Part shown: positions 1 through 64,000 of the stretch, one piece after another
Numbering within the stretch: position 1 is the stretch's first letter
Layout: every line of letters begins with the position of its first letter
Assembly (NCBI GenBank): GCA_027492485.1
Contig: JAPUER010000004.1
Span: 56,504-120,503 of the forward strand
Reading direction: 5' to 3'
Length of the DNA stretch: 64,000 bases
DNA from: Betaproteobacteria bacterium
GTDB lineage: Bacteria; Pseudomonadota; Gammaproteobacteria; Burkholderiales; Casimicrobiaceae
Position numbers and translations under genes: made by a program
Notes under the pieces: generated by a model
The model's input: the letters and a program-made list of their open reading frames with translations, nothing else
What the model was told of the DNA's origin: nothing
Database searches by the model: none

Positions 1-47
1 CGTCGGCGCATGCATCAAGCGGCCGCCGTGACGCGCCGGCGTGGCTC

Positions 48-947
48 GTGCGTGCAAAATGCAGCCAGATGCATGCCTCTCACGATCACCGGCGCGCCAT
101 CTTCCTGATGCTGGTCGGGTTGGCGCTGCTACTTTGCCTTGACGCCAGCGGCAAGTACCTCGGCGCTCAGGGCGTGCCGGTGGGCGCGTCGACCTGGTCG
201 CGCTACTTCGGCCATTTTCTGGTGGTGCTGGCGATATTTTCCGGTCGCGATGGCGTGCGCCTGTTCCGGCCGCGCCGGGCCTGGGTGCAATGGGCGCGCG
301 GGGTGATGATGGTCGGCGTGACGCTGTTTTACTTCGCGGCGCTTGGCCATGTGCCGCTGGCCGAGGCAACGGCCATCTTCTTCCTGACGCCAATCCTGAC
401 CACCGTTCTTTCCTCGTGGTTTCTGCACGAGCGGCCCGGCCGCTGGACGATCGTGTCGATCGCGCTCGGCTTCTGCGGCGTACTGACCGTCGTGCGGCCG
501 GGCTCGCAGGTGCCGATGACCGGCGTCCTTCTGGTGCTCGGCGCCGCCTGCTGCAATGCCGCGTATCAAACGCTGACGCGGGCGGCCAGCGCCTCCGACG
601 AGGCGCCGGAGCGCAGCAGCACCCAGCTCATGTACGCCGGACTGGTCGGTGCGCTGCTGATGACGCTGGCGGTGCCGCTGTGGTGGACACCGGGGTGGTA
701 CCTCGGCAAGAGCGCGATCACCTGGGCGGTGTTCCTGATGACCGGCGTGCTCGGCGCCTTCGGCCATTTGCTGCTGATCCGCGCCTACCGGCTGGCGCCG
801 GCCACCGTCATCGCGCCGTGGATGTACATGCAGTTGCTGCTGTCGGTGGCGATTGGCTGGCTGGTGTTCGGTGCCGTGCCGGACGCGGTGACGCTGGTGG
901 GCATGCTGGTGATCGGGGTTTCCCCGCAGTTGACCCGGTTGAGGTGA
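48..947 (+). CDS. EamA/DMT-family membrane transporter
   Basis: An inner-membrane permease of the drug/metabolite transporter superfamily, about 299 residues with ten hydrophobic segments arranged as two EamA halves (roughly residues 20-145 and 155-295). Small-residue-rich helices and the segment ATAIFFLTPILTTVLSSWFL near the end of the first half are typical of the family. The substrate cannot be read from sequence. The start is uncertain: GTG at 48 gives the longest frame, but ATG at 69 or 108 would still keep the first helix, and no strong ribosome-binding site is visible. It stands alone, about 120 bp before the peptide-binding lipoprotein gene, on the same strand. Family call firm, function open. 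Confidence 0.85.
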   Translation: MRAKCSQMHASHDHRRAIFLMLVGLALLLCLDASGKYLGAQGVPVGASTWSRYFGHFLVVLAIFSGRDGVRLFRPRRAWVQWARGVMMVGVTLFYFAALGHVPLAEATAIFFLTPILTTVLSSWFLHERPGRWTIVSIALGFCGVLTVVRPGSQVPMTGVLLVLGAACCNAAYQTLTRAASASDEAPERSSTQLMYAGLVGALLMTLAVPLWWTPGWYLGKSAITWAVFLMTGVLGAFGHLLLIRAYRLAPATVIAPWMYMQLLLSVAIGWLVFGAVPDAVTLVGMLVIGVSPQLTRLR

Positions 948-1071
948 CACGGCGCCGGCCGGAATGCTGCCGGCGAGCTGTCACGGGCGTGCGCGCATGC
1001 GGCCGGGCGGCGCACGGCCCGTACAATCGCCGCTTCCGATAAATTACGGTTCACGAGACCGGAATAACACT

Positions 1072-2949
1072 ATGGCAACTTGGCCTCTTTCACATTCACT
1101 GAGGCGGGGGTTGGCGCAACGTCTGATCGGCGTTGGCGCTGCAACGGTTGCGGCGGTCGGCCTGCTGGCGGGCTGCGGCGACACGGCAAAGAGCGGCGCC
1201 GATGGCGCCACCGTCTCGGCCGTATCACCCGTCAAGTCCTCCGACGGCAAGAAGGTCGTCCGTTTCCCGTTCGTCATCGGCGAATCCGGCTTCGATCCGG
1301 TAACCGCGCACGATCTGTATTCCAGCGAGGTGATCGACGGCATTTTCGATACCCTGCTGACCTATGACTATCTGGCGCGACCGGCGAAGCTGGTGCCAAG
1401 GCTGGCCGCCGAGATGCCGCTGGTCGAGGACGGCGGCAAACGCTGGACCATCAAACTGGTGAAAGGCGCCTATTTCTCGCCGCATGAGGTCTTCAACGGC
1501 AAAAAGCGCGAAGTAACGGCGCGCGATGTCGAATACTCGTTCAAGCGCCACTACGACGATTCGCTGAAACCGGTATGGCGCTTTCTCACCGACGGCAAGA
1601 TCGTTGGCCTCAATGCCTGGTACGACAAGAGCAAGAAGTCCGACGGCATGCTGTGGGACGAACCGGTGCCGGGGCTCGAAGTGCTGGATTCGCACACCCT
1701 GCGCATCACGCTCACCAAGCCGGACTACAACTTTGGGTACGTGCTTGCTCACGTCGCGATGTCCATCGTGGCGCGGGAAGTCGTCGAGAAGTACCCGAAC
1801 GACGTTCAGAGCCACCCGATCGGGTCGAGCGCCTATTACCTCAAGGAATGGGTGCGCGGGCAGCGCATCATTCTGGAGAAGAATCCGAACTGGCGCGGCG
1901 GCACCTGGAACTTCAAGCCGACGCCGGGCGATGCGTATGATGAGGTGATCGTCAAGCAGATGCAGGGCAAGCCGCTCGGCCAGATCGACCGCGTCGAGAT
2001 CTATCCGATCGAGGAAGAGCAATCGCGCTGGCTGGCGTTCAAGAACAAGCAGCTCGATTTCATCAACATCCCGCAATCATTCATCAAGCAGGCCATGCCC
2101 GGCGGCAAGATCGCCCCCGATTTGCTCGCGGAGGGCGCGCGGGTGCAGACTTACGTGGAGCCGGAGTACACCTACACCTATTTCCAGTGGAACGACCCGG
2201 TTTGGGGTGGTCTGGATCTGCCGAAAGTCGCCTTGCGTCGTGCTGTTGCGTATGCGATCAATCGCGATGAAGAGATCGAGATCATCCGCAAGTCCACCGC
2301 CAAACGTGCAGAGTTCATCGTGCCCGAGGGCGTCGTCGGGCATCAGGCGGGCTACAAATCCGCGATCACCTACAACCCGGCGCTCGCCAACGCGTTGCTG
2401 GACAAGTTTGGCTACAAAAAGGGGTCGGATGGCTACCGCAACACGCCGGACGGCAAGCCATTCGCATTCAAGTACACCTCGACTCCGACTGCGATTGAGC
2501 GGGAGTTCGACGAGTTGTACAAGAAGAACATGGACGCGATCGGCATCCGCTACGAGACCGACAAGGAGAAGTTCGCCGATTCGATCAAGCGCGAAAAGCG
2601 TTGTCAGATCATGATTCGCGGCGCGGCCTGGATTGCCGACTACCCCGATGGCGACAACTTCACGCAATTGCTCTACAGCAAGAATATTGGGGAATCGAAC
2701 AACGGTTGTTACAAGAGTCCGGCTTACGACAAACTTTACGAACAGTCGGCGGTGCTGCCCGATGGCCCGGAACGCGACAAGCTTTACCTCGAAATGCAGA
2801 AGCAGTTCGAGGCCGACACGCCGTGGGTGCTGGGCGTAACGCGCTACCGCAACCAGATGGTGTATCCGTGGGTGCTGGGCTACAAGCGCCATCCGGTGCT
2901 GCTGGCGAACTGGATGTATTACGACATCAATATTGGCAAGGGCAACTAG
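1072..2949 (+). CDS. Peptide ABC transporter substrate-binding lipoprotein (SBP family 5)
   Basis: Predicted periplasmic solute receptor of 625 residues for an Opp/Yej-type importer. The start is placed at ATG 1072 because it gives a clean lipoprotein signal: basic N-terminus, hydrophobic stretch and lipobox LLAGC with the acylated Cys at residue 35. The longer frame from 964 lacks this logic. The body follows family 5 (OppA/DppA/YejA): a first lobe containing RFPFVIGESGFDPV, a YSFKRHYDD segment, then the second lobe with VALRRAVAYAINRDEEI. At 625 residues it is nearer YejA than the usual 530-residue OppA. Stop is 3 bp before the first permease gene, so it heads the operon. Oligopeptide specificity is inferred from family and neighbours. 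Confidence 0.9.
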   Translation: MATWPLSHSLRRGLAQRLIGVGAATVAAVGLLAGCGDTAKSGADGATVSAVSPVKSSDGKKVVRFPFVIGESGFDPVTAHDLYSSEVIDGIFDTLLTYDYLARPAKLVPRLAAEMPLVEDGGKRWTIKLVKGAYFSPHEVFNGKKREVTARDVEYSFKRHYDDSLKPVWRFLTDGKIVGLNAWYDKSKKSDGMLWDEPVPGLEVLDSHTLRITLTKPDYNFGYVLAHVAMSIVAREVVEKYPNDVQSHPIGSSAYYLKEWVRGQRIILEKNPNWRGGTWNFKPTPGDAYDEVIVKQMQGKPLGQIDRVEIYPIEEEQSRWLAFKNKQLDFINIPQSFIKQAMPGGKIAPDLLAEGARVQTYVEPEYTYTYFQWNDPVWGGLDLPKVALRRAVAYAINRDEEIEIIRKSTAKRAEFIVPEGVVGHQAGYKSAITYNPALANALLDKFGYKKGSDGYRNTPDGKPFAFKYTSTPTAIEREFDELYKKNMDAIGIRYETDKEKFADSIKREKRCQIMIRGAAWIADYPDGDNFTQLLYSKNIGESNNGCYKSPAYDKLYEQSAVLPDGPERDKLYLEMQKQFEADTPWVLGVTRYRNQMVYPWVLGYKRHPVLLANWMYYDINIGKGN

Positions 2950-2952
2950 GTC

Positions 2953-3891
2953 ATGGCCGCCTACATCATTCGTCGTCTGTGGCAGATCATCCCGACCATG
3001 GCCGGCGTGATCCTGCTGATCTTCATGCTGTTCAACGTGGTTGGCGGCGATCCGGCCTATCTGCTGGCCGGCAAGATTTCCAATCCGGAACAAATCGCCA
3101 ATATCCGCAAACAGCTCGGCATCGACGAGCCATACTGGATGCAGTTGCTGATCTTCGTCAAACAGGTGCTGACCTTCGACTTCGGCGCGAGCTGGAGCAC
3201 CAACGAGGTGGTGTCGCACATGTTTGCGTCGCGCTTGCCGGCGTCGCTGATGATCACGGTGCCGTTGCTGATTCTGGAGACGGTGATCGCGGTGAGCATC
3301 GCGCTCGCAGTTGCCTATGTTCGCGGCTCGTTCACCGACCGTGCGGCGATGGTTACCTGCACCATCGCGCAGTCGATATCGATCCTGGTTTACATCATCG
3401 TGTTCCAGTACGTGCTCGCCTACAAGTGGGGCTGGTTTCCGGTGCAGGGCTGGGGCAACAGTTTTAGCGAGAACCTGTTCAAGTTTGCGGCGCTGCCCAT
3501 CCTGATTGCGCTGGTCGTGTCGCTGGCGCCCAATATCCGCCTGTACCGCACTTTCCTGCTCGACGAAGTGAACCAGGACTACGTGCGTACCGCACGTGCC
3601 AAGGGCTTGTCCGAGAACCGCGTGATGTTCGTGCATGTGCTGCGCAACGCCTCGATTCCGATCATTACCAACCTGATGATCCAGTTGCCCGGTTTGCTGG
3701 TCGGCCTGTTCCTGATCGAGCGTTTCTTCTCGGTGCCCGGCATCGGGCGCGAGGTGATTCTGGCGGTCGAACGCTCGGACTTTCCGGTCATCAAGGCGAT
3801 CACGGTGTACGTGGCGCTCGCGACCATGCTTGCCAACCTGGCGGCGGACCTGCTCTACAAGGCAGTCGATCCGCGCGTTGAACTGAAATGA
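2953..3891 (+). CDS. Peptide ABC transporter permease (OppB/DppB type)
   Basis: Inner-membrane permease of 312 residues. It begins with the family-typical MAAYIIRRLWQIIPTM start and has about six membrane helices. The cytoplasmic coupling (EAA) loop appears as RTARAKGLSENRVMFVHVLRN at about residues 214-234. It should pair with the OppC-type permease immediately downstream to form the pore and contact the double ATPase at 5450. It starts 3 bp after the binding-protein gene and ends 10 bp before the next permease, so translation is probably coupled. Family assignment firm; peptide substrate inferred. Confidence 0.92.
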   Translation: MAAYIIRRLWQIIPTMAGVILLIFMLFNVVGGDPAYLLAGKISNPEQIANIRKQLGIDEPYWMQLLIFVKQVLTFDFGASWSTNEVVSHMFASRLPASLMITVPLLILETVIAVSIALAVAYVRGSFTDRAAMVTCTIAQSISILVYIIVFQYVLAYKWGWFPVQGWGNSFSENLFKFAALPILIALVVSLAPNIRLYRTFLLDEVNQDYVRTARAKGLSENRVMFVHVLRNASIPIITNLMIQLPGLLVGLFLIERFFSVPGIGREVILAVERSDFPVIKAITVYVALATMLANLAADLLYKAVDPRVELK

Positions 3892-3901
3892 GGACGGCAA
3901 G

Positions 3902-5077
3902 ATGACTACTGCTGCAATGACTGCCGCGGCCGCTGCCGTTCCGGCCCGCTCTCCCGGCCTCTGGTCGCTGGCGTGGAAACGCCTGCTCGGCGACCGTGTC
4001 GCGATCGTTTCGATGGTCGTGGTGATCCTGTTCCTGCTGTTGTCGCTGGCGTCGTTCGTCGGCCTGGTGGCGAAGGACTGGAATCGTGAAGTGGCAATCA
4101 ACTATGCGCCGCCGACCTTGTTCAAGGACAGCCACAAGCCGGCCGCCGATCTCAAGGCCGGCGCAAAAGACGGCGGACCCGCCGTCGACAGCGGCGTTGC
4201 CAAAGCCGAAATCGTCAATGACCGCGACCCGTTGCGCGACACCATCGGCGAGCTGAAAGGTCAGCTCGGACAAGCGACGGCGGACGTCGATTCCGGCATC
4301 AAGATCGTCGACCCGCTGGCCGACGTGATGGCGGAGTTGCGCAAGCAACTGGGGCGCACCGGCGACGGCAGCGGCGTACAGGTCGACGAAAAGCGCGTGG
4401 ACCATTTGCCGTTCGGCGCCGACAAATGGGGCCGCGACGTGCTGAAAAAGGTCATCCAGGGCTCGGAAACCTCAATCATGGTGGGTTTTTCTGCGGCGAT
4501 CGTGGCGACACTGCTTGGCACGGTGCTCGGTGCCTTCGCCGGGTATTTCGGCGGCAAGACGGACGACGCGTTGAACTGGTTCTATTCGATCTTCAGTTCG
4601 ATTCCCTACATCCTGCTGGTGCTGGCGATCGCCGCCGTGCTCAAGCAGAAAGGCATCGTCACGGTGGTGCTGATCCTCGGCTTGACCGGCTGGACGAGCA
4701 TCTTCCGGCTGGTGCGCGCCGAGTACCTGAAGCACAAGGCGCGCGACTATGTGCGTGCGGCCAACGCGATTGGCGCCTCCAACATGCGGCGCATGTTCGT
4801 GCACATCTTCCCCAACATCTCGCACGTGGTGCTGGTGCAGCTCTCGCTGCACGTGGTGCTGTTCATCAAGAGCGAGGTGATCCTGTCGTTCCTCGGCTTC
4901 GGGGTGCCGGTCGATACCGTGAGTTGGGGTTCGATGCTGAACGAAGCGCAGAACGAGTTGATCCTCGGCTACTGGTGGCAACTGGTGGCGGCCACGGCCT
5001 TCATGGCGGTGCTGGTAACGGCATTCAGCCTGTTCACCGATGCGCTGCGCGATGCGCTCGACCCGAAGCTGAAGTAG
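3902..5077 (+). CDS. Peptide ABC transporter permease (OppC/DppC type) with periplasmic insertion
   Basis: Second permease of the importer, 391 residues, clearly longer than the roughly 300 usual for OppC. The N-terminal OppC_N helix lies near residues 35-57. The five-helix BPD_transp_1 domain runs from about 180 to the end, with the coupling loop VRAANAIGASNMRRMFVHIF. Between them is a hydrophilic stretch of about 100 residues, predicted periplasmic, containing two related units starting VDSG at residues 95 and 129, each followed by DPL and then an ELxxQLG motif. A SRP-like or binding-protein contact role for this insert is only a guess. The stop codon lies 1 bp before the inverted repeat that borders the GIY-YIG gene. 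Confidence 0.9.
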   Translation: MTTAAMTAAAAAVPARSPGLWSLAWKRLLGDRVAIVSMVVVILFLLLSLASFVGLVAKDWNREVAINYAPPTLFKDSHKPAADLKAGAKDGGPAVDSGVAKAEIVNDRDPLRDTIGELKGQLGQATADVDSGIKIVDPLADVMAELRKQLGRTGDGSGVQVDEKRVDHLPFGADKWGRDVLKKVIQGSETSIMVGFSAAIVATLLGTVLGAFAGYFGGKTDDALNWFYSIFSSIPYILLVLAIAAVLKQKGIVTVVLILGLTGWTSIFRLVRAEYLKHKARDYVRAANAIGASNMRRMFVHIFPNISHVVLVQLSLHVVLFIKSEVILSFLGFGVPVDTVSWGSMLNEAQNELILGYWWQLVAATAFMAVLVTAFSLFTDALRDALDPKLK

Positions 5078-5078
5078 A

Positions 5079-5105
5079 TGTCATCCTGAGCGAAGCGAAG
5101 GATCA
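5079..5105 (+). repeat. Left 27-bp inverted repeat bordering the GIY-YIG gene
   Basis: Begins TGTCATCCTGAGCGAAGCGA. Its reverse complement matches 5419-5445 at 24 of 27 positions, with the three differences together at the centre. It begins one base after the oppC-type stop codon and ends 5 bp before the GIY-YIG start. This sequence type (GTCATCCTGAGCGAAG) is one I recall as a dispersed palindromic repeat in many bacterial genomes. Confidence 0.85.
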
Positions 5106-5110
5106 GGTCG

Positions 5111-5443
5111 ATGAACGCCGCCGTCTATATCGTCGCAAACGAAGCGCGGACCATCTATGTCGGTGTTACCAGCAACCTGTTACGCCGCATGTATGAGCAC
5201 AAGACCGAGGTGTATGACGGATTTACCAAGCGCTATGGGCTGAAACGGCTGGTGTATTTCGAGCAAACAGATGACATTCGCTCCGCGATCGAACGGGAAA
5301 AGCAATTGAAGGGCTGGCGCCGGTCGCGAAAGATTGAATTGATCGAACACAACAATTTGGACTGGGATGATCTCTCTGCGCCGTGGTTCGCGTCTGGTGG
5401 CGCGGGCGTCGTGCAGCCTGATCCTTCGCTGCTCTCAGGATGA
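5111..5443 (+). CDS. GIY-YIG nuclease domain protein, small (UPF0213/UvrC-like)
   Basis: A single-domain GIY-YIG protein of 110 residues. The GIY strand is VYIVAN (residues 5-10) and the YIG strand is IYVGVTSNLLRR (15-26), giving the conserved Tyr and Arg. A metal-binding Glu is offered by AIEREKQLKGWRR (about 60-72). Stand-alone proteins of this kind are common in bacteria and their biological role is unclear. Here the gene is enclosed by 27-bp inverted repeats, its stop codon TGA lies inside the right repeat, and it splits a peptide-importer operon between permease and ATPase. That arrangement suggests a mobile or repeat-linked cassette instead of a part of the transporter. Confidence 0.9.
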   Translation: MNAAVYIVANEARTIYVGVTSNLLRRMYEHKTEVYDGFTKRYGLKRLVYFEQTDDIRSAIEREKQLKGWRRSRKIELIEHNNLDWDDLSAPWFASGGAGVVQPDPSLLSG

Positions 5444-5445
5444 CA
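5419..5445 (-). repeat. Right 27-bp inverted repeat, carrying the next gene's ribosome-binding site
   Basis: Inverted copy of 5079-5105 (24 of 27 positions). It contains the GIY-YIG stop codon (5441-5443) and the AGGA at 5437-5440, which sits 9 bp before the ATG of the double-ATPase gene at 5450. The repeat therefore appears to supply the Shine-Dalgarno sequence for the downstream operon gene. Confidence 0.85.
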
Positions 5446-5449
5446 AAAA

Positions 5450-7141
5450 ATGACTCAACCACTTCTCTCCGTCAAGAATCTTCGCGTCAAGTTCCGTCTC
5501 GACAAGAAGAATTCGTTCGAGGCGCTCAAGGGCATTTCCTTCGATGTCATGCCCAACCAGACCGTCGCCCTGGTGGGCGAATCCGGCTCCGGTAAATCGG
5601 TCTGCTCGCTGGCGATTCTCGGCTTGTTGCCGAAGGAGAATGCCACCGTCGATCGCGGCAGTGTGATCGAGTTCGAGGGCAGGAATCTGCTGACCTTCTC
5701 AAACGCCGAAATGCGGGCGCTGCGCGGCAGCAAGATTTCGATGATCTTTCAGGAGCCGATGAGCTCGCTGAACCCGGTGTTCACCGTCGGCTATCAGATC
5801 GAGGAGGTACTGAAAGAGCACAAAGGGCTCGCCGGCAACGCGGCTCGCGAGCGCGCGATTGCGCTGTTGACCGAGGTCGGCATCCCGGAGCCGACGATCA
5901 AGATCGACAGCTTTCCGCACCAGATGTCAGGCGGCCAGCAGCAGCGGGTGATGATCGCGATGGCGATCGCCTGCGAGCCGAAACTGCTGATTGCCGATGA
6001 GCCGACCACGGCGCTCGACGTAACCATCCAGCAGCAGATCCTCGAGCTGATCGCTGAACTGCAGAAGAAACACGGCATGAGTGTGCTCTTCATCACGCAT
6101 GACCTTGCGGTGGTGGGCGACATCGCCGACCACGTGGTGGTGATGCGCCACGGCGAAATCCGCGAGCAGGGGTCGGCGAAGGACGTGTTCGCCGCGCCGA
6201 AAGACGACTACACCCGTGCGCTGCTGGCCTGCCGTCCGGTGGTCGACTCGCGCCCCAAGCGGCTGCCGGTCATCGACGACTTCATGAGCGGGCGCGCACA
6301 CGAGATGAAACTCGACCAGCGTAGCCGCGGCGTCAGGGACAGCGATCCAGTGGTGCTGGAAGTAAAGGGGGTGTGCAAGGACTTTGTCTCGCGCGAGGGC
6401 TTCTTCGGCAAACGCGTGTTCCACGCGGTGAAGGACGTGTCCTTCAAGCTGCGCAAAGGCAAGACGCTTGGCCTGGTGGGTGAATCCGGTTCCGGCAAGA
6501 CAACCGTCGGCCTCACCATCATGAAGCTGCATGAGGCGACCAAGGGCGAAGCCTGGTTCGACGGCAAGAACATCCTCGCGATGGGCGAGAAAGAGTTCCT
6601 GCCGTACAAAAAGCGCATCCAGATCATCTTCCAGAACCCTTACGCATCGCTCAACCCGCGCTTCACGGTGGGCCAGATCATCTGCGAGCCGATGGTGGTG
6701 CACGGCATTGGCAGCAACGCCGACGAGCGGGCGCAGATGGCGTTCGAGCTGCTGGCGAAGGTCGGCCTGCCCGAGATGAGCTTCTACAAGTATCCGCACG
6801 AGTTCTCGGGCGGGCAGCGGCAGCGCATTGCCATTGCTCGCTGCCTGACCATGAAGCCGGACATCCTGATCTGCGACGAATCGGTCTCCGCGCTGGACGT
6901 GTCGGTACAGGCGCAGGTGCTCAACCTGCTGCAGGACTTGCAGGACGAATTCGGTCTCTCCTACATCTTCATCTCGCACGACCTTGCCGTCGTCAAGTAC
7001 ATGAGCGACGAGGTGATGGTGATGAACAACGGTGAAGTGGTGGAGCAGGGCGATTCCGATGCCCTCTATTCCGCGCCGCAGCAGCCGTATACCCGCAAGC
7101 TGCTCGATTCGATCCCGAAGGGTTTGGGCGCGCACGGCTAG
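5450..7141 (+). CDS. Fused peptide ABC transporter ATPase (OppD-OppF / YejF type)
   Basis: A 563-residue protein with two complete ABC cassettes that should energise both permeases. Cassette 1 (about residues 5-260) has Walker A GESGSGKS, signature SGGQQQR and Walker [10 protein letters not shown] linker with the oligopeptide-transporter C-terminal motif follows ([12 protein letters not shown]). Cassette 2 (about 300-555) has [15 protein letters not shown] and [12 protein letters not shown], the last with Ser in place of the usual Thr. Fusion of the two ATPases is as in YejF and GsiA. It belongs to the 1072-5077 operon even though the GIY-YIG element lies between; its ribosome-binding site falls in the right inverted repeat. 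Confidence 0.93.
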
Positions 7142-7325
7142 CAGCCGCTCGATACTCGCCGCGACGCGCGGTCGCGCTTCCGGACAACTGGTCAGACCGG
7201 GTGCGGCGGCGGTCGCTCGCGGTTGCGCCCTTCCGGTTACCGCCGGCCACCGTGCCGCGCACGTTCACTGAGCGGCGAACACTGTGGTGGCCTGCCTTAC
7301 CCTGTTGTCGTACATCTTCTGCGCT

Positions 7326-7341
7326 GTTGTAGCGGTGCAAC
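7326..7341 (+). promoter_or_regulatory. 16-bp GTTGTAG-GCAAC box upstream of TonB receptor 1
   Basis: GTTGTAGCGGTGCAAC, an interrupted inverted repeat (GTTG...CAAC). A near-identical box at 14900-14915 lies upstream of the second TonB receptor. In both places it is exactly 79 bp before the AAAGTCGACTTT palindrome and 379 bp before the start codon. A regulator-binding site is inferred; none is proven. Confidence 0.5.
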
Positions 7342-7349
7342 GTTCACAT

Positions 7350-7465
7350 ATCAGCTTGAGGCTGGATCGCCCATTCAGTATGGCCGAGGTGCACCATTTT
7401 TTACAAAGTCGACTTTCATAAAAAATAGCGTCTATGCCTTGTTTATAAAGGCTTCAAGCAAATAG
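7350..7465 (+). repeat. Palindromic element A (120-bp GTCGAC family)
   Basis: Member of the six-copy family. The left arm contains GCTTGAGGCT (7354-7363) and the right arm the complementary GGCTTCAAGC (7450-7459, one mismatch); the centre is AAAGTCGACTTT at 7405-7416. It shares CCATTCA, 34 bp before the centre, with copies B and C. Upstream of TonB receptor 1. Confidence 0.75.
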
Positions 7466-7704
7466 TTGTACGGGTTATCCACTGCCGGCAAGCGACGCCA
7501 ACGACAGGCCCCGTCTTTGCTCGGATGCAAATAAATGTCTTATATTTCAATAACTTACATGATTCATGACGATGTTGACGATAAAGAACCAAATAACTCG
7601 TCAACACAACGTGGCGGACCTCCCTGTAGATGAAATGACCGCTTGATGACAGAATCGAAAAGTCATTCTTCCAACCGCCCGCAATGGGGATTACAGAGGT
7701 ATTT

Positions 7705-10461
7705 ATGATCAAGAAGAAACAATTGGCGGTCGCTATCGCGGCAACCTTTGTGGCCACCGGGGTTGCTTACGCACAGCAACAGCCGCAGAAGGTCGAAAAA
7801 GTCGAGGTAACCGGTTCCAACATCAAGCGGACCGATGTAGAAACCGTTGCGCCGGTTGACGTCATCACCCGTGAGCAGATTGAAAAGTCCGGTCAGCCCA
7901 CCATCGCCGAAGTGCTGCGCAATGTGCCGGCCAACAGCGGTAACTCCTACAACGAAAGCTTCTCGAACAGCTTTGCACCGGGCGCCTCGGGCATCTCGCT
8001 GCGCGGTCTGGGCCAGAAAGCCACCCTGGTGCTCATCAACGGTCGTCGTACCGCCGGTTATGGCTTCGCGCAAAACCTGCAGGACACCTTCGTCGACCTG
8101 AACTCGATTCCGTCGGCCGCGGTTGAGCGTATCGAAGTGCTGAAAGACGGCGCCTCCGCCATCTACGGCTCCGACGCCATCGCCGGTGTGGTCAACGTGA
8201 TCCTGCGCAAGGATTACAAAGGCATCGAAATGTCGGCCGGTATGGGCACCGCAGCAGGCAAGAACGACTACCGCTTCAGCGCCACCGGCGGCTTCGGCGA
8301 TCTCGGCAAGGACAAGTATTCGGTCCTCGGCGTGTTCGACTACTACAAGCGCGACTTGGTACTGCTGAGCGACACCGATTTCGGCGCATCGCGCGACTGG
8401 CGCGGTCGTGCTGGCGGCGGTCGTAACTTCGACTCGCTGACCGGTCTCGGCACCTGGCAGCAATACACCAATGCAGGCGTTGCCCAGCAAAACTTCCGTG
8501 CGGTTGACAACTGCGCCGCTGCCGGCGGCACTGTCCTGACTGGCCCGCAAGCTGCTGCTGCCGGTCTGATCAACCTGTCGACCAACCAGACTGCAGCCAC
8601 GTTGGCCACGCTGCAGGCGCGCGCCGCGGCAACCAATACGTTCTGTACCTACAACTCGAACAACGCGATCACCGCGTTGCCGGGCACTGAGCGTTACGGC
8701 TTCCTGGGCCGTGGTACGGTTGAAATCTCCCCGAACCTGCAAGGCTACGCCGAGTTGGGTCTGTCGGAAGTCAAGAGCAACCAGATCTTTACGCAGCCGT
8801 TCTTCAACACGACTGGCCTGACGCAAACGTCGGTTGGCCTGCGTCCGTTCAGCTACACGGTCAACTTCGCGCCTGGCGTTGCCGGCAACCCGTTCAGCAC
8901 GCTCGCTCGCTTCGCTGGCTCGCTCAACGACATGGGCACCCGCGACACCTCGATCAAGTCCGACACCTATCGCGTGCTGGCTGGTTTGAAGTGGACGGCA
9001 GGCTCGTGGGACGGCGACAGCGCATTTGGCTGGTCGCGCAACGAAGTCACGTCGAGCAACTACAACCGCCTGAACATCGCGGGCGTCAGCGCTGCGTTCG
9101 GCATCACCTCGGCTGCCCAGCCGCCGGTGCCGACATCGAACAGCTCGACCTACAACCTCAACAACCAGTCGCTGAACAGCGCAACGGTGCGTGATTCGCT
9201 CCGCGCCAACTTCGACCGCAAGTCGAATTCCGAGCTGTTCTTCGTCGATACGCGTGCTTCTACCGAGTTCGCGCAACTGACGCTGCCTGGTGGTCCGGTC
9301 GGCTTGGCCGTTGGCGCCGAATACCGTAGCGAGAAGCTGAGCGACACGCCGGCCGCGGTTGCGCAGCAGGGCCTGATCCTCGGTCAAGGTATCACCAAGA
9401 CCAACGGTGACCGCAACAGCTTCGCTGTCTTCGCCGAAGCCAGCCTGCCGATCCTGAAGAACCTTGAAGGCCAGTTGGCCGTTCGTTCCGACCACTACAG
9501 CGACTACGGCAGCTCGACGGTGCCGAAGGTTGGCCTGAAGTGGAAAGTGTCGCCGGAGTTCGTGCTCCGCGCGAACTGGGGCGAAGGCTTCCGCGCGCCG
9601 ACGCTGCCGGAAATCTCGCCGTCGGTGGCTACCTTCTTCACCCAGGTGAACGATCCGGTGACTGGCGCTTCGGGCATCAACATTTCCGGCATTTACGCCG
9701 GCAACCCGAACCTGAAGGCTGAAACCTCGAAGAGCACGACCATCGGTGCGGTGTTCGAACCGACCCGCGACTTGAACATCGGCGTCAACTGGTATCAGAT
9801 CGATTGGAAAGATCAGGTCGGCTCTTACAGCTTCCAGACCCTGGTCAACAACAACGGCGTCATCAATGGCGTTCAGCAAGGTATCGTGACCCGCGATCCG
9901 GCGACCAATGCGATCGTGTCGGTGCAAACCAACTACACGAACCTTGGCCAGGTGAAGACCAGCGGTTTCGACTTCGACCTGAACTACCGTCTGAATACGC
10001 TGTACGGCAAGTTGGGTCTGCGTGCCGGTGGCTCCTATCTCGAGAAATACTCGATCGATGGCGACGAATACGTCGGTCAAAACGGCTACACCTCGCTGCC
10101 GCGTATCCGTGGTTTCGCGCAACTGTCGTGGGAGCAGGGCCCGTACTCTGCTGCTCTGACCGCGAACTACATCCACAGCTACTATCAGGCGCTGCTGGCG
10201 TCGACGTACTACGTCACGACCAACGATCCGAGCTTCCAGACCGGTACCTACGGCACGAAGATCGGCTCGCGCACGACGCTGGATCTGTTCGGTGCTTACG
10301 AGTTCAACAACAAGCTGAAGATCTCGGGCTCGGTGTTGAATCTCGCCAACAAGCAACCGCCGTATGATCCGGGCGTCTCGTCCACCTACCTGTACGACTT
10401 CACGCAGTACGACGTGCGTGGTCGCGCCTATCGCCTGAACCTGACCTACAAGTTCAAGTAA
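7705..10461 (+). CDS. TonB-dependent outer-membrane receptor 1
   Basis: Outer-membrane gated channel of 918 residues using the TonB-ExbBD complex, probably the one at 18432-21000. ATG 7705 is preferred to 7684 because it has AGAGG upstream and yields a clean signal peptide (MIKKKQLAVAIAATFVATGVAYA). The mature N-terminus QKVEKVEVTGSNIKR acts as the TonB-box region. The plug domain runs to about residue 170 with RIEVLKDGASAIYGSDAIAG, followed by a 22-strand barrel ending RLNLTYKFK. Receptors with this VTGSNIKR start are widespread in Massilia- and Xanthomonas-like bacteria. Its neighbour on the same strand is a secreted S9 peptidase, so peptides are the favoured substrate, as inference only. 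Confidence 0.92.
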   Translation: MIKKKQLAVAIAATFVATGVAYAQQQPQKVEKVEVTGSNIKRTDVETVAPVDVITREQIEKSGQPTIAEVLRNVPANSGNSYNESFSNSFAPGASGISLRGLGQKATLVLINGRRTAGYGFAQNLQDTFVDLNSIPSAAVERIEVLKDGASAIYGSDAIAGVVNVILRKDYKGIEMSAGMGTAAGKNDYRFSATGGFGDLGKDKYSVLGVFDYYKRDLVLLSDTDFGASRDWRGRAGGGRNFDSLTGLGTWQQYTNAGVAQQNFRAVDNCAAAGGTVLTGPQAAAAGLINLSTNQTAATLATLQARAAATNTFCTYNSNNAITALPGTERYGFLGRGTVEISPNLQGYAELGLSEVKSNQIFTQPFFNTTGLTQTSVGLRPFSYTVNFAPGVAGNPFSTLARFAGSLNDMGTRDTSIKSDTYRVLAGLKWTAGSWDGDSAFGWSRNEVTSSNYNRLNIAGVSAAFGITSAAQPPVPTSNSSTYNLNNQSLNSATVRDSLRANFDRKSNSELFFVDTRASTEFAQLTLPGGPVGLAVGAEYRSEKLSDTPAAVAQQGLILGQGITKTNGDRNSFAVFAEASLPILKNLEGQLAVRSDHYSDYGSSTVPKVGLKWKVSPEFVLRANWGEGFRAPTLPEISPSVATFFTQVNDPVTGASGINISGIYAGNPNLKAETSKSTTIGAVFEPTRDLNIGVNWYQIDWKDQVGSYSFQTLVNNNGVINGVQQGIVTRDPATNAIVSVQTNYTNLGQVKTSGFDFDLNYRLNTLYGKLGLRAGGSYLEKYSIDGDEYVGQNGYTSLPRIRGFAQLSWEQGPYSAALTANYIHSYYQALLASTYYVTTNDPSFQTGTYGTKIGSRTTLDLFGAYEFNNKLKISGSVLNLANKQPPYDPGVSSTYLYDFTQYDVRGRAYRLNLTYKFK

Positions 10462-10494
10462 CCGGCGTCTGCCTCCCTGTGGGGCAGCAGAAGG

Positions 10495-10522
10495 AAGGGG
10501 GGCTTCGGCCCCTTTTCTTTTT
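10495..10522 (+). terminator. Rho-independent terminator after TonB receptor 1
   Basis: A GC-rich stem with a TTCG tetraloop at 10504-10507 (GGGGGGC on the left, GCCCC on the right), followed by TTTTCTTTTTT. It lies about 35 bp after the receptor stop codon and separates it from the S9 peptidase gene. Confidence 0.85.
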
Positions 10523-10639
10523 TCGGTTCGGCATCGCTCTTGCGCCCGCCAGCCATCTGCGCCAGCGCAAGGCCACTATCCGGCGCCGCGTGGCATCATT
10601 GCATCTGTGCAAGCAAACTCATCCGTCAGGATCAGAGAC

Positions 10640-12634
10640 ATGAATCGTCCAATTCGCTCATTTGCGCTGTTGATCGGCGCTTTTCTGCTGCCAGTCGCGT
10701 TCGTCTGCGCGCAGGCCGTACCGGAAATCCCGGTCGAAACGCTGTTCAAGAAGACCGAGTACCGCTCGCTTACGTTTTCGCCCGACCAGAAGTCGATGGC
10801 GGCGCTGATGCCGGTGAACAGCCGCTACAACCTCGTCATCATCGACCTCGACAAGCGCGCCGCCACCCGGGTCACCAATTTCGACAAGGCCGACGTGCTG
10901 AGCCTCTGGTGGGCTAGCAACGATCGCCTGCTGTTCACCACGGGCGACATGCAGCAGTTGGCCGCCAACGCCGGTGACGGTGGTCTCTTCGCCGTCGATC
11001 GCGACGGCCGCAATTCGCGCATTCTGGTGCAGCCGATTACCGCCACACCGGGCCAGTACGTGACCCGCATCACCAGCTTCGTCGGGCGCATCAAGGACAG
11101 CAAGGACGAGGTGATCGTCTCCGCCAACGATCGTTCCGCCGATTCGCAAGATCTCTATCGGATGAACATCGTGACCGGTCGCAAAGTGCTGATCAGCTTC
11201 GATTCGCCGGGCAAGGTGAACGACTGGGTGCTCGATCGCGACAACCTGGCGCGCGCCGCCTACACCGAGGATCAGAAGGACAACGTCTATGCCTTCTACT
11301 ATCGCTCGTCCGACAAACAGCCGTTCAAGGTGCTGCGGCAGTGGGACCACATGCAGAAAGACGTGGTGATTCCGGTCGGCTTCGATACCGACAACAAGAC
11401 CATGTTCGTCGCCAGCAATATCGGCCGTGACACGGTTGCCTTCTTCCGCTTCGATCCCGAGGCCAACAAGCTCGGCGAACTGATTTATGGCGACGACCGC
11501 TTCGACATGATTTCGCCGGGACCACTCGGCAGTGGCGGCGGCGGGTCCATTCGTTTCAGCGGTCGCGACGAAGATCCGGGCAAGATCATCGGCGTGACTT
11601 ACGAGGCGGACCGCCGCAAGACCGTCTGGTTCGATCCGGCCGTGCAGAAGGCGCAGGCGATGCTCGATGCCGCGTTGCCGGCCGGCTACAGCAATCGCTG
11701 GAATCCCAATCATCGCCGCTCGCTGGTAATGTCGTCGTCCGATACCGACCCGGGGCGCTACTACATCTTCGACCAGGACAAGAAAACGCTGGAAGAAACC
11801 GGCGTGCGGCCGGCGCCGTGGATCGATGCCAAGCAGATGCGACCGAAGCAGTACGTGTCGTGGACTGCGCCCGATGGCCTCAAGATCGATGGTTATCTCA
11901 CCCTGCCTGCGAGTTACCGCCCAGGCAACCCGGTGCCGCTGATCCTGCATCCGCATGGCGGGCCGTGGACTCGTGACAGCAGCGGATTCGAGCCCGAGGT
12001 TCAGTTCATGGCCAATCGCGGCTTTGCCGTTTTGCAGCCGAATTTCCGCGGCTCCACCGGTTATGGGCGGCGTCACATCACGTCCGGCTTCATGCATTTT
12101 GGCGATACGCCCATGGAGGACCAGATTTCCGGCGTCGAATGGGCGATCAAGGAGGGCTATGCCGACCGCAACCGCATCGGCGTCTATGGCGCCAGCTACG
12201 GCGGATACTCGACCCTCATGGTGATGGTGATGCGCCCGGATCTGTTCAAGTGGGGCGTCAACTACGTCGGCGTCAGCGACATGTTCGTCAAGCAGGACAC
12301 ACAGCCGGCGCAGAAGTATTCGGACTTCGGCTACCTCGCCAAACTGATCATTGGCGACCAGAAGGTCAATCGCGAAATGTTCGAGCGGATGTCGCCGGCG
12401 CGTTACGTCAGCAAGATCCAGGGGCCGGTGTTTCACGCCTATGGCGGCGTGGATCGCAACGTCGATATCGAAAATGGCCGGGTCATTCGCGCCGCGTTCG
12501 ACCGTGCCGGCAAGGCGCAGGAGTGGATGTTCGTCGCCGACGAGGCGCATGGCTATCGCCTCGACCAGAACGTGTTCGAGTTCTACAAACGCTTCGACGC
12601 GTTTGTCAAAAAGAACACACCGGCGGCGAAGTAG
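10640..12634 (+). CDS. Secreted S9-family peptidase (prolyl oligopeptidase/acylaminoacyl peptidase type) 1
   Basis: A 664-residue serine peptidase expected in the periplasm. ATG 10640 gives a signal peptide (MNRPIRSFALLIGAFLLPVA, cleavage near CAQA) with AGGAT upstream; the frame from 10607 only adds an unlikely leader. A beta-propeller domain occupies about residues 30-400. The alpha/beta-hydrolase domain has the nucleophile in GASYGGY (Ser519), Asp605 in GGVDRN and His637 in DEAHGY. The family cuts short oligopeptides. It sits between two TonB receptors and converges on a second S9 peptidase gene. Likely role: trimming imported peptides before inner-membrane transport. Confidence 0.9.
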   Translation: MNRPIRSFALLIGAFLLPVAFVCAQAVPEIPVETLFKKTEYRSLTFSPDQKSMAALMPVNSRYNLVIIDLDKRAATRVTNFDKADVLSLWWASNDRLLFTTGDMQQLAANAGDGGLFAVDRDGRNSRILVQPITATPGQYVTRITSFVGRIKDSKDEVIVSANDRSADSQDLYRMNIVTGRKVLISFDSPGKVNDWVLDRDNLARAAYTEDQKDNVYAFYYRSSDKQPFKVLRQWDHMQKDVVIPVGFDTDNKTMFVASNIGRDTVAFFRFDPEANKLGELIYGDDRFDMISPGPLGSGGGGSIRFSGRDEDPGKIIGVTYEADRRKTVWFDPAVQKAQAMLDAALPAGYSNRWNPNHRRSLVMSSSDTDPGRYYIFDQDKKTLEETGVRPAPWIDAKQMRPKQYVSWTAPDGLKIDGYLTLPASYRPGNPVPLILHPHGGPWTRDSSGFEPEVQFMANRGFAVLQPNFRGSTGYGRRHITSGFMHFGDTPMEDQISGVEWAIKEGYADRNRIGVYGASYGGYSTLMVMVMRPDLFKWGVNYVGVSDMFVKQDTQPAQKYSDFGYLAKLIIGDQKVNREMFERMSPARYVSKIQGPVFHAYGGVDRNVDIENGRVIRAAFDRAGKAQEWMFVADEAHGYRLDQNVFEFYKRFDAFVKKNTPAAK

Positions 12635-12684
12635 CACCGGCGCAAACGGACACCGATACGCCGGCGTGACGCCCGGCGAACAAG

Positions 12685-12711
12685 AAAAAGGAGGCCGCAG
12701 CCTCCTTTTTT
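12685..12711. terminator. Bidirectional terminator between the two S9 peptidase genes
   Basis: A perfect 11-bp stem (AAAAAGGAGGC 12685-12695, loop CGCA, complementary arm 12700-12710). It is A-rich on one side and T-rich on the other, so it can end transcription of both convergent genes. Confidence 0.92.
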
Positions 12712-12727
12712 GTCGCTTTCGCCTGGC

Positions 12728-14728
12728 TTATTTGCCGATTTGCTCGTCGAGGAACTTCAACACCTGGTTGTAGTTGTCAACGCGGTTCTCGGCCTTGCCA
12801 AAGCCATGGCCTTCCTTTTCCTTGATGACGAACGCCTTGGCCGGATTGCCTGCCGTGCGCAGTGCCTTGTCCATGCGCACAATCTGATCGATCGGCACGC
12901 GGATGTCATCCTGACCGGCGTAGAGGAAGACCGCGCCTTTGATCTTCGCTGCGTTGTACACGGGCGAGATGTCGCGAATCAATGCTGAATCGAGCTCCGG
13001 CGTACCGAGGACGCTCTTCCAGAACGTTACGCCTTCATTGTTGTAATAGGTGTCGCCGTCGGGTGTAGTGAGCTGATACTTGAAGTCGGTGACCGCAAGC
13101 CCGGCAATCGCGCACTTGAAAAGGTCCGGCGTCTTCACCATTGCCTGCAGCGCGGCGTAGCCACCGTAACTGCCGCCGGAAATGCACGTTCGCGCAGGAT
13201 CGACATAGCCTTGTTCGACGGCCCATTTCAGCGCGTCTTCATGGTCCTCGGACATGCGGCGCCCGATCGAACCAAACCCCGCTTCGTAAATCTTGCTGCC
13301 GAGACCCGGGGTGACGCGGAAATTCGGCACCACAACGGCGTAACCGCGCGATGCGAACAACTGCCCTTCGCTGTAGCCGAAGCCGCGACCGAATGTATCG
13401 GCCCTTGCAAACGGCCCGCCGTGGATGTGAACGATGGTCGGCAACTTGCTGCCCGATTTGTAGTTGGCCGGAAGGAACAAGTAGCCCGGAATTTCAAGTC
13501 CGTCACGCGTCTTGTAGACAAAGGAGCGCTGTTCGACCAGTTTGCCATCGAGCCAGGGACGCGATGCACCAATCTCTTCCATCGTGCGCTTTTCTTCGTC
13601 CAGTAAGTACCAACGGGTCGGTTTCACGTCGGAGAAAGAGGTGACCAACAGCGTTTTGCCCTTGGTGCGGCGGAACGTATTGATCATGTTGGGCAGCGCG
13701 GTATCGATCATCCGCTGCGTCCGGGCCCGCGACTCGTCCACCCACGTGACTTCCGGTTTGTCGGCCTCGACGCGATAACCGAGCAGCTTCCCGGTCTCGG
13801 GGTCGAGGTTAACGCCCGGGACACGAGATCCCTGCGCGTCGGCACCCATGTCGTAGCGTGGGTGCGCTGCCAGCATCTCGCCCAGTGTCTTCGTTTCGGG
13901 ATCATAGCGATACACGGCCATGGTGTCGCGACCGCGATTGGTGGCTACGATCAGCCCTTTGTCGTCGTTGTCGATTGCGAGTGGAACGAATACCGAGCCT
14001 TTGTCGCGCGAAAAGCGGGTCAGTTCGACCCACGGACTGTCGGCGCTTTTGCGGTAGTAGACAATCTGCGTCAATTCGTCTTTCACGCCGGCAGACACTG
14101 CACGCGGCACCAGCTTGCTGTCGACAATCCAGGCGAAGGTACGGTCAGCCGGACGACCCGACGTCAGTAGCGTGGTGCGACCGTTGTTGAGGTTCAGGCG
14201 ATACAGATCCACAGAGTCAATGCTGGTCTGATTGCCCGACACGATCACTTCGTCGGTTGAGCCGGGAATGCTCCGTGCGAATTCGAGTGTGCGATGAACT
14301 TGCTGTCGATCACGCGACTCGCGCACCGTGGGCGCGAGGCGGCGCGCAGCAGAGCCGTCGCGTCCGACCACAAACAGACCGCCGCCGTCGAATTGCCCCG
14401 GACCTGTGGGCGTATTGGCTTGCCCGAGCGAAAACACGAGCCGTTCGTCGCCAACCCAATTGACCTCAATGACATCGAAGTTGTCGAAGGCGGTCAGCAG
14501 ACTGCCCTTGCGGCTTTCCAAGTCCATCACCATCAGGTTCTGCCTGCCTTTGTGTGGAGCAGTAGCCGCCAGATACTTGCCGGACGCCGATAACGTCACG
14601 TTGGCGAGAGATGGGTTGCGGAACAGCTCCTCCAGCGGGACCGGCGCGGGAAGGGGCTGTGCCATGGCCGCCGGAAGGCTCGGCGGGAGGCCAAATGCCA
14701 GCGTCAACGCCAGCGCGAGTGTTCGCAT
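12728..14728 (-). CDS. Secreted S9-family peptidase 2
   Basis: A 666-residue paralogue of the convergent neighbour at 10640. ATG 14728 is chosen because AGGAG lies 6 bp upstream and the protein then starts with a signal peptide (MRTLALALTLAFGLPPSLPA, cleaving near AMAQ). The propeller half is followed by a hydrolase domain with nucleophile motif GGSYGGYAAL, Asp in AGQDDIRVP and His in KEGHGFG. A predicted periplasmic exo/oligopeptidase. It is transcribed away from the second TonB receptor; the two genes diverge around a 550-bp intergenic region. Its long upstream in-frame extension to 14830 has no support. Confidence 0.9.
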   Translation of the reverse strand: MRTLALALTLAFGLPPSLPAAMAQPLPAPVPLEELFRNPSLANVTLSASGKYLAATAPHKGRQNLMVMDLESRKGSLLTAFDNFDVIEVNWVGDERLVFSLGQANTPTGPGQFDGGGLFVVGRDGSAARRLAPTVRESRDRQQVHRTLEFARSIPGSTDEVIVSGNQTSIDSVDLYRLNLNNGRTTLLTSGRPADRTFAWIVDSKLVPRAVSAGVKDELTQIVYYRKSADSPWVELTRFSRDKGSVFVPLAIDNDDKGLIVATNRGRDTMAVYRYDPETKTLGEMLAAHPRYDMGADAQGSRVPGVNLDPETGKLLGYRVEADKPEVTWVDESRARTQRMIDTALPNMINTFRRTKGKTLLVTSFSDVKPTRWYLLDEEKRTMEEIGASRPWLDGKLVEQRSFVYKTRDGLEIPGYLFLPANYKSGSKLPTIVHIHGGPFARADTFGRGFGYSEGQLFASRGYAVVVPNFRVTPGLGSKIYEAGFGSIGRRMSEDHEDALKWAVEQGYVDPARTCISGGSYGGYAALQAMVKTPDLFKCAIAGLAVTDFKYQLTTPDGDTYYNNEGVTFWKSVLGTPELDSALIRDISPVYNAAKIKGAVFLYAGQDDIRVPIDQIVRMDKALRTAGNPAKAFVIKEKEGHGFGKAENRVDNYNQVLKFLDEQIGK

Positions 14729-14899
14729 GTGTACTCCTGTAGGTATCGCGTAAAGCGCAAAACCGTTAAGCGTATGGCACAAGCTCCGGTATAGATTCGT
14801 TGCCGGTCGCAATGCGTCGTCGTTCGTCACAAAGATCGGTCGGCCACGCGGTTCCGCGCTCGACGTTGGCGGTTACCGGCAACGCCTGTCATGTTGCCT

Positions 14900-14915
14900 G
14901 TTGTAGTTGCGCAAC
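14900..14915 (+). promoter_or_regulatory. 16-bp GTTGTAG-GCAAC box upstream of TonB receptor 2
   Basis: GTTGTAGTTGCGCAAC, matching the box at 7326-7341 at 13 of 16 positions, at the same spacing to the palindrome centre (79 bp) and to the receptor ATG (379 bp). Probably a shared control site for the two receptors; its binder is unknown. Confidence 0.5.
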
Positions 14916-14924
14916 GGGATTTTG

Positions 14925-15045
14925 ATCAGCTATTTACGGAAACGACCATTCAACAAGGGCAAACGGCCTATTTTGGCAAAAGTCGACTTTACTGCATATT
15001 GCGGCTTGAGCCCAATTGAAACAAAGAAAAGTCGAAAAAGCTGAT
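14925..15045 (+). repeat. Palindromic element B (120-bp GTCGAC family)
   Basis: The ends are ATCAGCT (14925-14931) and AGCTGAT (15039-15045), a perfect 7-bp inverted pair. The centre AAAGTCGACTTT (14979-14990) is at the exact middle. TGAGCCC lies 28 bp after the centre start, as in copies C and D. Upstream of TonB receptor 2. Confidence 0.85.
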
Positions 15046-15278
15046 AGCGACAAAATGCGATCGGATAGCGCCAACCGGAGCTGTCGAGCGCACGGTGCGT
15101 GATTTTCCGTCACGTTCAAAACGGCGCCAGATCAAGCACTTACGATGCGCCGGCGGTGTGCACTCGCTAGCGGTCGAGCGCAAACCGGCATCGACGCCGT
15201 CTGACCGGTAGCTGACAGAAGCGAATCGAACATGCAGAATGCGCAAGTCATATTCATGTCATCTTTCGGGGATCTTTT

Positions 15279-18011
15279 ATGCAAATCAAACGGAAGCATC
15301 TCGCCATTGCGGTTATCAACGCAGTGGCTGTGATGGCGAGCGGCGCTGCTTACGCGCAGTCGACACCGCAAAAAGTCGAAAAGGTCGAAGTGACCGGTTC
15401 GAACATCAAACGTATCGAAGGCGAATCCGCCAATCCGGTGCAGGTGATTTCCCGTCAGGAGATCGAACGTGCTGGCGTATCCACAGTCAACGAGGTGCTG
15501 CAACGCATCACCGGCGCCGGTGCCGCGATCGATGACCGCATCACCAACGGCTTTGCGCCCGGCGGCGGCTCGCTGAACCTGCGCGGCCTCGGTTTCAACA
15601 GCACGCTGGTGCTGGTCAATGGCCGTCGTCTGCCGACCTATCCGTTTGCCCAGCAAGTCGGTACGCCGCAGGGCTTCAACGACATCAACAATATTCCGCT
15701 GGCGGCCGTCGAGCGCATCGAGGTGCTGAAAGACGGCGCCTCCGCTGTGTACGGCGCCGATGCCGTGGCCGGCGTGGTCAACGTGATCCTGCGCCAGGAC
15801 TACACGGGCCTCGAAGTGTCCGGCGGCTACGGCATTTCGTCGCGCAGCGACGGCCAGACGTTCAACGCCAGCCTCACGGCCGGTTTCGGTTCGCTGGCGA
15901 AAGACCGCTTCAATGTGCTGATCGGTGCCAATATTTCGACGCGCGACTCGATCGCGTCGCGTGATCGTCCGTGGTCGCGCACGGAAGACCTGCGCCTACT
16001 TGGCGGCGCCGATCGTCGTTCTGCTTACGGCTATCCGGGCACGATTATCGATACCGTTACCGGCGAGTCCTACTACAACGCTGGCGGCACCTGCGCACCG
16101 AGCACCGTGGTCGGTGGCGGCAACAGCATCCGCGGCGCGTTCTGCCGCTACGACCGTGCGCAGCTCGGCAACGTGCAGGGCGACTCCGACAAGATGGGCG
16201 TTTATGCACGCGGCAACTTCGCCGTCACGTCCGACATTACCGGCTTCGCCGAAGTGCTGTTCACGCGCAACAAGTTCAAAGGCCTTGGCTGGCCGGCAGG
16301 TACCACCGATGACGTCGGTATCGGCACCTACTTCATCCCCGGTGGGCAGCGCGGCAACCCGTTTGCGCACGACGCCGAGGTCTACTATCGCTTCGCCGAC
16401 GTTGGCAATCGCGGCGATGATGGTACGTCCGACACGTCGCGTCTGGTGCTTGGCTTCAAGGGCACGACCGCGGGCTGGGACTGGGAAGCGGCGGGCAACC
16501 TCAATCGCATCAAGATCGACACCTTCGCCACCAACAACGCGCTTAATTCGCGCGTCATGTGCCTGACCAACCCCGCAGCTGCCGCGGCTTACGCGGCCGG
16601 TGGCGATCCGCTCGGTCTGGGAACGCTGGCGCAGATCTTCGCCGCCAATCCGTCGTATGCCACGTACTTCCGCAACGAACTGGCCAAATGCCCGCAGGCG
16701 TTCGCCACTTACGGCTATTACAACTATGCCAACCCGGCCGCCAACAACGCCGGCGTAGCCGCCTATCTGCGTCATGATGCGCTACGTCAGGGTCGTTCCA
16801 ACCTCGACGGCTTCGATGTCAAGGCATCGCGTGAACTGTTCCAGTTGCCCGGCGGCGCCCTGGCACTTGCGGTCGGTTTCGAAACGCGCAAGGAAAAGGT
16901 CTCCGACGTTCCGGATATCCAGTTGCAGACGGGCGACACGCTTGCCATCAGCGCCGCGCAGGCGTTCGGCGAGCGCACTATCAGCGCCGGTTACGCCGAA
17001 CTGAACGCACCGCTGACCAAATCGCTGGAAGCAAACGTTGCGGTTCGCTACGACAAGTACAGCGGCAACGGCAGCTTCGCTGCCACGTCGCCGAAAGTCG
17101 GCCTGCGTTTCCAGCCGATGCAGCAGTTGCTGTTCCGTGCCACGGCGTCGAAGGCGTTCCGTGCACCATCGCTGTTTGAAACCAGCCCGGCACAACAAAC
17201 GTCATTCACCTTCGGTATTCAGGATCCGATCCGCTGCCCAACCTTCAACGAATCGAACCCCGATTGCGTGATCGACGTCCGTCGCGTGCAACAGGGTAAC
17301 CCGGATCTGAAGGCCGAAAAGTCCACGTCTTACACCCTGGGCGTCGTGCTTGAGCCGACTCGCGACATCAGCCTGTCGATCGATGGTTGGCTGATCGACC
17401 GCAAGGACGAAATCGGTTCGTTTGCGGACCAACTGCTGGTCAACCTGTTCCCGAACAACCCGGCCATCGTGGTGCGTGACAGTGCAGGTCGAATTCAGCA
17501 GATCAACCAGGTGCCGGTCCAACTCAACAAGACCAAGACGCACGGTGTCGATATCGAACTGGCGGTGCGCAACGACTTCGGCTCGATGGGCAAGCTGTCG
17601 TCGAAACTCGGTATCAGCTACGTCGGCACCTACAAGTTCTCGACGCTTGACGACGCGGGCCTGGCAACCGTGGCGGAGTACAACGGCACCTACAACTATC
17701 CGCGTTATCGCGGCACCTGGGACTTCGCGTGGTCGCGCGGCCCGTGGGAAGCGACCCTCGGCGGTTACGGCGTCGGCTCCTATCAGGGCCTTGGCCTGAA
17801 CGCGAAAGTCGGCGCCTTCCAAGTGTGGAACACCTCGATCAGCTACACCGGCATCAAGAATCTGAAACTCCGTCTTGGCGTCAATAACCTGTTCGACCGC
17901 GGTCCCTCGTACAACGACGAAACCAGCGGTGCCAACGCCGGCTACAACCCGCAATGGGGCGATCCGGTTGGTCGTTACTTCACGATCGCAGCCACTTACA
18001 AATTCAAGTAA
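15279..18011 (+). CDS. TonB-dependent outer-membrane receptor 2
   Basis: A 910-residue receptor paralogous to the one at 7705: same signal-peptide style (MQIKRKHLAIAVINAVAVMA, cleavage after GAAYA), same QKVEKVEVTGSNIKR N-terminus, plug motif RIEVLKDGASAVYGADAVAG and a barrel ending ATYKFK. It differs in the surface loops, which include paired Cys residues (for example GGTCAPST and GAFCRYD), so it probably takes a different ligand. It lies directly before the exbB-exbD-exbD-tonB operon, a likely energy source for both receptors. Peptide or peptide-bound substrate is inferred from the adjacent S9 peptidases. Confidence 0.92.
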   Translation: MQIKRKHLAIAVINAVAVMASGAAYAQSTPQKVEKVEVTGSNIKRIEGESANPVQVISRQEIERAGVSTVNEVLQRITGAGAAIDDRITNGFAPGGGSLNLRGLGFNSTLVLVNGRRLPTYPFAQQVGTPQGFNDINNIPLAAVERIEVLKDGASAVYGADAVAGVVNVILRQDYTGLEVSGGYGISSRSDGQTFNASLTAGFGSLAKDRFNVLIGANISTRDSIASRDRPWSRTEDLRLLGGADRRSAYGYPGTIIDTVTGESYYNAGGTCAPSTVVGGGNSIRGAFCRYDRAQLGNVQGDSDKMGVYARGNFAVTSDITGFAEVLFTRNKFKGLGWPAGTTDDVGIGTYFIPGGQRGNPFAHDAEVYYRFADVGNRGDDGTSDTSRLVLGFKGTTAGWDWEAAGNLNRIKIDTFATNNALNSRVMCLTNPAAAAAYAAGGDPLGLGTLAQIFAANPSYATYFRNELAKCPQAFATYGYYNYANPAANNAGVAAYLRHDALRQGRSNLDGFDVKASRELFQLPGGALALAVGFETRKEKVSDVPDIQLQTGDTLAISAAQAFGERTISAGYAELNAPLTKSLEANVAVRYDKYSGNGSFAATSPKVGLRFQPMQQLLFRATASKAFRAPSLFETSPAQQTSFTFGIQDPIRCPTFNESNPDCVIDVRRVQQGNPDLKAEKSTSYTLGVVLEPTRDISLSIDGWLIDRKDEIGSFADQLLVNLFPNNPAIVVRDSAGRIQQINQVPVQLNKTKTHGVDIELAVRNDFGSMGKLSSKLGISYVGTYKFSTLDDAGLATVAEYNGTYNYPRYRGTWDFAWSRGPWEATLGGYGVGSYQGLGLNAKVGAFQVWNTSISYTGIKNLKLRLGVNNLFDRGPSYNDETSGANAGYNPQWGDPVGRYFTIAATYKFK

Positions 18012-18431
18012 GCATGGCTGACGCGGCGGATTTGCGATAATCCGCCGCTTGCGCTGACCGGCGTCACCCCACCCTGGTGGGCCGGTCTGCGTTTTGTATG
18101 TTCCCGTTTTGTCATCGGCGGTCTGCAGCGCTCACAAGGCGTGGCCGATCGTTTTCTCACAAGGAATGTAGTGTTTTGCAAACAGGCGCCGTCCTGCGAC
18201 TCCGCTCCGCGCGGATTTGTTCAGACCAAGGTCGCCCACCACGCTGGTGCGGCCATGCCCAACGTCGGGCCAGGCACCCCGATACCGTCACTCGCGTTTC
18301 CGCGGTTCTGATCGACGGGAAGTGTTGTGGTGTGTAGTTTGCTTCTAAGTTACATTCCCCTTTTCCAATCAAACTAGTGTCATGTGTGATGTCGCACATC
18401 GACGATGCCGTGAGGCAAAAAGGAGTCTTCT
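18012..18431 (+). other. Upstream region of the exbB operon
   Basis: 420 bp without a gene. A 9-bp stem (18023-18031 with 18040-18048, GCGGCGGAT/ATCCGCCGC) follows the receptor stop but has no T-run, so it is at most a weak terminator. The rest holds an AT-richer stretch around 18330-18380 where the operon promoter probably lies. I see no clear Fur box or palindromic family element. Confidence 0.4.
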
Positions 18432-19328
18432 GTGTCCATTGAAATGAAAAAAGCAATTCGCCGTACTGGCAGCGCACTGGTGGCCGGCTCAGTGCTGTTC
18501 GTCTCGCTGGTCAGCGCCCCGCTGTCCGTGTTCGCCCAAGCGCCGGCGGCCGGCGGAACTCCGGCTGCGGCGACAACCGCGGCACCTGCCGCCGCGCCCG
18601 CAGCCGCCCCGACTCCGGCGGCTACGCCGGCTCCGGCACCTTTCCAGGCCGGCAAGCCCGCGACCGAAAAAGTCGAGAACCCCTACGGCCTCAAGGCGTT
18701 GTGGGCCGAAGGTGACGTCGTCGCCAAGACGACGCTGATCATCATGGTCATCATGTCGGTCGGCACCTGGTACATCATGGTCGCCAAGCTGCTCGAGCTG
18801 TCCAAGATCGGTCGTCAGGCAAGACAGGCAGAAAGCTCGTTCTGGAGCGCCCCGTCCATCGCGCAGGGCGTCGAATCCCTGAAAGAGCAAAGCCCGTTCC
18901 GTTTCCTCGCCGAAGCTGGCCTCGAAGCGACCAAGAAGCACGAAGGCTTGCTGGCGCACATCACGTTTTCCGATTGGGTTACGCAGTCGATCCAGCGCGC
19001 CACCGACAGCGTGCAAAGCAATATGCAAAACGGCTTGGCGTTCCTCGCAACCGTGGGCTCTACCGCCCCGTTCATTGGTCTCTTCGGTACTGTTTGGGGC
19101 ATCTACAACGCACTGGTGAAAATCGGTGTTTCCGGCCAGGCGTCGATTGACAAGGTCGCCGGCCCCGTGGGCGAAGCGCTGATCATGACGGCGATCGGTC
19201 TCGCTGTCGCGGTGCCGGCGGTGCTGGGCTACAACTTCATCGTCCGTCGCAACAAGACGACGATGGACAAGATCCGCAACTTCGGATCCGATCTGCACTC
19301 GGTGCTGATCGCGTCCGGCAAGAAGTAG
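18432..19328 (+). CDS. exbB: ExbB/TolQ-type proton channel subunit
   Basis: Inner-membrane stator of the TonB energising complex, 298 residues. The start codon is GTG at 18432, decided by AGGAG at 18421-18425 six bases upstream. The N-terminus has a signal-like hydrophobic segment ending near VFAQA, then about 40 residues of Ala/Pro, then three membrane helices: TLIIMVIMSVGTWYIMV (about 103-119), FLATVGSTAPFIGLFGTVWG (about 198-217) and ALIMTAIGLAVAVPAVLGYN (about 252-271). The last two carry the conserved Thr residues of the proton path. It heads a four-gene operon with two exbD genes and tonB. Confidence 0.93.
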   Translation: MSIEMKKAIRRTGSALVAGSVLFVSLVSAPLSVFAQAPAAGGTPAAATTAAPAAAPAAAPTPAATPAPAPFQAGKPATEKVENPYGLKALWAEGDVVAKTTLIIMVIMSVGTWYIMVAKLLELSKIGRQARQAESSFWSAPSIAQGVESLKEQSPFRFLAEAGLEATKKHEGLLAHITFSDWVTQSIQRATDSVQSNMQNGLAFLATVGSTAPFIGLFGTVWGIYNALVKIGVSGQASIDKVAGPVGEALIMTAIGLAVAVPAVLGYNFIVRRNKTTMDKIRNFGSDLHSVLIASGKK

Positions 19329-19358
19329 TTGAGCGAAACTGACAACGGAGCCTGAATC

Positions 19359-19790
19359 ATGGGCATGAACGTTGGCAGCGCCAGCGGCGACGAAGACCAG
19401 GTCAACTCGACCATCAACACGACACCGCTGGTGGACGTGATGCTGGTGATGCTGATCATCTTCCTGATCACCATTCCGGTGGTCACCACGTCGATCAAGG
19501 TGCAGCTTCCCAAGGAAGAAATACAGATACGCGAATCGAAGCCCGAAAACATCGTCGTCTCCGTCGATGCCGAGGGGCGCATGTTCATGTACGACACGCC
19601 GATTCGCGACATTCGCGATCTCACCGACCGCCTGAAAAAGTTCTCGAAGATGGATCCGCAACCCGAAGTGCATATCCGGGGCGATCTGACGGCGAACTAC
19701 GACGGCGTCGGTCGGGTCATCTTCGCGTGCCGTTCCGCAGGCATCTCGAAGATCGCGTTTTTGACCGAACCCGCAGCGCGTGGCGAATAG
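19359..19790 (+). CDS. exbD: ExbD/TolR-type subunit 1
   Basis: A 143-residue partner of ExbB with a single N-terminal membrane helix (about residues 22-45) that includes the proton-carrying Asp in TTPLVDVMLVM, followed by a periplasmic domain. It starts 30 bp after exbB. Two exbD genes in series also occur in the Xanthomonas tonB-exbB-exbD1-exbD2 cluster, where only the first is needed for iron uptake; whether that division of labour applies here is unknown. Confidence 0.93.
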   Translation: MGMNVGSASGDEDQVNSTINTTPLVDVMLVMLIIFLITIPVVTTSIKVQLPKEEIQIRESKPENIVVSVDAEGRMFMYDTPIRDIRDLTDRLKKFSKMDPQPEVHIRGDLTANYDGVGRVIFACRSAGISKIAFLTEPAARGE

Positions 19791-19825
19791 CCACCACGCA
19801 CGCAGACAGAAGAAGGATTGAACCT

Positions 19826-20248
19826 ATGGGAATGAACCTAGGTAATTCGAGCGGCGATGCGGACGTGATGGTCGACATGAACACCACGCCGCTCATCGAC
19901 GTGATGCTGGTGTTGCTGGTCATGTTGATCATCACCATTCCGATCCAGTTGCACTCGGTCAACATGAACATGCCGCCGCCAAGTCCGAACAAGCCGCTGG
20001 TGGAGCCGGAAATCGTCAAGATCGACATCGACGAAAACAGCGTGGTGCACTGGAATGGCGTAGCCGTTCCCAATCGCGCTGAACTGGAGGCGAAGATGGT
20101 CGCTGCCGCTGCCCAGCAGACGCAGCCGGAAATCCATTTGCGCCCCAACAAACTTGCCAAGTACGAGATCGTTGCCTATGTGATGGCTGCTTCGCAACGC
20201 GCGGGGCTGGTCAAAATGGGCATCCTCGGACACGAGCAGTTCCTGTGA
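19826..20248 (+). CDS. exbD: ExbD/TolR-type subunit 2
   Basis: A second ExbD of 140 residues, with the same layout as the first: Asp in NTTPLIDVMLVLLVM within the membrane helix and a periplasmic domain containing EIVKIDIDENSVVHWNG. ATG 19826 is chosen because AGAAGGA lies a few bases upstream and the protein start MGMNLGNSSGDAD mirrors the MGMNVGSASGDED start of the first copy. The frame extension from 19727 overlaps the first exbD and is discarded. The shared start points to a tandem duplication. Confidence 0.92.
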   Translation: MGMNLGNSSGDADVMVDMNTTPLIDVMLVLLVMLIITIPIQLHSVNMNMPPPSPNKPLVEPEIVKIDIDENSVVHWNGVAVPNRAELEAKMVAAAAQQTQPEIHLRPNKLAKYEIVAYVMAASQRAGLVKMGILGHEQFL

Positions 20249-20301
20249 AGCGCTACGCCAAAGAGCCCGACGCCAGAAGCTGAAGAAAGCGCCGAACACG
20301 C

Positions 20302-21000
20302 ATGGATTACACCTATAAACCCGCGAAATCGAGCAAGCGGACGATTGCTATCGCCGCAGTGCTCGCTCTGCACGCATTCATCGTTTATGCCCTGGTCACC
20401 GGCCTGGCGCGCAAAGCGGTGGAAGTGATCAAAAAGCCGCTGGAAGCGAAGATTGTGGAGGAGGTGAAATTGCCGCCGCCACCGCCACCGCCACCGCCGC
20501 CACCACCACCGAAGCAACCGAACCTGCCACCACCGCCGCCCGCCGCGCCGCCGCCACCTTACGTGCCGCCGGTTGAAGTCGTGGTGCAGGCGCCGGCTGC
20601 GCCGTCGATCACGACGACCACGGTCGAACCGCCGAAGACGGACTACAAGATCGCGCCTCCGGTGCCGCCGGCACCGCCGGCACCGCCGGCGCCGCCACCA
20701 GCGCGCCCGGCTGTCACTCGCCTCGGCATGTCGCAACTGCCGAACGCTTGTCGCCCCGACTCGCCGCCGATTCGCGACATGAACAAGGCCGGTGTGGACC
20801 GTATCGACGGGACGATTCTGGTCACGGTCAACCCGGACGGTTCGTTCTCGAACGTTCGCGTCAGGGAAGTCACGCCGGGCAATATGCGTAACGCCGTACA
20901 GCGCACGTTCAATGCGCCGCTGACCGATGGCGCCTGCCGTACGGAAAAGTCGGACAGCAGTCACGAAGTCGAGATTCCGTTCACCATGAAGCTCGACTGA
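20302..21000 (+). CDS. tonB: TonB energy transducer
   Basis: A 232-residue TonB. The N-terminal helix AIAAVLALHAFIVYALVTGL (about 15-34) contains the His typical of the TonB transmembrane segment. A proline-rich spacer follows, including an uninterrupted run of 14 Pro near residues 57-70 encoded by mixed CCG/CCA codons. The C-terminal domain (about 140-232) has GTILVTVNPDGSFSNVRV and ends VEIPFTMKLD. Last gene of the operon, followed by a strong terminator. It should connect the proton-driven ExbB/D complex to the receptors at 7705 and 15279. Confidence 0.92.
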   Translation: MDYTYKPAKSSKRTIAIAAVLALHAFIVYALVTGLARKAVEVIKKPLEAKIVEEVKLPPPPPPPPPPPPPKQPNLPPPPPAAPPPPYVPPVEVVVQAPAAPSITTTTVEPPKTDYKIAPPVPPAPPAPPAPPPARPAVTRLGMSQLPNACRPDSPPIRDMNKAGVDRIDGTILVTVNPDGSFSNVRVREVTPGNMRNAVQRTFNAPLTDGACRTEKSDSSHEVEIPFTMKLD

Positions 21001-21066
21001 TCTTGTTGACCGGCGCGATACGTCGTCGACGCACGATGTATCGAGTCGGGTTGCCGTGGCACTGTG

Positions 21067-21098
21067 AAAAAGCGACTCTTTGCGGTCGCTTTTTCTTT
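21067..21098 (+). terminator. Rho-independent terminator of the exbB-tonB operon
   Basis: A perfect 10-bp stem: AAAAAGCGAC (21067-21076) with GTCGCTTTTT (21085-21094), an 8-base loop, then further T residues. It lies 66 bp after the tonB stop. Confidence 0.93.
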
Positions 21099-21204
21099 TC
21101 CGCAATCGTGCGGTGCAACGCTGGATGCCGGCTCGCCACAAGCGACCGCCCGGAACGCGGCTTCAGACGGGATAATTGGCTTTTTTCACCGCTCGAATAT
21201 CGCG

Positions 21205-21834
21205 ATGTCGGTTATCACCATCAAAGGCACCGGCGCGTCGGCAGCGTCGACCAAAGGCGTGCGCGCGCTCGCGTCCGCATTGCTGTTGCTCCCATTCGCG
21301 GCGGGCAGTGCCGGGATAGACGTCACACCGGTGCCGGGCTTCGAGATGTCGCGCTATCTCGGAAGCTGGCACGAAATCGCGGCCATTCCACAATTCTTCC
21401 AACGCAAGTGCATTCGCGACACCAGGGCGACGTACGGCCTTGACTCGACGTCGGGACTCGTCGACGTGGAGAACATCTGCACGCGCGACGACGGGAGCAA
21501 GGAAAAGGCTCACGGGCGCGCCCGCCCCGCCGACGGGCACGCCGCATCGCGTCTGGAGGTAACGTTTCTGGAATTGTTTGGCGAGTACCGCTTCTGGTTC
21601 GCAGCGGACTACTGGGTCATCGCACTCGATCCGCAGTATCGCTGGGCAGTCGTCGGGCACCCGTCGCGGCGCTATGGCTGGGTGCTGGCGAGGGAGCCGC
21701 GGCTGGTGCCCGTGGTGCTCGCCGAAATCGTCGGTCGCATCAAATCGCAGGGATACGACGCCTGCCAGTTCGTCGTAACGCCGCAAACCGGCGGGCTCTC
21801 GGTGCGTCGACCGCTCTGCGAGGCGCTGCCTTAA
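21205..21834 (+). CDS. Bacterial lipocalin (Blc-like)
   Basis: A 209-residue secreted lipocalin. ATG 21205 is used because the longer frame from 21064 begins inside the tonB terminator. A hydrophobic export segment lies at about residues 18-37; no lipobox Cys is visible, so it differs from the lipoprotein Blc. Lipocalin motifs: GSW at 53-55 in RYLGSWHEIAAIPQFFQRKC, the VDVENIC strand, and YWVIALDPQYRWAVVGHPSR. Two or three Cys could form a disulfide. Lipocalins bind small hydrophobic molecules such as lysophospholipids; the ligand here is unknown. It converges on the FimV-like gene. Confidence 0.88.
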   Translation: MSVITIKGTGASAASTKGVRALASALLLLPFAAGSAGIDVTPVPGFEMSRYLGSWHEIAAIPQFFQRKCIRDTRATYGLDSTSGLVDVENICTRDDGSKEKAHGRARPADGHAASRLEVTFLELFGEYRFWFAADYWVIALDPQYRWAVVGHPSRRYGWVLAREPRLVPVVLAEIVGRIKSQGYDACQFVVTPQTGGLSVRRPLCEALP

Positions 21835-21844
21835 GCGATCCGGG

Positions 21845-21865
21845 TCGATTCTCGATCGATTTTTG
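21845..21865 (+). terminator. Possible weak terminator after the lipocalin gene
   Basis: A short stem (TCGAT 21845-21849 with ATCGA 21855-21859) followed by TTTTT. It lies 11 bp after the lipocalin stop. The stem is only 5 bp, so this is tentative. Confidence 0.3.
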
Positions 21866-21892
21866 TGCGGCGGCTTTGCGGCCCCCGCCGAA

Positions 21893-23944
21893 TCAGGATT
21901 TGTCCGGCGCGGGCCTGTTGCGCAGGAAAGAATCGAGTTCGCCGGTTTCCGGCGGCTCGATCATGTCGAGTTCGAGGTCCCACTTTGGCGTGCCGTCGGA
22001 ATCGTTGGCGCCGCGCGACTCCCAGTCTGCGATCGCCATATCTCCAGGTGCGCCCGTGGCGATGCCTTCGTGCAACTGCAACAACAGCAGAATGTCGCGG
22101 TACGCCGCGAGGCTGAAACCGAGCCGCGAACCACCACGGTTGTCGTAGAGCAATTCTTCCAGAAATTTCTTAGCCTCGGGCGTGCCCCAGTCCCGTTCGA
22201 TGCGGGCGACGAGATGCGGGAACGCCTCCAGACCGTCGTCAAGCGCGAGCTCGTGCCCGTAGTTGTCCCAATCGGGCATGCGGCCGTTGAACTGCTTGCG
22301 GAAACGCGGCGCCAATTCGTCGTAACCGGCGCGATTGTTGGTGCGCCGGTACAGATCGAAAATCATCAGCCACGGCGCGGGCGACGCGTGTTCGATGTCC
22401 TGGCCTTCCTGGCTGTCGATGTGAGCGCGCAGAATCTCGATCGCCTGGTCGTTGCGGCCAAGGTCGGCGTACACCTGCGCTTCATCGGTAATCTGCGACA
22501 GTTCGCTGACATCGACGTGCGATTCGGTGTCGCGCAACTGGAACAGGGGGCTGATCAGGCGGTCAGACGCCTCGCTGGCCTCCTTCGCGCTCATCGCCGC
22601 GCCGGCCGCCGCCGTGACGGTGGCCGGCCCTTCGGTCAGACGCACGATCGGGGTTGGCGCCATGTTGGTCGCTAGCCCGCCAGTCGCCGTGGCGCCCGTC
22701 CTGGTCGGCAACACGGTATCGAACTCGTCCCCTGTCTGCACAACAGTAACTGGCCCCGCGTTGGCAAACTGCATGTCGGCACGTTGCGCCCGACGTTGCC
22801 GCACGAGGAAGGCAAGCAAACCCAGTACCAGCAGGCTCGCCGGCACCCACAGCCATTTTTTCCAGTCCCAAGCGACCGCATCGTGCTCTTCGGCCGTTGC
22901 TGCTTTGCTCGCCGACGGGTTGCCGGCGCTCTTGGCGTTCGGCGGAGTACCGGCCGCTGCGACTGCCCCGCCCGCTGCCGCAATTTGTGCCTGAAGCTCA
23001 GCTAGTCGCCGTTGCGCGACGACCAAGTCTGCCTCCAGCCGTGGCGCCAGATCTTCATCGATCGGGGTGGCGAATAGACGATTGCGCCGCTCCTTGGCAA
23101 TCGCAGCCTGCAGCTCGTTGCCGCCGCTGACCGCGGTGGACGCGGCGGACGCGCCGGCGGTCGGGGCGGCGGCGTCGAAGCCCGGCAGATCGCGCGAAAT
23201 GCGCAGGCGCGGAATCGCCAGCGCAGCGATCGACGCGTCCTCGATGGCTACACCGCCGGCAGTCGTGCCACCACCCTGCACCCGGAGTTCATCGATCGCG
23301 CGTGCGGGCCGGTTTGCCGTCGCCGCAGGGGTCGCAGGACGCGCCGACTTGTTGCGACCGTGCGGCGCGGAGCCGGGTCCGCTTGCCGGGGGCTTCCGGC
23401 CGGCGGTGCGTCGATCGTTGTTGCGCGTTGACGGCGCGACACCGCCGACGCGCACCGACGCGGTGGCGTTGGCGTTGGCGGCGCGCTCGCCTCTCTCCGT
23501 AACCGGCGGCGCAATTGGCGGCAGCGTCGCTGCGGCGGGTCTGTCGGCCGCCAACGATGGCGGATCGAGCAGCACTGTGTAGTCGCGGCGGATGGGAGTA
23601 TCGCAAGTGGCTTCGACCGCGATCCGAACCGCCGGTTCGTCGACCGGCCGATCGCTGCGTACCAACAGGCGCGGGGCGGCACCGGGCTCCAACTCGATGC
23701 GAGCCTGGGTGACAACCGGCAGACCGTCGGCTCGGGAGGGCGATGCAATGCGGAAACAGCGCGCATCCAGCGAGTCGCCCGTTGTCGCCAGCAGCGGAAT
23801 GCTCATTCGCAGCGGTTGCCCCAGCGACGAAGTGACCTGTTCGGCGCCGAAGGAGAGGGCGTAACAGGAAGGCGCCATGGCCGCGAGTGTCGCCGCAAAA
23901 GCGGCACGCACGCACCAGCGCTCCGACACGACCCAAGGTGTCAA
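21893..23944 (-). CDS. FimV-like pilus/polar assembly protein
   Basis: A 683-residue membrane protein. The start is judged to be TTG 23944: GGGGAG lies 7 bp upstream and a signal peptide follows (RAAFAATLAAMAPSCYA). The ORF extension upstream overlaps the kinase gene. N-terminal FimV domain (about 30-130) contains LSFGAEQVTSSLGQPLRMSI. A low-complexity middle is followed by a coiled-coil-like stretch (LEADLVVAQRRLAELQAQI) and one membrane helix (KWLWVPASLLVLGLLAFLV, about 410). The C-terminal cytoplasmic part carries TPR-like repeats (DEAQVYADLGRNDQAIEILR). In Pseudomonas, FimV organises type IV pili and polar signalling. No pilus genes are nearby and no LysM was recognised, so the exact role is open. 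Confidence 0.75.
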   Translation of the reverse strand: MTPWVVSERWCVRAAFAATLAAMAPSCYALSFGAEQVTSSLGQPLRMSIPLLATTGDSLDARCFRIASPSRADGLPVVTQARIELEPGAAPRLLVRSDRPVDEPAVRIAVEATCDTPIRRDYTVLLDPPSLAADRPAAATLPPIAPPVTERGERAANANATASVRVGGVAPSTRNNDRRTAGRKPPASGPGSAPHGRNKSARPATPAATANRPARAIDELRVQGGGTTAGGVAIEDASIAALAIPRLRISRDLPGFDAAAPTAGASAASTAVSGGNELQAAIAKERRNRLFATPIDEDLAPRLEADLVVAQRRLAELQAQIAAAGGAVAAAGTPPNAKSAGNPSASKAATAEEHDAVAWDWKKWLWVPASLLVLGLLAFLVRQRRAQRADMQFANAGPVTVVQTGDEFDTVLPTRTGATATGGLATNMAPTPIVRLTEGPATVTAAAGAAMSAKEASEASDRLISPLFQLRDTESHVDVSELSQITDEAQVYADLGRNDQAIEILRAHIDSQEGQDIEHASPAPWLMIFDLYRRTNNRAGYDELAPRFRKQFNGRMPDWDNYGHELALDDGLEAFPHLVARIERDWGTPEAKKFLEELLYDNRGGSRLGFSLAAYRDILLLLQLHEGIATGAPGDMAIADWESRGANDSDGTPKWDLELDMIEPPETGELDSFLRNRPAPDKS

Positions 23945-24053
23945 CCGATACTCCCCACGATAGCTATCGCTGTTTTGATCCGAACGTCTAATCGTGTGAG
24001 TGTAACCAAGAATTCTGCTCCCGCGCGTCCGGCGGAGCATGCCGCTCCGACTC

Positions 24054-24701
24054 CTAGTCGATCGCCACCACGTTGAAAAATTCGCGGCTACCGCGCATCT
24101 GGGCGACACGTTGCAGCAACAAGTCAACGTGCGCAGGGTTATCGACAAAGTTCAGGCCATCGGTATTGACGAACAGTACCGGCGCTGCGTCGTAGCGATG
24201 AAAGAGCCGCACGTAGGCCTCCGACAGGCGCGACAGGTATTCGGCGGCGACGGCCTGTTCGTAGCGGATGCCGCGCTGGCGCACGCGGGCGATTAGCGTC
24301 TCGGGCGCCGCTTGCAGCGCCAGCACCAGATCGGGGCGCGGCGACTGCGGCTGCAAATGGGCATACAGTCTGCGATACAGCGCCAGCTCATCCTCGGCCA
24401 ACGTCAGTTCGGCGAACAGCGGGTCCTTGTCGAGCATGAAGTCGGCGACCACGACCCGGCGAAACAGACTGATCTGGGCAAGCTGCTTGACCTGGTCGGC
24501 GCGCTGAAACAAAAAATTCAGTTGCGTCGGCAGCGCGTAACGCGACGGTTCGGCATAGAAGCGGGCGAGGAACGGGTTCTCCGCCGGGGCTTCCAGCAGC
24601 AATTCGGCGCCGAGGCGCCCGGCGAGCAGGCGTGCGAGACTCGTCTTGCCGACCCCGATTGGGCCTTCGACGACAACGTAGCGAAGTTCGGACAGCTCCA
24701 T
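24054..24701 (-). CDS. Deoxynucleoside kinase (dGK/dAK family)
   Basis: A 215-residue salvage kinase that phosphorylates deoxynucleosides with ATP. The P-loop is GPIGVGKT (residues 13-20), followed by the family motifs ENPFLARFY, and DFMLDKDPLFAELTL, and the RVRQRGIRYEQ lid region. ATG 24701 is used; a TTG at 24707 overlapping the folK stop is an alternative. It is the third gene of pcnB-folK-kinase, an arrangement found in many betaproteobacteria. Substrate preference between deoxyguanosine and deoxyadenosine cannot be decided. Confidence 0.88.
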   Translation of the reverse strand: MELSELRYVVVEGPIGVGKTSLARLLAGRLGAELLLEAPAENPFLARFYAEPSRYALPTQLNFLFQRADQVKQLAQISLFRRVVVADFMLDKDPLFAELTLAEDELALYRRLYAHLQPQSPRPDLVLALQAAPETLIARVRQRGIRYEQAVAAEYLSRLSEAYVRLFHRYDAAPVLFVNTDGLNFVDNPAHVDLLLQRVAQMRGSREFFNVVAID

Positions 24702-24703
24702 GC

Positions 24704-25267
24704 TCAAACGTCTCCGGCAAGCGGTCGGACAGTGTCGAGCGTCGCGGCCGGCAGTTGCGCCAGCAATTCGCCGGCGCTGCCGCGGCCCGGTACCTGCGCA
24801 TGCGCGGCAATCTCGGCCAGCGGTCGCAGCACGAAGGCGCGTTCGTGCAGGCGAGGATGCGGCAGAGTCAGCGTTGCCGAACTGCTCTGCAGGTCGTCAT
24901 AAAGCAGCAGATCGATGTCGATCGTGCGCGCGGCATTGCGTTCATGGCCGCGGATGCGTCCGTGCGCGCGCTCCACGCGCATGGTGACGGCAAGCAGAGC
25001 CTCGGGGCTCAGCGTCGTGTCCACGGCCACTACGGCGTTGATGTAGTCCGGCTGCGCGGAAGTTACGTCCCAGGCGGGAGACTGATACAGCGAGGAAACC
25101 GCCACCACCGCGACGCCGGGGCATGCCGTCAGCGCCTGCACCACACGCCGCACCTGCTGTTCCGGGGTCTGTAAATTGCTGCCGAGACCAAGATACGCCC
25201 GATGCAGCGCGGGCGTGGCAGGTTGCCCGTCGCGCGGTGGCGGATGCGGACTGGTTTGCCGCGTCAC
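24704..25267 (-). CDS. folK: 2-amino-4-hydroxy-6-hydroxymethyldihydropteridine pyrophosphokinase
   Basis: Cytoplasmic folate-pathway enzyme of 187 residues that transfers pyrophosphate from ATP to 6-hydroxymethyl-dihydropterin. Family features: the YLGLGSNLQTPEQQ start of the domain at about residue 25, SPAWDVTSAQPDYINAV, and the signature RNAARTIDIDLLLYDD followed by LTLPHPRLHERAFVL. The start codon is GTG at 25267, overlapping the pcnB stop as GTGA, so the two are translationally coupled; the first 20 residues are a poorly conserved extension. Confidence 0.93.
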   Translation of the reverse strand: MTRQTSPHPPPRDGQPATPALHRAYLGLGSNLQTPEQQVRRVVQALTACPGVAVVAVSSLYQSPAWDVTSAQPDYINAVVAVDTTLSPEALLAVTMRVERAHGRIRGHERNAARTIDIDLLLYDDLQSSSATLTLPHPRLHERAFVLRPLAEIAAHAQVPGRGSAGELLAQLPAATLDTVRPLAGDV

Positions 25268-26676
25268 GACGCCTCTTGGGCGCCGCCCGCCCCTTGGGCG
25301 TTGTCACCCGCATCGCCGCCATCGGACTCGCGCCGCTTGCGGCCGCGTCCGCCGCGCGAGCGTCGCCGGCGCCCGCCGGCGTCACCGCTGGCAGCGCCGG
25401 CGCTGTGCCTGAGTTGCGCGCGTTGCCGCTGATTGATGAGTTCCTGGCGAATCTCGGGATCGGACTCGATGAAATTGGTCCACCAGTCGGCCAGTTCCGC
25501 CTCGACTTCGCCGGCCGCTGCCCGCAGCAGCAGGAAGTCGTAGGCGGCGCGGAAGCGCGGCTGTTCCACCATGCGCAGCGCCGCCTTGCTGGTGCGCTGC
25601 TCGAAGCGTGGCTGCATCAGCCAGATTTCGCGCGTGATGCCGGCGAAGCGTTGCGGCAGCGTGATGGTTTCGCGCTGCTCGTCGATCACTTCTTCCATCG
25701 CCTGCAGCAACGCCGGCACGTGGTGCTCGCCGCGGCCTTCGATCTCGCTCCAGCGTTTCACCACTTCGTGCCAGAGCAGGCTGGCGAACAGGAAGGCCGG
25801 CGATACCGGTTTGTCATCGCGTACCCGGCGGTCGGTATTGTCGAGCGCGAGTTCGATGAACTTCTGCCCGCCGGGTTGCTGGTAGATCAGGTCGAGCAGC
25901 GGCAGCAGCCCTTCGGCGAGCCCGTGCTTGCGCAGCTCGGCGAGCGTGGCGTTGGCGTAGCCGGAGAGCAGCAGTTTCTGGATTTCGTCGAACAGCCGTG
26001 CCGGCGGCACGTTCTTGATCAACTCGGCGTGTTGCCGGATCGGCGTCACGGTCGCTTTGGCGATGCTGCAATCGAGCTTCACGGCCAGCCGCACCGCGCG
26101 CAGCATGCGCACCGGATCTTCGCGGTAACGGGTTTCGGCAGTGCCGATCAGCCGCAGCGTGCGTTTCTCGACGTCCTTCAAGCCGCCCATGAAATCGACC
26201 ACCACGTCTTTCGCCGGGTCGTAATAGAGGGCGTTGATGGTGAAGTCGCGCCGGGCGGCATCGTCGGCCTGCGTGCCGTACACATTGTCCGAGGTGATGC
26301 GGCCGGTGGCGTCCGCTTCCACCTCGCCGCCGCGATTGCTGCGGAAAGTCGACACCTCGATCGTCTCGTCGCCGAACATCACGTGCACCAGCTTGAAGCG
26401 GCGGCCGATGATGAAGGCGCGGCGGAACTCGTGGCGCACTTCTTCCGGCGTGGCGTTGGTGGCGACGTCGAAATCCTTCGGGATCACGCCGAGCAGTGCG
26501 TCGCGCACGGCGCCGCCGACGATGTAGGCCTCGAACCCGGCACGCTGCAATTTCTCGCAGACGTACACCGCGTTCTTGCTCATGTGCTCGCTGTGGATGC
26601 CGAGCGCCTTGCCGGAGTGTTCGACGCGAACGGGCTTGCGGCGGGGCAGAACACGTTCGATGAATGCTTTGATCAT
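25264..26676 (-). CDS. pcnB: Poly(A) polymerase I
   Basis: A 470-residue class II nucleotidyltransferase that adds poly(A) tails to RNA 3' ends and so promotes decay. The nucleotidyltransferase core has IVGGAVRDALLG (residues 52-63) and catalytic KDFDVATNA (Asp68, Asp70), then EVSTFRSN and FTINALYYD. The RNA-binding domain follows, and the C-terminus is a strongly basic tail (RRRRSRGGRGRKRRE). Conserved length and basic tail distinguish it from a CCA-adding enzyme. First gene of the pcnB-folK-kinase operon, divergent from ppa. Confidence 0.93.
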   Translation of the reverse strand: MIKAFIERVLPRRKPVRVEHSGKALGIHSEHMSKNAVYVCEKLQRAGFEAYIVGGAVRDALLGVIPKDFDVATNATPEEVRHEFRRAFIIGRRFKLVHVMFGDETIEVSTFRSNRGGEVEADATGRITSDNVYGTQADDAARRDFTINALYYDPAKDVVVDFMGGLKDVEKRTLRLIGTAETRYREDPVRMLRAVRLAVKLDCSIAKATVTPIRQHAELIKNVPPARLFDEIQKLLLSGYANATLAELRKHGLAEGLLPLLDLIYQQPGGQKFIELALDNTDRRVRDDKPVSPAFLFASLLWHEVVKRWSEIEGRGEHHVPALLQAMEEVIDEQRETITLPQRFAGITREIWLMQPRFEQRTSKAALRMVEQPRFRAAYDFLLLRAAAGEVEAELADWWTNFIESDPEIRQELINQRQRAQLRHSAGAASGDAGGRRRRSRGGRGRKRRESDGGDAGDNAQGAGGAQEAS

Positions 26677-26938
26677 GCGACGAAAGCCTATGCAACGGCC
26701 GCGGCCGGGCCGGCGCGCGGTGCGCGTCCCAAGGCGTCGTCATTGCGCTGGCTGGTCGCGGCGAACGCGGACCGGGCAGTGAAATGACCCCGTGGGACGG
26801 CGGTGGAAAGTGCGCGCAGTATAGCGAGCATGCCCCTTGCAGCGCTGCGAGCGGTCGCGCCGCGCCAGTTTTGCGTCAGGTCGGACCACTACAATGCTGC
26901 GACGCAGTAAATCCATTCGAACCGCTTCGACATTCCTC

Positions 26939-27472
26939 ATGAGCTTCGACAATCTCTCCTCCGGCCGCGACGTCCCGAACGACATCAACGTCGTCATCGA
27001 AATCCCGATGAACGGGGAGCCGATCAAGTACGAAGTCGACAAGGCGTCCGGCGCGATCTTCGTCGACCGCTTCATGTCGACCGCGATGCACTACCCGTGC
27101 AACTACGGCTATATCCCGAAGACGCTGTCCGGCGACGGCGATCCGGCCGACGTGCTGGTGCTCTCCCCGGTGCCGCTGATGCCGGGCGTGGTGGTGCGCT
27201 GCCGTCCGATCGGCATGCTCAAGATGCAGGACGAAGCCGGCAGCGACGAAAAACTGCTCGCGGTGCCGGTCGACAAGCTGACCAGCATCTACCGCAACAT
27301 CCAGAGCCCGCGCGATCTGCCGCCGATCGAAATCGACCGCATCACGCACTTTTTCGAGCACTACAAGGATCTGGAACCGGGCAAATTCGTCAAGGTGCTC
27401 GGCTGGACCGAGGCGGCCGACGCCCGCGCCGAGATTGTCGCCGCGATGGAACGTTTCCACGCGAAGAAATAG
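26939..27472 (+). CDS. ppa: Inorganic pyrophosphatase, family I
   Basis: A 177-residue soluble enzyme that hydrolyses pyrophosphate to phosphate. The start [19 protein letters not shown] at ATG 26939 matches the family N-terminus; the frame from 26837 adds 34 unrelated residues. Active-site residues are visible in [25 protein letters not shown] and the signature DGDPADVLV, with further ligands in DKLT and the Lys/Tyr-rich HYKDLEPGK. Length and order match the hexameric bacterial type. It diverges from pcnB across a 262-bp gap with no other gene visible. Confidence 0.95.
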
Positions 27473-27611
27473 GGCGGCTGCGGCGTTCGCCGCTGGCGCC
27501 GGTCGTTGGCCATTGGCGCCGTCGTCGTTCCGTTCGTCGCGGGGCGCCTGACAACGACGGCGCGACACGAAAACATTCATCCATCGCAACCGCCACTGCA
27601 TGGAGCCAACA

Positions 27612-28121
27612 ATGAATGGATTCGTCGTCCAGATCCTCAGCAACACGCCGGCCTGGGTATGGGCCATCCTCGCCACGCTGGTCGCCCTTGGCGTCACGCA
27701 GCTGCGCGAGCGCCGGGTGCGCCGCTTCACCGTGCTGATCGCGCCGGTGGCCTTCCTGATCGTCGGCTTGCTGGCCGCCGGGCGCGGGCCGGTGGGCTTT
27801 GCCGTCTGGGCTGTTGCGCTGCTGACGGCCGCCGCGTTCACCTTCTTCGTCTGGAAGCCGACCGCCGGCGCCCGCTACGACGCCGCCAGCGATCGCCTGC
27901 AGGTGCCGGGCAGCGTGGCGCCGATGCTCCTGATGCTCGGCATCTTCCTGCTCAACTACGCGATCAACGTGACTCTCGCCATCAACCCCGCGCTGCGCGG
28001 CGAACTGGCCTGGCAGGCCGGGCCGGCGCTGCTGCTCGGGCTGCTGTCGGGCGTGTTCATCGGGCGCGCGGCTACACTGTTCCGCCTGCATCGCGCCGCT
28101 GTCGGCGCTTTCGCGGCCTAG
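27612..28121 (+). CDS. Small multi-pass membrane protein of unknown function
   Basis: 169 residues with about five hydrophobic segments (near 8-24, 32-50, 55-72, 98-117, 133-150). ATG 27612 is preferred to 27600 because GGAG lies 7 bp upstream. Charged motifs in the loops include LRERRVRRF and WKPTAGARYDAASDRL. No catalytic motif is recognised. It starts 58 bp before the sensor kinase gene on the same strand and could be cotranscribed with it, so a role in sensing is possible but not shown. Confidence 0.65.
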   Translation: MNGFVVQILSNTPAWVWAILATLVALGVTQLRERRVRRFTVLIAPVAFLIVGLLAAGRGPVGFAVWAVALLTAAAFTFFVWKPTAGARYDAASDRLQVPGSVAPMLLMLGIFLLNYAINVTLAINPALRGELAWQAGPALLLGLLSGVFIGRAATLFRLHRAAVGAFAA

Positions 28122-28178
28122 CGAATCACCGCCCCGGCCTGCCCGCCTGCGTTCCCGCCCGTCACACGACACCTCTGC

Positions 28179-29321
28179 ATGGACCCACGGATCGAAGCTC
28201 GACTGAAACCGGGGACGGACTATCACCCGTTGCAGGCGATTGCGTTCTTCCGGCGCTGGCCGCCGTCGACGCTGCGCAATCTGCTGTTCACGGCGATCAT
28301 GTGCGGCATCGTGGTCGTGGTGATGCTGCTGTTCGCGCTCGGCATGGGGCACCGCATCACCTGGCAGATGCTGGCCGAAGTGGCCACCATCAGCGTGCTG
28401 ATCGGCTACACCCAGCATTTCCTCTACAAGCTCGCCATTACGCTGGCCCGCCGCCGCCAGCGTCTGGCGCCGATCCTGATGCATCCGCTGGCGCTGGGCG
28501 TGCTGTTGCCAGTGGTGGCTATCTACATCGGCTACGTGCTGGCGGTGTCGCTGATGACCGGCACCCTGTGGCTCAACGTCAGCGAGAACTGGCGCGGCTT
28601 CGTGTTCGCGTCCTGCGTCACCATTGCCATCGGCTGGCTGCTGTGGGAATCCATCGAGGCGAGCCGTCGCCGCGAAATCGAGCGCCGCGAACGCGCCGAG
28701 CTGGCCGCCGCGATCGAACACGCCGAGCGCGAACGGGCCACCGCCGAGCTGAAGACACTGCGCGCGCAGGTCGAGCCGCATTTCCTCTACAACACGCTGT
28801 CCAACGTGGTGAGCCTGATCGAGCACGAGCCGGCCACCGCGAAACACATGACCGAGCGGCTGATCGGCTATCTGCGCCACACGCTCGATGCCTCGCGGCG
28901 CGAGCATGCCACCGTCGGCGACGAGCTGGCGATCATCGCCGACTACCTCGAAATCCTGCGTCTGCGCATGGGCGAACGCCTCTGGTACGAGATCGCCGCC
29001 GACGCCGCCACCCGCGCGCTGCCGCTGGCGCCGATGCTGCTGCAACCGCTGGTGGAGAACGCCGTCAAGCACGGCCTGGAGCCCAAGATCGAGGGCGGCC
29101 GCGTCACGGTCAGCGCGGCGGTGCAGGCCGGCATGCTCAACATCGCCGTCGAAGACAGCGGCCTTGGCTTTGGCGTGGCGAGCGATACCGCCGGCGCCGG
29201 CAGCGGGCTTGCCAACGTGCGCGCGCGGCTGCAGGCGATCTACGGCGACGCCGCGCAACTGACCATCGAACAACCGGCGGAGGGCACGCGAATCCGGCTT
29301 GCGCTGCCGGTTGCCATTTAA
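28179..29321 (+). CDS. LytS/AlgZ-type sensor histidine kinase
   Basis: A 380-residue inner-membrane kinase. Four hydrophobic segments occupy residues 30-170 without a recognisable periplasmic sensor domain. A short coiled-coil linker (RRREIERRERAELAAAIEHA) leads to the His_kinase domain with the phospho-acceptor in QVEPHFLYNTLSNVV (His201) and an HATPase_c domain with LVENAVKHGL and DSGLGFGV. This pairing with a LytTR regulator is typical. Its stop codon TAA forms the first bases of palindromic element C, which fills the gap to the response regulator. Confidence 0.92.
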   Translation: MDPRIEARLKPGTDYHPLQAIAFFRRWPPSTLRNLLFTAIMCGIVVVVMLLFALGMGHRITWQMLAEVATISVLIGYTQHFLYKLAITLARRRQRLAPILMHPLALGVLLPVVAIYIGYVLAVSLMTGTLWLNVSENWRGFVFASCVTIAIGWLLWESIEASRRREIERRERAELAAAIEHAERERATAELKTLRAQVEPHFLYNTLSNVVSLIEHEPATAKHMTERLIGYLRHTLDASRREHATVGDELAIIADYLEILRLRMGERLWYEIAADAATRALPLAPMLLQPLVENAVKHGLEPKIEGGRVTVSAAVQAGMLNIAVEDSGLGFGVASDTAGAGSGLANVRARLQAIYGDAAQLTIEQPAEGTRIRLALPVAI

Positions 29322-29440
29322 CAACTTTGCCGTGAAATGCCCATTGACTATGGGCAAAAACCGGAATATGTCATAAAGTCGACTTCAAGGTAAATTGCCC
29401 GCTGAGCCCAATGCAATAGCCGCTTTCAACAAAAAGCCAT
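29319..29440 (+). repeat. Palindromic element C (120-bp GTCGAC family)
   Basis: Occupies nearly the whole gap between kinase and regulator, starting at the kinase stop codon and ending 16 bp before the regulator ATG. Centre AAAGTCGACTTC at 29375-29386, GGGCAA (29353-29358) facing TTGCCC (29395-29400), TGAGCCC 28 bp after the centre start, and a 3' hairpin GCTTT-CAACAA-AAAGC at 29422-29437. Confidence 0.85.
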
Positions 29441-29456
29441 ATTCGAGGATTGCCTC

Positions 29457-30263
29457 ATGGCGCAAGCCACCGCCCTCATCGCCGAAGACGAAGCCAACCT
29501 CGCGCGTGCGCTGCGCGATGCGTTGGCGCGCGCCTGGCCCGAGCTGCGCATCGTCGACAGCGTCGGCAACGGACCGGCCGCGATCCACGCCGTCGACCAG
29601 CACGCGCCCGACGTCGTCTTTCTCGATATCCGCATGCCCGGCCTGACCGGTCTGCAGGTCGCCGAGCGCCTCGCCAGCGCCCCCGGCGCCCGCGGCCCGC
29701 TGGTGGTCTTCGTCACCGCGTACAACGAATACGCCGTGCAGGCCTTCGAGCGCGAAGCGGTGGACTATCTGGTCAAACCGGTGATCGACGCCCGTCTCGC
29801 CGAAACCGTCGAGCGCCTGAAAAAACGGCTGGTCAGCGCTGCCGCCGAGGCGCCGGGCAGCGGCGGCCACGACGAACTCAGCCGCGCGCTGCATCTGATC
29901 AAACGCCTCGCCGACGGCGCTGCGGCGGCGCCCGCGCCGTACCTGCGGTTTCTGCGCGCGGGCCTGGGCGACACCGTGCGCATCGTGCCGGTCGACGAGG
30001 TCATTTATCTGCAGGCGCAGGACAAATACGTTTCGCTCTACACCCGCGACGGCGAGCACCTGATCCGCATCTCGCTGAAGGAACTTGCCGACCAGCTCGA
30101 CCCGACGCTGTTCGTGCAGGTGCACCGCTCGACCATCGTCAACATGCGCGCCGTGGCGGTCGCCGACCGCGACTTTACCGGCCGCGTGCTGTTGACGTTA
30201 AACGGCGTGAACGACAAAGTGCAGGTGTCGCGGCAGTATGCCCACCTGTTTGCGCGGATGTGA
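29457..30263 (+). CDS. LytTR-family response regulator
   Basis: A 268-residue DNA-binding regulator. Receiver domain (about 5-120) with acidic residues Glu10/Asp11, phospho-acceptor Asp57 in VVFLDIRMPG, and a Lys in YLVKPVI. The LytTR domain (about 165-268) has EVIYLQAQDKYVSLYTRDGE and VQVHRSTIVNMRAV. It should act with the kinase at 28179. GAGG at 29445 precedes the ATG. The palindromic element between the two genes could affect its translation or expression. Confidence 0.93.
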   Translation: MAQATALIAEDEANLARALRDALARAWPELRIVDSVGNGPAAIHAVDQHAPDVVFLDIRMPGLTGLQVAERLASAPGARGPLVVFVTAYNEYAVQAFEREAVDYLVKPVIDARLAETVERLKKRLVSAAAEAPGSGGHDELSRALHLIKRLADGAAAAPAPYLRFLRAGLGDTVRIVPVDEVIYLQAQDKYVSLYTRDGEHLIRISLKELADQLDPTLFVQVHRSTIVNMRAVAVADRDFTGRVLLTLNGVNDKVQVSRQYAHLFARM

Positions 30264-30317
30264 TTGCATTCCCAAATCAATACGCTACGTCGTTGCTCCT
30301 GCTTGCCGTGCAGACTC

Positions 30318-30722
30318 CTAACGCAACGCCACCGCCTTGCCGTCGCGGTTGAAGGCGATGAAATTGTCGATCATGCCTTCCTTGATCGATTCGACCATCT
30401 GCTGCAGATAGGGCTCGGCCTCCTCGCTGCCGGGCGCGGCGCCGCCGCTGCCGGCCATTCCGGCGGCAAACACGATGCCCCAGTCGTGTCCGAATTGTTG
30501 CGCCTCGCGCAGCAGGTCGGCAAAACTGCCCAGTTCCTGCGGCGCCTTGTCGACGCACATCACCGGCGTCAACTCGCCGCCGTGGCCGGCGGCAAAGGCG
30601 GCACGCTGCGCGGCGGACGCGTTGGCCGGCAGCGCGACGCTGGCGAACACCAGCAGCAGCCGCTGCGCGTCGGGTTGCGCCAGCGCTGCGGCAATCAGGT
30701 CGTCGAAGTGGGAGATGCTCAT
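30318..30722 (-). CDS. Conserved small cytoplasmic protein of unknown function
   Basis: A 134-residue protein starting MSISHFDDLIAAALAQPDAQ at ATG 30722. It contains QRLLLVFASVALP, ELTPVMCVDKAPQEL and WGIVFAAGMAG, followed by a helix EPYLQQMVESIKEGMIDNF and a terminal strand AFNRDGKAVAL. Homologues in Burkholderiales that I recall carry the label ribonucleotide reductase subunit alpha; nothing in this sequence supports that (no cysteine pair or nucleotide-binding motif). It is convergent with the response regulator gene. Confidence 0.6.
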   Translation of the reverse strand: MSISHFDDLIAAALAQPDAQRLLLVFASVALPANASAAQRAAFAAGHGGELTPVMCVDKAPQELGSFADLLREAQQFGHDWGIVFAAGMAGSGGAAPGSEEAEPYLQQMVESIKEGMIDNFIAFNRDGKAVALR

Positions 30723-30818
30723 GGCGCGGACGGGTAATGCCGTTGTGGGCCGCCATTGTCGCCTACCAGGGCGGCGACCGGCGTCGGTTGTCGCCACCGC
30801 CGCTGGCCACGCGCCGCG

Positions 30819-31697
30819 CTACACCAATACGTCGCGCGCGATATTGGGCGGCGGCACCGGCTGCACCTGCGCCGGCACCAGCGCGCGATAGGCGTGCCAG
30901 GTGGCGTGGCCGAGCCAGGGGCCGACCAGAATCAGGCCGATGAAGGCGGGCAGCATGGCCGCCAGCGTCAGCAGCGCGATGCTCAAGCCCCACAGCGCCA
31001 TCGTCGCGGGCGAGGCGAGACAGACGCGCACGCTGGTCAGCGCGGCGGTGATGGCGTCGGTATTGCGGTTGAGCATCAGCGGGATGGCGACCACGCTGGT
31101 GACGAAGACCAGCGTGGCGAAGATGGCGCCGACGATCAGGTAGGCGATCACGAAGGGCAGGTTTTGCAGCGTCATGAAGGCGTGCAGTATGTCGCCGGTC
31201 TGCGGCAGGCCGCCGGTGTAGAACAGCGCGAACACCACCAGCGAGGCCCGCCCCCAGAGCAGTTCCAGCACGCCGAGCACGGCGGCGAAGATGGCGATGT
31301 TCTTGGCGTTGTTGCGGAAGGCGAGGGCGGCGCGCTTGATCTCGGGCTGTTTGCCGCGCTCCAGCGCATAGGAGATGGCGTAGCAGCCGACGCAGATGAA
31401 CGGCCCGAGCAGCAGAAAGCCCGAAATCAGCGCCATCAGGTAGGCCGGCGCGCGGTTGAAGGTGAGCATCAACAGCGCGCCCATCGCCACGAAGCAGACG
31501 CCGAACCACACGCCGCTCAAGTAGGAGCGAATCAGATCCTGCCAGCCAAGACGCAGCCAGACGAGGATCTGGCCGGGCGCGACGTCTTTCGCGATCGGGA
31601 TCAGGAACGATTCGGGTGCCGCGGCCGTCGCCGCGCTGTCTGACGCAGCGGCGGGCGCGGACGGACTACTGCCGGGCATTGATTCGCCGGACGACAT
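30819..31697 (-). CDS. DUF2189 membrane protein 1
   Basis: A 292-residue inner-membrane protein with six predicted helices. Family-typical segments are WLRLGWQDLIRSYLSGVWFGVCF at the start of the domain, YAISYALERGKQPE, and GPWLGHATWHAYRALVP at the end. AGGAGG lies upstream of ATG 31697. The function of DUF2189 proteins is unknown; they are common in alpha- and betaproteobacteria. A paralogue occurs at 48262. A 213-bp gap separates it from egtD; I see no gene there. Confidence 0.8.
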   Translation of the reverse strand: MSSGESMPGSSPSAPAAASDSAATAAAPESFLIPIAKDVAPGQILVWLRLGWQDLIRSYLSGVWFGVCFVAMGALLMLTFNRAPAYLMALISGFLLLGPFICVGCYAISYALERGKQPEIKRAALAFRNNAKNIAIFAAVLGVLELLWGRASLVVFALFYTGGLPQTGDILHAFMTLQNLPFVIAYLIVGAIFATLVFVTSVVAIPLMLNRNTDAITAALTSVRVCLASPATMALWGLSIALLTLAAMLPAFIGLILVGPWLGHATWHAYRALVPAQVQPVPPPNIARDVLV

Positions 31698-31910
31698 GAT
31701 GCGCTGCCTCCTAATATTCGGTTGTCGTGCAGACCGGGCGGCGCCTGGGGCGGCGATTGCGTTACCCCTGCGGCCTGCTGCCGCGAAATTTAACGCAGAT
31801 CAAGTTTTTGCCGGCGTGGCGTTTCATGCGCGACCGGCGCACGCAGCGGTCGCCGTGTGGTGGCGACGGCACGTCGTTGCGCATATCGCTGTAAACGGCG
31901 CAATCGGCTG

Positions 31911-32930
31911 CTACGTGGTGGCGTAAAACACGCTGAAGTCACCCCGCGCGTCCTGCCACAGCCGGGTGTTGCCGAAGCCGGCTTCGTCGAGCAGGGCGCG
32001 GAATTCGTCGGGCGTGAACTTGTACGAATTCTCGGTGTGGATGCGTTCGCCCTGGCTGAAGTGGCGGCGGTGACCGCGCAGCATGACGCTGAGGTCATGG
32101 CGGGCTTCGAGATGCATCTCGATGCGGCCGAGCGCGGGGTTGTAGAAGCCGCGATGCAGCCACTCTTTGACGTCGAAATCGGTGCCCAACAGCGCGTTGA
32201 CGTGGCGCAGCGCGTTGCGGTTGAACGCCGCGGTAATGCCCAGCGCGTCGTCGTAGGCAGTGTCGAGCCGGTCGCGTTCTTTCTTGCCGTCGACGCCGAT
32301 CAGCAGGCCGCAGCCGTGGCCGTGGCAATGCGCGCGAATCTGCTGCAGGAACCAGAGCGCCTGGTCGGGCAGGAAGTTGCCGATCGACGAGCCGGGATAG
32401 AAAAACAGCGTCGGCTCCGGCGCCAGCACAGCGGTGACGTCGAGCACGCGCGAGAAATCGGTGACCAGCCCGGCGAGTTGCGGCGCGTCGGCGTTGCCGG
32501 CGAGGCGGCCGAGCGCTTCGGTCAGCGCCGTCGCGGCGATGTCTACCGCCACGTAGCGCGACGGCCGCAGCGACGGAAACCATTTTTCGGCCTTCACCGA
32601 ATCGCCGGAGCCGAGATCGACGAACTGCTTGCCGTGCCCGATCGCGGCGGCAATCTCATCGCGGTACTGCGCGAAGATCGCCGCCTCGGTGCGCGTCGGG
32701 TAATACTCCGGCGTCAGTACGATGGCGTTGTACAGCGTCGAGCCCAACGCGTCGTAGAAATACTTCGGCGCAATGCTGGCTGCCGGCGCCAGCAGGCCGC
32801 GTTCCAGCGCGTCGAGCTCGGCGCGGGCGTCTAGCTTGAGCGTGTTGATGATCGTGAAATGGCGTGCCTCGTGGTCGCTGCCGGCGGCGCCGGCGACGCG
32901 ATGGCTGGTAATCAGGTGATGTGGGACCAT
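31911..32930 (-). CDS. egtD: L-histidine N-alpha-methyltransferase
   Basis: A 339-residue SAM-dependent enzyme that trimethylates histidine to hercynine, the first step of ergothioneine synthesis. Visible family features: YFYDALGSTLYNAIVLTPEYYPTRTE, the SAM-binding FVDLGSGDSVKAEK, YVAVDIAATAL, FYPGSSIGNF and the C-terminal ENSYKFTPDEF. Length matches EgtD. It follows egtB with a 20-bp gap, so the two form a small operon for the redox thiol ergothioneine. Confidence 0.93.
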   Translation of the reverse strand: MVPHHLITSHRVAGAAGSDHEARHFTIINTLKLDARAELDALERGLLAPAASIAPKYFYDALGSTLYNAIVLTPEYYPTRTEAAIFAQYRDEIAAAIGHGKQFVDLGSGDSVKAEKWFPSLRPSRYVAVDIAATALTEALGRLAGNADAPQLAGLVTDFSRVLDVTAVLAPEPTLFFYPGSSIGNFLPDQALWFLQQIRAHCHGHGCGLLIGVDGKKERDRLDTAYDDALGITAAFNRNALRHVNALLGTDFDVKEWLHRGFYNPALGRIEMHLEARHDLSVMLRGHRRHFSQGERIHTENSYKFTPDEFRALLDEAGFGNTRLWQDARGDFSVFYATT

Positions 32931-32949
32931 GTCGTGCCTTTCGCGCCGC

Positions 32950-34269
<1,320 letters not shown>

Positions 34270-34715
34270 CAGGTAGGTCTCCTTTGCGGCAGGCTGTTCC
34301 CTGCCCGCTATCGTTGTGGCCAAGCTGCGGCCGCTTTGTCTGCCGACGTGAACGCTATACGCGGCGGCGCCGGCAACGGTTTCGGTCAGCGGCGGCATCG
34401 TGCCCATATCGTTGCAGCACTGTCGCTGCCGCCGCGACAGACCTTACATCGTCCGCCGCGCCGGTTGCGGCATCGGCTGCACCGTGGCTTGCGCGTAACA
34501 GCTTTTTGCCTAAAGCGTTATTGCAAAAGCGTTAAAAAGATAAAAACGCAAAAGTCAACAATTGCCAAAATATCGTACTGTGCCGCAGTCAGCCGCCGCG
34601 TAATCGACAAAGCTGCTGTCTTAGTCAATTTTTTTTCGAGCGATCCTATTTACAACTGACCGCCAGTCATTTACAGTCCGCATCCAACTGACTCGTGGTC
34701 ATTTAACGGATTTTC
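34270..34715. other. Divergent intergenic region egtB / tetR
   Basis: 446 bp with no convincing gene. The egtB-proximal 230 bp are GC-rich. Palindromic element E fills 34498-34619, oriented toward egtB. The remaining 95 bp before the TetR start are AT-rich, with an ACTGACCGCCAGTCATT stretch near 34656 that could be an operator, as GACTG/CAGTC-type half-sites recur at 34685; this is speculative. Confidence 0.4.
34498..34619 (-). repeat. Palindromic element E (120-bp GTCGAC family, divergent)
   Basis: Arms CAGCTTT (34499-34505) and AAAGCTG (34609-34615), or ACAGC with GCTGT at the extreme ends. The centre is degenerate (GTCAAC, 34554-34559). On the minus strand it reads TTTTGGCAA-TTGTTGACTTTT near the centre and ends with a GCTTT-AAAGC hairpin (34502-34515) like copies C and D. 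Upstream of egtB. Confidence 0.7.
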
Positions 34716-35501
34716 ATGACACTTTTCAAGAAGTTTTTTGCCTGTCACGCCGCCGGCCTGGTGCGCGACACAGGCGGCGGCGCGCGCACCCGTGTGCGCG
34801 CCGTCGACGGCGAAGACAAGGAGGCGCGGCGGCAGACCATCCTCGACGCCGCCGAGCGCCTGTTTGTAGAGCGCCACGAGCTGGCCAACGTCGCCGACAT
34901 CGCCGAGGCGGCCGGCCTCGCCAAGGGCACGGTGTACCTCTATTTCCAGACCAAGGAGGAGATCTACCTCGCGCTGCACCTGCGCCACGACGAGGGGTTC
35001 TTCACCGCGCTGATCGAGCAGTTGCAGAGCGAACAGCCGTTTCGCTTCGAGCACATCTACGATCTGGCCCACCGCTACATGATTTCCGACCCGACGCATA
35101 TGGCGCTTGGCGCCTGCTGCATCGGCTTCGCGCCGAACGCGGTGCCGGCGGAGGCGGGCATCAACTTCCAGACCAAACTCACCGGCTGGCTGCTGACCGC
35201 AGGCGCCGGGCTCGAACGCCATCTGCCGCGTCTGGCGCCGGGCGAAGGCGTGCGTCTGCTCAAGCATAGCTACGCGCTGATGATCGGGTTGCATTCGCTG
35301 CGCAACGAGCGCAACGAAGCCGACGTCAAGTGCCCGATCCTGCCCGGCCTCGGCACCTATCAGCAGGAAGCCTCGCTAGCGCTGATCCGCTACTGGGCGC
35401 ACGTGGCCGGAGTCCCCGACGACACGGTGGTGACGCTGAGCCGCGCCACCGGCCTCCCCGAGTTCAACCGCGATTCAGATTCAGTCCAGGAACGGCAATG
35501 A
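34716..35501 (+). CDS. TetR/AcrR-family regulator of the RND efflux operon
   Basis: A 261-residue repressor-type protein. The first 35 residues precede the domain; the TetR_N helix-turn-helix (about 38-84) shows RQTILDAAERLFVERH and IAEAAGLAKGTVYLYFQTKEEIY. The ligand-binding half follows, with HMALGACCIGFAPNA. Its stop overlaps the start of the efflux adaptor gene (ATGA at 35498), so regulator and pump share a transcript. The likely role is control of this operon by pump substrates. Confidence 0.9.
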   Translation: MTLFKKFFACHAAGLVRDTGGGARTRVRAVDGEDKEARRQTILDAAERLFVERHELANVADIAEAAGLAKGTVYLYFQTKEEIYLALHLRHDEGFFTALIEQLQSEQPFRFEHIYDLAHRYMISDPTHMALGACCIGFAPNAVPAEAGINFQTKLTGWLLTAGAGLERHLPRLAPGEGVRLLKHSYALMIGLHSLRNERNEADVKCPILPGLGTYQQEASLALIRYWAHVAGVPDDTVVTLSRATGLPEFNRDSDSVQERQ

Positions 35502-36730
35502 AAATCGACCCCAAGGCAACTCTCCTCCTCGCCCTGCTGCTGGGCACCGCGACGATCGCCGCCTGCGGCGGCAAGGACGACGCCAAGGCCGCCGACGGCA
35601 GCGCGCGGAAGGCGGAAGCCGCCGCCGGCACGGCCGATGCGCCGCGCCCGGTGCGCACCATGCAGGCCGGCATCAGCGCGCTGGCCGACGTCAATTACCT
35701 GCCCGGCGAAGTGCGCCCGCGCTACGAGCAGCGCTACGGTTTCCGGGTGCCGGGAAAAATTGCGCGCCGGCTGGTTGATGTAGGTCAGAACGTGAAAGCC
35801 GGACAAGTGCTAGCAGTGCTCGATTCCGCCGACGTGCTGCCGGCGATCAACGCGCAGGCCGCGCAGGTCGAAGTGGCGCGCACCGATCTCAAGTTGCAGC
35901 AGAGCGAGCTGAAACGGCAGAAAGAGCTGCGCGACAAAGGCTTCGTCTCCGGCGCCGCGCTCGAACGCCAGGCCGCCGCCACGGATGCCGCCGACGCTCG
36001 CGTGAAAGCGGCGCAATCGCAGCTGGCCAACGCGCAGAACGGCCTTGCGTTCCAGACGCTGAAAGCCGACCGCGATGGCGTGGTGGTCGGCGTCGACGCC
36101 GAGGCCGGCAGCGTGGTCGCCGCCGGGCAGAGCGTGGTGCGCGTGGCGCAGCTCGGCGAAAAGGAACTGCTGGTCAACGTGCCGGAACGCGCCGTCGCGC
36201 TGATGAAGCAGGCGAACGGCTTCGTGGCGCATCTCGACGCCGTGCCCGGCAAGCTCTACAGCGCCAAACTGCGCGAACTGTCGCCGGCGGCGGACGCCGC
36301 CAGCCGCACCTACACCGCGCGGCTCAGCATCGTCAATGCCGACGACGACCTGAAGCTCGGCATGAGCGCCACCGTGCGCCTCGATCTCGCGGCAACGCAG
36401 GCGATCGTGGTGCCCAACACGGCGCTCTACACGCGCGACAGCACGCCGCGCGTGTGGGTGGTCGACCGCGCCAGCGAGACGGTGCGCGCGGTGGACGTGA
36501 AACTGGGTGAAAGCACCGGCGACGGCGTCGCCGTGACCGCCGGCCTGAAACCGGGCGATATCGTGGTCACGGCGGGCGCCAATCTGCTGTTGCCGGGCCA
36601 GAAGGTGCGCTTGCTGGAACCGCCGCCGGCTGCTGCCGTGTCTGCGGCGCCGCCCGTATCCGCTAAGGCTGCAGCTGCCGTACCGGCCAAGGCAGCCCCC
36701 GCCGCCGCGCAAGCCGCGAGCAAGCCATGA
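35498..36730 (+). CDS. RND efflux periplasmic adaptor lipoprotein (membrane fusion protein)
   Basis: A 410-residue MexA/AcrA-type adaptor. ATG 35498 overlaps the TetR stop and yields a lipoprotein signal with acylated Cys23 (ATIAAC). The biotinyl-lipoyl-like half-motifs are YGFRVPGKIARRLVDVGQNVKAG and the matching GVVVGVDAEAGSVVAAGQ, flanking a coiled-coil hairpin (about 120-195). The beta-barrel and membrane-proximal domains follow, then an Ala/Pro-rich tail of about 40 residues. It links the pump at 36727 to an outer-membrane channel that is not encoded here. Confidence 0.93.
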   Translation: MKIDPKATLLLALLLGTATIAACGGKDDAKAADGSARKAEAAAGTADAPRPVRTMQAGISALADVNYLPGEVRPRYEQRYGFRVPGKIARRLVDVGQNVKAGQVLAVLDSADVLPAINAQAAQVEVARTDLKLQQSELKRQKELRDKGFVSGAALERQAAATDAADARVKAAQSQLANAQNGLAFQTLKADRDGVVVGVDAEAGSVVAAGQSVVRVAQLGEKELLVNVPERAVALMKQANGFVAHLDAVPGKLYSAKLRELSPAADAASRTYTARLSIVNADDDLKLGMSATVRLDLAATQAIVVPNTALYTRDSTPRVWVVDRASETVRAVDVKLGESTGDGVAVTAGLKPGDIVVTAGANLLLPGQKVRLLEPPPAAAVSAAPPVSAKAAAAVPAKAAPAAAQAASKP

Positions 36731-39700
36731 TCGGGCGCACGCCGCAAGACGGCGGCCCCTTCAACGTCTCCGCCGCCGCGATCCGGCACAAGCAACTGAC
36801 GATCTTTTTCATTCTGGCGATAGCGATTGCCGGCTTCGCCGCGTACTTCAAGCTCGGCCAGCGCGAAGACCCGGACTTCACCTTCCGCGCCATCACCGTG
36901 CGCACGCTGTGGCCGGGTGCCACCACCGCGCAGGTCGACGCGCAGATCACCGACCGTCTCGAGAAAAAACTGCAGGAGATGCCGTACTTCAAACGGACGC
37001 AGAGCTACTCGAAGCCCGGCGAGTCGATGATCATCCTCGAACTGGTTGACACTGCGCCGCGCAAGGACATTCAGGCGCTCTGGTATCAGGTGCGCAAGAA
37101 GGTGGGCGACATCCGCCACACGCTGCCGCCGGAGGCGCTCGGCCCCTTCTTCAACGACGAATTCGGCGACGTGTTCGGCTCCATCTATGCCTTCACCGGC
37201 GACGGCTTCACACTGTCCGAATTGCGCGACAAGGTGGAAGACGTGCGCCAGGAACTGCTGCGCATCCCGGACGTGTCGAAGATCGAACTGGTCGGCGTGG
37301 TCGACGACAAGATCTACATCGAGATTGCCAACGCCAAGATCGGCGCGCTCGGCATCGACGCCAATTCCATCGCGCAGCAGTTGCAGGCGCAGAACGCGAT
37401 CGCACCGTCCGGCGTCATACAGACCAAAGACAACGCCATCGCGCTGCGCGTCAGCGGCAATTTCGACTCGGTGAAATCGGTGCGCGATCTGCAACTGGCG
37501 GTGCCCAATTCCGGCGGCCGCATGATCCGGCTGGGCGACATCGCCAGTGTCTACCGCGGCTACGCCGACCCGCCAACGCAAACCATCCGCTTCGGCGGCA
37601 AGCCCGCCATCGCGCTCTCGGTGTCGATGAAGAGCGACGGCGACGTGCTGCAACTGGGCGACAACCTGACGCGCGAGATGGAGCGCATCCGCAACGATCT
37701 GCCGGTCGGCATCGAGTTCCATCAGGTCAGCAACCAGCCCAGGGTAGTCAAGGAGGCGGTCGGCACCTTCATGCGCTCGCTGCTGGAGGCGGTTGCCATC
37801 GTGCTGGCGGTGAGCTTCCTGTCGCTCGGCTGGCGCGCGGGGGCAGTGGTGGCGCTGACCATTCCGTTCGTGCTGCTGGCGACCTTCCTGGTGATGGAGA
37901 TTTTCAAGATCGACCTGCACCGCATTTCCACCGGCGCACTGATCATTGCGCTGGGCCTGCTGGTGGACGACGCCATGATTGTGGTCGAGATGATGGTGCG
38001 CAAGCTGGAGGAGGGCTTCGACAAGTTCGCCTCGGCCACCTTTGCTTACGCGACGACGGCCTGGCCGATGCTCTCCGGCACGCTGGTGACGGCGGCCGGC
38101 TTCCTGCCGATCGCGACCGCGAAATCGTCGACCGGGGAATACACCTTCGACATGTTCAGCGTGACCACCATTGCGCTGGTGCTGTCGTGGTTCGCCGCCA
38201 TCATCGCCACGCCGTTGTTCGGCTACTGGATTTTGAAGAAACCGAAGAACGCAACGGCGGAAGGCGAAGCACACGAGCACTTCGACACGCCGTTCTACAC
38301 GCGGCTGCGCGCCACCATCGACTGGTGCATCAGCCACCGCTGGGTCACCATCGGCATCACCGCCACCGGCCTCGTGCTCGGCTTTATCGGCATGGGGCTG
38401 ACCGAGAAGCAGTTCTTCCCGACCAGCGACCGCACCGAGGTGATGGTCGAGATGTGGCTGCCGGAGGGTTCCAGTTTCAAGGCGACCGAGGCGCGCGTCG
38501 AGCAGCTCGAAGCATTGCTGAAGGCGGACAAGGACGTGCAGACCTTCGTCACCAGCGTCGGCATGTCGCTGCCGCGCTACTTCCTGTCGCTCAATCAGGA
38601 ACTGTTCCGCCCGAACTTCGCACACACGCTGATCCTCACCAACGACGTGGCGGCGCGCAATCGCGTCACCGCCAAACTGCAAAGGGAACTCGACAGCAAC
38701 TTCCCCGGCGTGCGTGGCCGCGCGCTGAAGACGCCGCTGGGCCCACCGGTGGCCTATCCGGTCATCTTCCGCGTCAGCGGGCCGGACATCGCGAAGATCA
38801 AGCAGATCGGCGACGAAGTCGCGGCGGTGCTGCGCAAGCATCCGAAGACGGTGGAAGTGAACACCGACTGGGGCGACCGTTCGCCGGCGCTGCAGATCGA
38901 AGTCGACCAGGATCGTGCCCGTGCGATCGGCGTCACCTCGCTCGCCGTCGCGCGCTCGCTCGGCGGCGCGGTGTCCGGCGCCACCATCGGTCAGTATCGC
39001 GAACGCGATCGCCTGATCGACGTGGTGCTGCGCGGCCCCGAGGCCGAACGCGTGGCGATCGCGCAGGTGGAAGATTTGCAGGTGCCCACCGCCAGCGGTC
39101 GCACGGTGCCGCTGGCGCAGGTCGCCAGTGTGACGCAGGTGATGGAGGAGCCGATCATTCGCCGCTATTCGCGGGTGCCGACGCTGTCGGTGCGCTCCGA
39201 CATCGTCGAAGGCGTGCAGGCGCCGGATATTTCGGCGCAGCTCGATCCGCAGCTCGATGCCATTCGTGCCAAGCTGCCGCCCGGTTATCGCATCGAGGCC
39301 GGCGGCGCCTACGAAGAGAACAGCAAGGCGCAGGCCTCGATCGGCGCCGGGGTACCGCTGATGATCTTCGTCTGGCTGGCATTGCTGATGCTGCAACTGC
39401 AGCGCTTCTCGCTGGCCGCGATGGTGCTGATCACGGCGCCGTTCGGCATCGTCGGCGTCGCGCTCGGTCTGCTCACTTTCCGCATGCCGTTCGGCTTTGT
39501 CGCGATGCTCGGCATGATCGCGCTGATGGGCATCATCATGCGCAACACCATCATCCTGATCGACCAGATCAAGCAGGATCTGGAAACCGGCACCCCGGCC
39601 TGGGTGGCCGCGCGCGAGGCCGCCGTGCGGCGCTTCCGCCCGATTACGCTGACCGCGGCGGCGGCCGTGCTGGCAATGATTCCGCTGACCCGCAGCGTGC

Positions 39701-39816
39701 TGTGGGGGCCAATGGCGGTGGCCATCATGGCCGGGCTGATCGTGGCCACGGCGCTGACCATCCTCGCGGTGCCGGCGATCTACGCCGCCTGGTATCGGGT
39801 GCAGCGTCCGGCGTAG
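36727..39816 (+). CDS. RND multidrug efflux pump permease
   Basis: A 1029-residue AcrB/MexK-like proton-driven exporter in the inner membrane. The twelve-helix layout has two periplasmic loops; the first helix (LTIFFILAIAIAGFAAYFKL) is followed by QREDPDF. Proton-relay Asp pair is visible in GLLVDDAMIVVEMM. The second half ends with TLTAAAAVLAMIPLTR-type helices. QREDPDFTFR and GKPAIALSVSMK suggest the MexK/TriC side of the family. The start ATGA overlaps the adaptor stop. No outer-membrane factor gene follows. Confidence 0.93.
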   Translation: MIGRTPQDGGPFNVSAAAIRHKQLTIFFILAIAIAGFAAYFKLGQREDPDFTFRAITVRTLWPGATTAQVDAQITDRLEKKLQEMPYFKRTQSYSKPGESMIILELVDTAPRKDIQALWYQVRKKVGDIRHTLPPEALGPFFNDEFGDVFGSIYAFTGDGFTLSELRDKVEDVRQELLRIPDVSKIELVGVVDDKIYIEIANAKIGALGIDANSIAQQLQAQNAIAPSGVIQTKDNAIALRVSGNFDSVKSVRDLQLAVPNSGGRMIRLGDIASVYRGYADPPTQTIRFGGKPAIALSVSMKSDGDVLQLGDNLTREMERIRNDLPVGIEFHQVSNQPRVVKEAVGTFMRSLLEAVAIVLAVSFLSLGWRAGAVVALTIPFVLLATFLVMEIFKIDLHRISTGALIIALGLLVDDAMIVVEMMVRKLEEGFDKFASATFAYATTAWPMLSGTLVTAAGFLPIATAKSSTGEYTFDMFSVTTIALVLSWFAAIIATPLFGYWILKKPKNATAEGEAHEHFDTPFYTRLRATIDWCISHRWVTIGITATGLVLGFIGMGLTEKQFFPTSDRTEVMVEMWLPEGSSFKATEARVEQLEALLKADKDVQTFVTSVGMSLPRYFLSLNQELFRPNFAHTLILTNDVAARNRVTAKLQRELDSNFPGVRGRALKTPLGPPVAYPVIFRVSGPDIAKIKQIGDEVAAVLRKHPKTVEVNTDWGDRSPALQIEVDQDRARAIGVTSLAVARSLGGAVSGATIGQYRERDRLIDVVLRGPEAERVAIAQVEDLQVPTASGRTVPLAQVASVTQVMEEPIIRRYSRVPTLSVRSDIVEGVQAPDISAQLDPQLDAIRAKLPPGYRIEAGGAYEENSKAQASIGAGVPLMIFVWLALLMLQLQRFSLAAMVLITAPFGIVGVALGLLTFRMPFGFVAMLGMIALMGIIMRNTIILIDQIKQDLETGTPAWVAAREAAVRRFRPITLTAAAAVLAMIPLTRSVLWGPMAVAIMAGLIVATALTILAVPAIYAAWYRVQRPA

Positions 39817-39923
39817 CTGGCCGCTACGCGGTGCACAGTGCGCCGCGCGGCAAATCGCGGCGCTGGTCAGCACTTGGTCAGGCACTCGCGGCGATGATTC
39901 GGGTGCAGGCGCCGGGCCCCCTG

Positions 39924-39981
39924 GGCGCCTGCACCCGCTGGCGCCATCCCCTGCGGCGCCTGCACCCGCTGGCGCCATCCC
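39924..39981 (+). repeat. 27-bp direct repeats upstream of the Nramp-like gene
   Basis: A 27-bp unit beginning GGCGCCTGCACCCGCTGGCG occurs perfectly at 39924-39950 and 39955-39981 (31-bp period), with a degenerate third copy up to about 40024. Function unknown; possibly replication slippage or an operator array. It occupies much of the 240-bp gap between the RND pump and the transporter. Confidence 0.8.
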
Positions 39982-40057
39982 GACGGCGTCTATTCCCGCG
40001 GGCGCCACCGCTGCGGCGCTGGCACCTTGCATTTCCAGACCACTACGGGCGGCGGCG

Positions 40058-41323
40058 ATGGAACCACTGAAAAAACTCGCCAGCCATCCCGCGTTGGGGC
40101 AGCTTGGCCCCGGCCTCATCACCGGCGCGGCGGACGACGATCCCAGCGGCATCGCCACCTACTCGCAGGGCGGCGCGCAGTTCGGCTTCAACCTGCTGTG
40201 GACGGTGATCTTGACCTATCCGCTGATGAGCGGTATCCAAATGATCAGCGCACGGCTCGGTTGCCTGACCGGGCGAGGGCTCGCGGCCAACATCCGCGCG
40301 CAGTTTCCGCGCCCGGTGCTGTTTGCCATCGTCGGCCTGCTGCTGGTGGCCAACACGGTCAACATCGCGGCCGACATCGCGGCGATGGGCGAGGCGCTGC
40401 GCCTCTTGCTCGGTGGCTCGGCGCACGTGTATTCGGTCACCTTCGGCCTTTTGTGCCTGGTGTTGCAGGTGTTTCTGCCCTACGAACGCTATGTGCGCTA
40501 TCTCAAATGGCTTACGCTGGCGCTGCTGGCCTATGTTGCCGTGGCGTTTACCATCGAAGTGCCGTGGCTGGAAGTCGGCACGCGCGTGCTGCTGCCAACG
40601 CTCGCGATCGATCGCGACAGCATCACCATGATCGTCGCCGTGTTCGGCACCACCATCAGCCCGTATCTCTTCTTCTGGCAGGCGGCGCAGGAGATGGAAG
40701 ACCTGCGCGGCGTGCGCGAGCGCGGCGAGGCGATCAGCGACGACGCCGCGCGCGGCCATCTGCGCCGCATCCGCTGGGACACCTATGTCGGCATGGGCTT
40801 CTCCAATCTCATCGCGTTCTTCATCATCCTGAGCGCCGCGGCCACACTGCATCGCGCCGGCATTACCGACATCCAGACCTCGGCGCAGGCGGCGGAGGCG
40901 CTGCGTCCGCTGGCCGGCAACTTCGCCTTCCTGCTGTTCAGTCTGGGCATCATCGGCACCGGCATGCTCGCGGTGCCGGTGCTGGCGGGCTCGGCGGCGT
41001 ATGCGGTGGTCGAGTGCTTCGACTGGAAGAGCGGGCTCGACAAAAAGCTGCACGAAGCGAAGGAGTTCTACGGCATCATCGCCTTCGCCACCGTCGGCGG
41101 CGTCGCGCTCAACTTCACACCGGTCGACCCGATCAAGGCGCTCTACTGGAGCGCCGTCATCAACGGCGTCATCGCGCTGCCGATCATGGTGGTGATGATG
41201 CTGCTCGGCAGCAACCCGAAAGTGATGGGCCACTTCGTCATCGGCCGCCGGCTGCGCTGGCTGGGGTGGCTGGCGACTGCGGTGATGGCGGTGGCGGTGA
41301 TCGCGATGTTCGCGACACTCTGA
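40058..41323 (+). CDS. Nramp-related divalent metal transporter
   Basis: A 421-residue membrane protein with about eleven helices, of the Nramp superfamily. The helix-1 metal site, normally DPGN, reads DDDPSGIATYSQ here (about residues 26-37). In helix 6 the usual MPHN motif is replaced by TTISPYLFFWQ. Loss of the Met ligand is a feature of Nramp-related proteins that carry Mg2+ or other hard cations (the NRMT group), so transition-metal transport should not be assumed. The start ATG 40058 has no strong ribosome-binding site; the overlapping alternative frame is discarded. Confidence 0.82.
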   Translation: MEPLKKLASHPALGQLGPGLITGAADDDPSGIATYSQGGAQFGFNLLWTVILTYPLMSGIQMISARLGCLTGRGLAANIRAQFPRPVLFAIVGLLLVANTVNIAADIAAMGEALRLLLGGSAHVYSVTFGLLCLVLQVFLPYERYVRYLKWLTLALLAYVAVAFTIEVPWLEVGTRVLLPTLAIDRDSITMIVAVFGTTISPYLFFWQAAQEMEDLRGVRERGEAISDDAARGHLRRIRWDTYVGMGFSNLIAFFIILSAAATLHRAGITDIQTSAQAAEALRPLAGNFAFLLFSLGIIGTGMLAVPVLAGSAAYAVVECFDWKSGLDKKLHEAKEFYGIIAFATVGGVALNFTPVDPIKALYWSAVINGVIALPIMVVMMLLGSNPKVMGHFVIGRRLRWLGWLATAVMAVAVIAMFATL

Positions 41324-41508
41324 CGCCATCGGTTTTTGCGCTACCCGCTATTCGTCGCCTGCCCATTCCGTGATCTGAGATGGAACCTTATCGTTCGTCC
41401 CGCTGAATAAGCATGTAACCGCTGGCGGCCGCCGATTGTTTTGGCCTGCCGCCTGTGTACGCGCGCATCGGTACGCGTGGCGGCACGGATCGAACAGGGA
41501 GACGAATC

Positions 41509-41703
41509 ATGGAACTGCTGCACGCGATCTTCGCGTTCAATCTGGTGACCAGCCTGGGCATTCTCGGCGCCGCCTACGCCATTCACCGGCGCGACGACAC
41601 CACCGTCGACGGCCGGCCGTTGCCGCGTCTGAGCTTTGCCGGAATGTCCGGGGCCGCGCTGGCGCTGGGGATGGTGAGTGCGGTGGGGACGCTGTTCCTG
41701 TAG
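41509..41703 (+). CDS. Small two-helix membrane protein, hypothetical
   Basis: 64 residues: helix AIFAFNLVTSLGILGAAYAI, a charged loop HRRDDTTVDGRPLPR, and helix FAGMSGAALALGMVSAVGTL. ATG 41509 is supported by GGGAGA upstream. No domain recognised. It stands between the Nramp-like gene and the convergent regulator at 41756. Confidence 0.6.
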   Translation: MELLHAIFAFNLVTSLGILGAAYAIHRRDDTTVDGRPLPRLSFAGMSGAALALGMVSAVGTLFL

Positions 41704-41755
41704 GCCTGCACCTCACCTGCAGTTAGCGCCCGCACGCCGCCACAACCGCCATGCG

Positions 41756-42988
41756 TCAGCGCTCCTTCGCGCCGGCTGCTTCGAGCAGGCGCACGATCTC
41801 GGCCTGATTGGCCTCTTTCGCAATCTGCAACGGCGTGCGACCGCTATCGTCGCGTGCGTTGACATTGGCGCCGCGCGCGATCGCATTGCGCACACTGTCA
41901 ACGCTGCCTGAGCGCAACGCCGAGAACAGCGCCACATTGGCCATGCCTTGCTGCATCGGCGGCGTCATGTCGCCGATGCGGGCCGGTGCCGACGCCGCCG
42001 CGGCCTGCGGCGCAGCGCCGGCGTTTGCTGCGGTCGCAGCGGCGGGCGCCGGGACAGCGGCCACCATCGCAGGCCGATCGGCGACTTTGGCACGGACGTC
42101 CGCACGCTCGCTGCGTGAGGCACCGGCGGACGCGGCATCGGCCGCCACTGCGGATTCTGCCGTCGCCGCGCGGCCGACGGCAGAGCTGCGCTTTGCCATC
42201 TCGGCGAGGGCGACCGTGTCTTCCGCCGGCGCGGCAGTACCAGCGGGCGGTGACGCCGGGAACGGCTGCGGCGCCCGTGCGGCGGCGACTGCCGCGGGGG
42301 GGGGCGGCGCGGCCGGTGCTGGCACCGGCGCCGGCAACGCGATGGCCGGCGCAGCGGGCTTCGCCAGCGCCAGCAGTGGTTCTTCCAGCTTCGCTTTCGC
42401 GTCGACGCGTTCGCTGTCGGGGCGCGCGCGCGCCATGGTCGCGGTCGACGCATCGGCAACGGCACCGCTGGCGCCTGTGGCGGTCGACGGCTGGTTGCTG
42501 TCACGTTTCGCCACCTTGGCACCGCCCGCGGCGGCAACTTGCATTTCGACCGGTGGCGACGCGGCCGGGGCGGCCGGCGGTGGCGAAGCCATCGCGGTGG
42601 TTACTTCTGCGGTTGCCGGTGCGGCAGAGGGGCTTGCCGACGCCGCAGCAGAGGTGCTTGTCGCCGGCGCACTGGCCACCTGCGTATCAGGCGACGGTTG
42701 CATCGTGGCGCGATAGAGCCAGAATCCGGCGATGCCGAGCACCAGACCGGCCGCTGCGCGCCAATACCACGCGCGGTCGTTGGCGGCGGGTCGGGTCACG
42801 ATCGCTTCCGGCATCGACCGCACGTCGCTGCTTGCAGCGGCCGCGCTTTGCACGACCACTCGCGCGTGGGCGAGCACGGCGTCGCGCACACGCGGCGACG
42901 GGCGTGCATCGTCGAGTGTGCTGGCCTGCCGGTAGGCGTCGAGCAGGGCGTCGCGACGATCACCTGCCGGTGTGCGTTGCCCGCTCAT
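41756..42988 (-). CDS. Membrane-anchored anti-sigma-like protein with periplasmic ankyrin repeats
   Basis: A 410-residue protein translated from ATG 42988, overlapping the sigma-factor stop (ATGA), which marks it as the probable anti-sigma partner. The cytoplasmic N-terminus (1-72) is helical but has no zinc-binding HxxxCxxC motif. One membrane helix follows (about 73-92, WYWRAAAGLVLGIAGFWLYR). Then come about 250 residues of Ala/Pro-rich low complexity and C-terminal ankyrin repeats (about 350-410), including ARGANVNARDDSGRTPLQIA. Ankyrin repeats in a periplasmic position are unusual. The anti-sigma role is inferred from position only. Confidence 0.72.
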   Translation of the reverse strand: MSGQRTPAGDRRDALLDAYRQASTLDDARPSPRVRDAVLAHARVVVQSAAAASSDVRSMPEAIVTRPAANDRAWYWRAAAGLVLGIAGFWLYRATMQPSPDTQVASAPATSTSAAASASPSAAPATAEVTTAMASPPPAAPAASPPVEMQVAAAGGAKVAKRDSNQPSTATGASGAVADASTATMARARPDSERVDAKAKLEEPLLALAKPAAPAIALPAPVPAPAAPPPPAAVAAARAPQPFPASPPAGTAAPAEDTVALAEMAKRSSAVGRAATAESAVAADAASAGASRSERADVRAKVADRPAMVAAVPAPAAATAANAGAAPQAAAASAPARIGDMTPPMQQGMANVALFSALRSGSVDSVRNAIARGANVNARDDSGRTPLQIAKEANQAEIVRLLEAAGAKER

Positions 42989-43584
42989 GCGCGCACCTCC
43001 GCGAAGTCGGCCAGCAGTTCTTTCAACTTGTTGCGGGCGTAGCGCAGGCGGCTCTTGGCGGTCTCGAACGACACGCCGGTGGCGGCGGCGATGTCGTCGA
43101 CACTCATGTCGCCCTCGGCCTGCAGCAGGAAGGCTTCGCGTTGATCCGCGGGCAATTGTTCGATGGCGGCGAGCAGCGCCTTCGCCTGCTCGCGCGAGCT
43201 GACCTGCCGCAGCGGGCCGAGGCGCGATTCGGCGGCGAGGTCGGAGAACATCGATTCGCCGTCGTCGTTTTCGGCGTCGATGCTGGCGTGGTGTTTGGTG
43301 GTACGGCTGTGGTCGATGACGCGGTTGCGCGCCATGGTGAACAGCCAGGTCTTGAACCGGGCGGTGGGCTCGTAGCTGGCGGCGGTGCGGGCGACGGCGA
43401 ACCACAGCTCCTGCACCAGGTCGTCGGCCACCGCCGGGTTCTGCACGCTGCGCAAGACGAAGCGCCAGACGCCGGTCTGGTGACGGTCGTAGAGCTGTTC
43501 GAACGCGTTCATATTGCCTCGCGCAAACGCCAGCATCAGGGCTTCATCGCTGTTGTCGGAGTCGGTGGATGGTGGCGCGGCCAT
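42985..43584 (-). CDS. ECF-family RNA polymerase sigma factor
   Basis: A 199-residue extracytoplasmic-function sigma factor, starting at ATG 43584. Region 2 (about 25-95): FEQLYDRHQTGVWRFVLRSV and ELWFAVARTAASYEPTARFK, then WLFTMARNRVIDHSR. Region 4 (about 135-190): IEQLPADQREAFLLQAEGD and IAAATGVSFETAKSRLRYAR. Regions are separated by an acidic linker (IDAENDDGESMFSD). It is coupled to the membrane protein downstream and preceded by a secreted-protein gene on the same strand. Target promoters are not identifiable. Confidence 0.93.
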   Translation of the reverse strand: MAAPPSTDSDNSDEALMLAFARGNMNAFEQLYDRHQTGVWRFVLRSVQNPAVADDLVQELWFAVARTAASYEPTARFKTWLFTMARNRVIDHSRTTKHHASIDAENDDGESMFSDLAAESRLGPLRQVSSREQAKALLAAIEQLPADQREAFLLQAEGDMSVDDIAAATGVSFETAKSRLRYARNKLKELLADFAEVRA

Positions 43585-43608
43585 GCACGGGATTATGACC
43601 GCAGCGGT

Positions 43609-43715
43609 ACCTCCCCCTTCAAGGCGGAGGCCAGGACCGGGATGGGTTTCAGTTGCAAGGCGAAACGACCGCAACCCCATCCCCACCCCAACCCTCCCCT
43701 TGAAGGGGAGGGGGG
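43609..43715. repeat. Inverted pair of CCTCCCC-type extragenic palindromes
   Basis: The left copy (43609-43646) contains CCTCCCCCTTCAAGGCGGAGG-type sequence followed by GGGATGGG. The right copy (about 43675-43715) is the inverted form around CCCTCCCCTTGAAGGGGAGG. About 28 bp separate them. This is a dispersed repeat type common in betaproteobacterial genomes. It lies between the secreted-protein gene and the sigma-factor start. Confidence 0.75.
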
Positions 43716-43736
43716 TTAGACCACCATCCGCTGCGA

Positions 43737-44624
43737 CTAGCGCCAGAAACGCGGCGGGTCCGGCACGTAGCCCAGGTTGTCCGGGAACGGGTTGGGCGTG
43801 CGCTGCCACGGGCGCGGCGACTGGATCACGCCCATCGACACCAGATTTTCGTAGCTGTCGTAACGGATGCGGATGGTTTCGTTCGGCGACGATTGCGCCC
43901 GCTCGAACGACGTGTGCGACACCTGCGACCACTCGCGCTCGCCGTGACCGGTGCCCAGCTTTTCACGCACCGCGTCGGCACGGCCGTCGTAGCGCGGTTC
44001 GGCGCGTTTGGCCATTTCGGCGGGCGCGGCGCTGGCGGCCGGCGCTGCCGGCACCGGCTGTGCGGTATTGGCGGCGGAATCGGTGGCGCGCCCGGCGCTG
44101 CCCATCTCGGCTTCCGACTTGCGGCCTCCGACCGACCACGGCGGTGCCGGCGTCACCGAAATCGGCGGCTGGTACGCGCGCTCCTTGAACAGCGCGACGC
44201 CGATCACGCCGACGTTGGCCGGGCGACCGGTGCGCTCGGCGTAGGACGCGGGCGAGGCGACGAATTCGAACGCGGCGACTTCGTTGTTGCTCTTGCGCCA
44301 GCCAGTCACTTCATAGCGTTGATAACCGTTGAACACGTAGCCGGACTGGTCGATGCTGGCGGTCTGCCCGTTGAGCACATTGACGCCGTCGACCGACATC
44401 ACGGCGAGCACGCGGCCGCCGGACGCATTGGCGACCGACACCGAGTACTTGGCGCCCGGTGTGCCGGCGACCCAGTATTCGCCGCGGTAGTAGTGCACCG
44501 GCAAAGTCTGTCCGCTGCTGCGGTCGACGACGGTGACGTCGGCCAGGCGGCCGATGGCCCCGGCGTTCATCGATGCGGCTGCCGTGGCGGCGACGACAGC
44601 GGTGAACAGTGCTTTTTGCAACAT
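43737..44624 (-). CDS. Secreted hypothetical protein linked to the ECF sigma locus
   Basis: A 295-residue exported protein with a signal peptide (MLQKALFTAVVAATAAASMN, cleavage near AGAIG) and GGAG upstream of ATG 44624. Residues 30-150 form a beta-rich domain with PVHYYRGEYWVAGTPGAKYS and YEVTGWRKSNNEVAAFEFVA. An Ala-rich linker follows, then a polar C-terminus with RIRYDSYENLVSMGVI and a final proline-rich segment. No enzyme motif is recognised. It is probably a cell-envelope partner or target of the ECF system, inferred from position. Confidence 0.65.
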   Translation of the reverse strand: MLQKALFTAVVAATAAASMNAGAIGRLADVTVVDRSSGQTLPVHYYRGEYWVAGTPGAKYSVSVANASGGRVLAVMSVDGVNVLNGQTASIDQSGYVFNGYQRYEVTGWRKSNNEVAAFEFVASPASYAERTGRPANVGVIGVALFKERAYQPPISVTPAPPWSVGGRKSEAEMGSAGRATDSAANTAQPVPAAPAASAAPAEMAKRAEPRYDGRADAVREKLGTGHGEREWSQVSHTSFERAQSSPNETIRIRYDSYENLVSMGVIQSPRPWQRTPNPFPDNLGYVPDPPRFWR

Positions 44625-44726
44625 GGCGGGCTCCTTCAGCTTGCCTGTCCGTGCCCCGACGTGGGGTGGTGCAGACTGAAACGAGCCGGCGCGGAAAACG
44701 GGGTTAAACCCGCGTGCGGAGGGCAT

Positions 44727-44842
44727 AGCTTTTTTGCAAAAGCGTTAACAGATAAGGCCTGCAGCGCCGATTTACGCGAAAGTCGACAATAAAAAAAAAC
44801 AGCCTGAATGCCCCATTCGTACGCGCAGAAACCGAAAAAGCT
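44727..44842 (-). repeat. Palindromic element F (120-bp GTCGAC family, divergent)
   Basis: Arms AGCTTTTT (44727-44734) and AAAAAGCT (44835-44842), perfect over 8 bp. GTCGAC (44782-44787) is at the exact centre. Read on the minus strand it shares ATTGTCGACTTT and TTAACGCTTTTGCAA with copy E. It lies about 100 bp upstream of the secreted-protein gene. Confidence 0.75.
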
Positions 44843-44857
44843 GTAAGGCCGCTGTGC

Positions 44858-45460
44858 TTAGCGATGGGCGGCGACGGGCGAGGCTTCGCTGGGCTGGCCC
44901 AGGGTGATGATGGTGGTGGGCACACCGGTGGGCAGGCCGGCAGTGTCGTTGAGCATCTCGCGCAGCGTGGCGCCGTCGATCAACTGCAGGTTACGGCCAC
45001 TGGCGAAGGCCAGCGTCTCGCGGGTGAACTGCCCGGTCGTCACCACAAAGCCGCCCGCGGCATGGCGGGCGCGCACCTGGTTGTGCAGCTCGCGCGCCGT
45101 GTTCACCTCGACCGACGGCGAACGCCATTCCAGGCAATGCACCAGGAAATACTCGCCCGATTTGCGCAGCACCATGTTGCTGGCGCCGTCCGGCGCGCGC
45201 TTGCCCTCGCTGCCGACCAGATAGCCGCGATGGCGAAAGGCCTGGCTGACCAGCAGTTCGAATTGCGGCCAGGTCAGGCGATTGAGCGGCACCAGCATCG
45301 GATTGGGCGACATTTGCGCGGCGCGCTGCAACTGGCGCCGCCGCTGTAGCGTGTTGATCAGCAGCAAAATGGCGATCAACAGCAGCAGACCGACGATAGC
45401 CAGCATCCAGAGATCGACGCTGGCGAACATTCCGGCGGCAGTTGGCTGGGGCTGGTTCAT
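44858..45460 (-). CDS. Mrr-like restriction-endonuclease fold protein, membrane-anchored, probably inactive
   Basis: A 200-residue protein with an N-terminal membrane helix (about 18-37) and a basic stretch (RRRQLQR), followed by an Mrr_cat-type domain (about 58-170). The fold is shown by FELLVSQAFRHRGYLV and GGFVVTTGQFTRETLAFA and LQLIDGATL. The active site is altered: the usual DGGVDLVL reads DGASNMVL (Asn95 for Asp) and the usual QCK reads HCL (His108, Leu110). Nuclease activity is therefore unlikely. It may bind DNA or act as a scaffold at the membrane. Active members of this group cleave modified DNA. Confidence 0.8.
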   Translation of the reverse strand: MNQPQPTAAGMFASVDLWMLAIVGLLLLIAILLLINTLQRRRQLQRAAQMSPNPMLVPLNRLTWPQFELLVSQAFRHRGYLVGSEGKRAPDGASNMVLRKSGEYFLVHCLEWRSPSVEVNTARELHNQVRARHAAGGFVVTTGQFTRETLAFASGRNLQLIDGATLREMLNDTAGLPTGVPTTIITLGQPSEASPVAAHR

Positions 45461-45492
45461 CGGGGGAGGGGAATCGGTGAGCGACGGCTAAA

Positions 45493-45525
45493 GTGCCATT
45501 TTGCGCCATTTGCGTCATTTGCGCC
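45493..45525 (+). repeat. Tandem 9-bp repeats (CATTTGCGC)
   Basis: Three near-identical units reading CATTTTGCGC, CATTTGCGT and CATTTGCGC in tandem just upstream (on the minus-strand side) of the Mrr-like gene and 200 bp before the Bug-protein gene. Could be an operator array; no binder is known. Confidence 0.55.
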
Positions 45526-45672
45526 GCTGGTAATGCCGATGGCATCGAAATCGCCGTTGCCGCAGTCCGCCGCCGGGACCATCGGCGCAACACCGTGGCA
45601 TGCGCGCGCGAGCGTCGGCCAGCGGTCGCCTTGGAACAAGCGGTACGTCGCATCGCCTTTGCCGCGAGCGGC

Positions 45673-45712
45673 CGCTACTATCCGCCGCAAGTGGTCGCTA
45701 CTATCCGCCGCA
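45673..45712 (+). repeat. 17-bp direct repeat upstream of the Bug binding-protein gene
   Basis: CGCTACTATCCGCCGCA occurs perfectly at 45673-45689 and 45696-45712 (23-bp period, about two helical turns). It ends 1-2 bp before AGGAGG and 12 bp before the ATG. A regulator site is plausible because of position and phasing. Confidence 0.6.
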
Positions 45713-45724
45713 CAGGAGGTCATC

Positions 45725-46735
45725 ATGCAGTCAGTCTTTACTTCGCGTCGCCGCTCGGTCGCCGCGGTCGCGCTTTGCGCGGCACTCTTCGCCAATGCGC
45801 TATCGCTGTCGCCGGCCGCCGCCCAGACGCCGGCACCCGCCTTCCCGGACAAGCCGCTGCGCATCGTCGTCACCTTCACCACCGGCGGCGCACCGGACAT
45901 CCTGGCACGCATCCTCTCCGAAAAGATGTCGGGCAGTTGGGGCCAGCCGGTGGTGGTCGACAACAAGCCGGGCGCCGGCGGCAATCCGGGCGCGGACTTC
46001 GTGGCCAAGGCGCCCGCCGACGGCTACACGGTGGTGGTCGGCACCGTGGGCACCCATTCGATCAATCCGGCGCTGTATTCGAAGATGCCGTATGACGCCG
46101 TGAAGGATTTCGCCCCGATCACGCTGTTGGCGACCACGCCGAACATGCTGGTCATCAACAACGACGTGCCGGCGAAGAACCTGAAGGATTTCATCGCACT
46201 CGGCAAGAAAGAGGGCAAGATGACCTTCGCCTCGTCGGGCGCCGGCACTTCGATCCACGTTTCCGGTGAGCTGTTCAAGACGATGACCGGCATCGACATG
46301 GTGCATGTGCCGTACAAGGGCCGCGCGACGGCGATCCCGGACGTGCTGGGCGGCCGCGTCACGATGATGTTCGACAACATGCCGTCGAGCCTGCAACTGG
46401 TGCGCGATGGCAAGCTGCGCGCGCTCGGCGTCACCAGCGCACAGCGCTCTCCCGCCGCGCCCGACATCCCGACCATCGCCGAGTCTGGCCTGCCGGGCTT
46501 CGATGCCGTGAGCTGGTTTGCGCTGTTCGCGCCGGCCAACACGCCGAAGCCGATCGTCGACAAGTGGGCCGCCGAGGTGCGCCGCGTGCTGAAGCTGCCC
46601 GACGTCGCCAGACGGCTGGCCGACAACGGCCTGGAGCCGGTCGGCTCGACGCCGGAGGAACTGGCGGCGTATCAAAAGGCCGAAATCACCAAGTGGGCGA
46701 AGGTGGTGAAAGACTCCGGCGCCAGGGCAGACTGA
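45725..46735 (+). CDS. Bug/TctC-family tripartite tricarboxylate transporter binding protein
   Basis: A 336-residue periplasmic binding protein. ATG 45725 has AGGAGG upstream and starts a signal peptide cleaved near AAAQTPAPA. The family pattern is clear: FPDKPLRIVVTFTTGGAPDILARI, VDNKPGAGGNPGADFVAKA, PDGYTVVVGTVGTH, YKGRATAIPDVLGGRVTMMFD and FALFAPANTPKPIVDKW. Bug proteins bind small carboxylates or related ligands. No TctA/TctB membrane genes are nearby, so it may serve a distant transporter, as is common in Burkholderiales. Confidence 0.93.
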   Translation: MQSVFTSRRRSVAAVALCAALFANALSLSPAAAQTPAPAFPDKPLRIVVTFTTGGAPDILARILSEKMSGSWGQPVVVDNKPGAGGNPGADFVAKAPADGYTVVVGTVGTHSINPALYSKMPYDAVKDFAPITLLATTPNMLVINNDVPAKNLKDFIALGKKEGKMTFASSGAGTSIHVSGELFKTMTGIDMVHVPYKGRATAIPDVLGGRVTMMFDNMPSSLQLVRDGKLRALGVTSAQRSPAAPDIPTIAESGLPGFDAVSWFALFAPANTPKPIVDKWAAEVRRVLKLPDVARRLADNGLEPVGSTPEELAAYQKAEITKWAKVVKDSGARAD

Positions 46736-46877
46736 GCGGAAGCTCCACACGCGCCGCGCGAAGGTTGCGCCGCGTCAATACCCAGGGCGGACACCGGCGT
46801 CACCATGACAACGAACATCGCGGTGCACTGGTGGCGGTCGAGGTCGCCGGCGCGACATCGCGACTCTGGAGGTGAGC

Positions 46878-48008
46878 ATGTCCTGTCGTCGAATCCTGCT
46901 GTCGCTGCTGTTTGCCTGGTCGGCAGCGTTGCCCCTGTCCGCCCAGTCCCAGTGCGTCGCGCCGCCGGCGGGACTGGCGCACTGGTGGCGCGCCGAAGGT
47001 AACGGTGCCGACATCATCGGATCGCGCAACGGTGCCCGCATGCTGGGCGCGGGGTTCGCGACCGGGCAGAGCGGGCAGGCGTTCGCGTTGGACGGTGTCG
47101 ATGACTATGTGCGCGTCGGCATGCTCGGCAACATTGGCCTTACCGAGACCGATCCATACACCGTGTCACTCTGGCTCAATCCGCTGGAACTGACGCGCAC
47201 CGAATCGCCGCAGGTGATCGCCAGCAACTACATGGGCGAGCGCGGGGGCACGGGCGACTACTACACCTACCTGATCTACTATGACAGCACGCTTTACTAC
47301 GGCGTCGGCCAGCGGCAGCTATCCGGTGTCAACGCCATCGGCACGCTCACAACCGGCTGGCAACACATCGTTGGCACTTACGACGGCACCACAGTGACGC
47401 TCTACATCAATGGCGTTGTCGTCGATGCCGCAACGCGACCGTTTTCGGAGTCGATTGCCAATACGCGCGGCTGGAACTTCGGCGACTTTTCGCCGGAAAC
47501 CAACGCATCGCACGCGACGCTGGGCGGTTCTCCCCGCAACGGCGCGCTGAACGGAAAGATCGACGAATTGCAGATGTTCGATCGCGCGCTGACCGTGTCC
47601 GAGGTCGCTGCGCTGTTCGCCGCGCAAAGCGTCGGGCTTTGCGTGCCGGCGCTGCCGACGCTCGACATCGACGCCAACGCCGCCGGCAGCAAATACGGCG
47701 CGATGACTGACGGCCTGCTGGCGCTGCGCTACATGCTCGGCCTGGTGGGCGCACCGCTCACCACGGGCGCGCTGGGCGACGGCGCCACGCGCGACGACGC
47801 GGCGGTTCTGCTTTACCTCGACGACATGCTGTGGGCGCTGGATGTCGACGACAACGGCGTCGAAGACGCGGCGACCGATGGCCTCATCATCCTGCGCTAC
47901 CTTCTGGGCTTCAGCGGTGACGCGTTGATCGCCGATGCGCTTGGGCCGAATGCCGGGCGCACACTGGCGGTCGATATCGAATCATGGCTGGCAGCGCTGA
48001 CGCCCTGA
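46878..48008 (+). CDS. Secreted LamG-domain protein with dockerin-like C-terminal repeats
   Basis: A 376-residue exported protein. ATG 46878 has GGAGG 5 bp upstream; a signal peptide ends near LSAQS. The LamG/concanavalin-like domain (about 35-245) contains GLAHWWRAEGNGADIIGSRN, ALDGVDDYVRVG, TVSLWLNP and GKIDELQMFDRALTVSEVAALFAA. The C-terminus has two related units of about 60 residues: DIDANAAG followed by TDGLLALRYMLGL, and DVDDNGVED followed by TDGLIILRYLLGF. They resemble dockerin/EF-hand calcium loops. Surface carbohydrate binding is plausible but not shown. Confidence 0.78.
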   Translation: MSCRRILLSLLFAWSAALPLSAQSQCVAPPAGLAHWWRAEGNGADIIGSRNGARMLGAGFATGQSGQAFALDGVDDYVRVGMLGNIGLTETDPYTVSLWLNPLELTRTESPQVIASNYMGERGGTGDYYTYLIYYDSTLYYGVGQRQLSGVNAIGTLTTGWQHIVGTYDGTTVTLYINGVVVDAATRPFSESIANTRGWNFGDFSPETNASHATLGGSPRNGALNGKIDELQMFDRALTVSEVAALFAAQSVGLCVPALPTLDIDANAAGSKYGAMTDGLLALRYMLGLVGAPLTTGALGDGATRDDAAVLLYLDDMLWALDVDDNGVEDAATDGLIILRYLLGFSGDALIADALGPNAGRTLAVDIESWLAALTP

Positions 48009-48052
48009 GGTGCTGATATGCGCGGCACGCCGCGTGGATCACCGGCGCCTTG

Positions 48053-48265
48053 CTACTTGCTCAATATCCAGGTAATGACCTGCTTGGCAATGAAGCCGGT
48101 CATGCCGAAACCGAGCGCCAGGAACAGCACGAAGGTGCCGAGTTTGCCGGCCTTGCTCTCCCAGGCGAGCTGGGCGATGATGAACACCATGTATAGCATG
48201 AAGGCGCCGACGCCGAAGGTAAGGCCGAACCACGAAATCTGCGCCTCGGTGAAGCCGAAAATCAT
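48053..48265 (-). CDS. DUF2788 small membrane protein
   Basis: 70 residues with two membrane helices: FGLTFGVGAFMLYMVFIIAQ and FVLFLALGFGMTGFIAKQVI, joined by AWESKAGKLG, a pattern I recognise as DUF2788. Start ATG 48265 overlaps the stop of the DUF2189 gene (ATGA), so the two are coupled. Function unknown. Confidence 0.8.
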   Translation of the reverse strand: MIFGFTEAQISWFGLTFGVGAFMLYMVFIIAQLAWESKAGKLGTFVLFLALGFGMTGFIAKQVITWILSK

Positions 48266-49158
48266 GCTTGCACCTTGACGCTGTCCGCTGCCGCCGGCGC
48301 GCTGCGCTCGGCGATGGCCGAGGCGTCGACCAGATCGCGATAGGCATGCCAGCTTGCGTGTCCGAGCAGCGGCACAATGACGATCATGCCGAGCAGGGCG
48401 GTGACGAAACCGCAGACGGTGAAGATCATCAGCATCGATGCCCACACCGCCATCGTGACCGGATTGGTGAGCACCACGCGCCAACTGACCAGCACGGCAT
48501 CGAACGCATTCACCTGGCGATCGAGCAGCAGAGGCATCGAGATCACACTGGAGGCAAACACCGGCGCGGCGAGCACACCGCCCATCGTGAGCCAAGCCTC
48601 GAACACGAAGTGCTCGGGCGCCAGAATGACGTAGCGGACGAAGTCCTCCGGGCTGGCGATGGGGACCGGCGAGAACAGCGTGATGAAGGCCGCCGAGGTG
48701 AGCACCCAGCCGGTGCCGGCGAGCGCCAACAGCAGGCCAAAGCGAACCAGAGACCAGTAACTCGACGGGTCCGTGCGGTAATTGGCACCCCAGTGCGTCC
48801 AGGTACGCAGCAACAACGCCATGTCGGCCGGCTCGCCGCGTTCCAGCGCACGGCTCAACGCGTAGAGCCCGGTGGCGAGCACCGGCGCCACCACCAGAAA
48901 GCCCGAGAACGCGCCGGCCAGCAGCCAGAAACGGTCGCGCGCCAGCGTGAACAGCAGTGCGCCGAAGATGGCGACCGCCAGACCATGTGCCACGCTGACC
49001 CAGCGACAGGCGATGAGATCGCGGCCGGCGCGCGCCATCCAGTGGAATGGCCGGGTGGGGCTGACCGAATGGACGATGATCGCGGCCATTCGCGCCTGCC
49101 GACTGGCAGGCGTCGTCGCAAGCGGCCGGGCGGTGGGGGGTGGGGCGGGTTGGTTCAC
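48262..49158 (-). CDS. DUF2189 membrane protein 2
   Basis: A 298-residue paralogue of the protein at 30819, with the same six-helix layout and shared motifs: GLYALSRALERGEPADM and PLLGHASWHAYRDLV. The N-terminus before the first helix is Pro-rich. It is cotranscribed with the DUF2788 gene. The role is unknown; a membrane-associated respiratory link has been supposed for neighbours of such genes but nothing here tests it. Confidence 0.8.
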   Translation of the reverse strand: MNQPAPPPTARPLATTPASRQARMAAIIVHSVSPTRPFHWMARAGRDLIACRWVSVAHGLAVAIFGALLFTLARDRFWLLAGAFSGFLVVAPVLATGLYALSRALERGEPADMALLLRTWTHWGANYRTDPSSYWSLVRFGLLLALAGTGWVLTSAAFITLFSPVPIASPEDFVRYVILAPEHFVFEAWLTMGGVLAAPVFASSVISMPLLLDRQVNAFDAVLVSWRVVLTNPVTMAVWASMLMIFTVCGFVTALLGMIVIVPLLGHASWHAYRDLVDASAIAERSAPAAADSVKVQA

Positions 49159-49200
49159 GGCGAGAAGTCTACGACGACCTGCACGGCGTACCGCTTGCGG

Positions 49201-51003
49201 TCAGAACGCCGCTTCGGCCAGTGCCAGCGTGCCGTCGGCGCCATTGACGATGACGTCGGCAGCGGCGACCGCTTCGGGAATCATGGTGTCGGCGAAGTAG
49301 CGCAGGGTCGCGATCTTCGCTTCCAGGAAATCGCGGTCATCGCTGCCGGCGTTGATGCGCTGCTCAGCGGCAAGCGCCACGCGCGCAAGTTGCCAGCCAC
49401 CGCAGACGATACCGAACAATTTCACCATCGGCACCGAGCCGGCGAAGCAGGCGCGGATGTTCTGGTTGAAGTTGCCGAGATTGAACTCCACGGCGCGCTC
49501 GACCGCGTCGATGCCTTCGACCAGCCGCTTGTGCGACGCCTTCAGGTGCGGGTGGGCAGACTGCGCCAGTTCGCCGGCGAACGCGCGCATGGTGGCGATC
49601 AGCGCCTTCGCCGTGACGCCACCTTCGCGCGCCATCTTGCGGCCGACCAGATCGTTCGCCTGAATCGCCGTGGTGCCCTCGTAGATCGTGGTGATGCGGG
49701 CGTCGCGATAGTGCTGCGCAGCGCCGGTTTCCTCGATGAAACCCATGCCGCCATGCACCTGGATGCCCTGATAGGTGACATCCTGCGCCATCTCGGTCGC
49801 CCAGCCTTTGTGCACCGGGATCATGAGATCGACGAAGGCCTGATTGGCCTTGCGCACTTCGGCGTCCGGGTGCGCCTCGGCCAGGTCGAAGGCGTAGCCG
49901 GTGGCGATGGCGAGCGCGCGAGCGGCCTCGGTCTGCGCCCGCATGCGCAACAGCATGCGGCGCACGTCGGGGTGACGGATGATCGGCACCGAGGGGTTTT
50001 TCGGTGCGCCGACATCGCGCGACTGCACGCGCTCGCGGGCGAAGGCAACCGCCCGCTGATAGGCGCGCTCGGCGATGCCAACCCCTTGCAGACCCACGCC
50101 GAAGCGGGCCAGATTCATCATCACGAACATGTATTCGAGACCGCGATTGACCTCGCCGACCACGTAGCCGATGGCGCCGCCGGCGTCGCCGAACTGCATC
50201 ACGCAGGTGGGCGAGCCATGAATGCCGAGTTTGTGTTCGATCGACACGCACTGGGCATCGTTGCGCGCGCCGAGCGAACCGTCCTTGTTGACCAGGAACT
50301 TCGGCACCGCGAACAGCGAAATGCCTTTCACGCCTTCCGGAGCGTCGGGCAGCCGCGCGAGCACCAGGTGCACGATGTTTTCGGTGAAATCGTGCTCGCC
50401 GAAGGTGATGAAAATCTTGGTGCCAAAAATCCTGTAGGTGCCATCCGCCTGCGGCTCGGCACGGGTCTTTACCAGTGCCAGATCGGAGCCGGCCTGCGGC
50501 TCCGTCAGGTTCATCGTGCCGGTCCATTCGCCGCTCACCATCTTCGGCACGAAGGTCTGTTTGAGCTCGTCGGAGCCCGCGAGCAGCAGCGCTTCGATGG
50601 CACCCTGGGTCAGCATCGGCAGCAGGCCGAAGCTCATGTTCGACGAGTGCACCATCTCGTCGGTCAACGTGATCAGCGAGCGCGGCATGCCGAGGCCGCC
50701 GAACGCTTCCGGCATCGGCAGCGCGGCACCACCCATCGCGCAGTAGGCGTCATAGGCGGCCTTGAAGCCCGCGGGCGTCGTCACCGTGTTGCCGGACGGA
50801 TCGTGCCTGGCGCCTTCCTGATCGCCGGAATAATTCAGCGGGTCCAGCACTTCGTTGGCAAACTTTGCCGATTCCTCGATGATGGCGAACACCGTGTCCG
50901 GCGTGGCCTCGGCGAAATGCGGCAGGGTCGACAGGTCAGCCAGCGGCGCGATGGTTTCCAGCAGCAGTCGGTATTCTTTGACAGGGGCGTGATAGGTGCT
51001 CAT
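49201..51003 (-). CDS. Acyl-CoA dehydrogenase, large (DmdC/AidB-like, ~600 residues)
   Basis: A 600-residue flavoprotein oxidising an acyl-CoA thioester and passing electrons to ETF. It has the extended architecture: N-terminal extension (MSTYHAPVKEYRLLLETIAP), dehydrogenase core with MNLTEPQAGSDLALVKTRAE and IFVTFG-like FGTKIFITFGEHDF, VQVHGGMGFIEETGAAQHYRD, and a C-terminal domain. This size matches 3-methylmercaptopropionyl-CoA-dehydrogenase-type enzymes, but the substrate cannot be assigned. It follows etfA with a terminator between, so it may have its own or read-through expression. Confidence 0.9.
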   Translation of the reverse strand: MSTYHAPVKEYRLLLETIAPLADLSTLPHFAEATPDTVFAIIEESAKFANEVLDPLNYSGDQEGARHDPSGNTVTTPAGFKAAYDAYCAMGGAALPMPEAFGGLGMPRSLITLTDEMVHSSNMSFGLLPMLTQGAIEALLLAGSDELKQTFVPKMVSGEWTGTMNLTEPQAGSDLALVKTRAEPQADGTYRIFGTKIFITFGEHDFTENIVHLVLARLPDAPEGVKGISLFAVPKFLVNKDGSLGARNDAQCVSIEHKLGIHGSPTCVMQFGDAGGAIGYVVGEVNRGLEYMFVMMNLARFGVGLQGVGIAERAYQRAVAFARERVQSRDVGAPKNPSVPIIRHPDVRRMLLRMRAQTEAARALAIATGYAFDLAEAHPDAEVRKANQAFVDLMIPVHKGWATEMAQDVTYQGIQVHGGMGFIEETGAAQHYRDARITTIYEGTTAIQANDLVGRKMAREGGVTAKALIATMRAFAGELAQSAHPHLKASHKRLVEGIDAVERAVEFNLGNFNQNIRACFAGSVPMVKLFGIVCGGWQLARVALAAEQRINAGSDDRDFLEAKIATLRYFADTMIPEAVAAADVIVNGADGTLALAEAAF

Positions 51004-51053
51004 GGCGCGATCTCATCTCTACGGAGCGGGGACAACGGGGGGCGGGGCGGAAC

Positions 51054-51076
51054 AAAAAAGCGGGCCAAGCCCGCTT
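51054..51076 (-). terminator. Rho-independent terminator after etfA
   Basis: Read on the minus strand: an 8-bp stem (AAGCGGGC/GCCCGCTT at 51058-51065 and 51069-51076), 3-base loop, then a T-run (A-run 51054-51059 on the plus strand). It lies 10 bp after the etfA stop and separates it from the acyl-CoA dehydrogenase gene. Confidence 0.88.
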
Positions 51077-51085
51077 GCGAAGTGG

Positions 51086-52018
51086 TCAGAGCTGACTGGT
51101 CAACTGTGGCACCGCCTCGAAGAGGTCGGCCACCAGACCGTAGTCGGCGACGCTGAAGATCGGTGCGTCCGGGTCTTTATTGATGGCGACGATGACCTTG
51201 CTGTCTTTCATGCCGGCGAGATGCTGGATCGCCCCGCTGATGCCCACGGCGACGTAAAGCTCGGGGGCGACGATCTTGCCGGTCTGGCCGACCTGATAGT
51301 CGTTCGGTACGAAGCCCGCATCCACCGCGGCGCGCGAGGCGCCCATTGCCGCATTCAGCTTGTCGGCGAGCGGCGTCAGCACCTCGCGGTACTTCTCGCC
51401 CGAGCCGAGACCGCGACCACCGGAAACGATGATCTTGGCGGCCGTCAGTTCCGGGCGTTCGCTCTTGGTGATTTCGGCGGAGACGAAGCTCGCAACACCG
51501 CTATCGGCGACTGCCGCGACGCTTTCTACCGCGCCGCTGCCACCGCTGCTCGCCGCAGCGGCAAACGCAGTGCCGCGCACCGTGATGACCTTCACGCTGT
51601 CGGAGGATTTCACGGTGGCATAGGCGTTGCCCGCATAAATCGGACGCACGAAAGTATCGGCGTCGACAACCTTGATGATGTCGCTGATCTGCGCCTTGTC
51701 GAGCAGGGCGGCGACGCGCGGCGCCACGCTCTTGCCATAGGCTGTCGCCGGCGCGAAGATGTGGCTGTAGCCGCCAGCGACGGCGACCACCTGCGCTGCC
51801 GCGTTTTCCGCGAGCAGGTTGGCGTGCGCGGCGCCATCGGCAAGCAATACTTTGCTGACGCCGGCGACCTGAGCCGCAGCGGCGGCGGCAGCGCTGGCGT
51901 TGTTGCCGGCGACCAGCACGTGAACGTCGCCGCCGACCGCAGCCGCGGCCGAGATCACGTTGAGCGTGGCGGCTTTCAGCGAACCGTGATCGTGTTCTGC
52001 AATTACGAGATTGGCCAT
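51086..52018 (-). CDS. etfA: Electron transfer flavoprotein alpha subunit
   Basis: A 310-residue FAD-binding subunit of the ETF that accepts electrons from acyl-CoA dehydrogenases. Start ATG 52018 ([19 protein letters not shown]) is the family start; the frame to 52060 is an extension. The C-terminal FAD domain shows [32 protein letters not shown] and [20 protein letters not shown], then [19 protein letters not shown]. Follows etfB by 88 bp. Confidence 0.95.
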
Positions 52019-52106
52019 ACGAATTCTTCTTGAGTTAGTGTCGCTACGCGACAGGTTCACGAATGGATCCCGACTTTCGCCGGGACGATTTGCTTCACTG
52101 CGTGAA

Positions 52107-52856
52107 TCAAATCACCTTCGCTTCGTTCTTGAGTTTGTCGATCAGGGCAGCCACGTCCGCCACTTTGACGCCGCCCTGGCGCTTCGGCGGCTCTTCCACT
52201 TTCAGCGTGGTCAGGCGCGGTGCGACGTCGACGCCGAGATCGGCCGGTTTCACGTTGTCGAGCTGTTTTTTCTTCGCCTTCATGATGTTGGGCAGCGTGG
52301 CGTAACGCGGCTCGTTCAGGCGCAGGTCGGTGGTGATGATCGCGGGCAGCTTCAGCGCCACGGTTTCCAGCCCGCCATCGACTTCGCGCGTCACCGTCGC
52401 GACATCGCCTGCAACCTCGACTTTCGAGGCAAAGGTGGCCTGCCCCCAACCGAGCAGCGCGGCGAGCATCTGGCCGGTCTGGTTGGCGTCATCGTCAATG
52501 GCCTGCTTGCCGAGGATCACCAGCTTTGGCTGCTCCTTGTCGACCACGGCTTTCAGCAGTTTCGCGACCGCGAGCGGTTGCAGGTCAACGTCGGTCTCAA
52601 TCAGGATGCCGCGATCGGCGCCGATGGCCATTGCATTGCGCAGCGTTTCCTGGCATTGCGCGACACCGGCGGAGATGGCGACGATTTCGGTGGCGACGCC
52701 TTTCTCTTTCAGGCGAACCGCTTCTTCGACGGCGATTTCGCAGAACGGGTTCATCGACATCTTGACGTTGGCGATGTCGACCCCCGAGTTGTCGGGCTTG
52801 ACACGTACTTTTACGTTGTAGTCCACAACGCGCTTGACCGGGACGAGTATCTTCAC
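52107..52856 (-). CDS. etfB: Electron transfer flavoprotein beta subunit
   Basis: A 249-residue AMP-binding subunit. Family features: [20 protein letters not shown] start, [36 protein letters not shown] and the ETF-beta signature [26 protein letters not shown] precedes ATG 52856. First gene of etfB-etfA, followed by the acyl-CoA dehydrogenase. Confidence 0.95.
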
Positions 52857-53032
52857 ACCTTCTCCTGGGGGCGGCTACACTGAGGCGCCTGTTGTATGTT
52901 GATGTTAAGCAAGCATTATAGAAAGCCGGCCAGCGCCGTGCAGCGTGTAGTCATGCGCGTTTGGAGCGGCCGTCGCAGAGCGTGCACTCTAATTCACGGG
53001 TTTCTTTGCTTGTCCAACTAAGATCGCCGACT

Positions 53033-54919
53033 ATGCGACCCTCCAGCCAGTCTGCTGACGTTTTCGGCGCGGGCGATTCATCAGTGCCTTGGTGCGTCGG
53101 CGTGGTGATTTTGCTCGCGCTGGGCTATGTGATTTCAATCTCGCATGGCGTGGTTTCGATCGACGGTGCCCGGGATTTGGTCTGGGCACGTGCAATCGCC
53201 GCGGGTGAAGCGTGGCCGCTTGTCGGCCCGCCGATCGGTGCCCTCAGTTTGCTCTCTCCCTGGTGGTTCTATCTTGGTGCAGGAGCACTATTGCTGGGAC
53301 AGTCGCTGAGCGGCTATTTTGCGGTGCTCGCAAGTGTCGCCGCGTTGAAATTCTGGTTCGCCTATCGGGTGGGCGTTCTGTGGGTCGATTCCCGATTCGC
53401 CATAGCGCTCGCCGCCGCTTGTGCTTTTCCGGGTGTTGCCAGCTACCAACTCCTGAGTGTTGGTCACCCCCAATTTTTGGAAGCAACCGCGTGGGGAGGG
53501 GCGCTGCTCGCGACTCGTGTGAGCAAACAAGGATGCGTGGTGCACCATGCTCGTGCGAACTTTGTGCTGATCGGAGCGGTTGCCGCGCTCGCCTTGCACG
53601 CACATCCGACGGCGATTGCGCTGCTGCCTGGCCTGGCGGTGTGGTGGTGGCGTTCAACGGGTGCGGCCGGTCCCACTCGGTTCGCCTCTGCCTGCCTCGC
53701 GACTGCCGGTTTCATCCTGATTTTTCTTCCGCGTCTGGTGAGTGCCGCTCTTGGCGGTGCGGACCAAGCCGCCACCACTCATGTCTCCGGCACACCGGAC
53801 TTTTGGGGCGACGTCGGAGCGGTGTGGCCGCTTTTTCGCAACATTTTTTTTGAAGACGCATTGCGCAACGCCGTGGTACTGCTGTCGCCATACCCCGTAG
53901 CCTTGCGGATTTGGCAAGGCATTTTCGTTGCGGTGCTCCTGGTTACCGCGATCGGCGCGTGGCTTGCGCTGTGGGAACGGCCGTTGCGTCGGCTGCTTGT
54001 GCCGGCCGTGCTTGCCTTGCTGTGGTGTGTCGCGCTGGTCGCATTGCTGCGCAAGCACACGCCGTTCTACATGCTGTTCGTCGCATTGCCACCGCTTTCG
54101 GTGCTGCTGGCCTGCTGCTGGTGCGCGTGGGCCAGGCTGCGGCACGGCGTCTGGCTGACCAACGCCACCATTTTGGCCGTGCTGCTCCTCCACGGTGCAA
54201 ACGTGTGCGCCATTGTCGCGCTTGCCGATGCCGGTTACGGCCCGTCAAGAATGCCGGAGCACTTCAAAATGGCTGCCGGCAATGCGGTTGCGCAGGCGGA
54301 GTCGGTACTGGCGGTCACGGCGCGAGATGCATTGGCGCGAAAGTGGTGGTGTACGATGTCTCCCATGCCGTCGTTGCACGGCGATCTGGCGGCGGCGATG
54401 GATGTCGCCCTCGGCCACGAGGTGTCGCTGCGTTGTCCCGATCGATTACTGCCCCGATTTGGCGGGAGGGATCAACCTTGGATTGGCCTGCCGCAACGAG
54501 CTTGGCAAACGATGGGTATTGCGCCATCGATGCTCGCCAATGGCTGGGGCTTGACTCCGGCAGGCGAGGTCTTCGGTCCGCCCGAGGCCATGCCCCGCGC
54601 AGAGCCGCGTGCGTACCCGCCACGCATGGAAGCCATGCTTTCCGCGTTGCGAATGCCGGCCTGGGAGCAGCGCTTCGACGCCGCCAGCGAATTCATCGTT
54701 GTGAGCAGCATGCTGCCGGCGACGCCAGCGTTCGCGGTCGAGGCACATCTGGATGGCCGCAAGCTCGCGGCACTACTTAGTTTCTCAAACACATCGATTT
54801 TCCGGCGGTCGCCGGGCGGCGCTGGTGCTACTACGGCACGGTGGACGCTACGCGTGGCGGGCGTTCCCCCGGAATACACATCAATTGCCGGAGTTTCGGC
54901 GCCAGCGGACACCAAATGA
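53033..54919 (+). CDS. Multi-pass membrane glycosyltransferase-like protein (GT39/ArnT-like)
   Basis: A 628-residue protein with about eleven hydrophobic helices in residues 18-400 and a soluble C-terminal half. An acidic motif in the first loop, SIDGARDLVWARAIAAGE (about 43-60), matches the position of the catalytic Asp in GT-C enzymes such as PMT/ArnT. A second loop carries DFWGDVGAVWPLFRN. ATG 53033 is chosen; the frame from 52961 lacks support. The stop overlaps the GtrA-like gene (ATGA), which supports a role in transferring a sugar from a polyprenyl carrier. The acceptor is unknown. Confidence 0.65.
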   Translation: MRPSSQSADVFGAGDSSVPWCVGVVILLALGYVISISHGVVSIDGARDLVWARAIAAGEAWPLVGPPIGALSLLSPWWFYLGAGALLLGQSLSGYFAVLASVAALKFWFAYRVGVLWVDSRFAIALAAACAFPGVASYQLLSVGHPQFLEATAWGGALLATRVSKQGCVVHHARANFVLIGAVAALALHAHPTAIALLPGLAVWWWRSTGAAGPTRFASACLATAGFILIFLPRLVSAALGGADQAATTHVSGTPDFWGDVGAVWPLFRNIFFEDALRNAVVLLSPYPVALRIWQGIFVAVLLVTAIGAWLALWERPLRRLLVPAVLALLWCVALVALLRKHTPFYMLFVALPPLSVLLACCWCAWARLRHGVWLTNATILAVLLLHGANVCAIVALADAGYGPSRMPEHFKMAAGNAVAQAESVLAVTARDALARKWWCTMSPMPSLHGDLAAAMDVALGHEVSLRCPDRLLPRFGGRDQPWIGLPQRAWQTMGIAPSMLANGWGLTPAGEVFGPPEAMPRAEPRAYPPRMEAMLSALRMPAWEQRFDAASEFIVVSSMLPATPAFAVEAHLDGRKLAALLSFSNTSIFRRSPGGAGATTARWTLRVAGVPPEYTSIAGVSAPADTK

Positions 54920-55401
54920 CGCGACCTACCGACCGCTTGCGCACGCGTAACGACGACGCCGCACAAATCGCGACGCCCGCCACCAAAGTGCCGCGAACGA
55001 CCACCGGTCAGGCGGGCCGTTACTTGATCGGCGCCTTCATGGCACTGGCGATTGACGCCACGATCGTCAGCGTGATGGTGCGCTTGGGCACGCCGGTGTT
55101 GCTCGCCCGTGGGCTGGCGATGCTGGCCGGTGTGACGACAACCTATGCCTTCAATCGTCGCTATACCTTCGCGCCTCGCCACCCGGCCTCGCTTGCCGAC
55201 TGGGGGCGCTATGTCGCGGCGCAGTCGGTGGGTTCGGCCATCAACTTCGCGATGTCGACGGTGCTGCTATGGTTTTCCGACAAATCTCTGTTGCAGATCT
55301 GGGGCGCCGTCATCGCCGGTGCCGGGGCCGGCTTTTGCGTCAATTTTTTTACCGCCCGACGCCTGCTGCACAACGCCGACCGCGACAGCCGGAGATCGTA
55401 A
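54916..55401 (+). CDS. GtrA-family membrane protein
   Basis: A 161-residue protein with four membrane helices in a GtrA domain (about 35-150): GRYLIGAFMALAIDATIV, TTTYAFNRRYTFA and AGAGFCVNFFTARRLLHN. GtrA-like proteins are thought to flip polyprenyl-linked sugars across the inner membrane. The ATG at 54916 overlaps the stop of the glycosyltransferase-like gene, so the pair probably works together in cell-surface sugar modification. Confidence 0.88.
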   Translation: MTRPTDRLRTRNDDAAQIATPATKVPRTTTGQAGRYLIGAFMALAIDATIVSVMVRLGTPVLLARGLAMLAGVTTTYAFNRRYTFAPRHPASLADWGRYVAAQSVGSAINFAMSTVLLWFSDKSLLQIWGAVIAGAGAGFCVNFFTARRLLHNADRDSRRS

Positions 55402-55421
55402 GCTCCCTGCAGGCGAGACGC

Positions 55422-55772
55422 TTAATCCGGTCCGTCCAGCCGTTGCCTGCGGATATCGACGGCTGTCGTCGGGTCGAGACTGGCGGGCGTGATCGGCGGC
55501 ACCTGCGCTGCCGAGCGATTGACGCGGCGCATGTAACCCAGCGCCGTCAGTGGCACACCGATGAGCCACAAACTGCCAATCAGGGCGGCAGACCGCCACG
55601 ACCGTTCGGCAAACAGCATGGCGACGCCGGCGATCAGCATCACCATCGTCGTGATCGGCAGCATGACCAGCAGACTCATGCGATAGCGCTGCCACCAGCT
55701 TTGCCGCGACCATTCGCGAAGGGTGTCCCACGCCTCCTGCGGTGGTGGGACGTTGCGGCCGACGATGCTCAT
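55422..55772 (-). CDS. Small membrane protein, hypothetical
   Basis: 116 residues starting MSIVGRNVPPPQEAWDTLR, with two helices (MSLLVMLPITTMVMLIAGVA and SAALIGSLWLIGVPLTALGY). Start ATG 55772 overlaps the stop of the enoyl-CoA hydratase gene (ATGA), so it is cotranscribed. No domain recognised. Confidence 0.65.
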   Translation of the reverse strand: MSIVGRNVPPPQEAWDTLREWSRQSWWQRYRMSLLVMLPITTMVMLIAGVAMLFAERSWRSAALIGSLWLIGVPLTALGYMRRVNRSAAQVPPITPASLDPTTAVDIRRQRLDGPD

Positions 55773-56587
55773 CGACCGCTCCAGACCGGCATCGGTCGCT
55801 TGCCGATGAAGGCATCGATGCCCGCCTGCGCGTCTACCGACTGCATGTCGTGCGCCATGTTGCCGGATGCCAGTTGATACGCCGCAACCAGCGGTGCGCC
55901 GCGCGATTGCCGCAGTTGCCGCAGCAGTTTCTTGCCGGAAACCAGCGCCTGCGGCGATTTCGACGCCAGCAGCCCGGCCATGCCATGTACTTCTTCCATC
56001 AGGCAATTATCGTCGACGCAGCGGTTGATCAGCCCCCATGCGGCGGCCTGCGCCGCGTCGACGAATTCGCCGGTCAGCAGCATTTCGGCGGCATGTTTGG
56101 GCGCCATGCTTTGGGTCAGCGCGACGGCCGGCGTCGAACAGAACAATCCGAGGTTGATGCCGCTGGTGGCGAAGCGGGCGGAGCGCCCCGCGATTGCCAG
56201 GTCGCAGCTGGCGACCAACTGGCAGCCTGCGGCCGTGGCGATGCCGTGCACCGCCGCGATGACCGGCTGCGGCAGTTCCGCGATGGTGAGCATCAGCCGC
56301 GAGCAGCGATCGAACAACCCGGCCTGCCAGCTTTCCGCCGGATTGGCGCGCATTTCGCGCAGATCGTGCCCGGCGCAAAAGGCCTTGCCGCTGGCAGCGA
56401 GCACCAGCACTGCGCAGTCGGGATCGGCCGCTGCCATTTCGATGGCTTCCTGCAACGCGGCAATCATGGCTGAAGAGAGCGCGTTGTACAGCGCCGGCCG
56501 GTTGAGCGTCAGCGTGGTGACGCCATCTCGGCTCGCCCGCCGAACGAGGGCATCTTCTACACTTGCAGATTCGTCTACTTTCTTCAT
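55769..56587 (-). CDS. Enoyl-CoA hydratase/isomerase family protein
   Basis: A 272-residue crotonase-fold protein. Oxyanion-hole motifs are AASGKAFCAGHDLREMRA (about 65-82) and VHGIATAAGCQLVASCDLAI (about 112-131), then ARFATSGINLGLFCSTPAVAL. The catalytic Glu pair of true hydratases (E144/E164) is not evident: the expected positions hold Gly/Leu, as in ECHDC3-like proteins. Hydratase activity is therefore uncertain. Divergent from the adenosyltransferase gene by 24 bp. Confidence 0.85.
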   Translation of the reverse strand: MKKVDESASVEDALVRRASRDGVTTLTLNRPALYNALSSAMIAALQEAIEMAAADPDCAVLVLAASGKAFCAGHDLREMRANPAESWQAGLFDRCSRLMLTIAELPQPVIAAVHGIATAAGCQLVASCDLAIAGRSARFATSGINLGLFCSTPAVALTQSMAPKHAAEMLLTGEFVDAAQAAAWGLINRCVDDNCLMEEVHGMAGLLASKSPQALVSGKKLLRQLRQSRGAPLVAAYQLASGNMAHDMQSVDAQAGIDAFIGKRPMPVWSGR

Positions 56588-56611
56588 TGGCGCGCCAGCA
56601 GCAGTTCAGCC

Positions 56612-57172
56612 ATGGGCCATCGACTTTCCAAGATTACAACGAAAACCGGTGACAGTGGTACGACCGGTCTCGGCGATGGTTCGCGCGTCCCGAAAACACA
56701 TCCGCGGATTGCTGCGATCGGCGAAGTCGACGAACTGAACAGTGTCGTCGGACTGTTGTTGACGGAAGCGCTACCGGATGATCTGCGCGAATCGCTGGTC
56801 GCCGTGCAGCACGATCTGTTCGACCTCGGCGGCGAGCTCTCCATTCCGGGCTACATCGCGATCGCCGAGGCGCATGTCGCGCGGCTGGAGGCGCTGTCGG
56901 GCGCGCTAAACGTGGAGCTGCCGATGCTCAAGGATTTCATTCTGCCCGGCGGCTCCCGCGCAGCAGCGTATGCCCATCTGGTGCGCACCGTTTGCCGCCG
57001 CGCGGAGCGCGCCGTGCTGCTGCTGGCAGCACACGAGGCGGTCTCCGATTTCGCCCGCATCTATCTCAATCGTCTCAGCGATCTGGCCTTCGTGCTGGCG
57101 CGCGTGCTCAACCGCGCCGCCGGGCAGCCCGATGTGCTCTGGCGCAAGGACCGTCAGACGGCGGCGACGTAG
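56612..57172 (+). CDS. ATP:cob(I)alamin adenosyltransferase (PduO type)
   Basis: A 186-residue enzyme making adenosylcobalamin. ATP-binding motif TKTGDSGTTGLGDGSRVPK (about 9-27), GEVDELNSVVGLLL (about 38-51), PGGSRAAAYAHLVRTVCRRAER (about 111-132) and the C-terminal YLNRLSDLAFVLARVLNR. PduO/MMAB family. Divergent from the enoyl-CoA hydratase gene; a role in a methylmalonyl-CoA or other B12 pathway is inferred. Confidence 0.93.
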   Translation: MGHRLSKITTKTGDSGTTGLGDGSRVPKTHPRIAAIGEVDELNSVVGLLLTEALPDDLRESLVAVQHDLFDLGGELSIPGYIAIAEAHVARLEALSGALNVELPMLKDFILPGGSRAAAYAHLVRTVCRRAERAVLLLAAHEAVSDFARIYLNRLSDLAFVLARVLNRAAGQPDVLWRKDRQTAAT

Positions 57173-57298
57173 CTGGCGTGGCAAGAAAAACGACATCGCC
57201 TGCATCGTCAAATGCCGGTTTCTGCGATCCGGTCACCCACCGGCGACGCGGCTCCAGCGAATCCGGCGTCTATCCGGCGCCATCACCGAAAGTAACTT

Positions 57299-59356
57299 AT
57301 GCAAAACCCGCTGCTTGACACATGGAACGCGCCCTACGGCCTGCCGCCGTTTGCTGAAACCCGCCCCGAGCATTTCGCTCCGGCCTTTGCGGCAGCGTTT
57401 GCCGAGCACCGCGCCGAACTGGACGCGATTGCCGGCAACCCGGAACCCGCAACGTTCGCCAATACCATCGCCGCGTTCGACCGCGCCGGCTGGAAAGTTG
57501 CCCGCTTCGGCGAAATGTTCTGGAACCTCGGCGCGGCCCACACCAACGCGGCGCTGGAAGCGGCGGAGCGCGAGCTGGTGCCGAAAATCGCGATGCACCA
57601 GAGCGCGGTCTACATGCATGAGGCACTGTTCGCCCGCATCGATGCGGTCGTCAACTCCGCCGAAATGAAATCGTTGGCGGCCGAAGACCGCCGCCTTGCG
57701 GAGCGTATTCATCTCGACTTTGTGCGTCAGGGCGCACGCATCGCGGCCGGCCAGCGCGAGCGCTACGCGGCGATTGTCGGGCAGCTTGCGTCGCTCTGCA
57801 CGCAGTTCTCGCAGAACGTGCTCAAGGACGAGACCGAATGGGTGCTCTGGCTCGACGACGAATCGTCGCGCGCCGGCTTGCCCGCCGACGTGCTCAACGC
57901 GGCGCGCGCTGCGGCGGCAGAGCGCGGACGCGACGACGGCCATGCCATTACCCTGTCGCGCAGCTCGGTCGTGCCCTTCCTGACCTTTTCGACGCGACGC
58001 GATTTGCGCAAACAGGCGTTCGACGCCTGGGTGTCGCGCGGTGCGCATGCCGGCCCGAGCGACAACCGCCAGATCATCGTCGACATCCTGAAACTGCGCC
58101 AGGAGCAGGCCGAGCTGCATGGCTACAAGACCTTCGCCGACTTCCAGCTGGTCGACCGTATGGCGAAGACACCCGCCGCCGCGCGTGCGCTGATGCTGCA
58201 GGCCTGGGAGCCGGCCAAGGCGACGCTGAAGCGCGAGGCCGCGCTGTTGAACGCGAGCCGTATCGCGCACGGGCAGACCGACCCGCTTGCGCCGTGGGAC
58301 TGGCGCTTCTACGAGGAGAAGGTGCGGCAATCGCATTTCCTGCTTGACGACGCGGTGGTGAAGCCGTACTTCGAACTCGATCGCATGATTGCCGCGATGT
58401 TCGGCGTGGCCGGGCGGCTGTTCGGCCTGAGCTTCAAGGAAGTGACGCAGGCGGCCGGCGTCAAGCTCTACCACCCCGACGTGCGCCTGTTCGAGGTGCA
58501 TCGCGAGGGCAAGCTGAAGGCGCTGTTCATCTCCGACAATTTCGCGCGATCATCGAAGCGCGGCGGCGCCTGGATGTCGAGCTATCGCGTGCAGGGCAAG
58601 AACAGCGTGCACGGCGAGGTGATTCCGATCGTCGGCAATCACAACAACTTCGCCAAAGCGCCCGCGGGGCAGCCCACCCTGATTTCGTTCGACGACGTGC
58701 GCACGCTGTTCCACGAGTTCGGCCACGGCCTGCACGGCATGCTCTCCGACGTGCGCTACGAACGGCTCGCGGGCACCAATGTGTATCAGGACTATGTCGA
58801 GCTGCCGTCGCAATTGCTGGAGCACTGGGCGACGACCCCCGAAGTGCTCACCGAGCACGCGCGGCACTACCAGACCGGCGAGCCGATCCCGGACGCGCTG
58901 GTCGAGCGCATCCAGGCGGCGGCGCGCTTCGGCAGCGGCTTCGAGAACGTGCAGTACATCGCCTCAACGCTGACCGATCTGGCGCTGCATTCGCGCAGCA
59001 ATTTCGACGGGCTCGACGCCATGGCCTTCGAGCAGGAGGAGTTGGGCCGCATCGGTTTGCCGCCGGAAGCGCACCCGATGCATCGCTTCACCGGCTTCCG
59101 TCACCTGTTCTCCGACAGTTCGTACGCTGCCGGGTACTACGTCTACATGTGGGCGGCCGTGCTCGACAACGATGCCTTCGAGGCTTTCGAGGAGGCCGGC
59201 AACGCCTTCGACCCGGCGACCGCGAAGCGGCTGCACCAGTACATCTATTCCGCCGGCAGCGCTATCGAATCGGCGGACGCCTATCGCGCATTCCGCGGAC
59301 GCGATGCCAGGGTGGAAGCGATGCTGCGCAAGCGCGGGTTGGTGGAGACGGCGTAA
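57299..59356 (+). CDS. prlC: M3-family oligopeptidase (oligopeptidase A-like)
   Basis: A 685-residue cytoplasmic zinc metallopeptidase that degrades oligopeptides of up to about 20 residues. Zinc site HEFGHGLHG with His472, Glu473 and His476, third ligand Glu in VELPSQLLEHW. The N-terminus (NPLLDTWNAPYGLPPFAETR) is typical of OpdA/PrlC. It could finish degradation of peptides imported by the ABC system, though nothing but function links them. Confidence 0.93.
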   Translation: MQNPLLDTWNAPYGLPPFAETRPEHFAPAFAAAFAEHRAELDAIAGNPEPATFANTIAAFDRAGWKVARFGEMFWNLGAAHTNAALEAAERELVPKIAMHQSAVYMHEALFARIDAVVNSAEMKSLAAEDRRLAERIHLDFVRQGARIAAGQRERYAAIVGQLASLCTQFSQNVLKDETEWVLWLDDESSRAGLPADVLNAARAAAAERGRDDGHAITLSRSSVVPFLTFSTRRDLRKQAFDAWVSRGAHAGPSDNRQIIVDILKLRQEQAELHGYKTFADFQLVDRMAKTPAAARALMLQAWEPAKATLKREAALLNASRIAHGQTDPLAPWDWRFYEEKVRQSHFLLDDAVVKPYFELDRMIAAMFGVAGRLFGLSFKEVTQAAGVKLYHPDVRLFEVHREGKLKALFISDNFARSSKRGGAWMSSYRVQGKNSVHGEVIPIVGNHNNFAKAPAGQPTLISFDDVRTLFHEFGHGLHGMLSDVRYERLAGTNVYQDYVELPSQLLEHWATTPEVLTEHARHYQTGEPIPDALVERIQAAARFGSGFENVQYIASTLTDLALHSRSNFDGLDAMAFEQEELGRIGLPPEAHPMHRFTGFRHLFSDSSYAAGYYVYMWAAVLDNDAFEAFEEAGNAFDPATAKRLHQYIYSAGSAIESADAYRAFRGRDARVEAMLRKRGLVETA

Positions 59357-59381
59357 GACGATCACGCGGCGCCGCGCTTAG

Positions 59382-59417
59382 TCCCCTCTCCCAGCGGGAG
59401 AGGGTTAGGGTGAGGGC
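59382..59417 (+). repeat. Extragenic palindrome, CCCTCTCCC-type
   Basis: A perfect 9-bp stem (CCCTCTCCC 59384-59392, loop AGC, GGGAGAGGG 59396-59404) followed by TTAGGGTGAGGG. This is a dispersed repeat type known from many proteobacterial genomes. It lies between the convergent prlC and gloA genes, where it may also act as a bidirectional transcript end. Confidence 0.8.
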
Positions 59418-59505
59418 AGGTGGAGCGCGGAGCATTGCGTGCCAAGGTTCGCGACCCAAAATGCCTCGATTCCGCTGCGCTGCATCGCGCCTACCTGGTC
59501 GCGCG

Positions 59506-59895
59506 CTACCCCTGCTTTGCCTCGATCAATTCAATCTTGTAGCCATCCGGATCCTGCACGAAGGCGATGACGGTGCTGCCGCCTTTGACCGGGCCGGCTT
59601 CGCGGGTGACCTTGCCGCCGGCGGCGCGCACGGCCTCGCATGCGGCGGCGGTGCTGGGCACGGCGATGGCGATGTGGCCGAAGGCGGTGCCGATTTCGTA
59701 CTCTGCGACGCCGTAGTTGTAGGTCAGTTCAAGCACGGCGCCGTCGCGCTCGTCGCCGTAGCCGACGAAGGCGAGTGAATACTGCTGCTCCGGCCGGTCG
59801 GTGGTGCGCAGCAATTGCATGCCCATCACGCGGGTGTAGAAGTCGATCGAGCGTTGCAGATCGCCAACGCGGAGCATGGTGTGGAGGATGCGCAT
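59506..59895 (-). CDS. gloA: Lactoylglutathione lyase (glyoxalase I)
   Basis: A 129-residue metalloenzyme converting the methylglyoxal-glutathione hemithioacetal to S-lactoylglutathione. The four metal ligands match E. coli GloA in number: His5, Glu56, His74 and Glu122. Length and pattern ([36 protein letters not shown]-like [21 protein letters not shown]) indicate the nickel-activated class. Palindromic element D lies 49 bp upstream. Confidence 0.95.
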
Positions 59896-59943
59896 GGCGG
59901 GTTCCTGTCTGCCTGTCTGTTTTCAGGTGGTTGAATGAGGGTT

Positions 59944-60063
59944 ATGGCTTTTTGTTGAAAGCCTTATTGCATAAGGGCTCAACAAGCAATTCTGCCAAAT
60001 ATCGACTTTTCATCATTTATGGCTGTGAGCCCAATGTGAATAAGGGTTGCATTGAAAAGCCAT
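59944..60063 (-). repeat. Palindromic element D (120-bp GTCGAC family)
   Basis: The cleanest copy: ends ATGGCTTTT (59944-59952) and AAAAGCCAT (60055-60063), a perfect 9-bp inverted pair; AATATCGACTTT (59998-60009) at the exact middle; GGGCTCA (59975-59981) facing TGAGCCC (60026-60032). On the minus strand a hairpin GGCTTT-CAACAA-AAAGCC (59963-59946) closes the 3' end. It overlaps the last base of the YdiJ-type stop codon and leads into gloA. Confidence 0.9.
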
Positions 60064-63000
60064 TAACGCAAATGTTCTGCCAGAACGCGGATCGCGTGCT
60101 TCGCTTCGCGCGCGGCGCCATCGTGAATCTGGTGCCGGCAACTGGTGCCGTCGGCGACGACGATGGCGTCCGGCGCCTGGCGGATAGCCGGCAGCAGCGA
60201 CAGCTCAGCCATCTGCATCGACACGTCGTAATGCTTGGCGTCATAGCCAAACGCGCCGGCCATGCCGCAGCAGGAGCTTTCGATCAGCGCCGGCCTGGCA
60301 TCCGGGATTAGCCCGAGCAGCGCAAGCGTCGGCGACATTTCACCGAAGGCTTTCTGATGACAATGGCCGTGCACGAGGATCGGCGCCGACGCAGGCTTGA
60401 GACGATCGCGCAGCACGTCGAGCCTGCCCGCCTTGGCCTCGCGTTCGAGGAAGGTTTCGATCAGCATCGCGTGCTTCGCCACGGTATCGGCTTCTTCACC
60501 CAGTTTCATCGACGGGATTTCGTCGCGCAGCGTAAACAGGCAACTCGGCTCCAGCCCCACGATGTCGATGCCTGCTTCGGCGAATTCGAGCAACGCGGAA
60601 AGCAGGTAATGCGCTTGCTGCTTCGCGGCTTCCACCATGCCGACGGCGAGGAAGGTGCGACCGCAGCAGAGGTTGCGCTCGTCGCGATTGCCCTGCGGCG
60701 CCCAGCGCGGGATATGCACCTTGTAGCCCGCTGCGCCGAGCACGGCGATCGCCGCGTCCACGTTCTCGCGCTCGAACGCGCCGTTGAAGGTGTCGACGAA
60801 CAGCACCACAGTGCGCTCGCCCGCTGCATGCGCATCCAGCAGCGCACGGCCGCCCACCAGCACCGGGCCGGTCGGATGTTTCGGCAGCGTCGCCCACACC
60901 GTGTCGCTGCGCCACTCGGGCAGTGACCGCTTGGCCGAGAAGCCGAACAAGCGTTCGCCCAGCTTCGCCAGCCACGGCATGCGGTTGCGCGCGTTGAACC
61001 AGCCCGGATGCTTCGCCGCGAACGACGCCGTGACCGGCAGCCGCGCGATCAGGTTGTCGCGGATCGAGAAGCCGTGTTTTTTCTTGTAGTGATGCAGGTG
61101 CTCCACCTTCATCTTCGCCATGTCGACGCCGGTCGGGCAATCGCGCCTGCAGCCCTTGCAGCTTACGCAGAGTTCGAGCGCTGCATGCACTTCGTCGCTG
61201 GCGATACCGTCGCTGCCGATCTGGCCGGACAACGCCATGCGCAGCGTGTTGGCGCGGCCGCGCGTCAAGTGCTGCTCGTCGCGCGTCACGCGATAGCTCG
61301 GGCACATGGTGCCGGCGTCGAACTTGCGGCAGTGACCGTTGTTGTTGCACATCTCCACGGCCTTGGCGAAGCCTGCGGCCGGATCGCCGCCGGAGCCGGG
61401 TGCGGTGGTCTGCTCGGTGACCGCGTCGTTCTGTACGTTCCATGCGCTCCAGTCGAGCGTGGTCTGAATCGGGATCACGCGATAGTCCGGCTTGAAGCGG
61501 AACAGATTCGCATCGTCCATCTTCGGCGGATCGACGATCTTGCCGGGGTTGAACAGATTGCCGGGATCGAAGGCCTGCTTGATCTCGCGAAATGCCGAGG
61601 CGATCGCCGGCCCGAACTGCCACTCTACCCACTCGCCGCGACAGAGTCCGTCGCCATGCTCGCCGCTGTAAGCGCCCTTGTAGCGGCGCACCAGGGCGCT
61701 GGCTTCTTCGGCGATGGCGCGCATCTTCGCGGCGCCGCCATTGGCGCCAGCGTGCCGCATGTCGAGAATCGGGCGCACGTGCAGCGTGCCGACGCTCGCG
61801 TGCGCATACCAGGTGCCGCGTGTGCCATGCCGGGCAAATACTTCGGTCAACTGCGCGGTGTACTCGGCCAGATGTTCCAGCGGCACCGCGCAGTCCTCGA
61901 TGAAGCTGACCGGTTTGCCGTCGCCCTTCAGGCTCATCATGATGTTGAGCCCCGCCTTGCGAACTTCCCACAGGTTCTTCTGCGGCGCGTCGTCGGTCAT
62001 CTGCACCACGGCGCCAGGCAGGCCTAGGGTGGCGATCAGCTCGACCAGCTCGCCGAGTTTGTGTTTCAGCGCTTCGCGGTCATCGCCGCTGAACTCGACC
62101 AGCAGGATCGCGTCCGGCTCGCCCACCAGCGCGGTGCGGATGGTCGTGGCAAACGCCGGGTTGGCGAGCGCGAGATCGATCATCGTGCGGTCGACCAGTT
62201 CGACCGCCGTCGGCCCCAGTTTTACGATGTGCTGTGCCGAATCCATAGCCTGATGGAAGGTCGGGAAGTTCACCACACCGAGCACCTTTGCTTTCGGCAG
62301 CGGCGACAGCGCCAGCGTCAACGATTGACTGAAGGCGAGGGTGCCTTCCGAGCCGACCAGCAGATGCGCCAGGTTGACGCTGCCGTCGGCGGTGTACGGC
62401 CGCTCGCTCTGGTTGCAGAAGATGTCGAGGTTGTAGCCCGCCACCCGGCGCATCACCTTTGGCCAGACGCGTTCGATCTCGGCGCGATGGGTCGCGGCCA
62501 GCGAGGCGGCGAGCGCGCCCAGCGCTTGTGCCGGCCCGCTCGCCGTCGCCTGTGGCCCGAACGATGCGACCCGCCCGTCGGCCAGCCAGGCGTCGATGCC
62601 CAGCACGTTGTGCACCATGTTGCCGTAGGCAATCGAACGCGAGCCGCAGGAATTGTTGCCGGCCATGCCGCCCAGCGTGGCCTGCGCGCTGGTCGACACG
62701 TCGACCGGGAACCAGAGCCCGTGCGGCTTGAGGTAAGCGTTCAGATGATCGAGCACCATGCCGGGCTCGACGGTGACGCTGCGCGCCGCCGCATCGAACG
62801 CAAGCACGTTGCGAAAGTGCTTCGAGTTGTCGATCACCAGCGCCACGCCGGTGGTTTGCCCGCACTGACTGGTGCCGCCGCCGCGCGCCAGGACGGGCAC
62901 CCGCAGGTCGCGCGCAATGTCGATAGCGCTGGCGATGTCCGCCGCCGTGCGCGGGACGAACACGCCCACCGGCATCTGCTGATAGATCGAGGCGTCGGTC

Positions 63001-63089
63001 GCATAGCGCGCGCGGTCGGCGTCGGTGAAGAGCACTTCACCCTGGGTGTGCTGGCGCAGGCGTTGGGCGAGTTGGGAGGCGTCGGACAT
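60063..63089 (-). CDS. ydiJ: YdiJ-type FAD-linked oxidase with 4Fe-4S domain (D-2-hydroxyacid dehydrogenase)
   Basis: A 1008-residue fusion. The N-terminal FAD-binding PCMH domain has VLARGGGTSQCGQTTGVALV and NNSCGSRSIAYG; FAD-oxidase C-terminal domain contains EDCAVPLEHL and YAHASVGTLHVRPILDMR and SGEHGDGLCRGEW. The ferredoxin-like part has CNNNGHCRKFDAGTMCPSYR and CVSCKGCRRDCPTGVDM; CCG-type cysteine motifs follow (CCGRTFLAVG, SSCCGMAGAFG). E. coli YdiJ oxidises D-2-hydroxyglutarate; the substrate here is likely the same or D-lactate-like, as inference. It follows the GntR gene on the same strand. Confidence 0.9.
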   Translation of the reverse strand: MSDASQLAQRLRQHTQGEVLFTDADRARYATDASIYQQMPVGVFVPRTAADIASAIDIARDLRVPVLARGGGTSQCGQTTGVALVIDNSKHFRNVLAFDAAARSVTVEPGMVLDHLNAYLKPHGLWFPVDVSTSAQATLGGMAGNNSCGSRSIAYGNMVHNVLGIDAWLADGRVASFGPQATASGPAQALGALAASLAATHRAEIERVWPKVMRRVAGYNLDIFCNQSERPYTADGSVNLAHLLVGSEGTLAFSQSLTLALSPLPKAKVLGVVNFPTFHQAMDSAQHIVKLGPTAVELVDRTMIDLALANPAFATTIRTALVGEPDAILLVEFSGDDREALKHKLGELVELIATLGLPGAVVQMTDDAPQKNLWEVRKAGLNIMMSLKGDGKPVSFIEDCAVPLEHLAEYTAQLTEVFARHGTRGTWYAHASVGTLHVRPILDMRHAGANGGAAKMRAIAEEASALVRRYKGAYSGEHGDGLCRGEWVEWQFGPAIASAFREIKQAFDPGNLFNPGKIVDPPKMDDANLFRFKPDYRVIPIQTTLDWSAWNVQNDAVTEQTTAPGSGGDPAAGFAKAVEMCNNNGHCRKFDAGTMCPSYRVTRDEQHLTRGRANTLRMALSGQIGSDGIASDEVHAALELCVSCKGCRRDCPTGVDMAKMKVEHLHHYKKKHGFSIRDNLIARLPVTASFAAKHPGWFNARNRMPWLAKLGERLFGFSAKRSLPEWRSDTVWATLPKHPTGPVLVGGRALLDAHAAGERTVVLFVDTFNGAFERENVDAAIAVLGAAGYKVHIPRWAPQGNRDERNLCCGRTFLAVGMVEAAKQQAHYLLSALLEFAEAGIDIVGLEPSCLFTLRDEIPSMKLGEEADTVAKHAMLIETFLEREAKAGRLDVLRDRLKPASAPILVHGHCHQKAFGEMSPTLALLGLIPDARPALIESSCCGMAGAFGYDAKHYDVSMQMAELSLLPAIRQAPDAIVVADGTSCRHQIHDGAAREAKHAIRVLAEHLR

Positions 63090-63132
63090 GTTCTGGATCG
63101 GATGGGAAAGTCAATGATGCGACTGCAATTTG

Positions 63133-63192
63133 TAGGAGCGGCTTGCCGCGACCTTCATTGGCAAGCTGTCCGGTCGCGGCAAGCCGCTCCTA
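63133..63192. repeat. REP-like 21-bp perfect inverted repeat
   Basis: Arms at 63133-63153 (starting TAGGAGCGGCTTGCCGCG) and 63172-63192 are perfectly complementary over 21 bp, with an 18-base loop. The sequence resembles the REP sequences of Pseudomonas. The stop codon of the GntR gene (63190-63192) lies in the right arm, so the transcript between the regulator and the ydiJ gene would carry a very stable hairpin. Confidence 0.9.
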
Positions 63193-63879
63193 AAGATGGG
63201 ATGCAACATGGGTTAGTGCGTTGCTGCGCATCAACTCCAGCACGGCGTCGCGCTTGTTGTCGAGATGTTCGACGAGCACGGCGCGCATCGCGGCCGCGTC
63301 GCGGCGGGCGAGGGCATCGATCATGCGTTCGTGTTCGTCGACGGCGCGCTGCCACTTCTGGCCGTCCTGATTGGAACGGAAGCGCAGCGCCTGCAGCCGC
63401 GCGTTGAGCTGCGCGTAGGTGCGGGTCAGCACCGGGTTTTTTGCGGCGGCATTGATCAACGCATGAATCTGCGCATTGAGCGCGTAATAGCGCGGCAGGT
63501 CGCGTCGAGTGTAGGCGGCCAGCATTTCAAAGTGCAGCGCGCGGATTTCTGCCAGTTCGCCGTCGGTGATGCGCGCGGCGGCAAGCTCGCCGGACTGCGC
63601 TTCCAGATTCGCCATCACCTCGAAGGTGTCGACGACATCCTGCTCGCTCAGCGACAGCGCCACCGCGCCGCGATTGGGCAGCAGTTCGACCAGACCTTCC
63701 GAAGCGAGCATCTTGATCGCTTCGCGCAGCGGCGTGCGCGAGATTTTTAGCTGCTCGCAGAGCTCACGCTCGTTGAGCTTGGCGCCCGGCGCGATCATGC
63801 CCTCGATCAGCATGCCGCGCAGTCGTGCCGCCGCCTGATGCGGCAGCGCCTGCCGGGCCAGTTCGATGATTTCAGCCAT
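63190..63879 (-). CDS. GntR-family regulator, FCD (FadR/VanR) subfamily
   Basis: A 229-residue regulator. The winged helix (about 15-80) contains GMLIEGMIAPGAKLNERELCE and SRTPLREAIKMLASEGLVEL; the FCD effector domain follows with DTFEVMANLEAQSGELAAAR and H in ALHFEML, NAQIHALI and VDEHERMIDALARRD, the His residues usual for metal/carboxylate binding. It lies directly upstream of the YdiJ-type gene, which it probably controls in response to an organic acid. An operator-like palindrome lies 8 bp upstream of its own start. Confidence 0.92.
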   Translation of the reverse strand: MAEIIELARQALPHQAAARLRGMLIEGMIAPGAKLNERELCEQLKISRTPLREAIKMLASEGLVELLPNRGAVALSLSEQDVVDTFEVMANLEAQSGELAAARITDGELAEIRALHFEMLAAYTRRDLPRYYALNAQIHALINAAAKNPVLTRTYAQLNARLQALRFRSNQDGQKWQRAVDEHERMIDALARRDAAAMRAVLVEHLDNKRDAVLELMRSNALTHVASHL

Positions 63880-63886
63880 GCATTAT

Positions 63887-63900
63887 TTTTGCATACAAAA
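63887..63900. promoter_or_regulatory. Putative GntR autoregulatory operator
   Basis: TTTTGCATACAAAA, an inverted repeat with arms TTTTG/CAAAA and a single pair mismatch in the core. FCD-type GntR regulators often bind TNGTATACNA-like palindromes. Its position just before the GntR start suggests autoregulation. Confidence 0.5.
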
Positions 63901-64000
63901 TAGAACGGCTCAAGCCGATTCGCGCTACTGCCGCCAAAATTGCTCGTAATTCCATTTCTAAATCAATAATGCGTTAACGATCCACGGCCATCGGACGATG
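63901..64000. other. Window end, no gene seen
   Basis: About 100 bp beyond the GntR operator-like site. AT-rich, with ATTCC-ATTTCTAAATCAATAATG-type sequence; no start with a credible frame is visible before the window ends. Confidence 0.4.

What the first reader, a model, noticed from the sequence alone, without database searches (positions are those of the whole stretch)
7350..60063. Six copies of a ~120-bp palindromic intergenic element centred on GTCGAC, all oriented the same way to the downstream gene
Copies at 7350-7465, 14925-15045, 29319-29440, 34498-34619 (minus), 44727-44842 (minus) and 59944-60063 (minus). Each is an imperfect palindrome whose middle is GTCGAC or a close variant, usually AAAGTCGACTTT. 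In B, D and F the central palindrome lies within a base of the exact geometric centre. Internal landmarks keep fixed spacing: GGGC 22-23 bp before the centre start, TGAGCCC 28 bp after it (B, C, D), GCTTT hairpin start 47 bp after it (C, D). The ends are complementary but differ between copies (ATCAGCT/AGCTGAT, ATGGCTTTT/AAAAGCCAT, AGCTTTTT/AAAAAGCT, CAGCTTT/AAAGCTG), which is covariation. Read in one sense, all six precede the next gene in its own direction (two TonB receptors, a LytTR regulator, egtB, a secreted protein, gloA). I do not recognise the family; ERIC is similar only in size and symmetry.
Basis: partly seen in the sequence, partly recalled or inferred. Interest (0 to 1): 0.88.

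Follow-up and report, generated by a model that had tools for sequence, protein, structure and literature searches.

The report
Regularly spaced conserved DNA palindrome family
In one genus of bacteria, a 120-base mirror-symmetric DNA element sits between genes about every 11,000 bases and keeps its landmarks and length at the same places in different species, which suggests that it helps to organise the chromosome rather than being leftover mobile DNA.

Summary
The six copies are real: part of a family of roughly 375 per genome, extrapolated from 74 places in an 815-kb sample. No Rfam match; in the order, matches occur in 1 of 158 genera sampled.

Next-gene sense is 42 of 76 in the sample. 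Covariation is near expectation in 119 copies, though a mild excess shows in 26.

Instead:
(1) A dyad-symmetric ~120-bp site (~83 bits). None of 162 hits in three genomes lies inside a called gene.
(2) 31 of 32 testable places are shared with a sister species. Landmark columns are 90% identical, spacers 37% (29% between unrelated copies); length differs by 0-2 bp in 23 of 23 pairs. No sampled pair within a genome exceeds 68.3%. Selection on individual copies fits best.
(3) Spacing is even: mean 11-12 kb, CV 0.48-0.63 against ~0.9 at random, in three genomes that share sites.
(4) In another species the ends and centre persist but the inner palindrome differs.

Best reading: a DNA-level nucleoprotein site organising the chromosome at the ~10-kb scale. 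The binding protein is unknown.

The parts
7350..7469 (+). copy A, upstream of a TonB receptor (ORF 7684-10461); centre GTCGAC at 7408-7413
   Evidence: (59.9 bits); copy at the orthologous place in G005
14925..15045 (+). copy B, upstream of a TonB receptor (ORF 15279-18011); centre GTCGAC at 14982-14987
   Evidence: (74.9 bits); copies at the orthologous place in G005 (87-bp match) and G013
29320..29440 (+). copy C, between a histidine kinase (ORF 28179-29321) and a LytTR response regulator (ORF 29457-30263); centre GTCGAC at 29378-29383
   Evidence: (78.3 bits); Pfam; copies at the same place in G005, G013, G015, G006 and (other inner palindrome) G012
34498..34617 (-). copy D, upstream of an egtB-like ORF (32950-34407); centre GTTGAC (element sense) at 34554-34559
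   Evidence: (52.5 bits); same place in G005 and G012
44725..44845 (-). copy E, between an Mrr-like ORF (44858-45460) and ORF 43737-44726; centre GTCGAC at 44782-44787
   Evidence: (66 bits); same place in G005, G015 and G001, and in G013 by one flank only; none detected in the G012 gap
59944..60064 (-). copy F, between the stop codon of an FAD-oxidase ORF (60063-63089) and a glyoxalase ORF (59506-59895); centre GTCGAT (element sense) at 60001-60006
   Evidence: (76.8 bits); same place in G005 and (other inner palindrome) G012

Best explanation
The element is a DNA-level, dyad-symmetric nucleoprotein site of about 120 bp. It has a central palindrome (AAAGTC|GACTTT), A-tracts about 13 bp out, a second palindrome centred about 34 bp out on each side (GCCCATT..GGGC in this species) and outer CAGCTTTT boxes 52-59 bp out. 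Copies occur about every 11 kb, between genes, and individual copies appear to be kept by purifying selection. SHOWN here, by computation on samples: symmetry, fixed length, sharing of places between species with landmark-only conservation, intergenic placement, and spacing more even than random. INFERRED: selection on single copies as the cause; one or more sequence-specific proteins that assemble on the site, perhaps bending or wrapping the DNA; and division of the chromosome into ~10-kb units, with the sites as topological or architectural boundaries or anchors. In the G012 lineage the inner palindrome differs across the family while ends and centre are kept, as expected if one partner protein changed specificity. 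My confidence is about 0.85 that copies are constrained DNA-level sites and 0.5 for the chromosome-organising role.
For: Locus-level constraint. With both flanks located in a G005 gap of at most 1500 bp, 34 hits (32 places) were testable and 31 places hold a copy. In 27 full-length orthologous pairs, 23 landmark columns are 90.0% identical (89.3% for non-orthologous pairs) and 35 spacer columns 36.7% (29.1%). Element length differs by 0-2 bp in 23 of 23 pairs, against a median of 11 bp (0 to 1261) for the rest of the gap. No close copies were sampled: maximum pairwise identity 68.3% among 64 G000 copies and 66.4% among 55 G005 copies.

DNA rather than RNA. The logo is dyad-symmetric, covariation is near expectation in the larger sets, two column pairs are almost always AA or TT with no clear link between the halves, and copies occur in tandem, divergent and convergent gaps (35/22/19).

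Chromosome scale. Interval CV is 0.60, 0.63 and 0.48 in G000, G005 and G012 against null means of 0.86-0.93 (p at most 0.002 under each null). Intervals under 3 kb number 3, 2 and 1 against about 13-15, 11-12 and 4-5 expected (p 0.000 for the first two, 0.014-0.029 for G012). 0 of 162 hits lie inside a called gene. E. coli topological domains are of order 10 kb and the nature of their barriers is debated (PMC10642903, passages).

Module difference in G012. A/T phasing with a 9.6-bp component in both lineages, p 0.03 and 0.006.
Against: No binding protein was identified. The three genomes share element positions, so their spacing results are not independent. The phasing test is marginal, and an 8.2-bp component is almost as strong in G000+G005. 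A-tract dinucleotides are mostly kept between orthologs rather than exchanged (35 same, 5 switched, 14 other). One orthologous pair is 85% identical throughout, unlike the rest (48-69%). Five of the 16 other genus members (G002, G010, G011, G014, G016) have no match at 1e-6, and five more have only 3-12, so the motif in this form is dispensable or has diverged beyond the model. A covariation excess remains in one test. Even spacing alone could come from target immunity of an old mobile element. Three of nine converse G012 comparisons found no copy.
Confidence: 0.5

Rival explanations
1. Fossil non-autonomous mobile element (MITE or REPIN kind): an old burst of a palindromic element spread by a transposase, with spacing set by target immunity and insertions in genes purged.
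For: Dispersed, AT-rich, palindromic, intergenic, genus-restricted and high-copy. Even spacing could be immunity. A Y1-transposase family is present in G000 (3 matches).
Against: 31 of 32 testable places are shared with G005. At the one absent place the G005 gap is 191 bp shorter than in G000, more than one element, so it looks like a larger deletion. No close copies among those sampled. Landmarks persist while spacers are near random, which the decay of a fossil does not give. The three Y1 loci have no copy within the flanks held (about 1.5 kb, less at one contig end). The junctions of the three G005 copies not found in G000 were not examined.
Confidence: 0.15
2. RNA-level element: a transcribed hairpin acting in mRNA stability, processing or termination, as proposed for ERIC in Yersinia.
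For: Some copies fold better than shuffles (z down to -4.06 for F), copies often lie near stop codons (median 37 bp, against 122 bp to start codons), and A2 shows a small covariation excess above shuffles and most slid registers.
Against: Copy D folds no better than shuffles on either strand. Dyad and inner-palindrome covariation is near expectation in the larger sets, G-T cells are not in excess over A-C (624 and 602 against 642 and 634 expected), and 22 of 76 copies lie in divergent gaps.
Confidence: 0.12
3. Strong DNA gyrase sites, placed to load gyrase about every 11 kb.
For: Size and symmetry resemble the 130-bp E. coli gyrase motif, and some BIME-2 palindromes are gyrase sites (PMC6379681, passages). 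The spacing matches supercoiling domains.
Against: The E. coli motif is degenerate with wings phased at 10.75 bp. Here several landmarks are base-specific and amplitude at 10.75 bp is low beside other periods.
Confidence: 0.1
4. Operators of a global transcription regulator acting on neighbouring genes.
For: It looks like a palindromic protein site between transcription units; copy C lies between a histidine kinase and a response regulator.
Against: Even spacing, 19 of 76 copies in convergent gaps, and no common gene class among the six window neighbours.
Confidence: 0.13

Closest known systems
ERIC / IRU / RU-1 (enterobacteria)
   Same: About 127 bp, palindromic, intergenic, dispersed (PMC2229807, passages; palindromy of ERIC recalled)
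   Different: No sequence match, no sense rule, no uniform TA termini, nearly all tested places shared between species with landmark-only conservation, even spacing. Whether ERIC shows the last two was not tested
REP / BIME / REPIN with RAYT
   Same: Many intergenic palindromic copies, halves in inverted order; some BIME-2 are gyrase sites
   Different: REPIN populations are modelled around a master sequence with near copies and a diverse spacer in the middle (PMC8049555, passages); here no sampled pair exceeds 68.3%, the centre is among the best conserved parts, and no copy lies beside the Y1-transposase loci
E. coli DNA gyrase motif (Topo-Seq)
   Same: Symmetric, 120-130 bp, alternating A/T and G/C
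   Different: Base-specific landmarks; strongest phasing 9.6 bp, not 10.75 bp
Short chromosome-organising sites such as matS, SlmA or Noc sites and parS (recalled, not fetched)
   Same: Dispersed palindromic protein sites kept by selection
   Different: As recalled, those are short (about 13-17 bp) and regionally biased; this is a 120-bp multi-module site, evenly spaced and intergenic

Membership tests
ERIC | ERIC consensus sequence | tested here: not met
ERIC | ~127-bp palindrome between genes | tested here: met
Bacterial MITE (including ERIC) | TA at the termini and target-site duplication | tested here: inconclusive
   Termini are mixed. Only one place absent in G005 was inspected, and it looks like a larger deletion; three places absent in G000 were not inspected
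REPIN-RAYT | Population of near copies around a master sequence | tested here: not met
   maximum identity 68.3% among 64 and 66.4% among 55 sampled full copies
REPIN-RAYT | Copies flanking a RAYT (Y1 transposase) gene | tested here: not met
   three PF01797 loci in G000, no match in the 1.9-3.4-kb loci
Structured RNA element | Compensatory base-pair changes | tested here: inconclusive
   near expectation in 119 copies (238 halves) and 26 G012 copies, with a few pairs above; mild excess in 26 copies
Rfam families | Match to a described family | tested here: not met
   window, gathering: 0; 6 loci: two weak microRNA matches in L009, neither over the element
DNA gyrase motif | 10.75-bp GC phasing in the wings | tested here: not met
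   wing maxima at 7.5 bp (G000+G005) and 9.6 bp (G012); 10.7 bp is a lesser peak in both
DNA gyrase motif | Gyrase binding or cleavage | not testable with these tools
   Needs Topo-Seq or in vitro cleavage
Topological domain boundary | Even spacing at about 10 kb | tested here: met
   in three genomes with shared sites
Topological domain boundary | Blocks supercoil diffusion | not testable with these tools
   Needs experiment

The most novel reading that the evidence does not exclude
A sequence-encoded grid of chromosome-domain boundaries: hundreds of selected 120-bp nucleoprotein sites, evenly spaced at the supercoiling-domain scale, whose inner recognition module is replaced family-wide in step with a changing DNA-binding partner. 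It would be a hard-wired form of the ~10-kb domains whose barriers are still debated in E. coli.
Probability: 0.4. Interest if true: 0.95.

Novelty: new variant of a known kind. Interest (0 to 1): 0.82.

Why it matters
Dispersed intergenic palindromes are usually read as mobile debris. Here the sampled copies look individually selected and are evenly spaced. The nature of bacterial ~10-kb topological barriers is described as debated (PMC10642903, passages). A genus with defined sequence sites at that spacing would let candidate boundaries be deleted, added and moved one by one, and the module difference in G012 offers a natural experiment for finding the binding protein.

Tried and rejected
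Sense-oriented leader or attenuator: rejected (42 of 76). RNA hairpin family: weakened, not excluded. RAYT-mobilised REPIN: no link found. Half elements as the basic unit: rejected where checked. Nine partial hits (seven places) had a located G005 gap, and all seven places hold a 94-119-bp copy there, two of them in gaps over 2 kb. Concerted evolution by recent gene conversion: no close pairs among sampled copies. Gyrase motif: phasing does not fit.

A search for a diverged version in G002, G007 and G011 with a profile iterated on its own hits gave 35 hits, with 0 in the reversed control. Of these, 26 of 35 are intergenic (19 of 26, 3 of 5, 4 of 4). Such a profile can drift, so it is a lead only.

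Limits. Gene calls come from a simple script, not a standard gene finder. The organism could not be named beyond its likely order. Copy number is extrapolated, because one search scored only 150 of 931 candidates.

Literature: no description of such a family turned up under the terms (searches returned no papers); only the held open-access library was searched. Searches looked for gyrase motifs and topological domains. Papers seen as passages only: PMC6379681, PMC12393610, PMC2229807, PMC8049555, PMC10642903. PMC2817692 was seen only in a search listing.

Rows dropped before counts: alignment A2 left out one copy with an insertion (26 of the 27). One search used 27 of 36 shared hits (partial copies dropped). 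One search used 119 of 136 hits (partial copies dropped). One search compared lengths in 23 of 32 shared hits.
Full report
CHECK OF THE OBSERVATION. The six copies exist where stated. Blastn with copy B alone finds 24 other places in the genome at E<0.01. A profile from the six copies plus 21 hits in 20 fetched loci scores the six at 52.9-85.4 bits, and a sequence-only model from 26 of these at 52.5-78.3 bits, in both cases by construction. In 815,265 bases of the same genome (window, contigs C79, C58 and C83, and the first 80 kb of C75) there are 76 hits at E<0.01, 64 of them full length, and 0 in the reversed sequence. Two copies split by another repeat give two hits each, so these are 74 places: about one per 11 kb, or some 375 in the 4.12-Mb genome. 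The whole-genome search met its cap (150 scored of 931 candidates on both strands), so the total is an extrapolation.

WHAT FAILS. In the window all six copies precede the next gene in the assigned sense. In the sample the downstream gene is in that sense in 42 of 76, and copies lie in tandem (35), divergent (22) and convergent (19) gaps. The sense is barely defined: 25 of 64 full copies score within 5 bits on both strands. Covariation is weak. In 119 full copies the dyad cells pair 3612 times of 7059 against 3534.1 expected from independent columns, none of the 40 strongest mutual-information pairs is a dyad pair, and partners slid by -1 give a higher combined score (3.25) than the true register (2.32). 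Inside each half, the inner palindrome shows no clear covariation in 238 halves, and only isolated pairs in 52 halves of G012. Against this, the first 26 copies do show an excess: further pair types 104 against 92.1 (1 of 500 shuffles), cells changed on both sides 128 against 110.8 (10 of 500), and the true register above the slid ones on nearly every measure. A relic of a palindromic ancestor or a weak structural constraint is not excluded.

ANATOMY. The logo of 119 copies from G000 and G005 is symmetric about a dyad and carries about 83 bits. Counting outward from the dyad: GTC|GAC (84-97% per base); positions 4-5 and 13-14 almost only A or T; GGGC at 26-29; CATT at 36-39 with C/G-rich bases beyond; AA at 44-45; CTTTT at 52-56; CAG at 57-59. 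The A/T pairs are mostly AA or TT, with no clear link between the two halves. Spacing is rigid: CTTT-N104-AAAG occurs 37 times in G000 against a mean of 3.4 at other spacings, with 14, 22 and 11 at 102, 103 and 105. A/T phasing has its strongest component at 9.6 bp in both lineages (block-shuffle p 0.03 and 0.006), but in G000+G005 an 8.2-bp component is almost equal, so this is only suggestive.

CONSERVATION AT EACH PLACE. G005 is a single-contig genome of the same genus with flanks mostly 75-93% identical. Of 38 G000 hits with both flanks found in the 700 kb fetched, 36 have a copy in the same gap. With gaps of at most 1500 bp there are 34 hits in 32 places, of which 31 are shared; one unshared hit, C58:8077, is half of a split copy whose other half is shared, and the one place without a copy differs by more than an element's length. 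Conversely 30 of 33 testable G005 copies are shared. All six window copies are shared with G005; C is also found in G013, G015, G006 and G012, and E in G015, G001 and (one flank only) G013. In 27 full-length pairs (identity 48-85%), 23 landmark columns are 90.0% identical (non-orthologous pairs 89.3%), while 35 spacer columns are 36.7% (29.1%). Element length differs by at most 2 bp in 23 of 23 pairs, whereas the rest of the gap differs by a median of 11 bp. No two sampled full copies within a genome are closer than 68.3% (G000) or 66.4% (G005). A fossil repeat would lose landmarks as fast as spacers, and recent copying or conversion would leave close pairs. Selection on single copies explains both.

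SPACING. Intervals average 11.1, 11.6 and 12.0 kb in G000, G005 and G012. Their coefficients of variation (0.60, 0.63, 0.48) are below those of random intergenic placement (null means 0.86-0.93) under every null tried (p at most 0.002). Intervals under 3 kb number 3, 2 and 1 against about 13-15, 11-12 and 4-5 expected (for G012, p 0.014-0.029). Because G005 and in part G012 share places with G000, these are not three independent tests. No hit of 162 lies inside a called gene; in G000 13 of 76 overlap a called gene end by 1-58 bp. Gaps with a copy are less often tandem (79/39/39 tandem/divergent/convergent against 525/165/103 without).

MODULE DIFFERENCE. G012, about 75-80% identical in the larger shared blocks, has 26 copies in 300 kb with the same ends and centre. 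Its consensus inner palindrome, centred 34 bp from the dyad, is AACGACCG..CGGTCGTT instead of GCCCATT..GGGC. Four of four G012 copies with both flanks located in the G000 sample sit where G000 has a copy (three of three for G005). In the converse direction 6 of 9 comparisons are shared. So the module appears to have changed in place across the family in one of the lineages; which state is older was not determined.

RANGE. With the G000 model, 12 of 30 genomes including the host match at 1e-6, all in the same genus; seven of the twelve have 96 or more listed matches (a capped list), the others 3-12, and 5 of the 16 other genus members have none. Of 399 genomes of the order, 4 match, all in this genus, 1 of 158 genera (stricter filters). 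16S of G005 is 91% identical to the best records of the plasmid collection, Cupriavidus, which suggests Burkholderiales. Two of three loci found by pattern are from MAG SZAS-69, which appears to be G013: a contig of 27,556 bases in both, and a hit at 16013-16132 in both.

INTERPRETATION. The safest statement is that this is a selected, DNA-level, dyad-symmetric site, most likely recognised by protein. The even spacing at the ~10-kb scale and the placement between genes point to chromosome organisation; E. coli domains are of that size and their barriers are debated (PMC10642903, passages). The closest physical analogue, the gyrase motif (130 bp, symmetric, 10.75-bp phasing; PMC6379681, passages), does not fit the phasing. 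ERIC and REPIN share size or abundance but fail defining tests. The protein, the wrapping and the boundary function are inferred, not shown.

Noticed in passing
G000 C58:8015-8376 (L078) and C79:196068-196379 (L069): Another repeat (CCCTCCCCGCTCGCCGGGGAGGG type) is inserted at about the GTCGAC centre of two copies; G005 has unsplit copies at both places, so the centre may be a preferred insertion target.
   Followed up: partly
G000 C79:84379-84436 (L064): A half copy is followed by a TGTCATCCTGAGC..GAAGGATC-like sequence; several partial copies break near the centre.
   Followed up: partly
L143-L144, L192-L199 (G002), L145 (G007), L146-L147 (G011): Possible strongly diverged versions (GCCCCAATT-type inner palindromes, changed ends and centre) in genomes with few or no matches to the model; 26 of 35 self-trained hits are intergenic.
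   Followed up: partly
window 28179-30263: Copy C separates a histidine kinase from a LytTR response regulator, and a copy lies between the same pair of genes in several species.
   Followed up: partly
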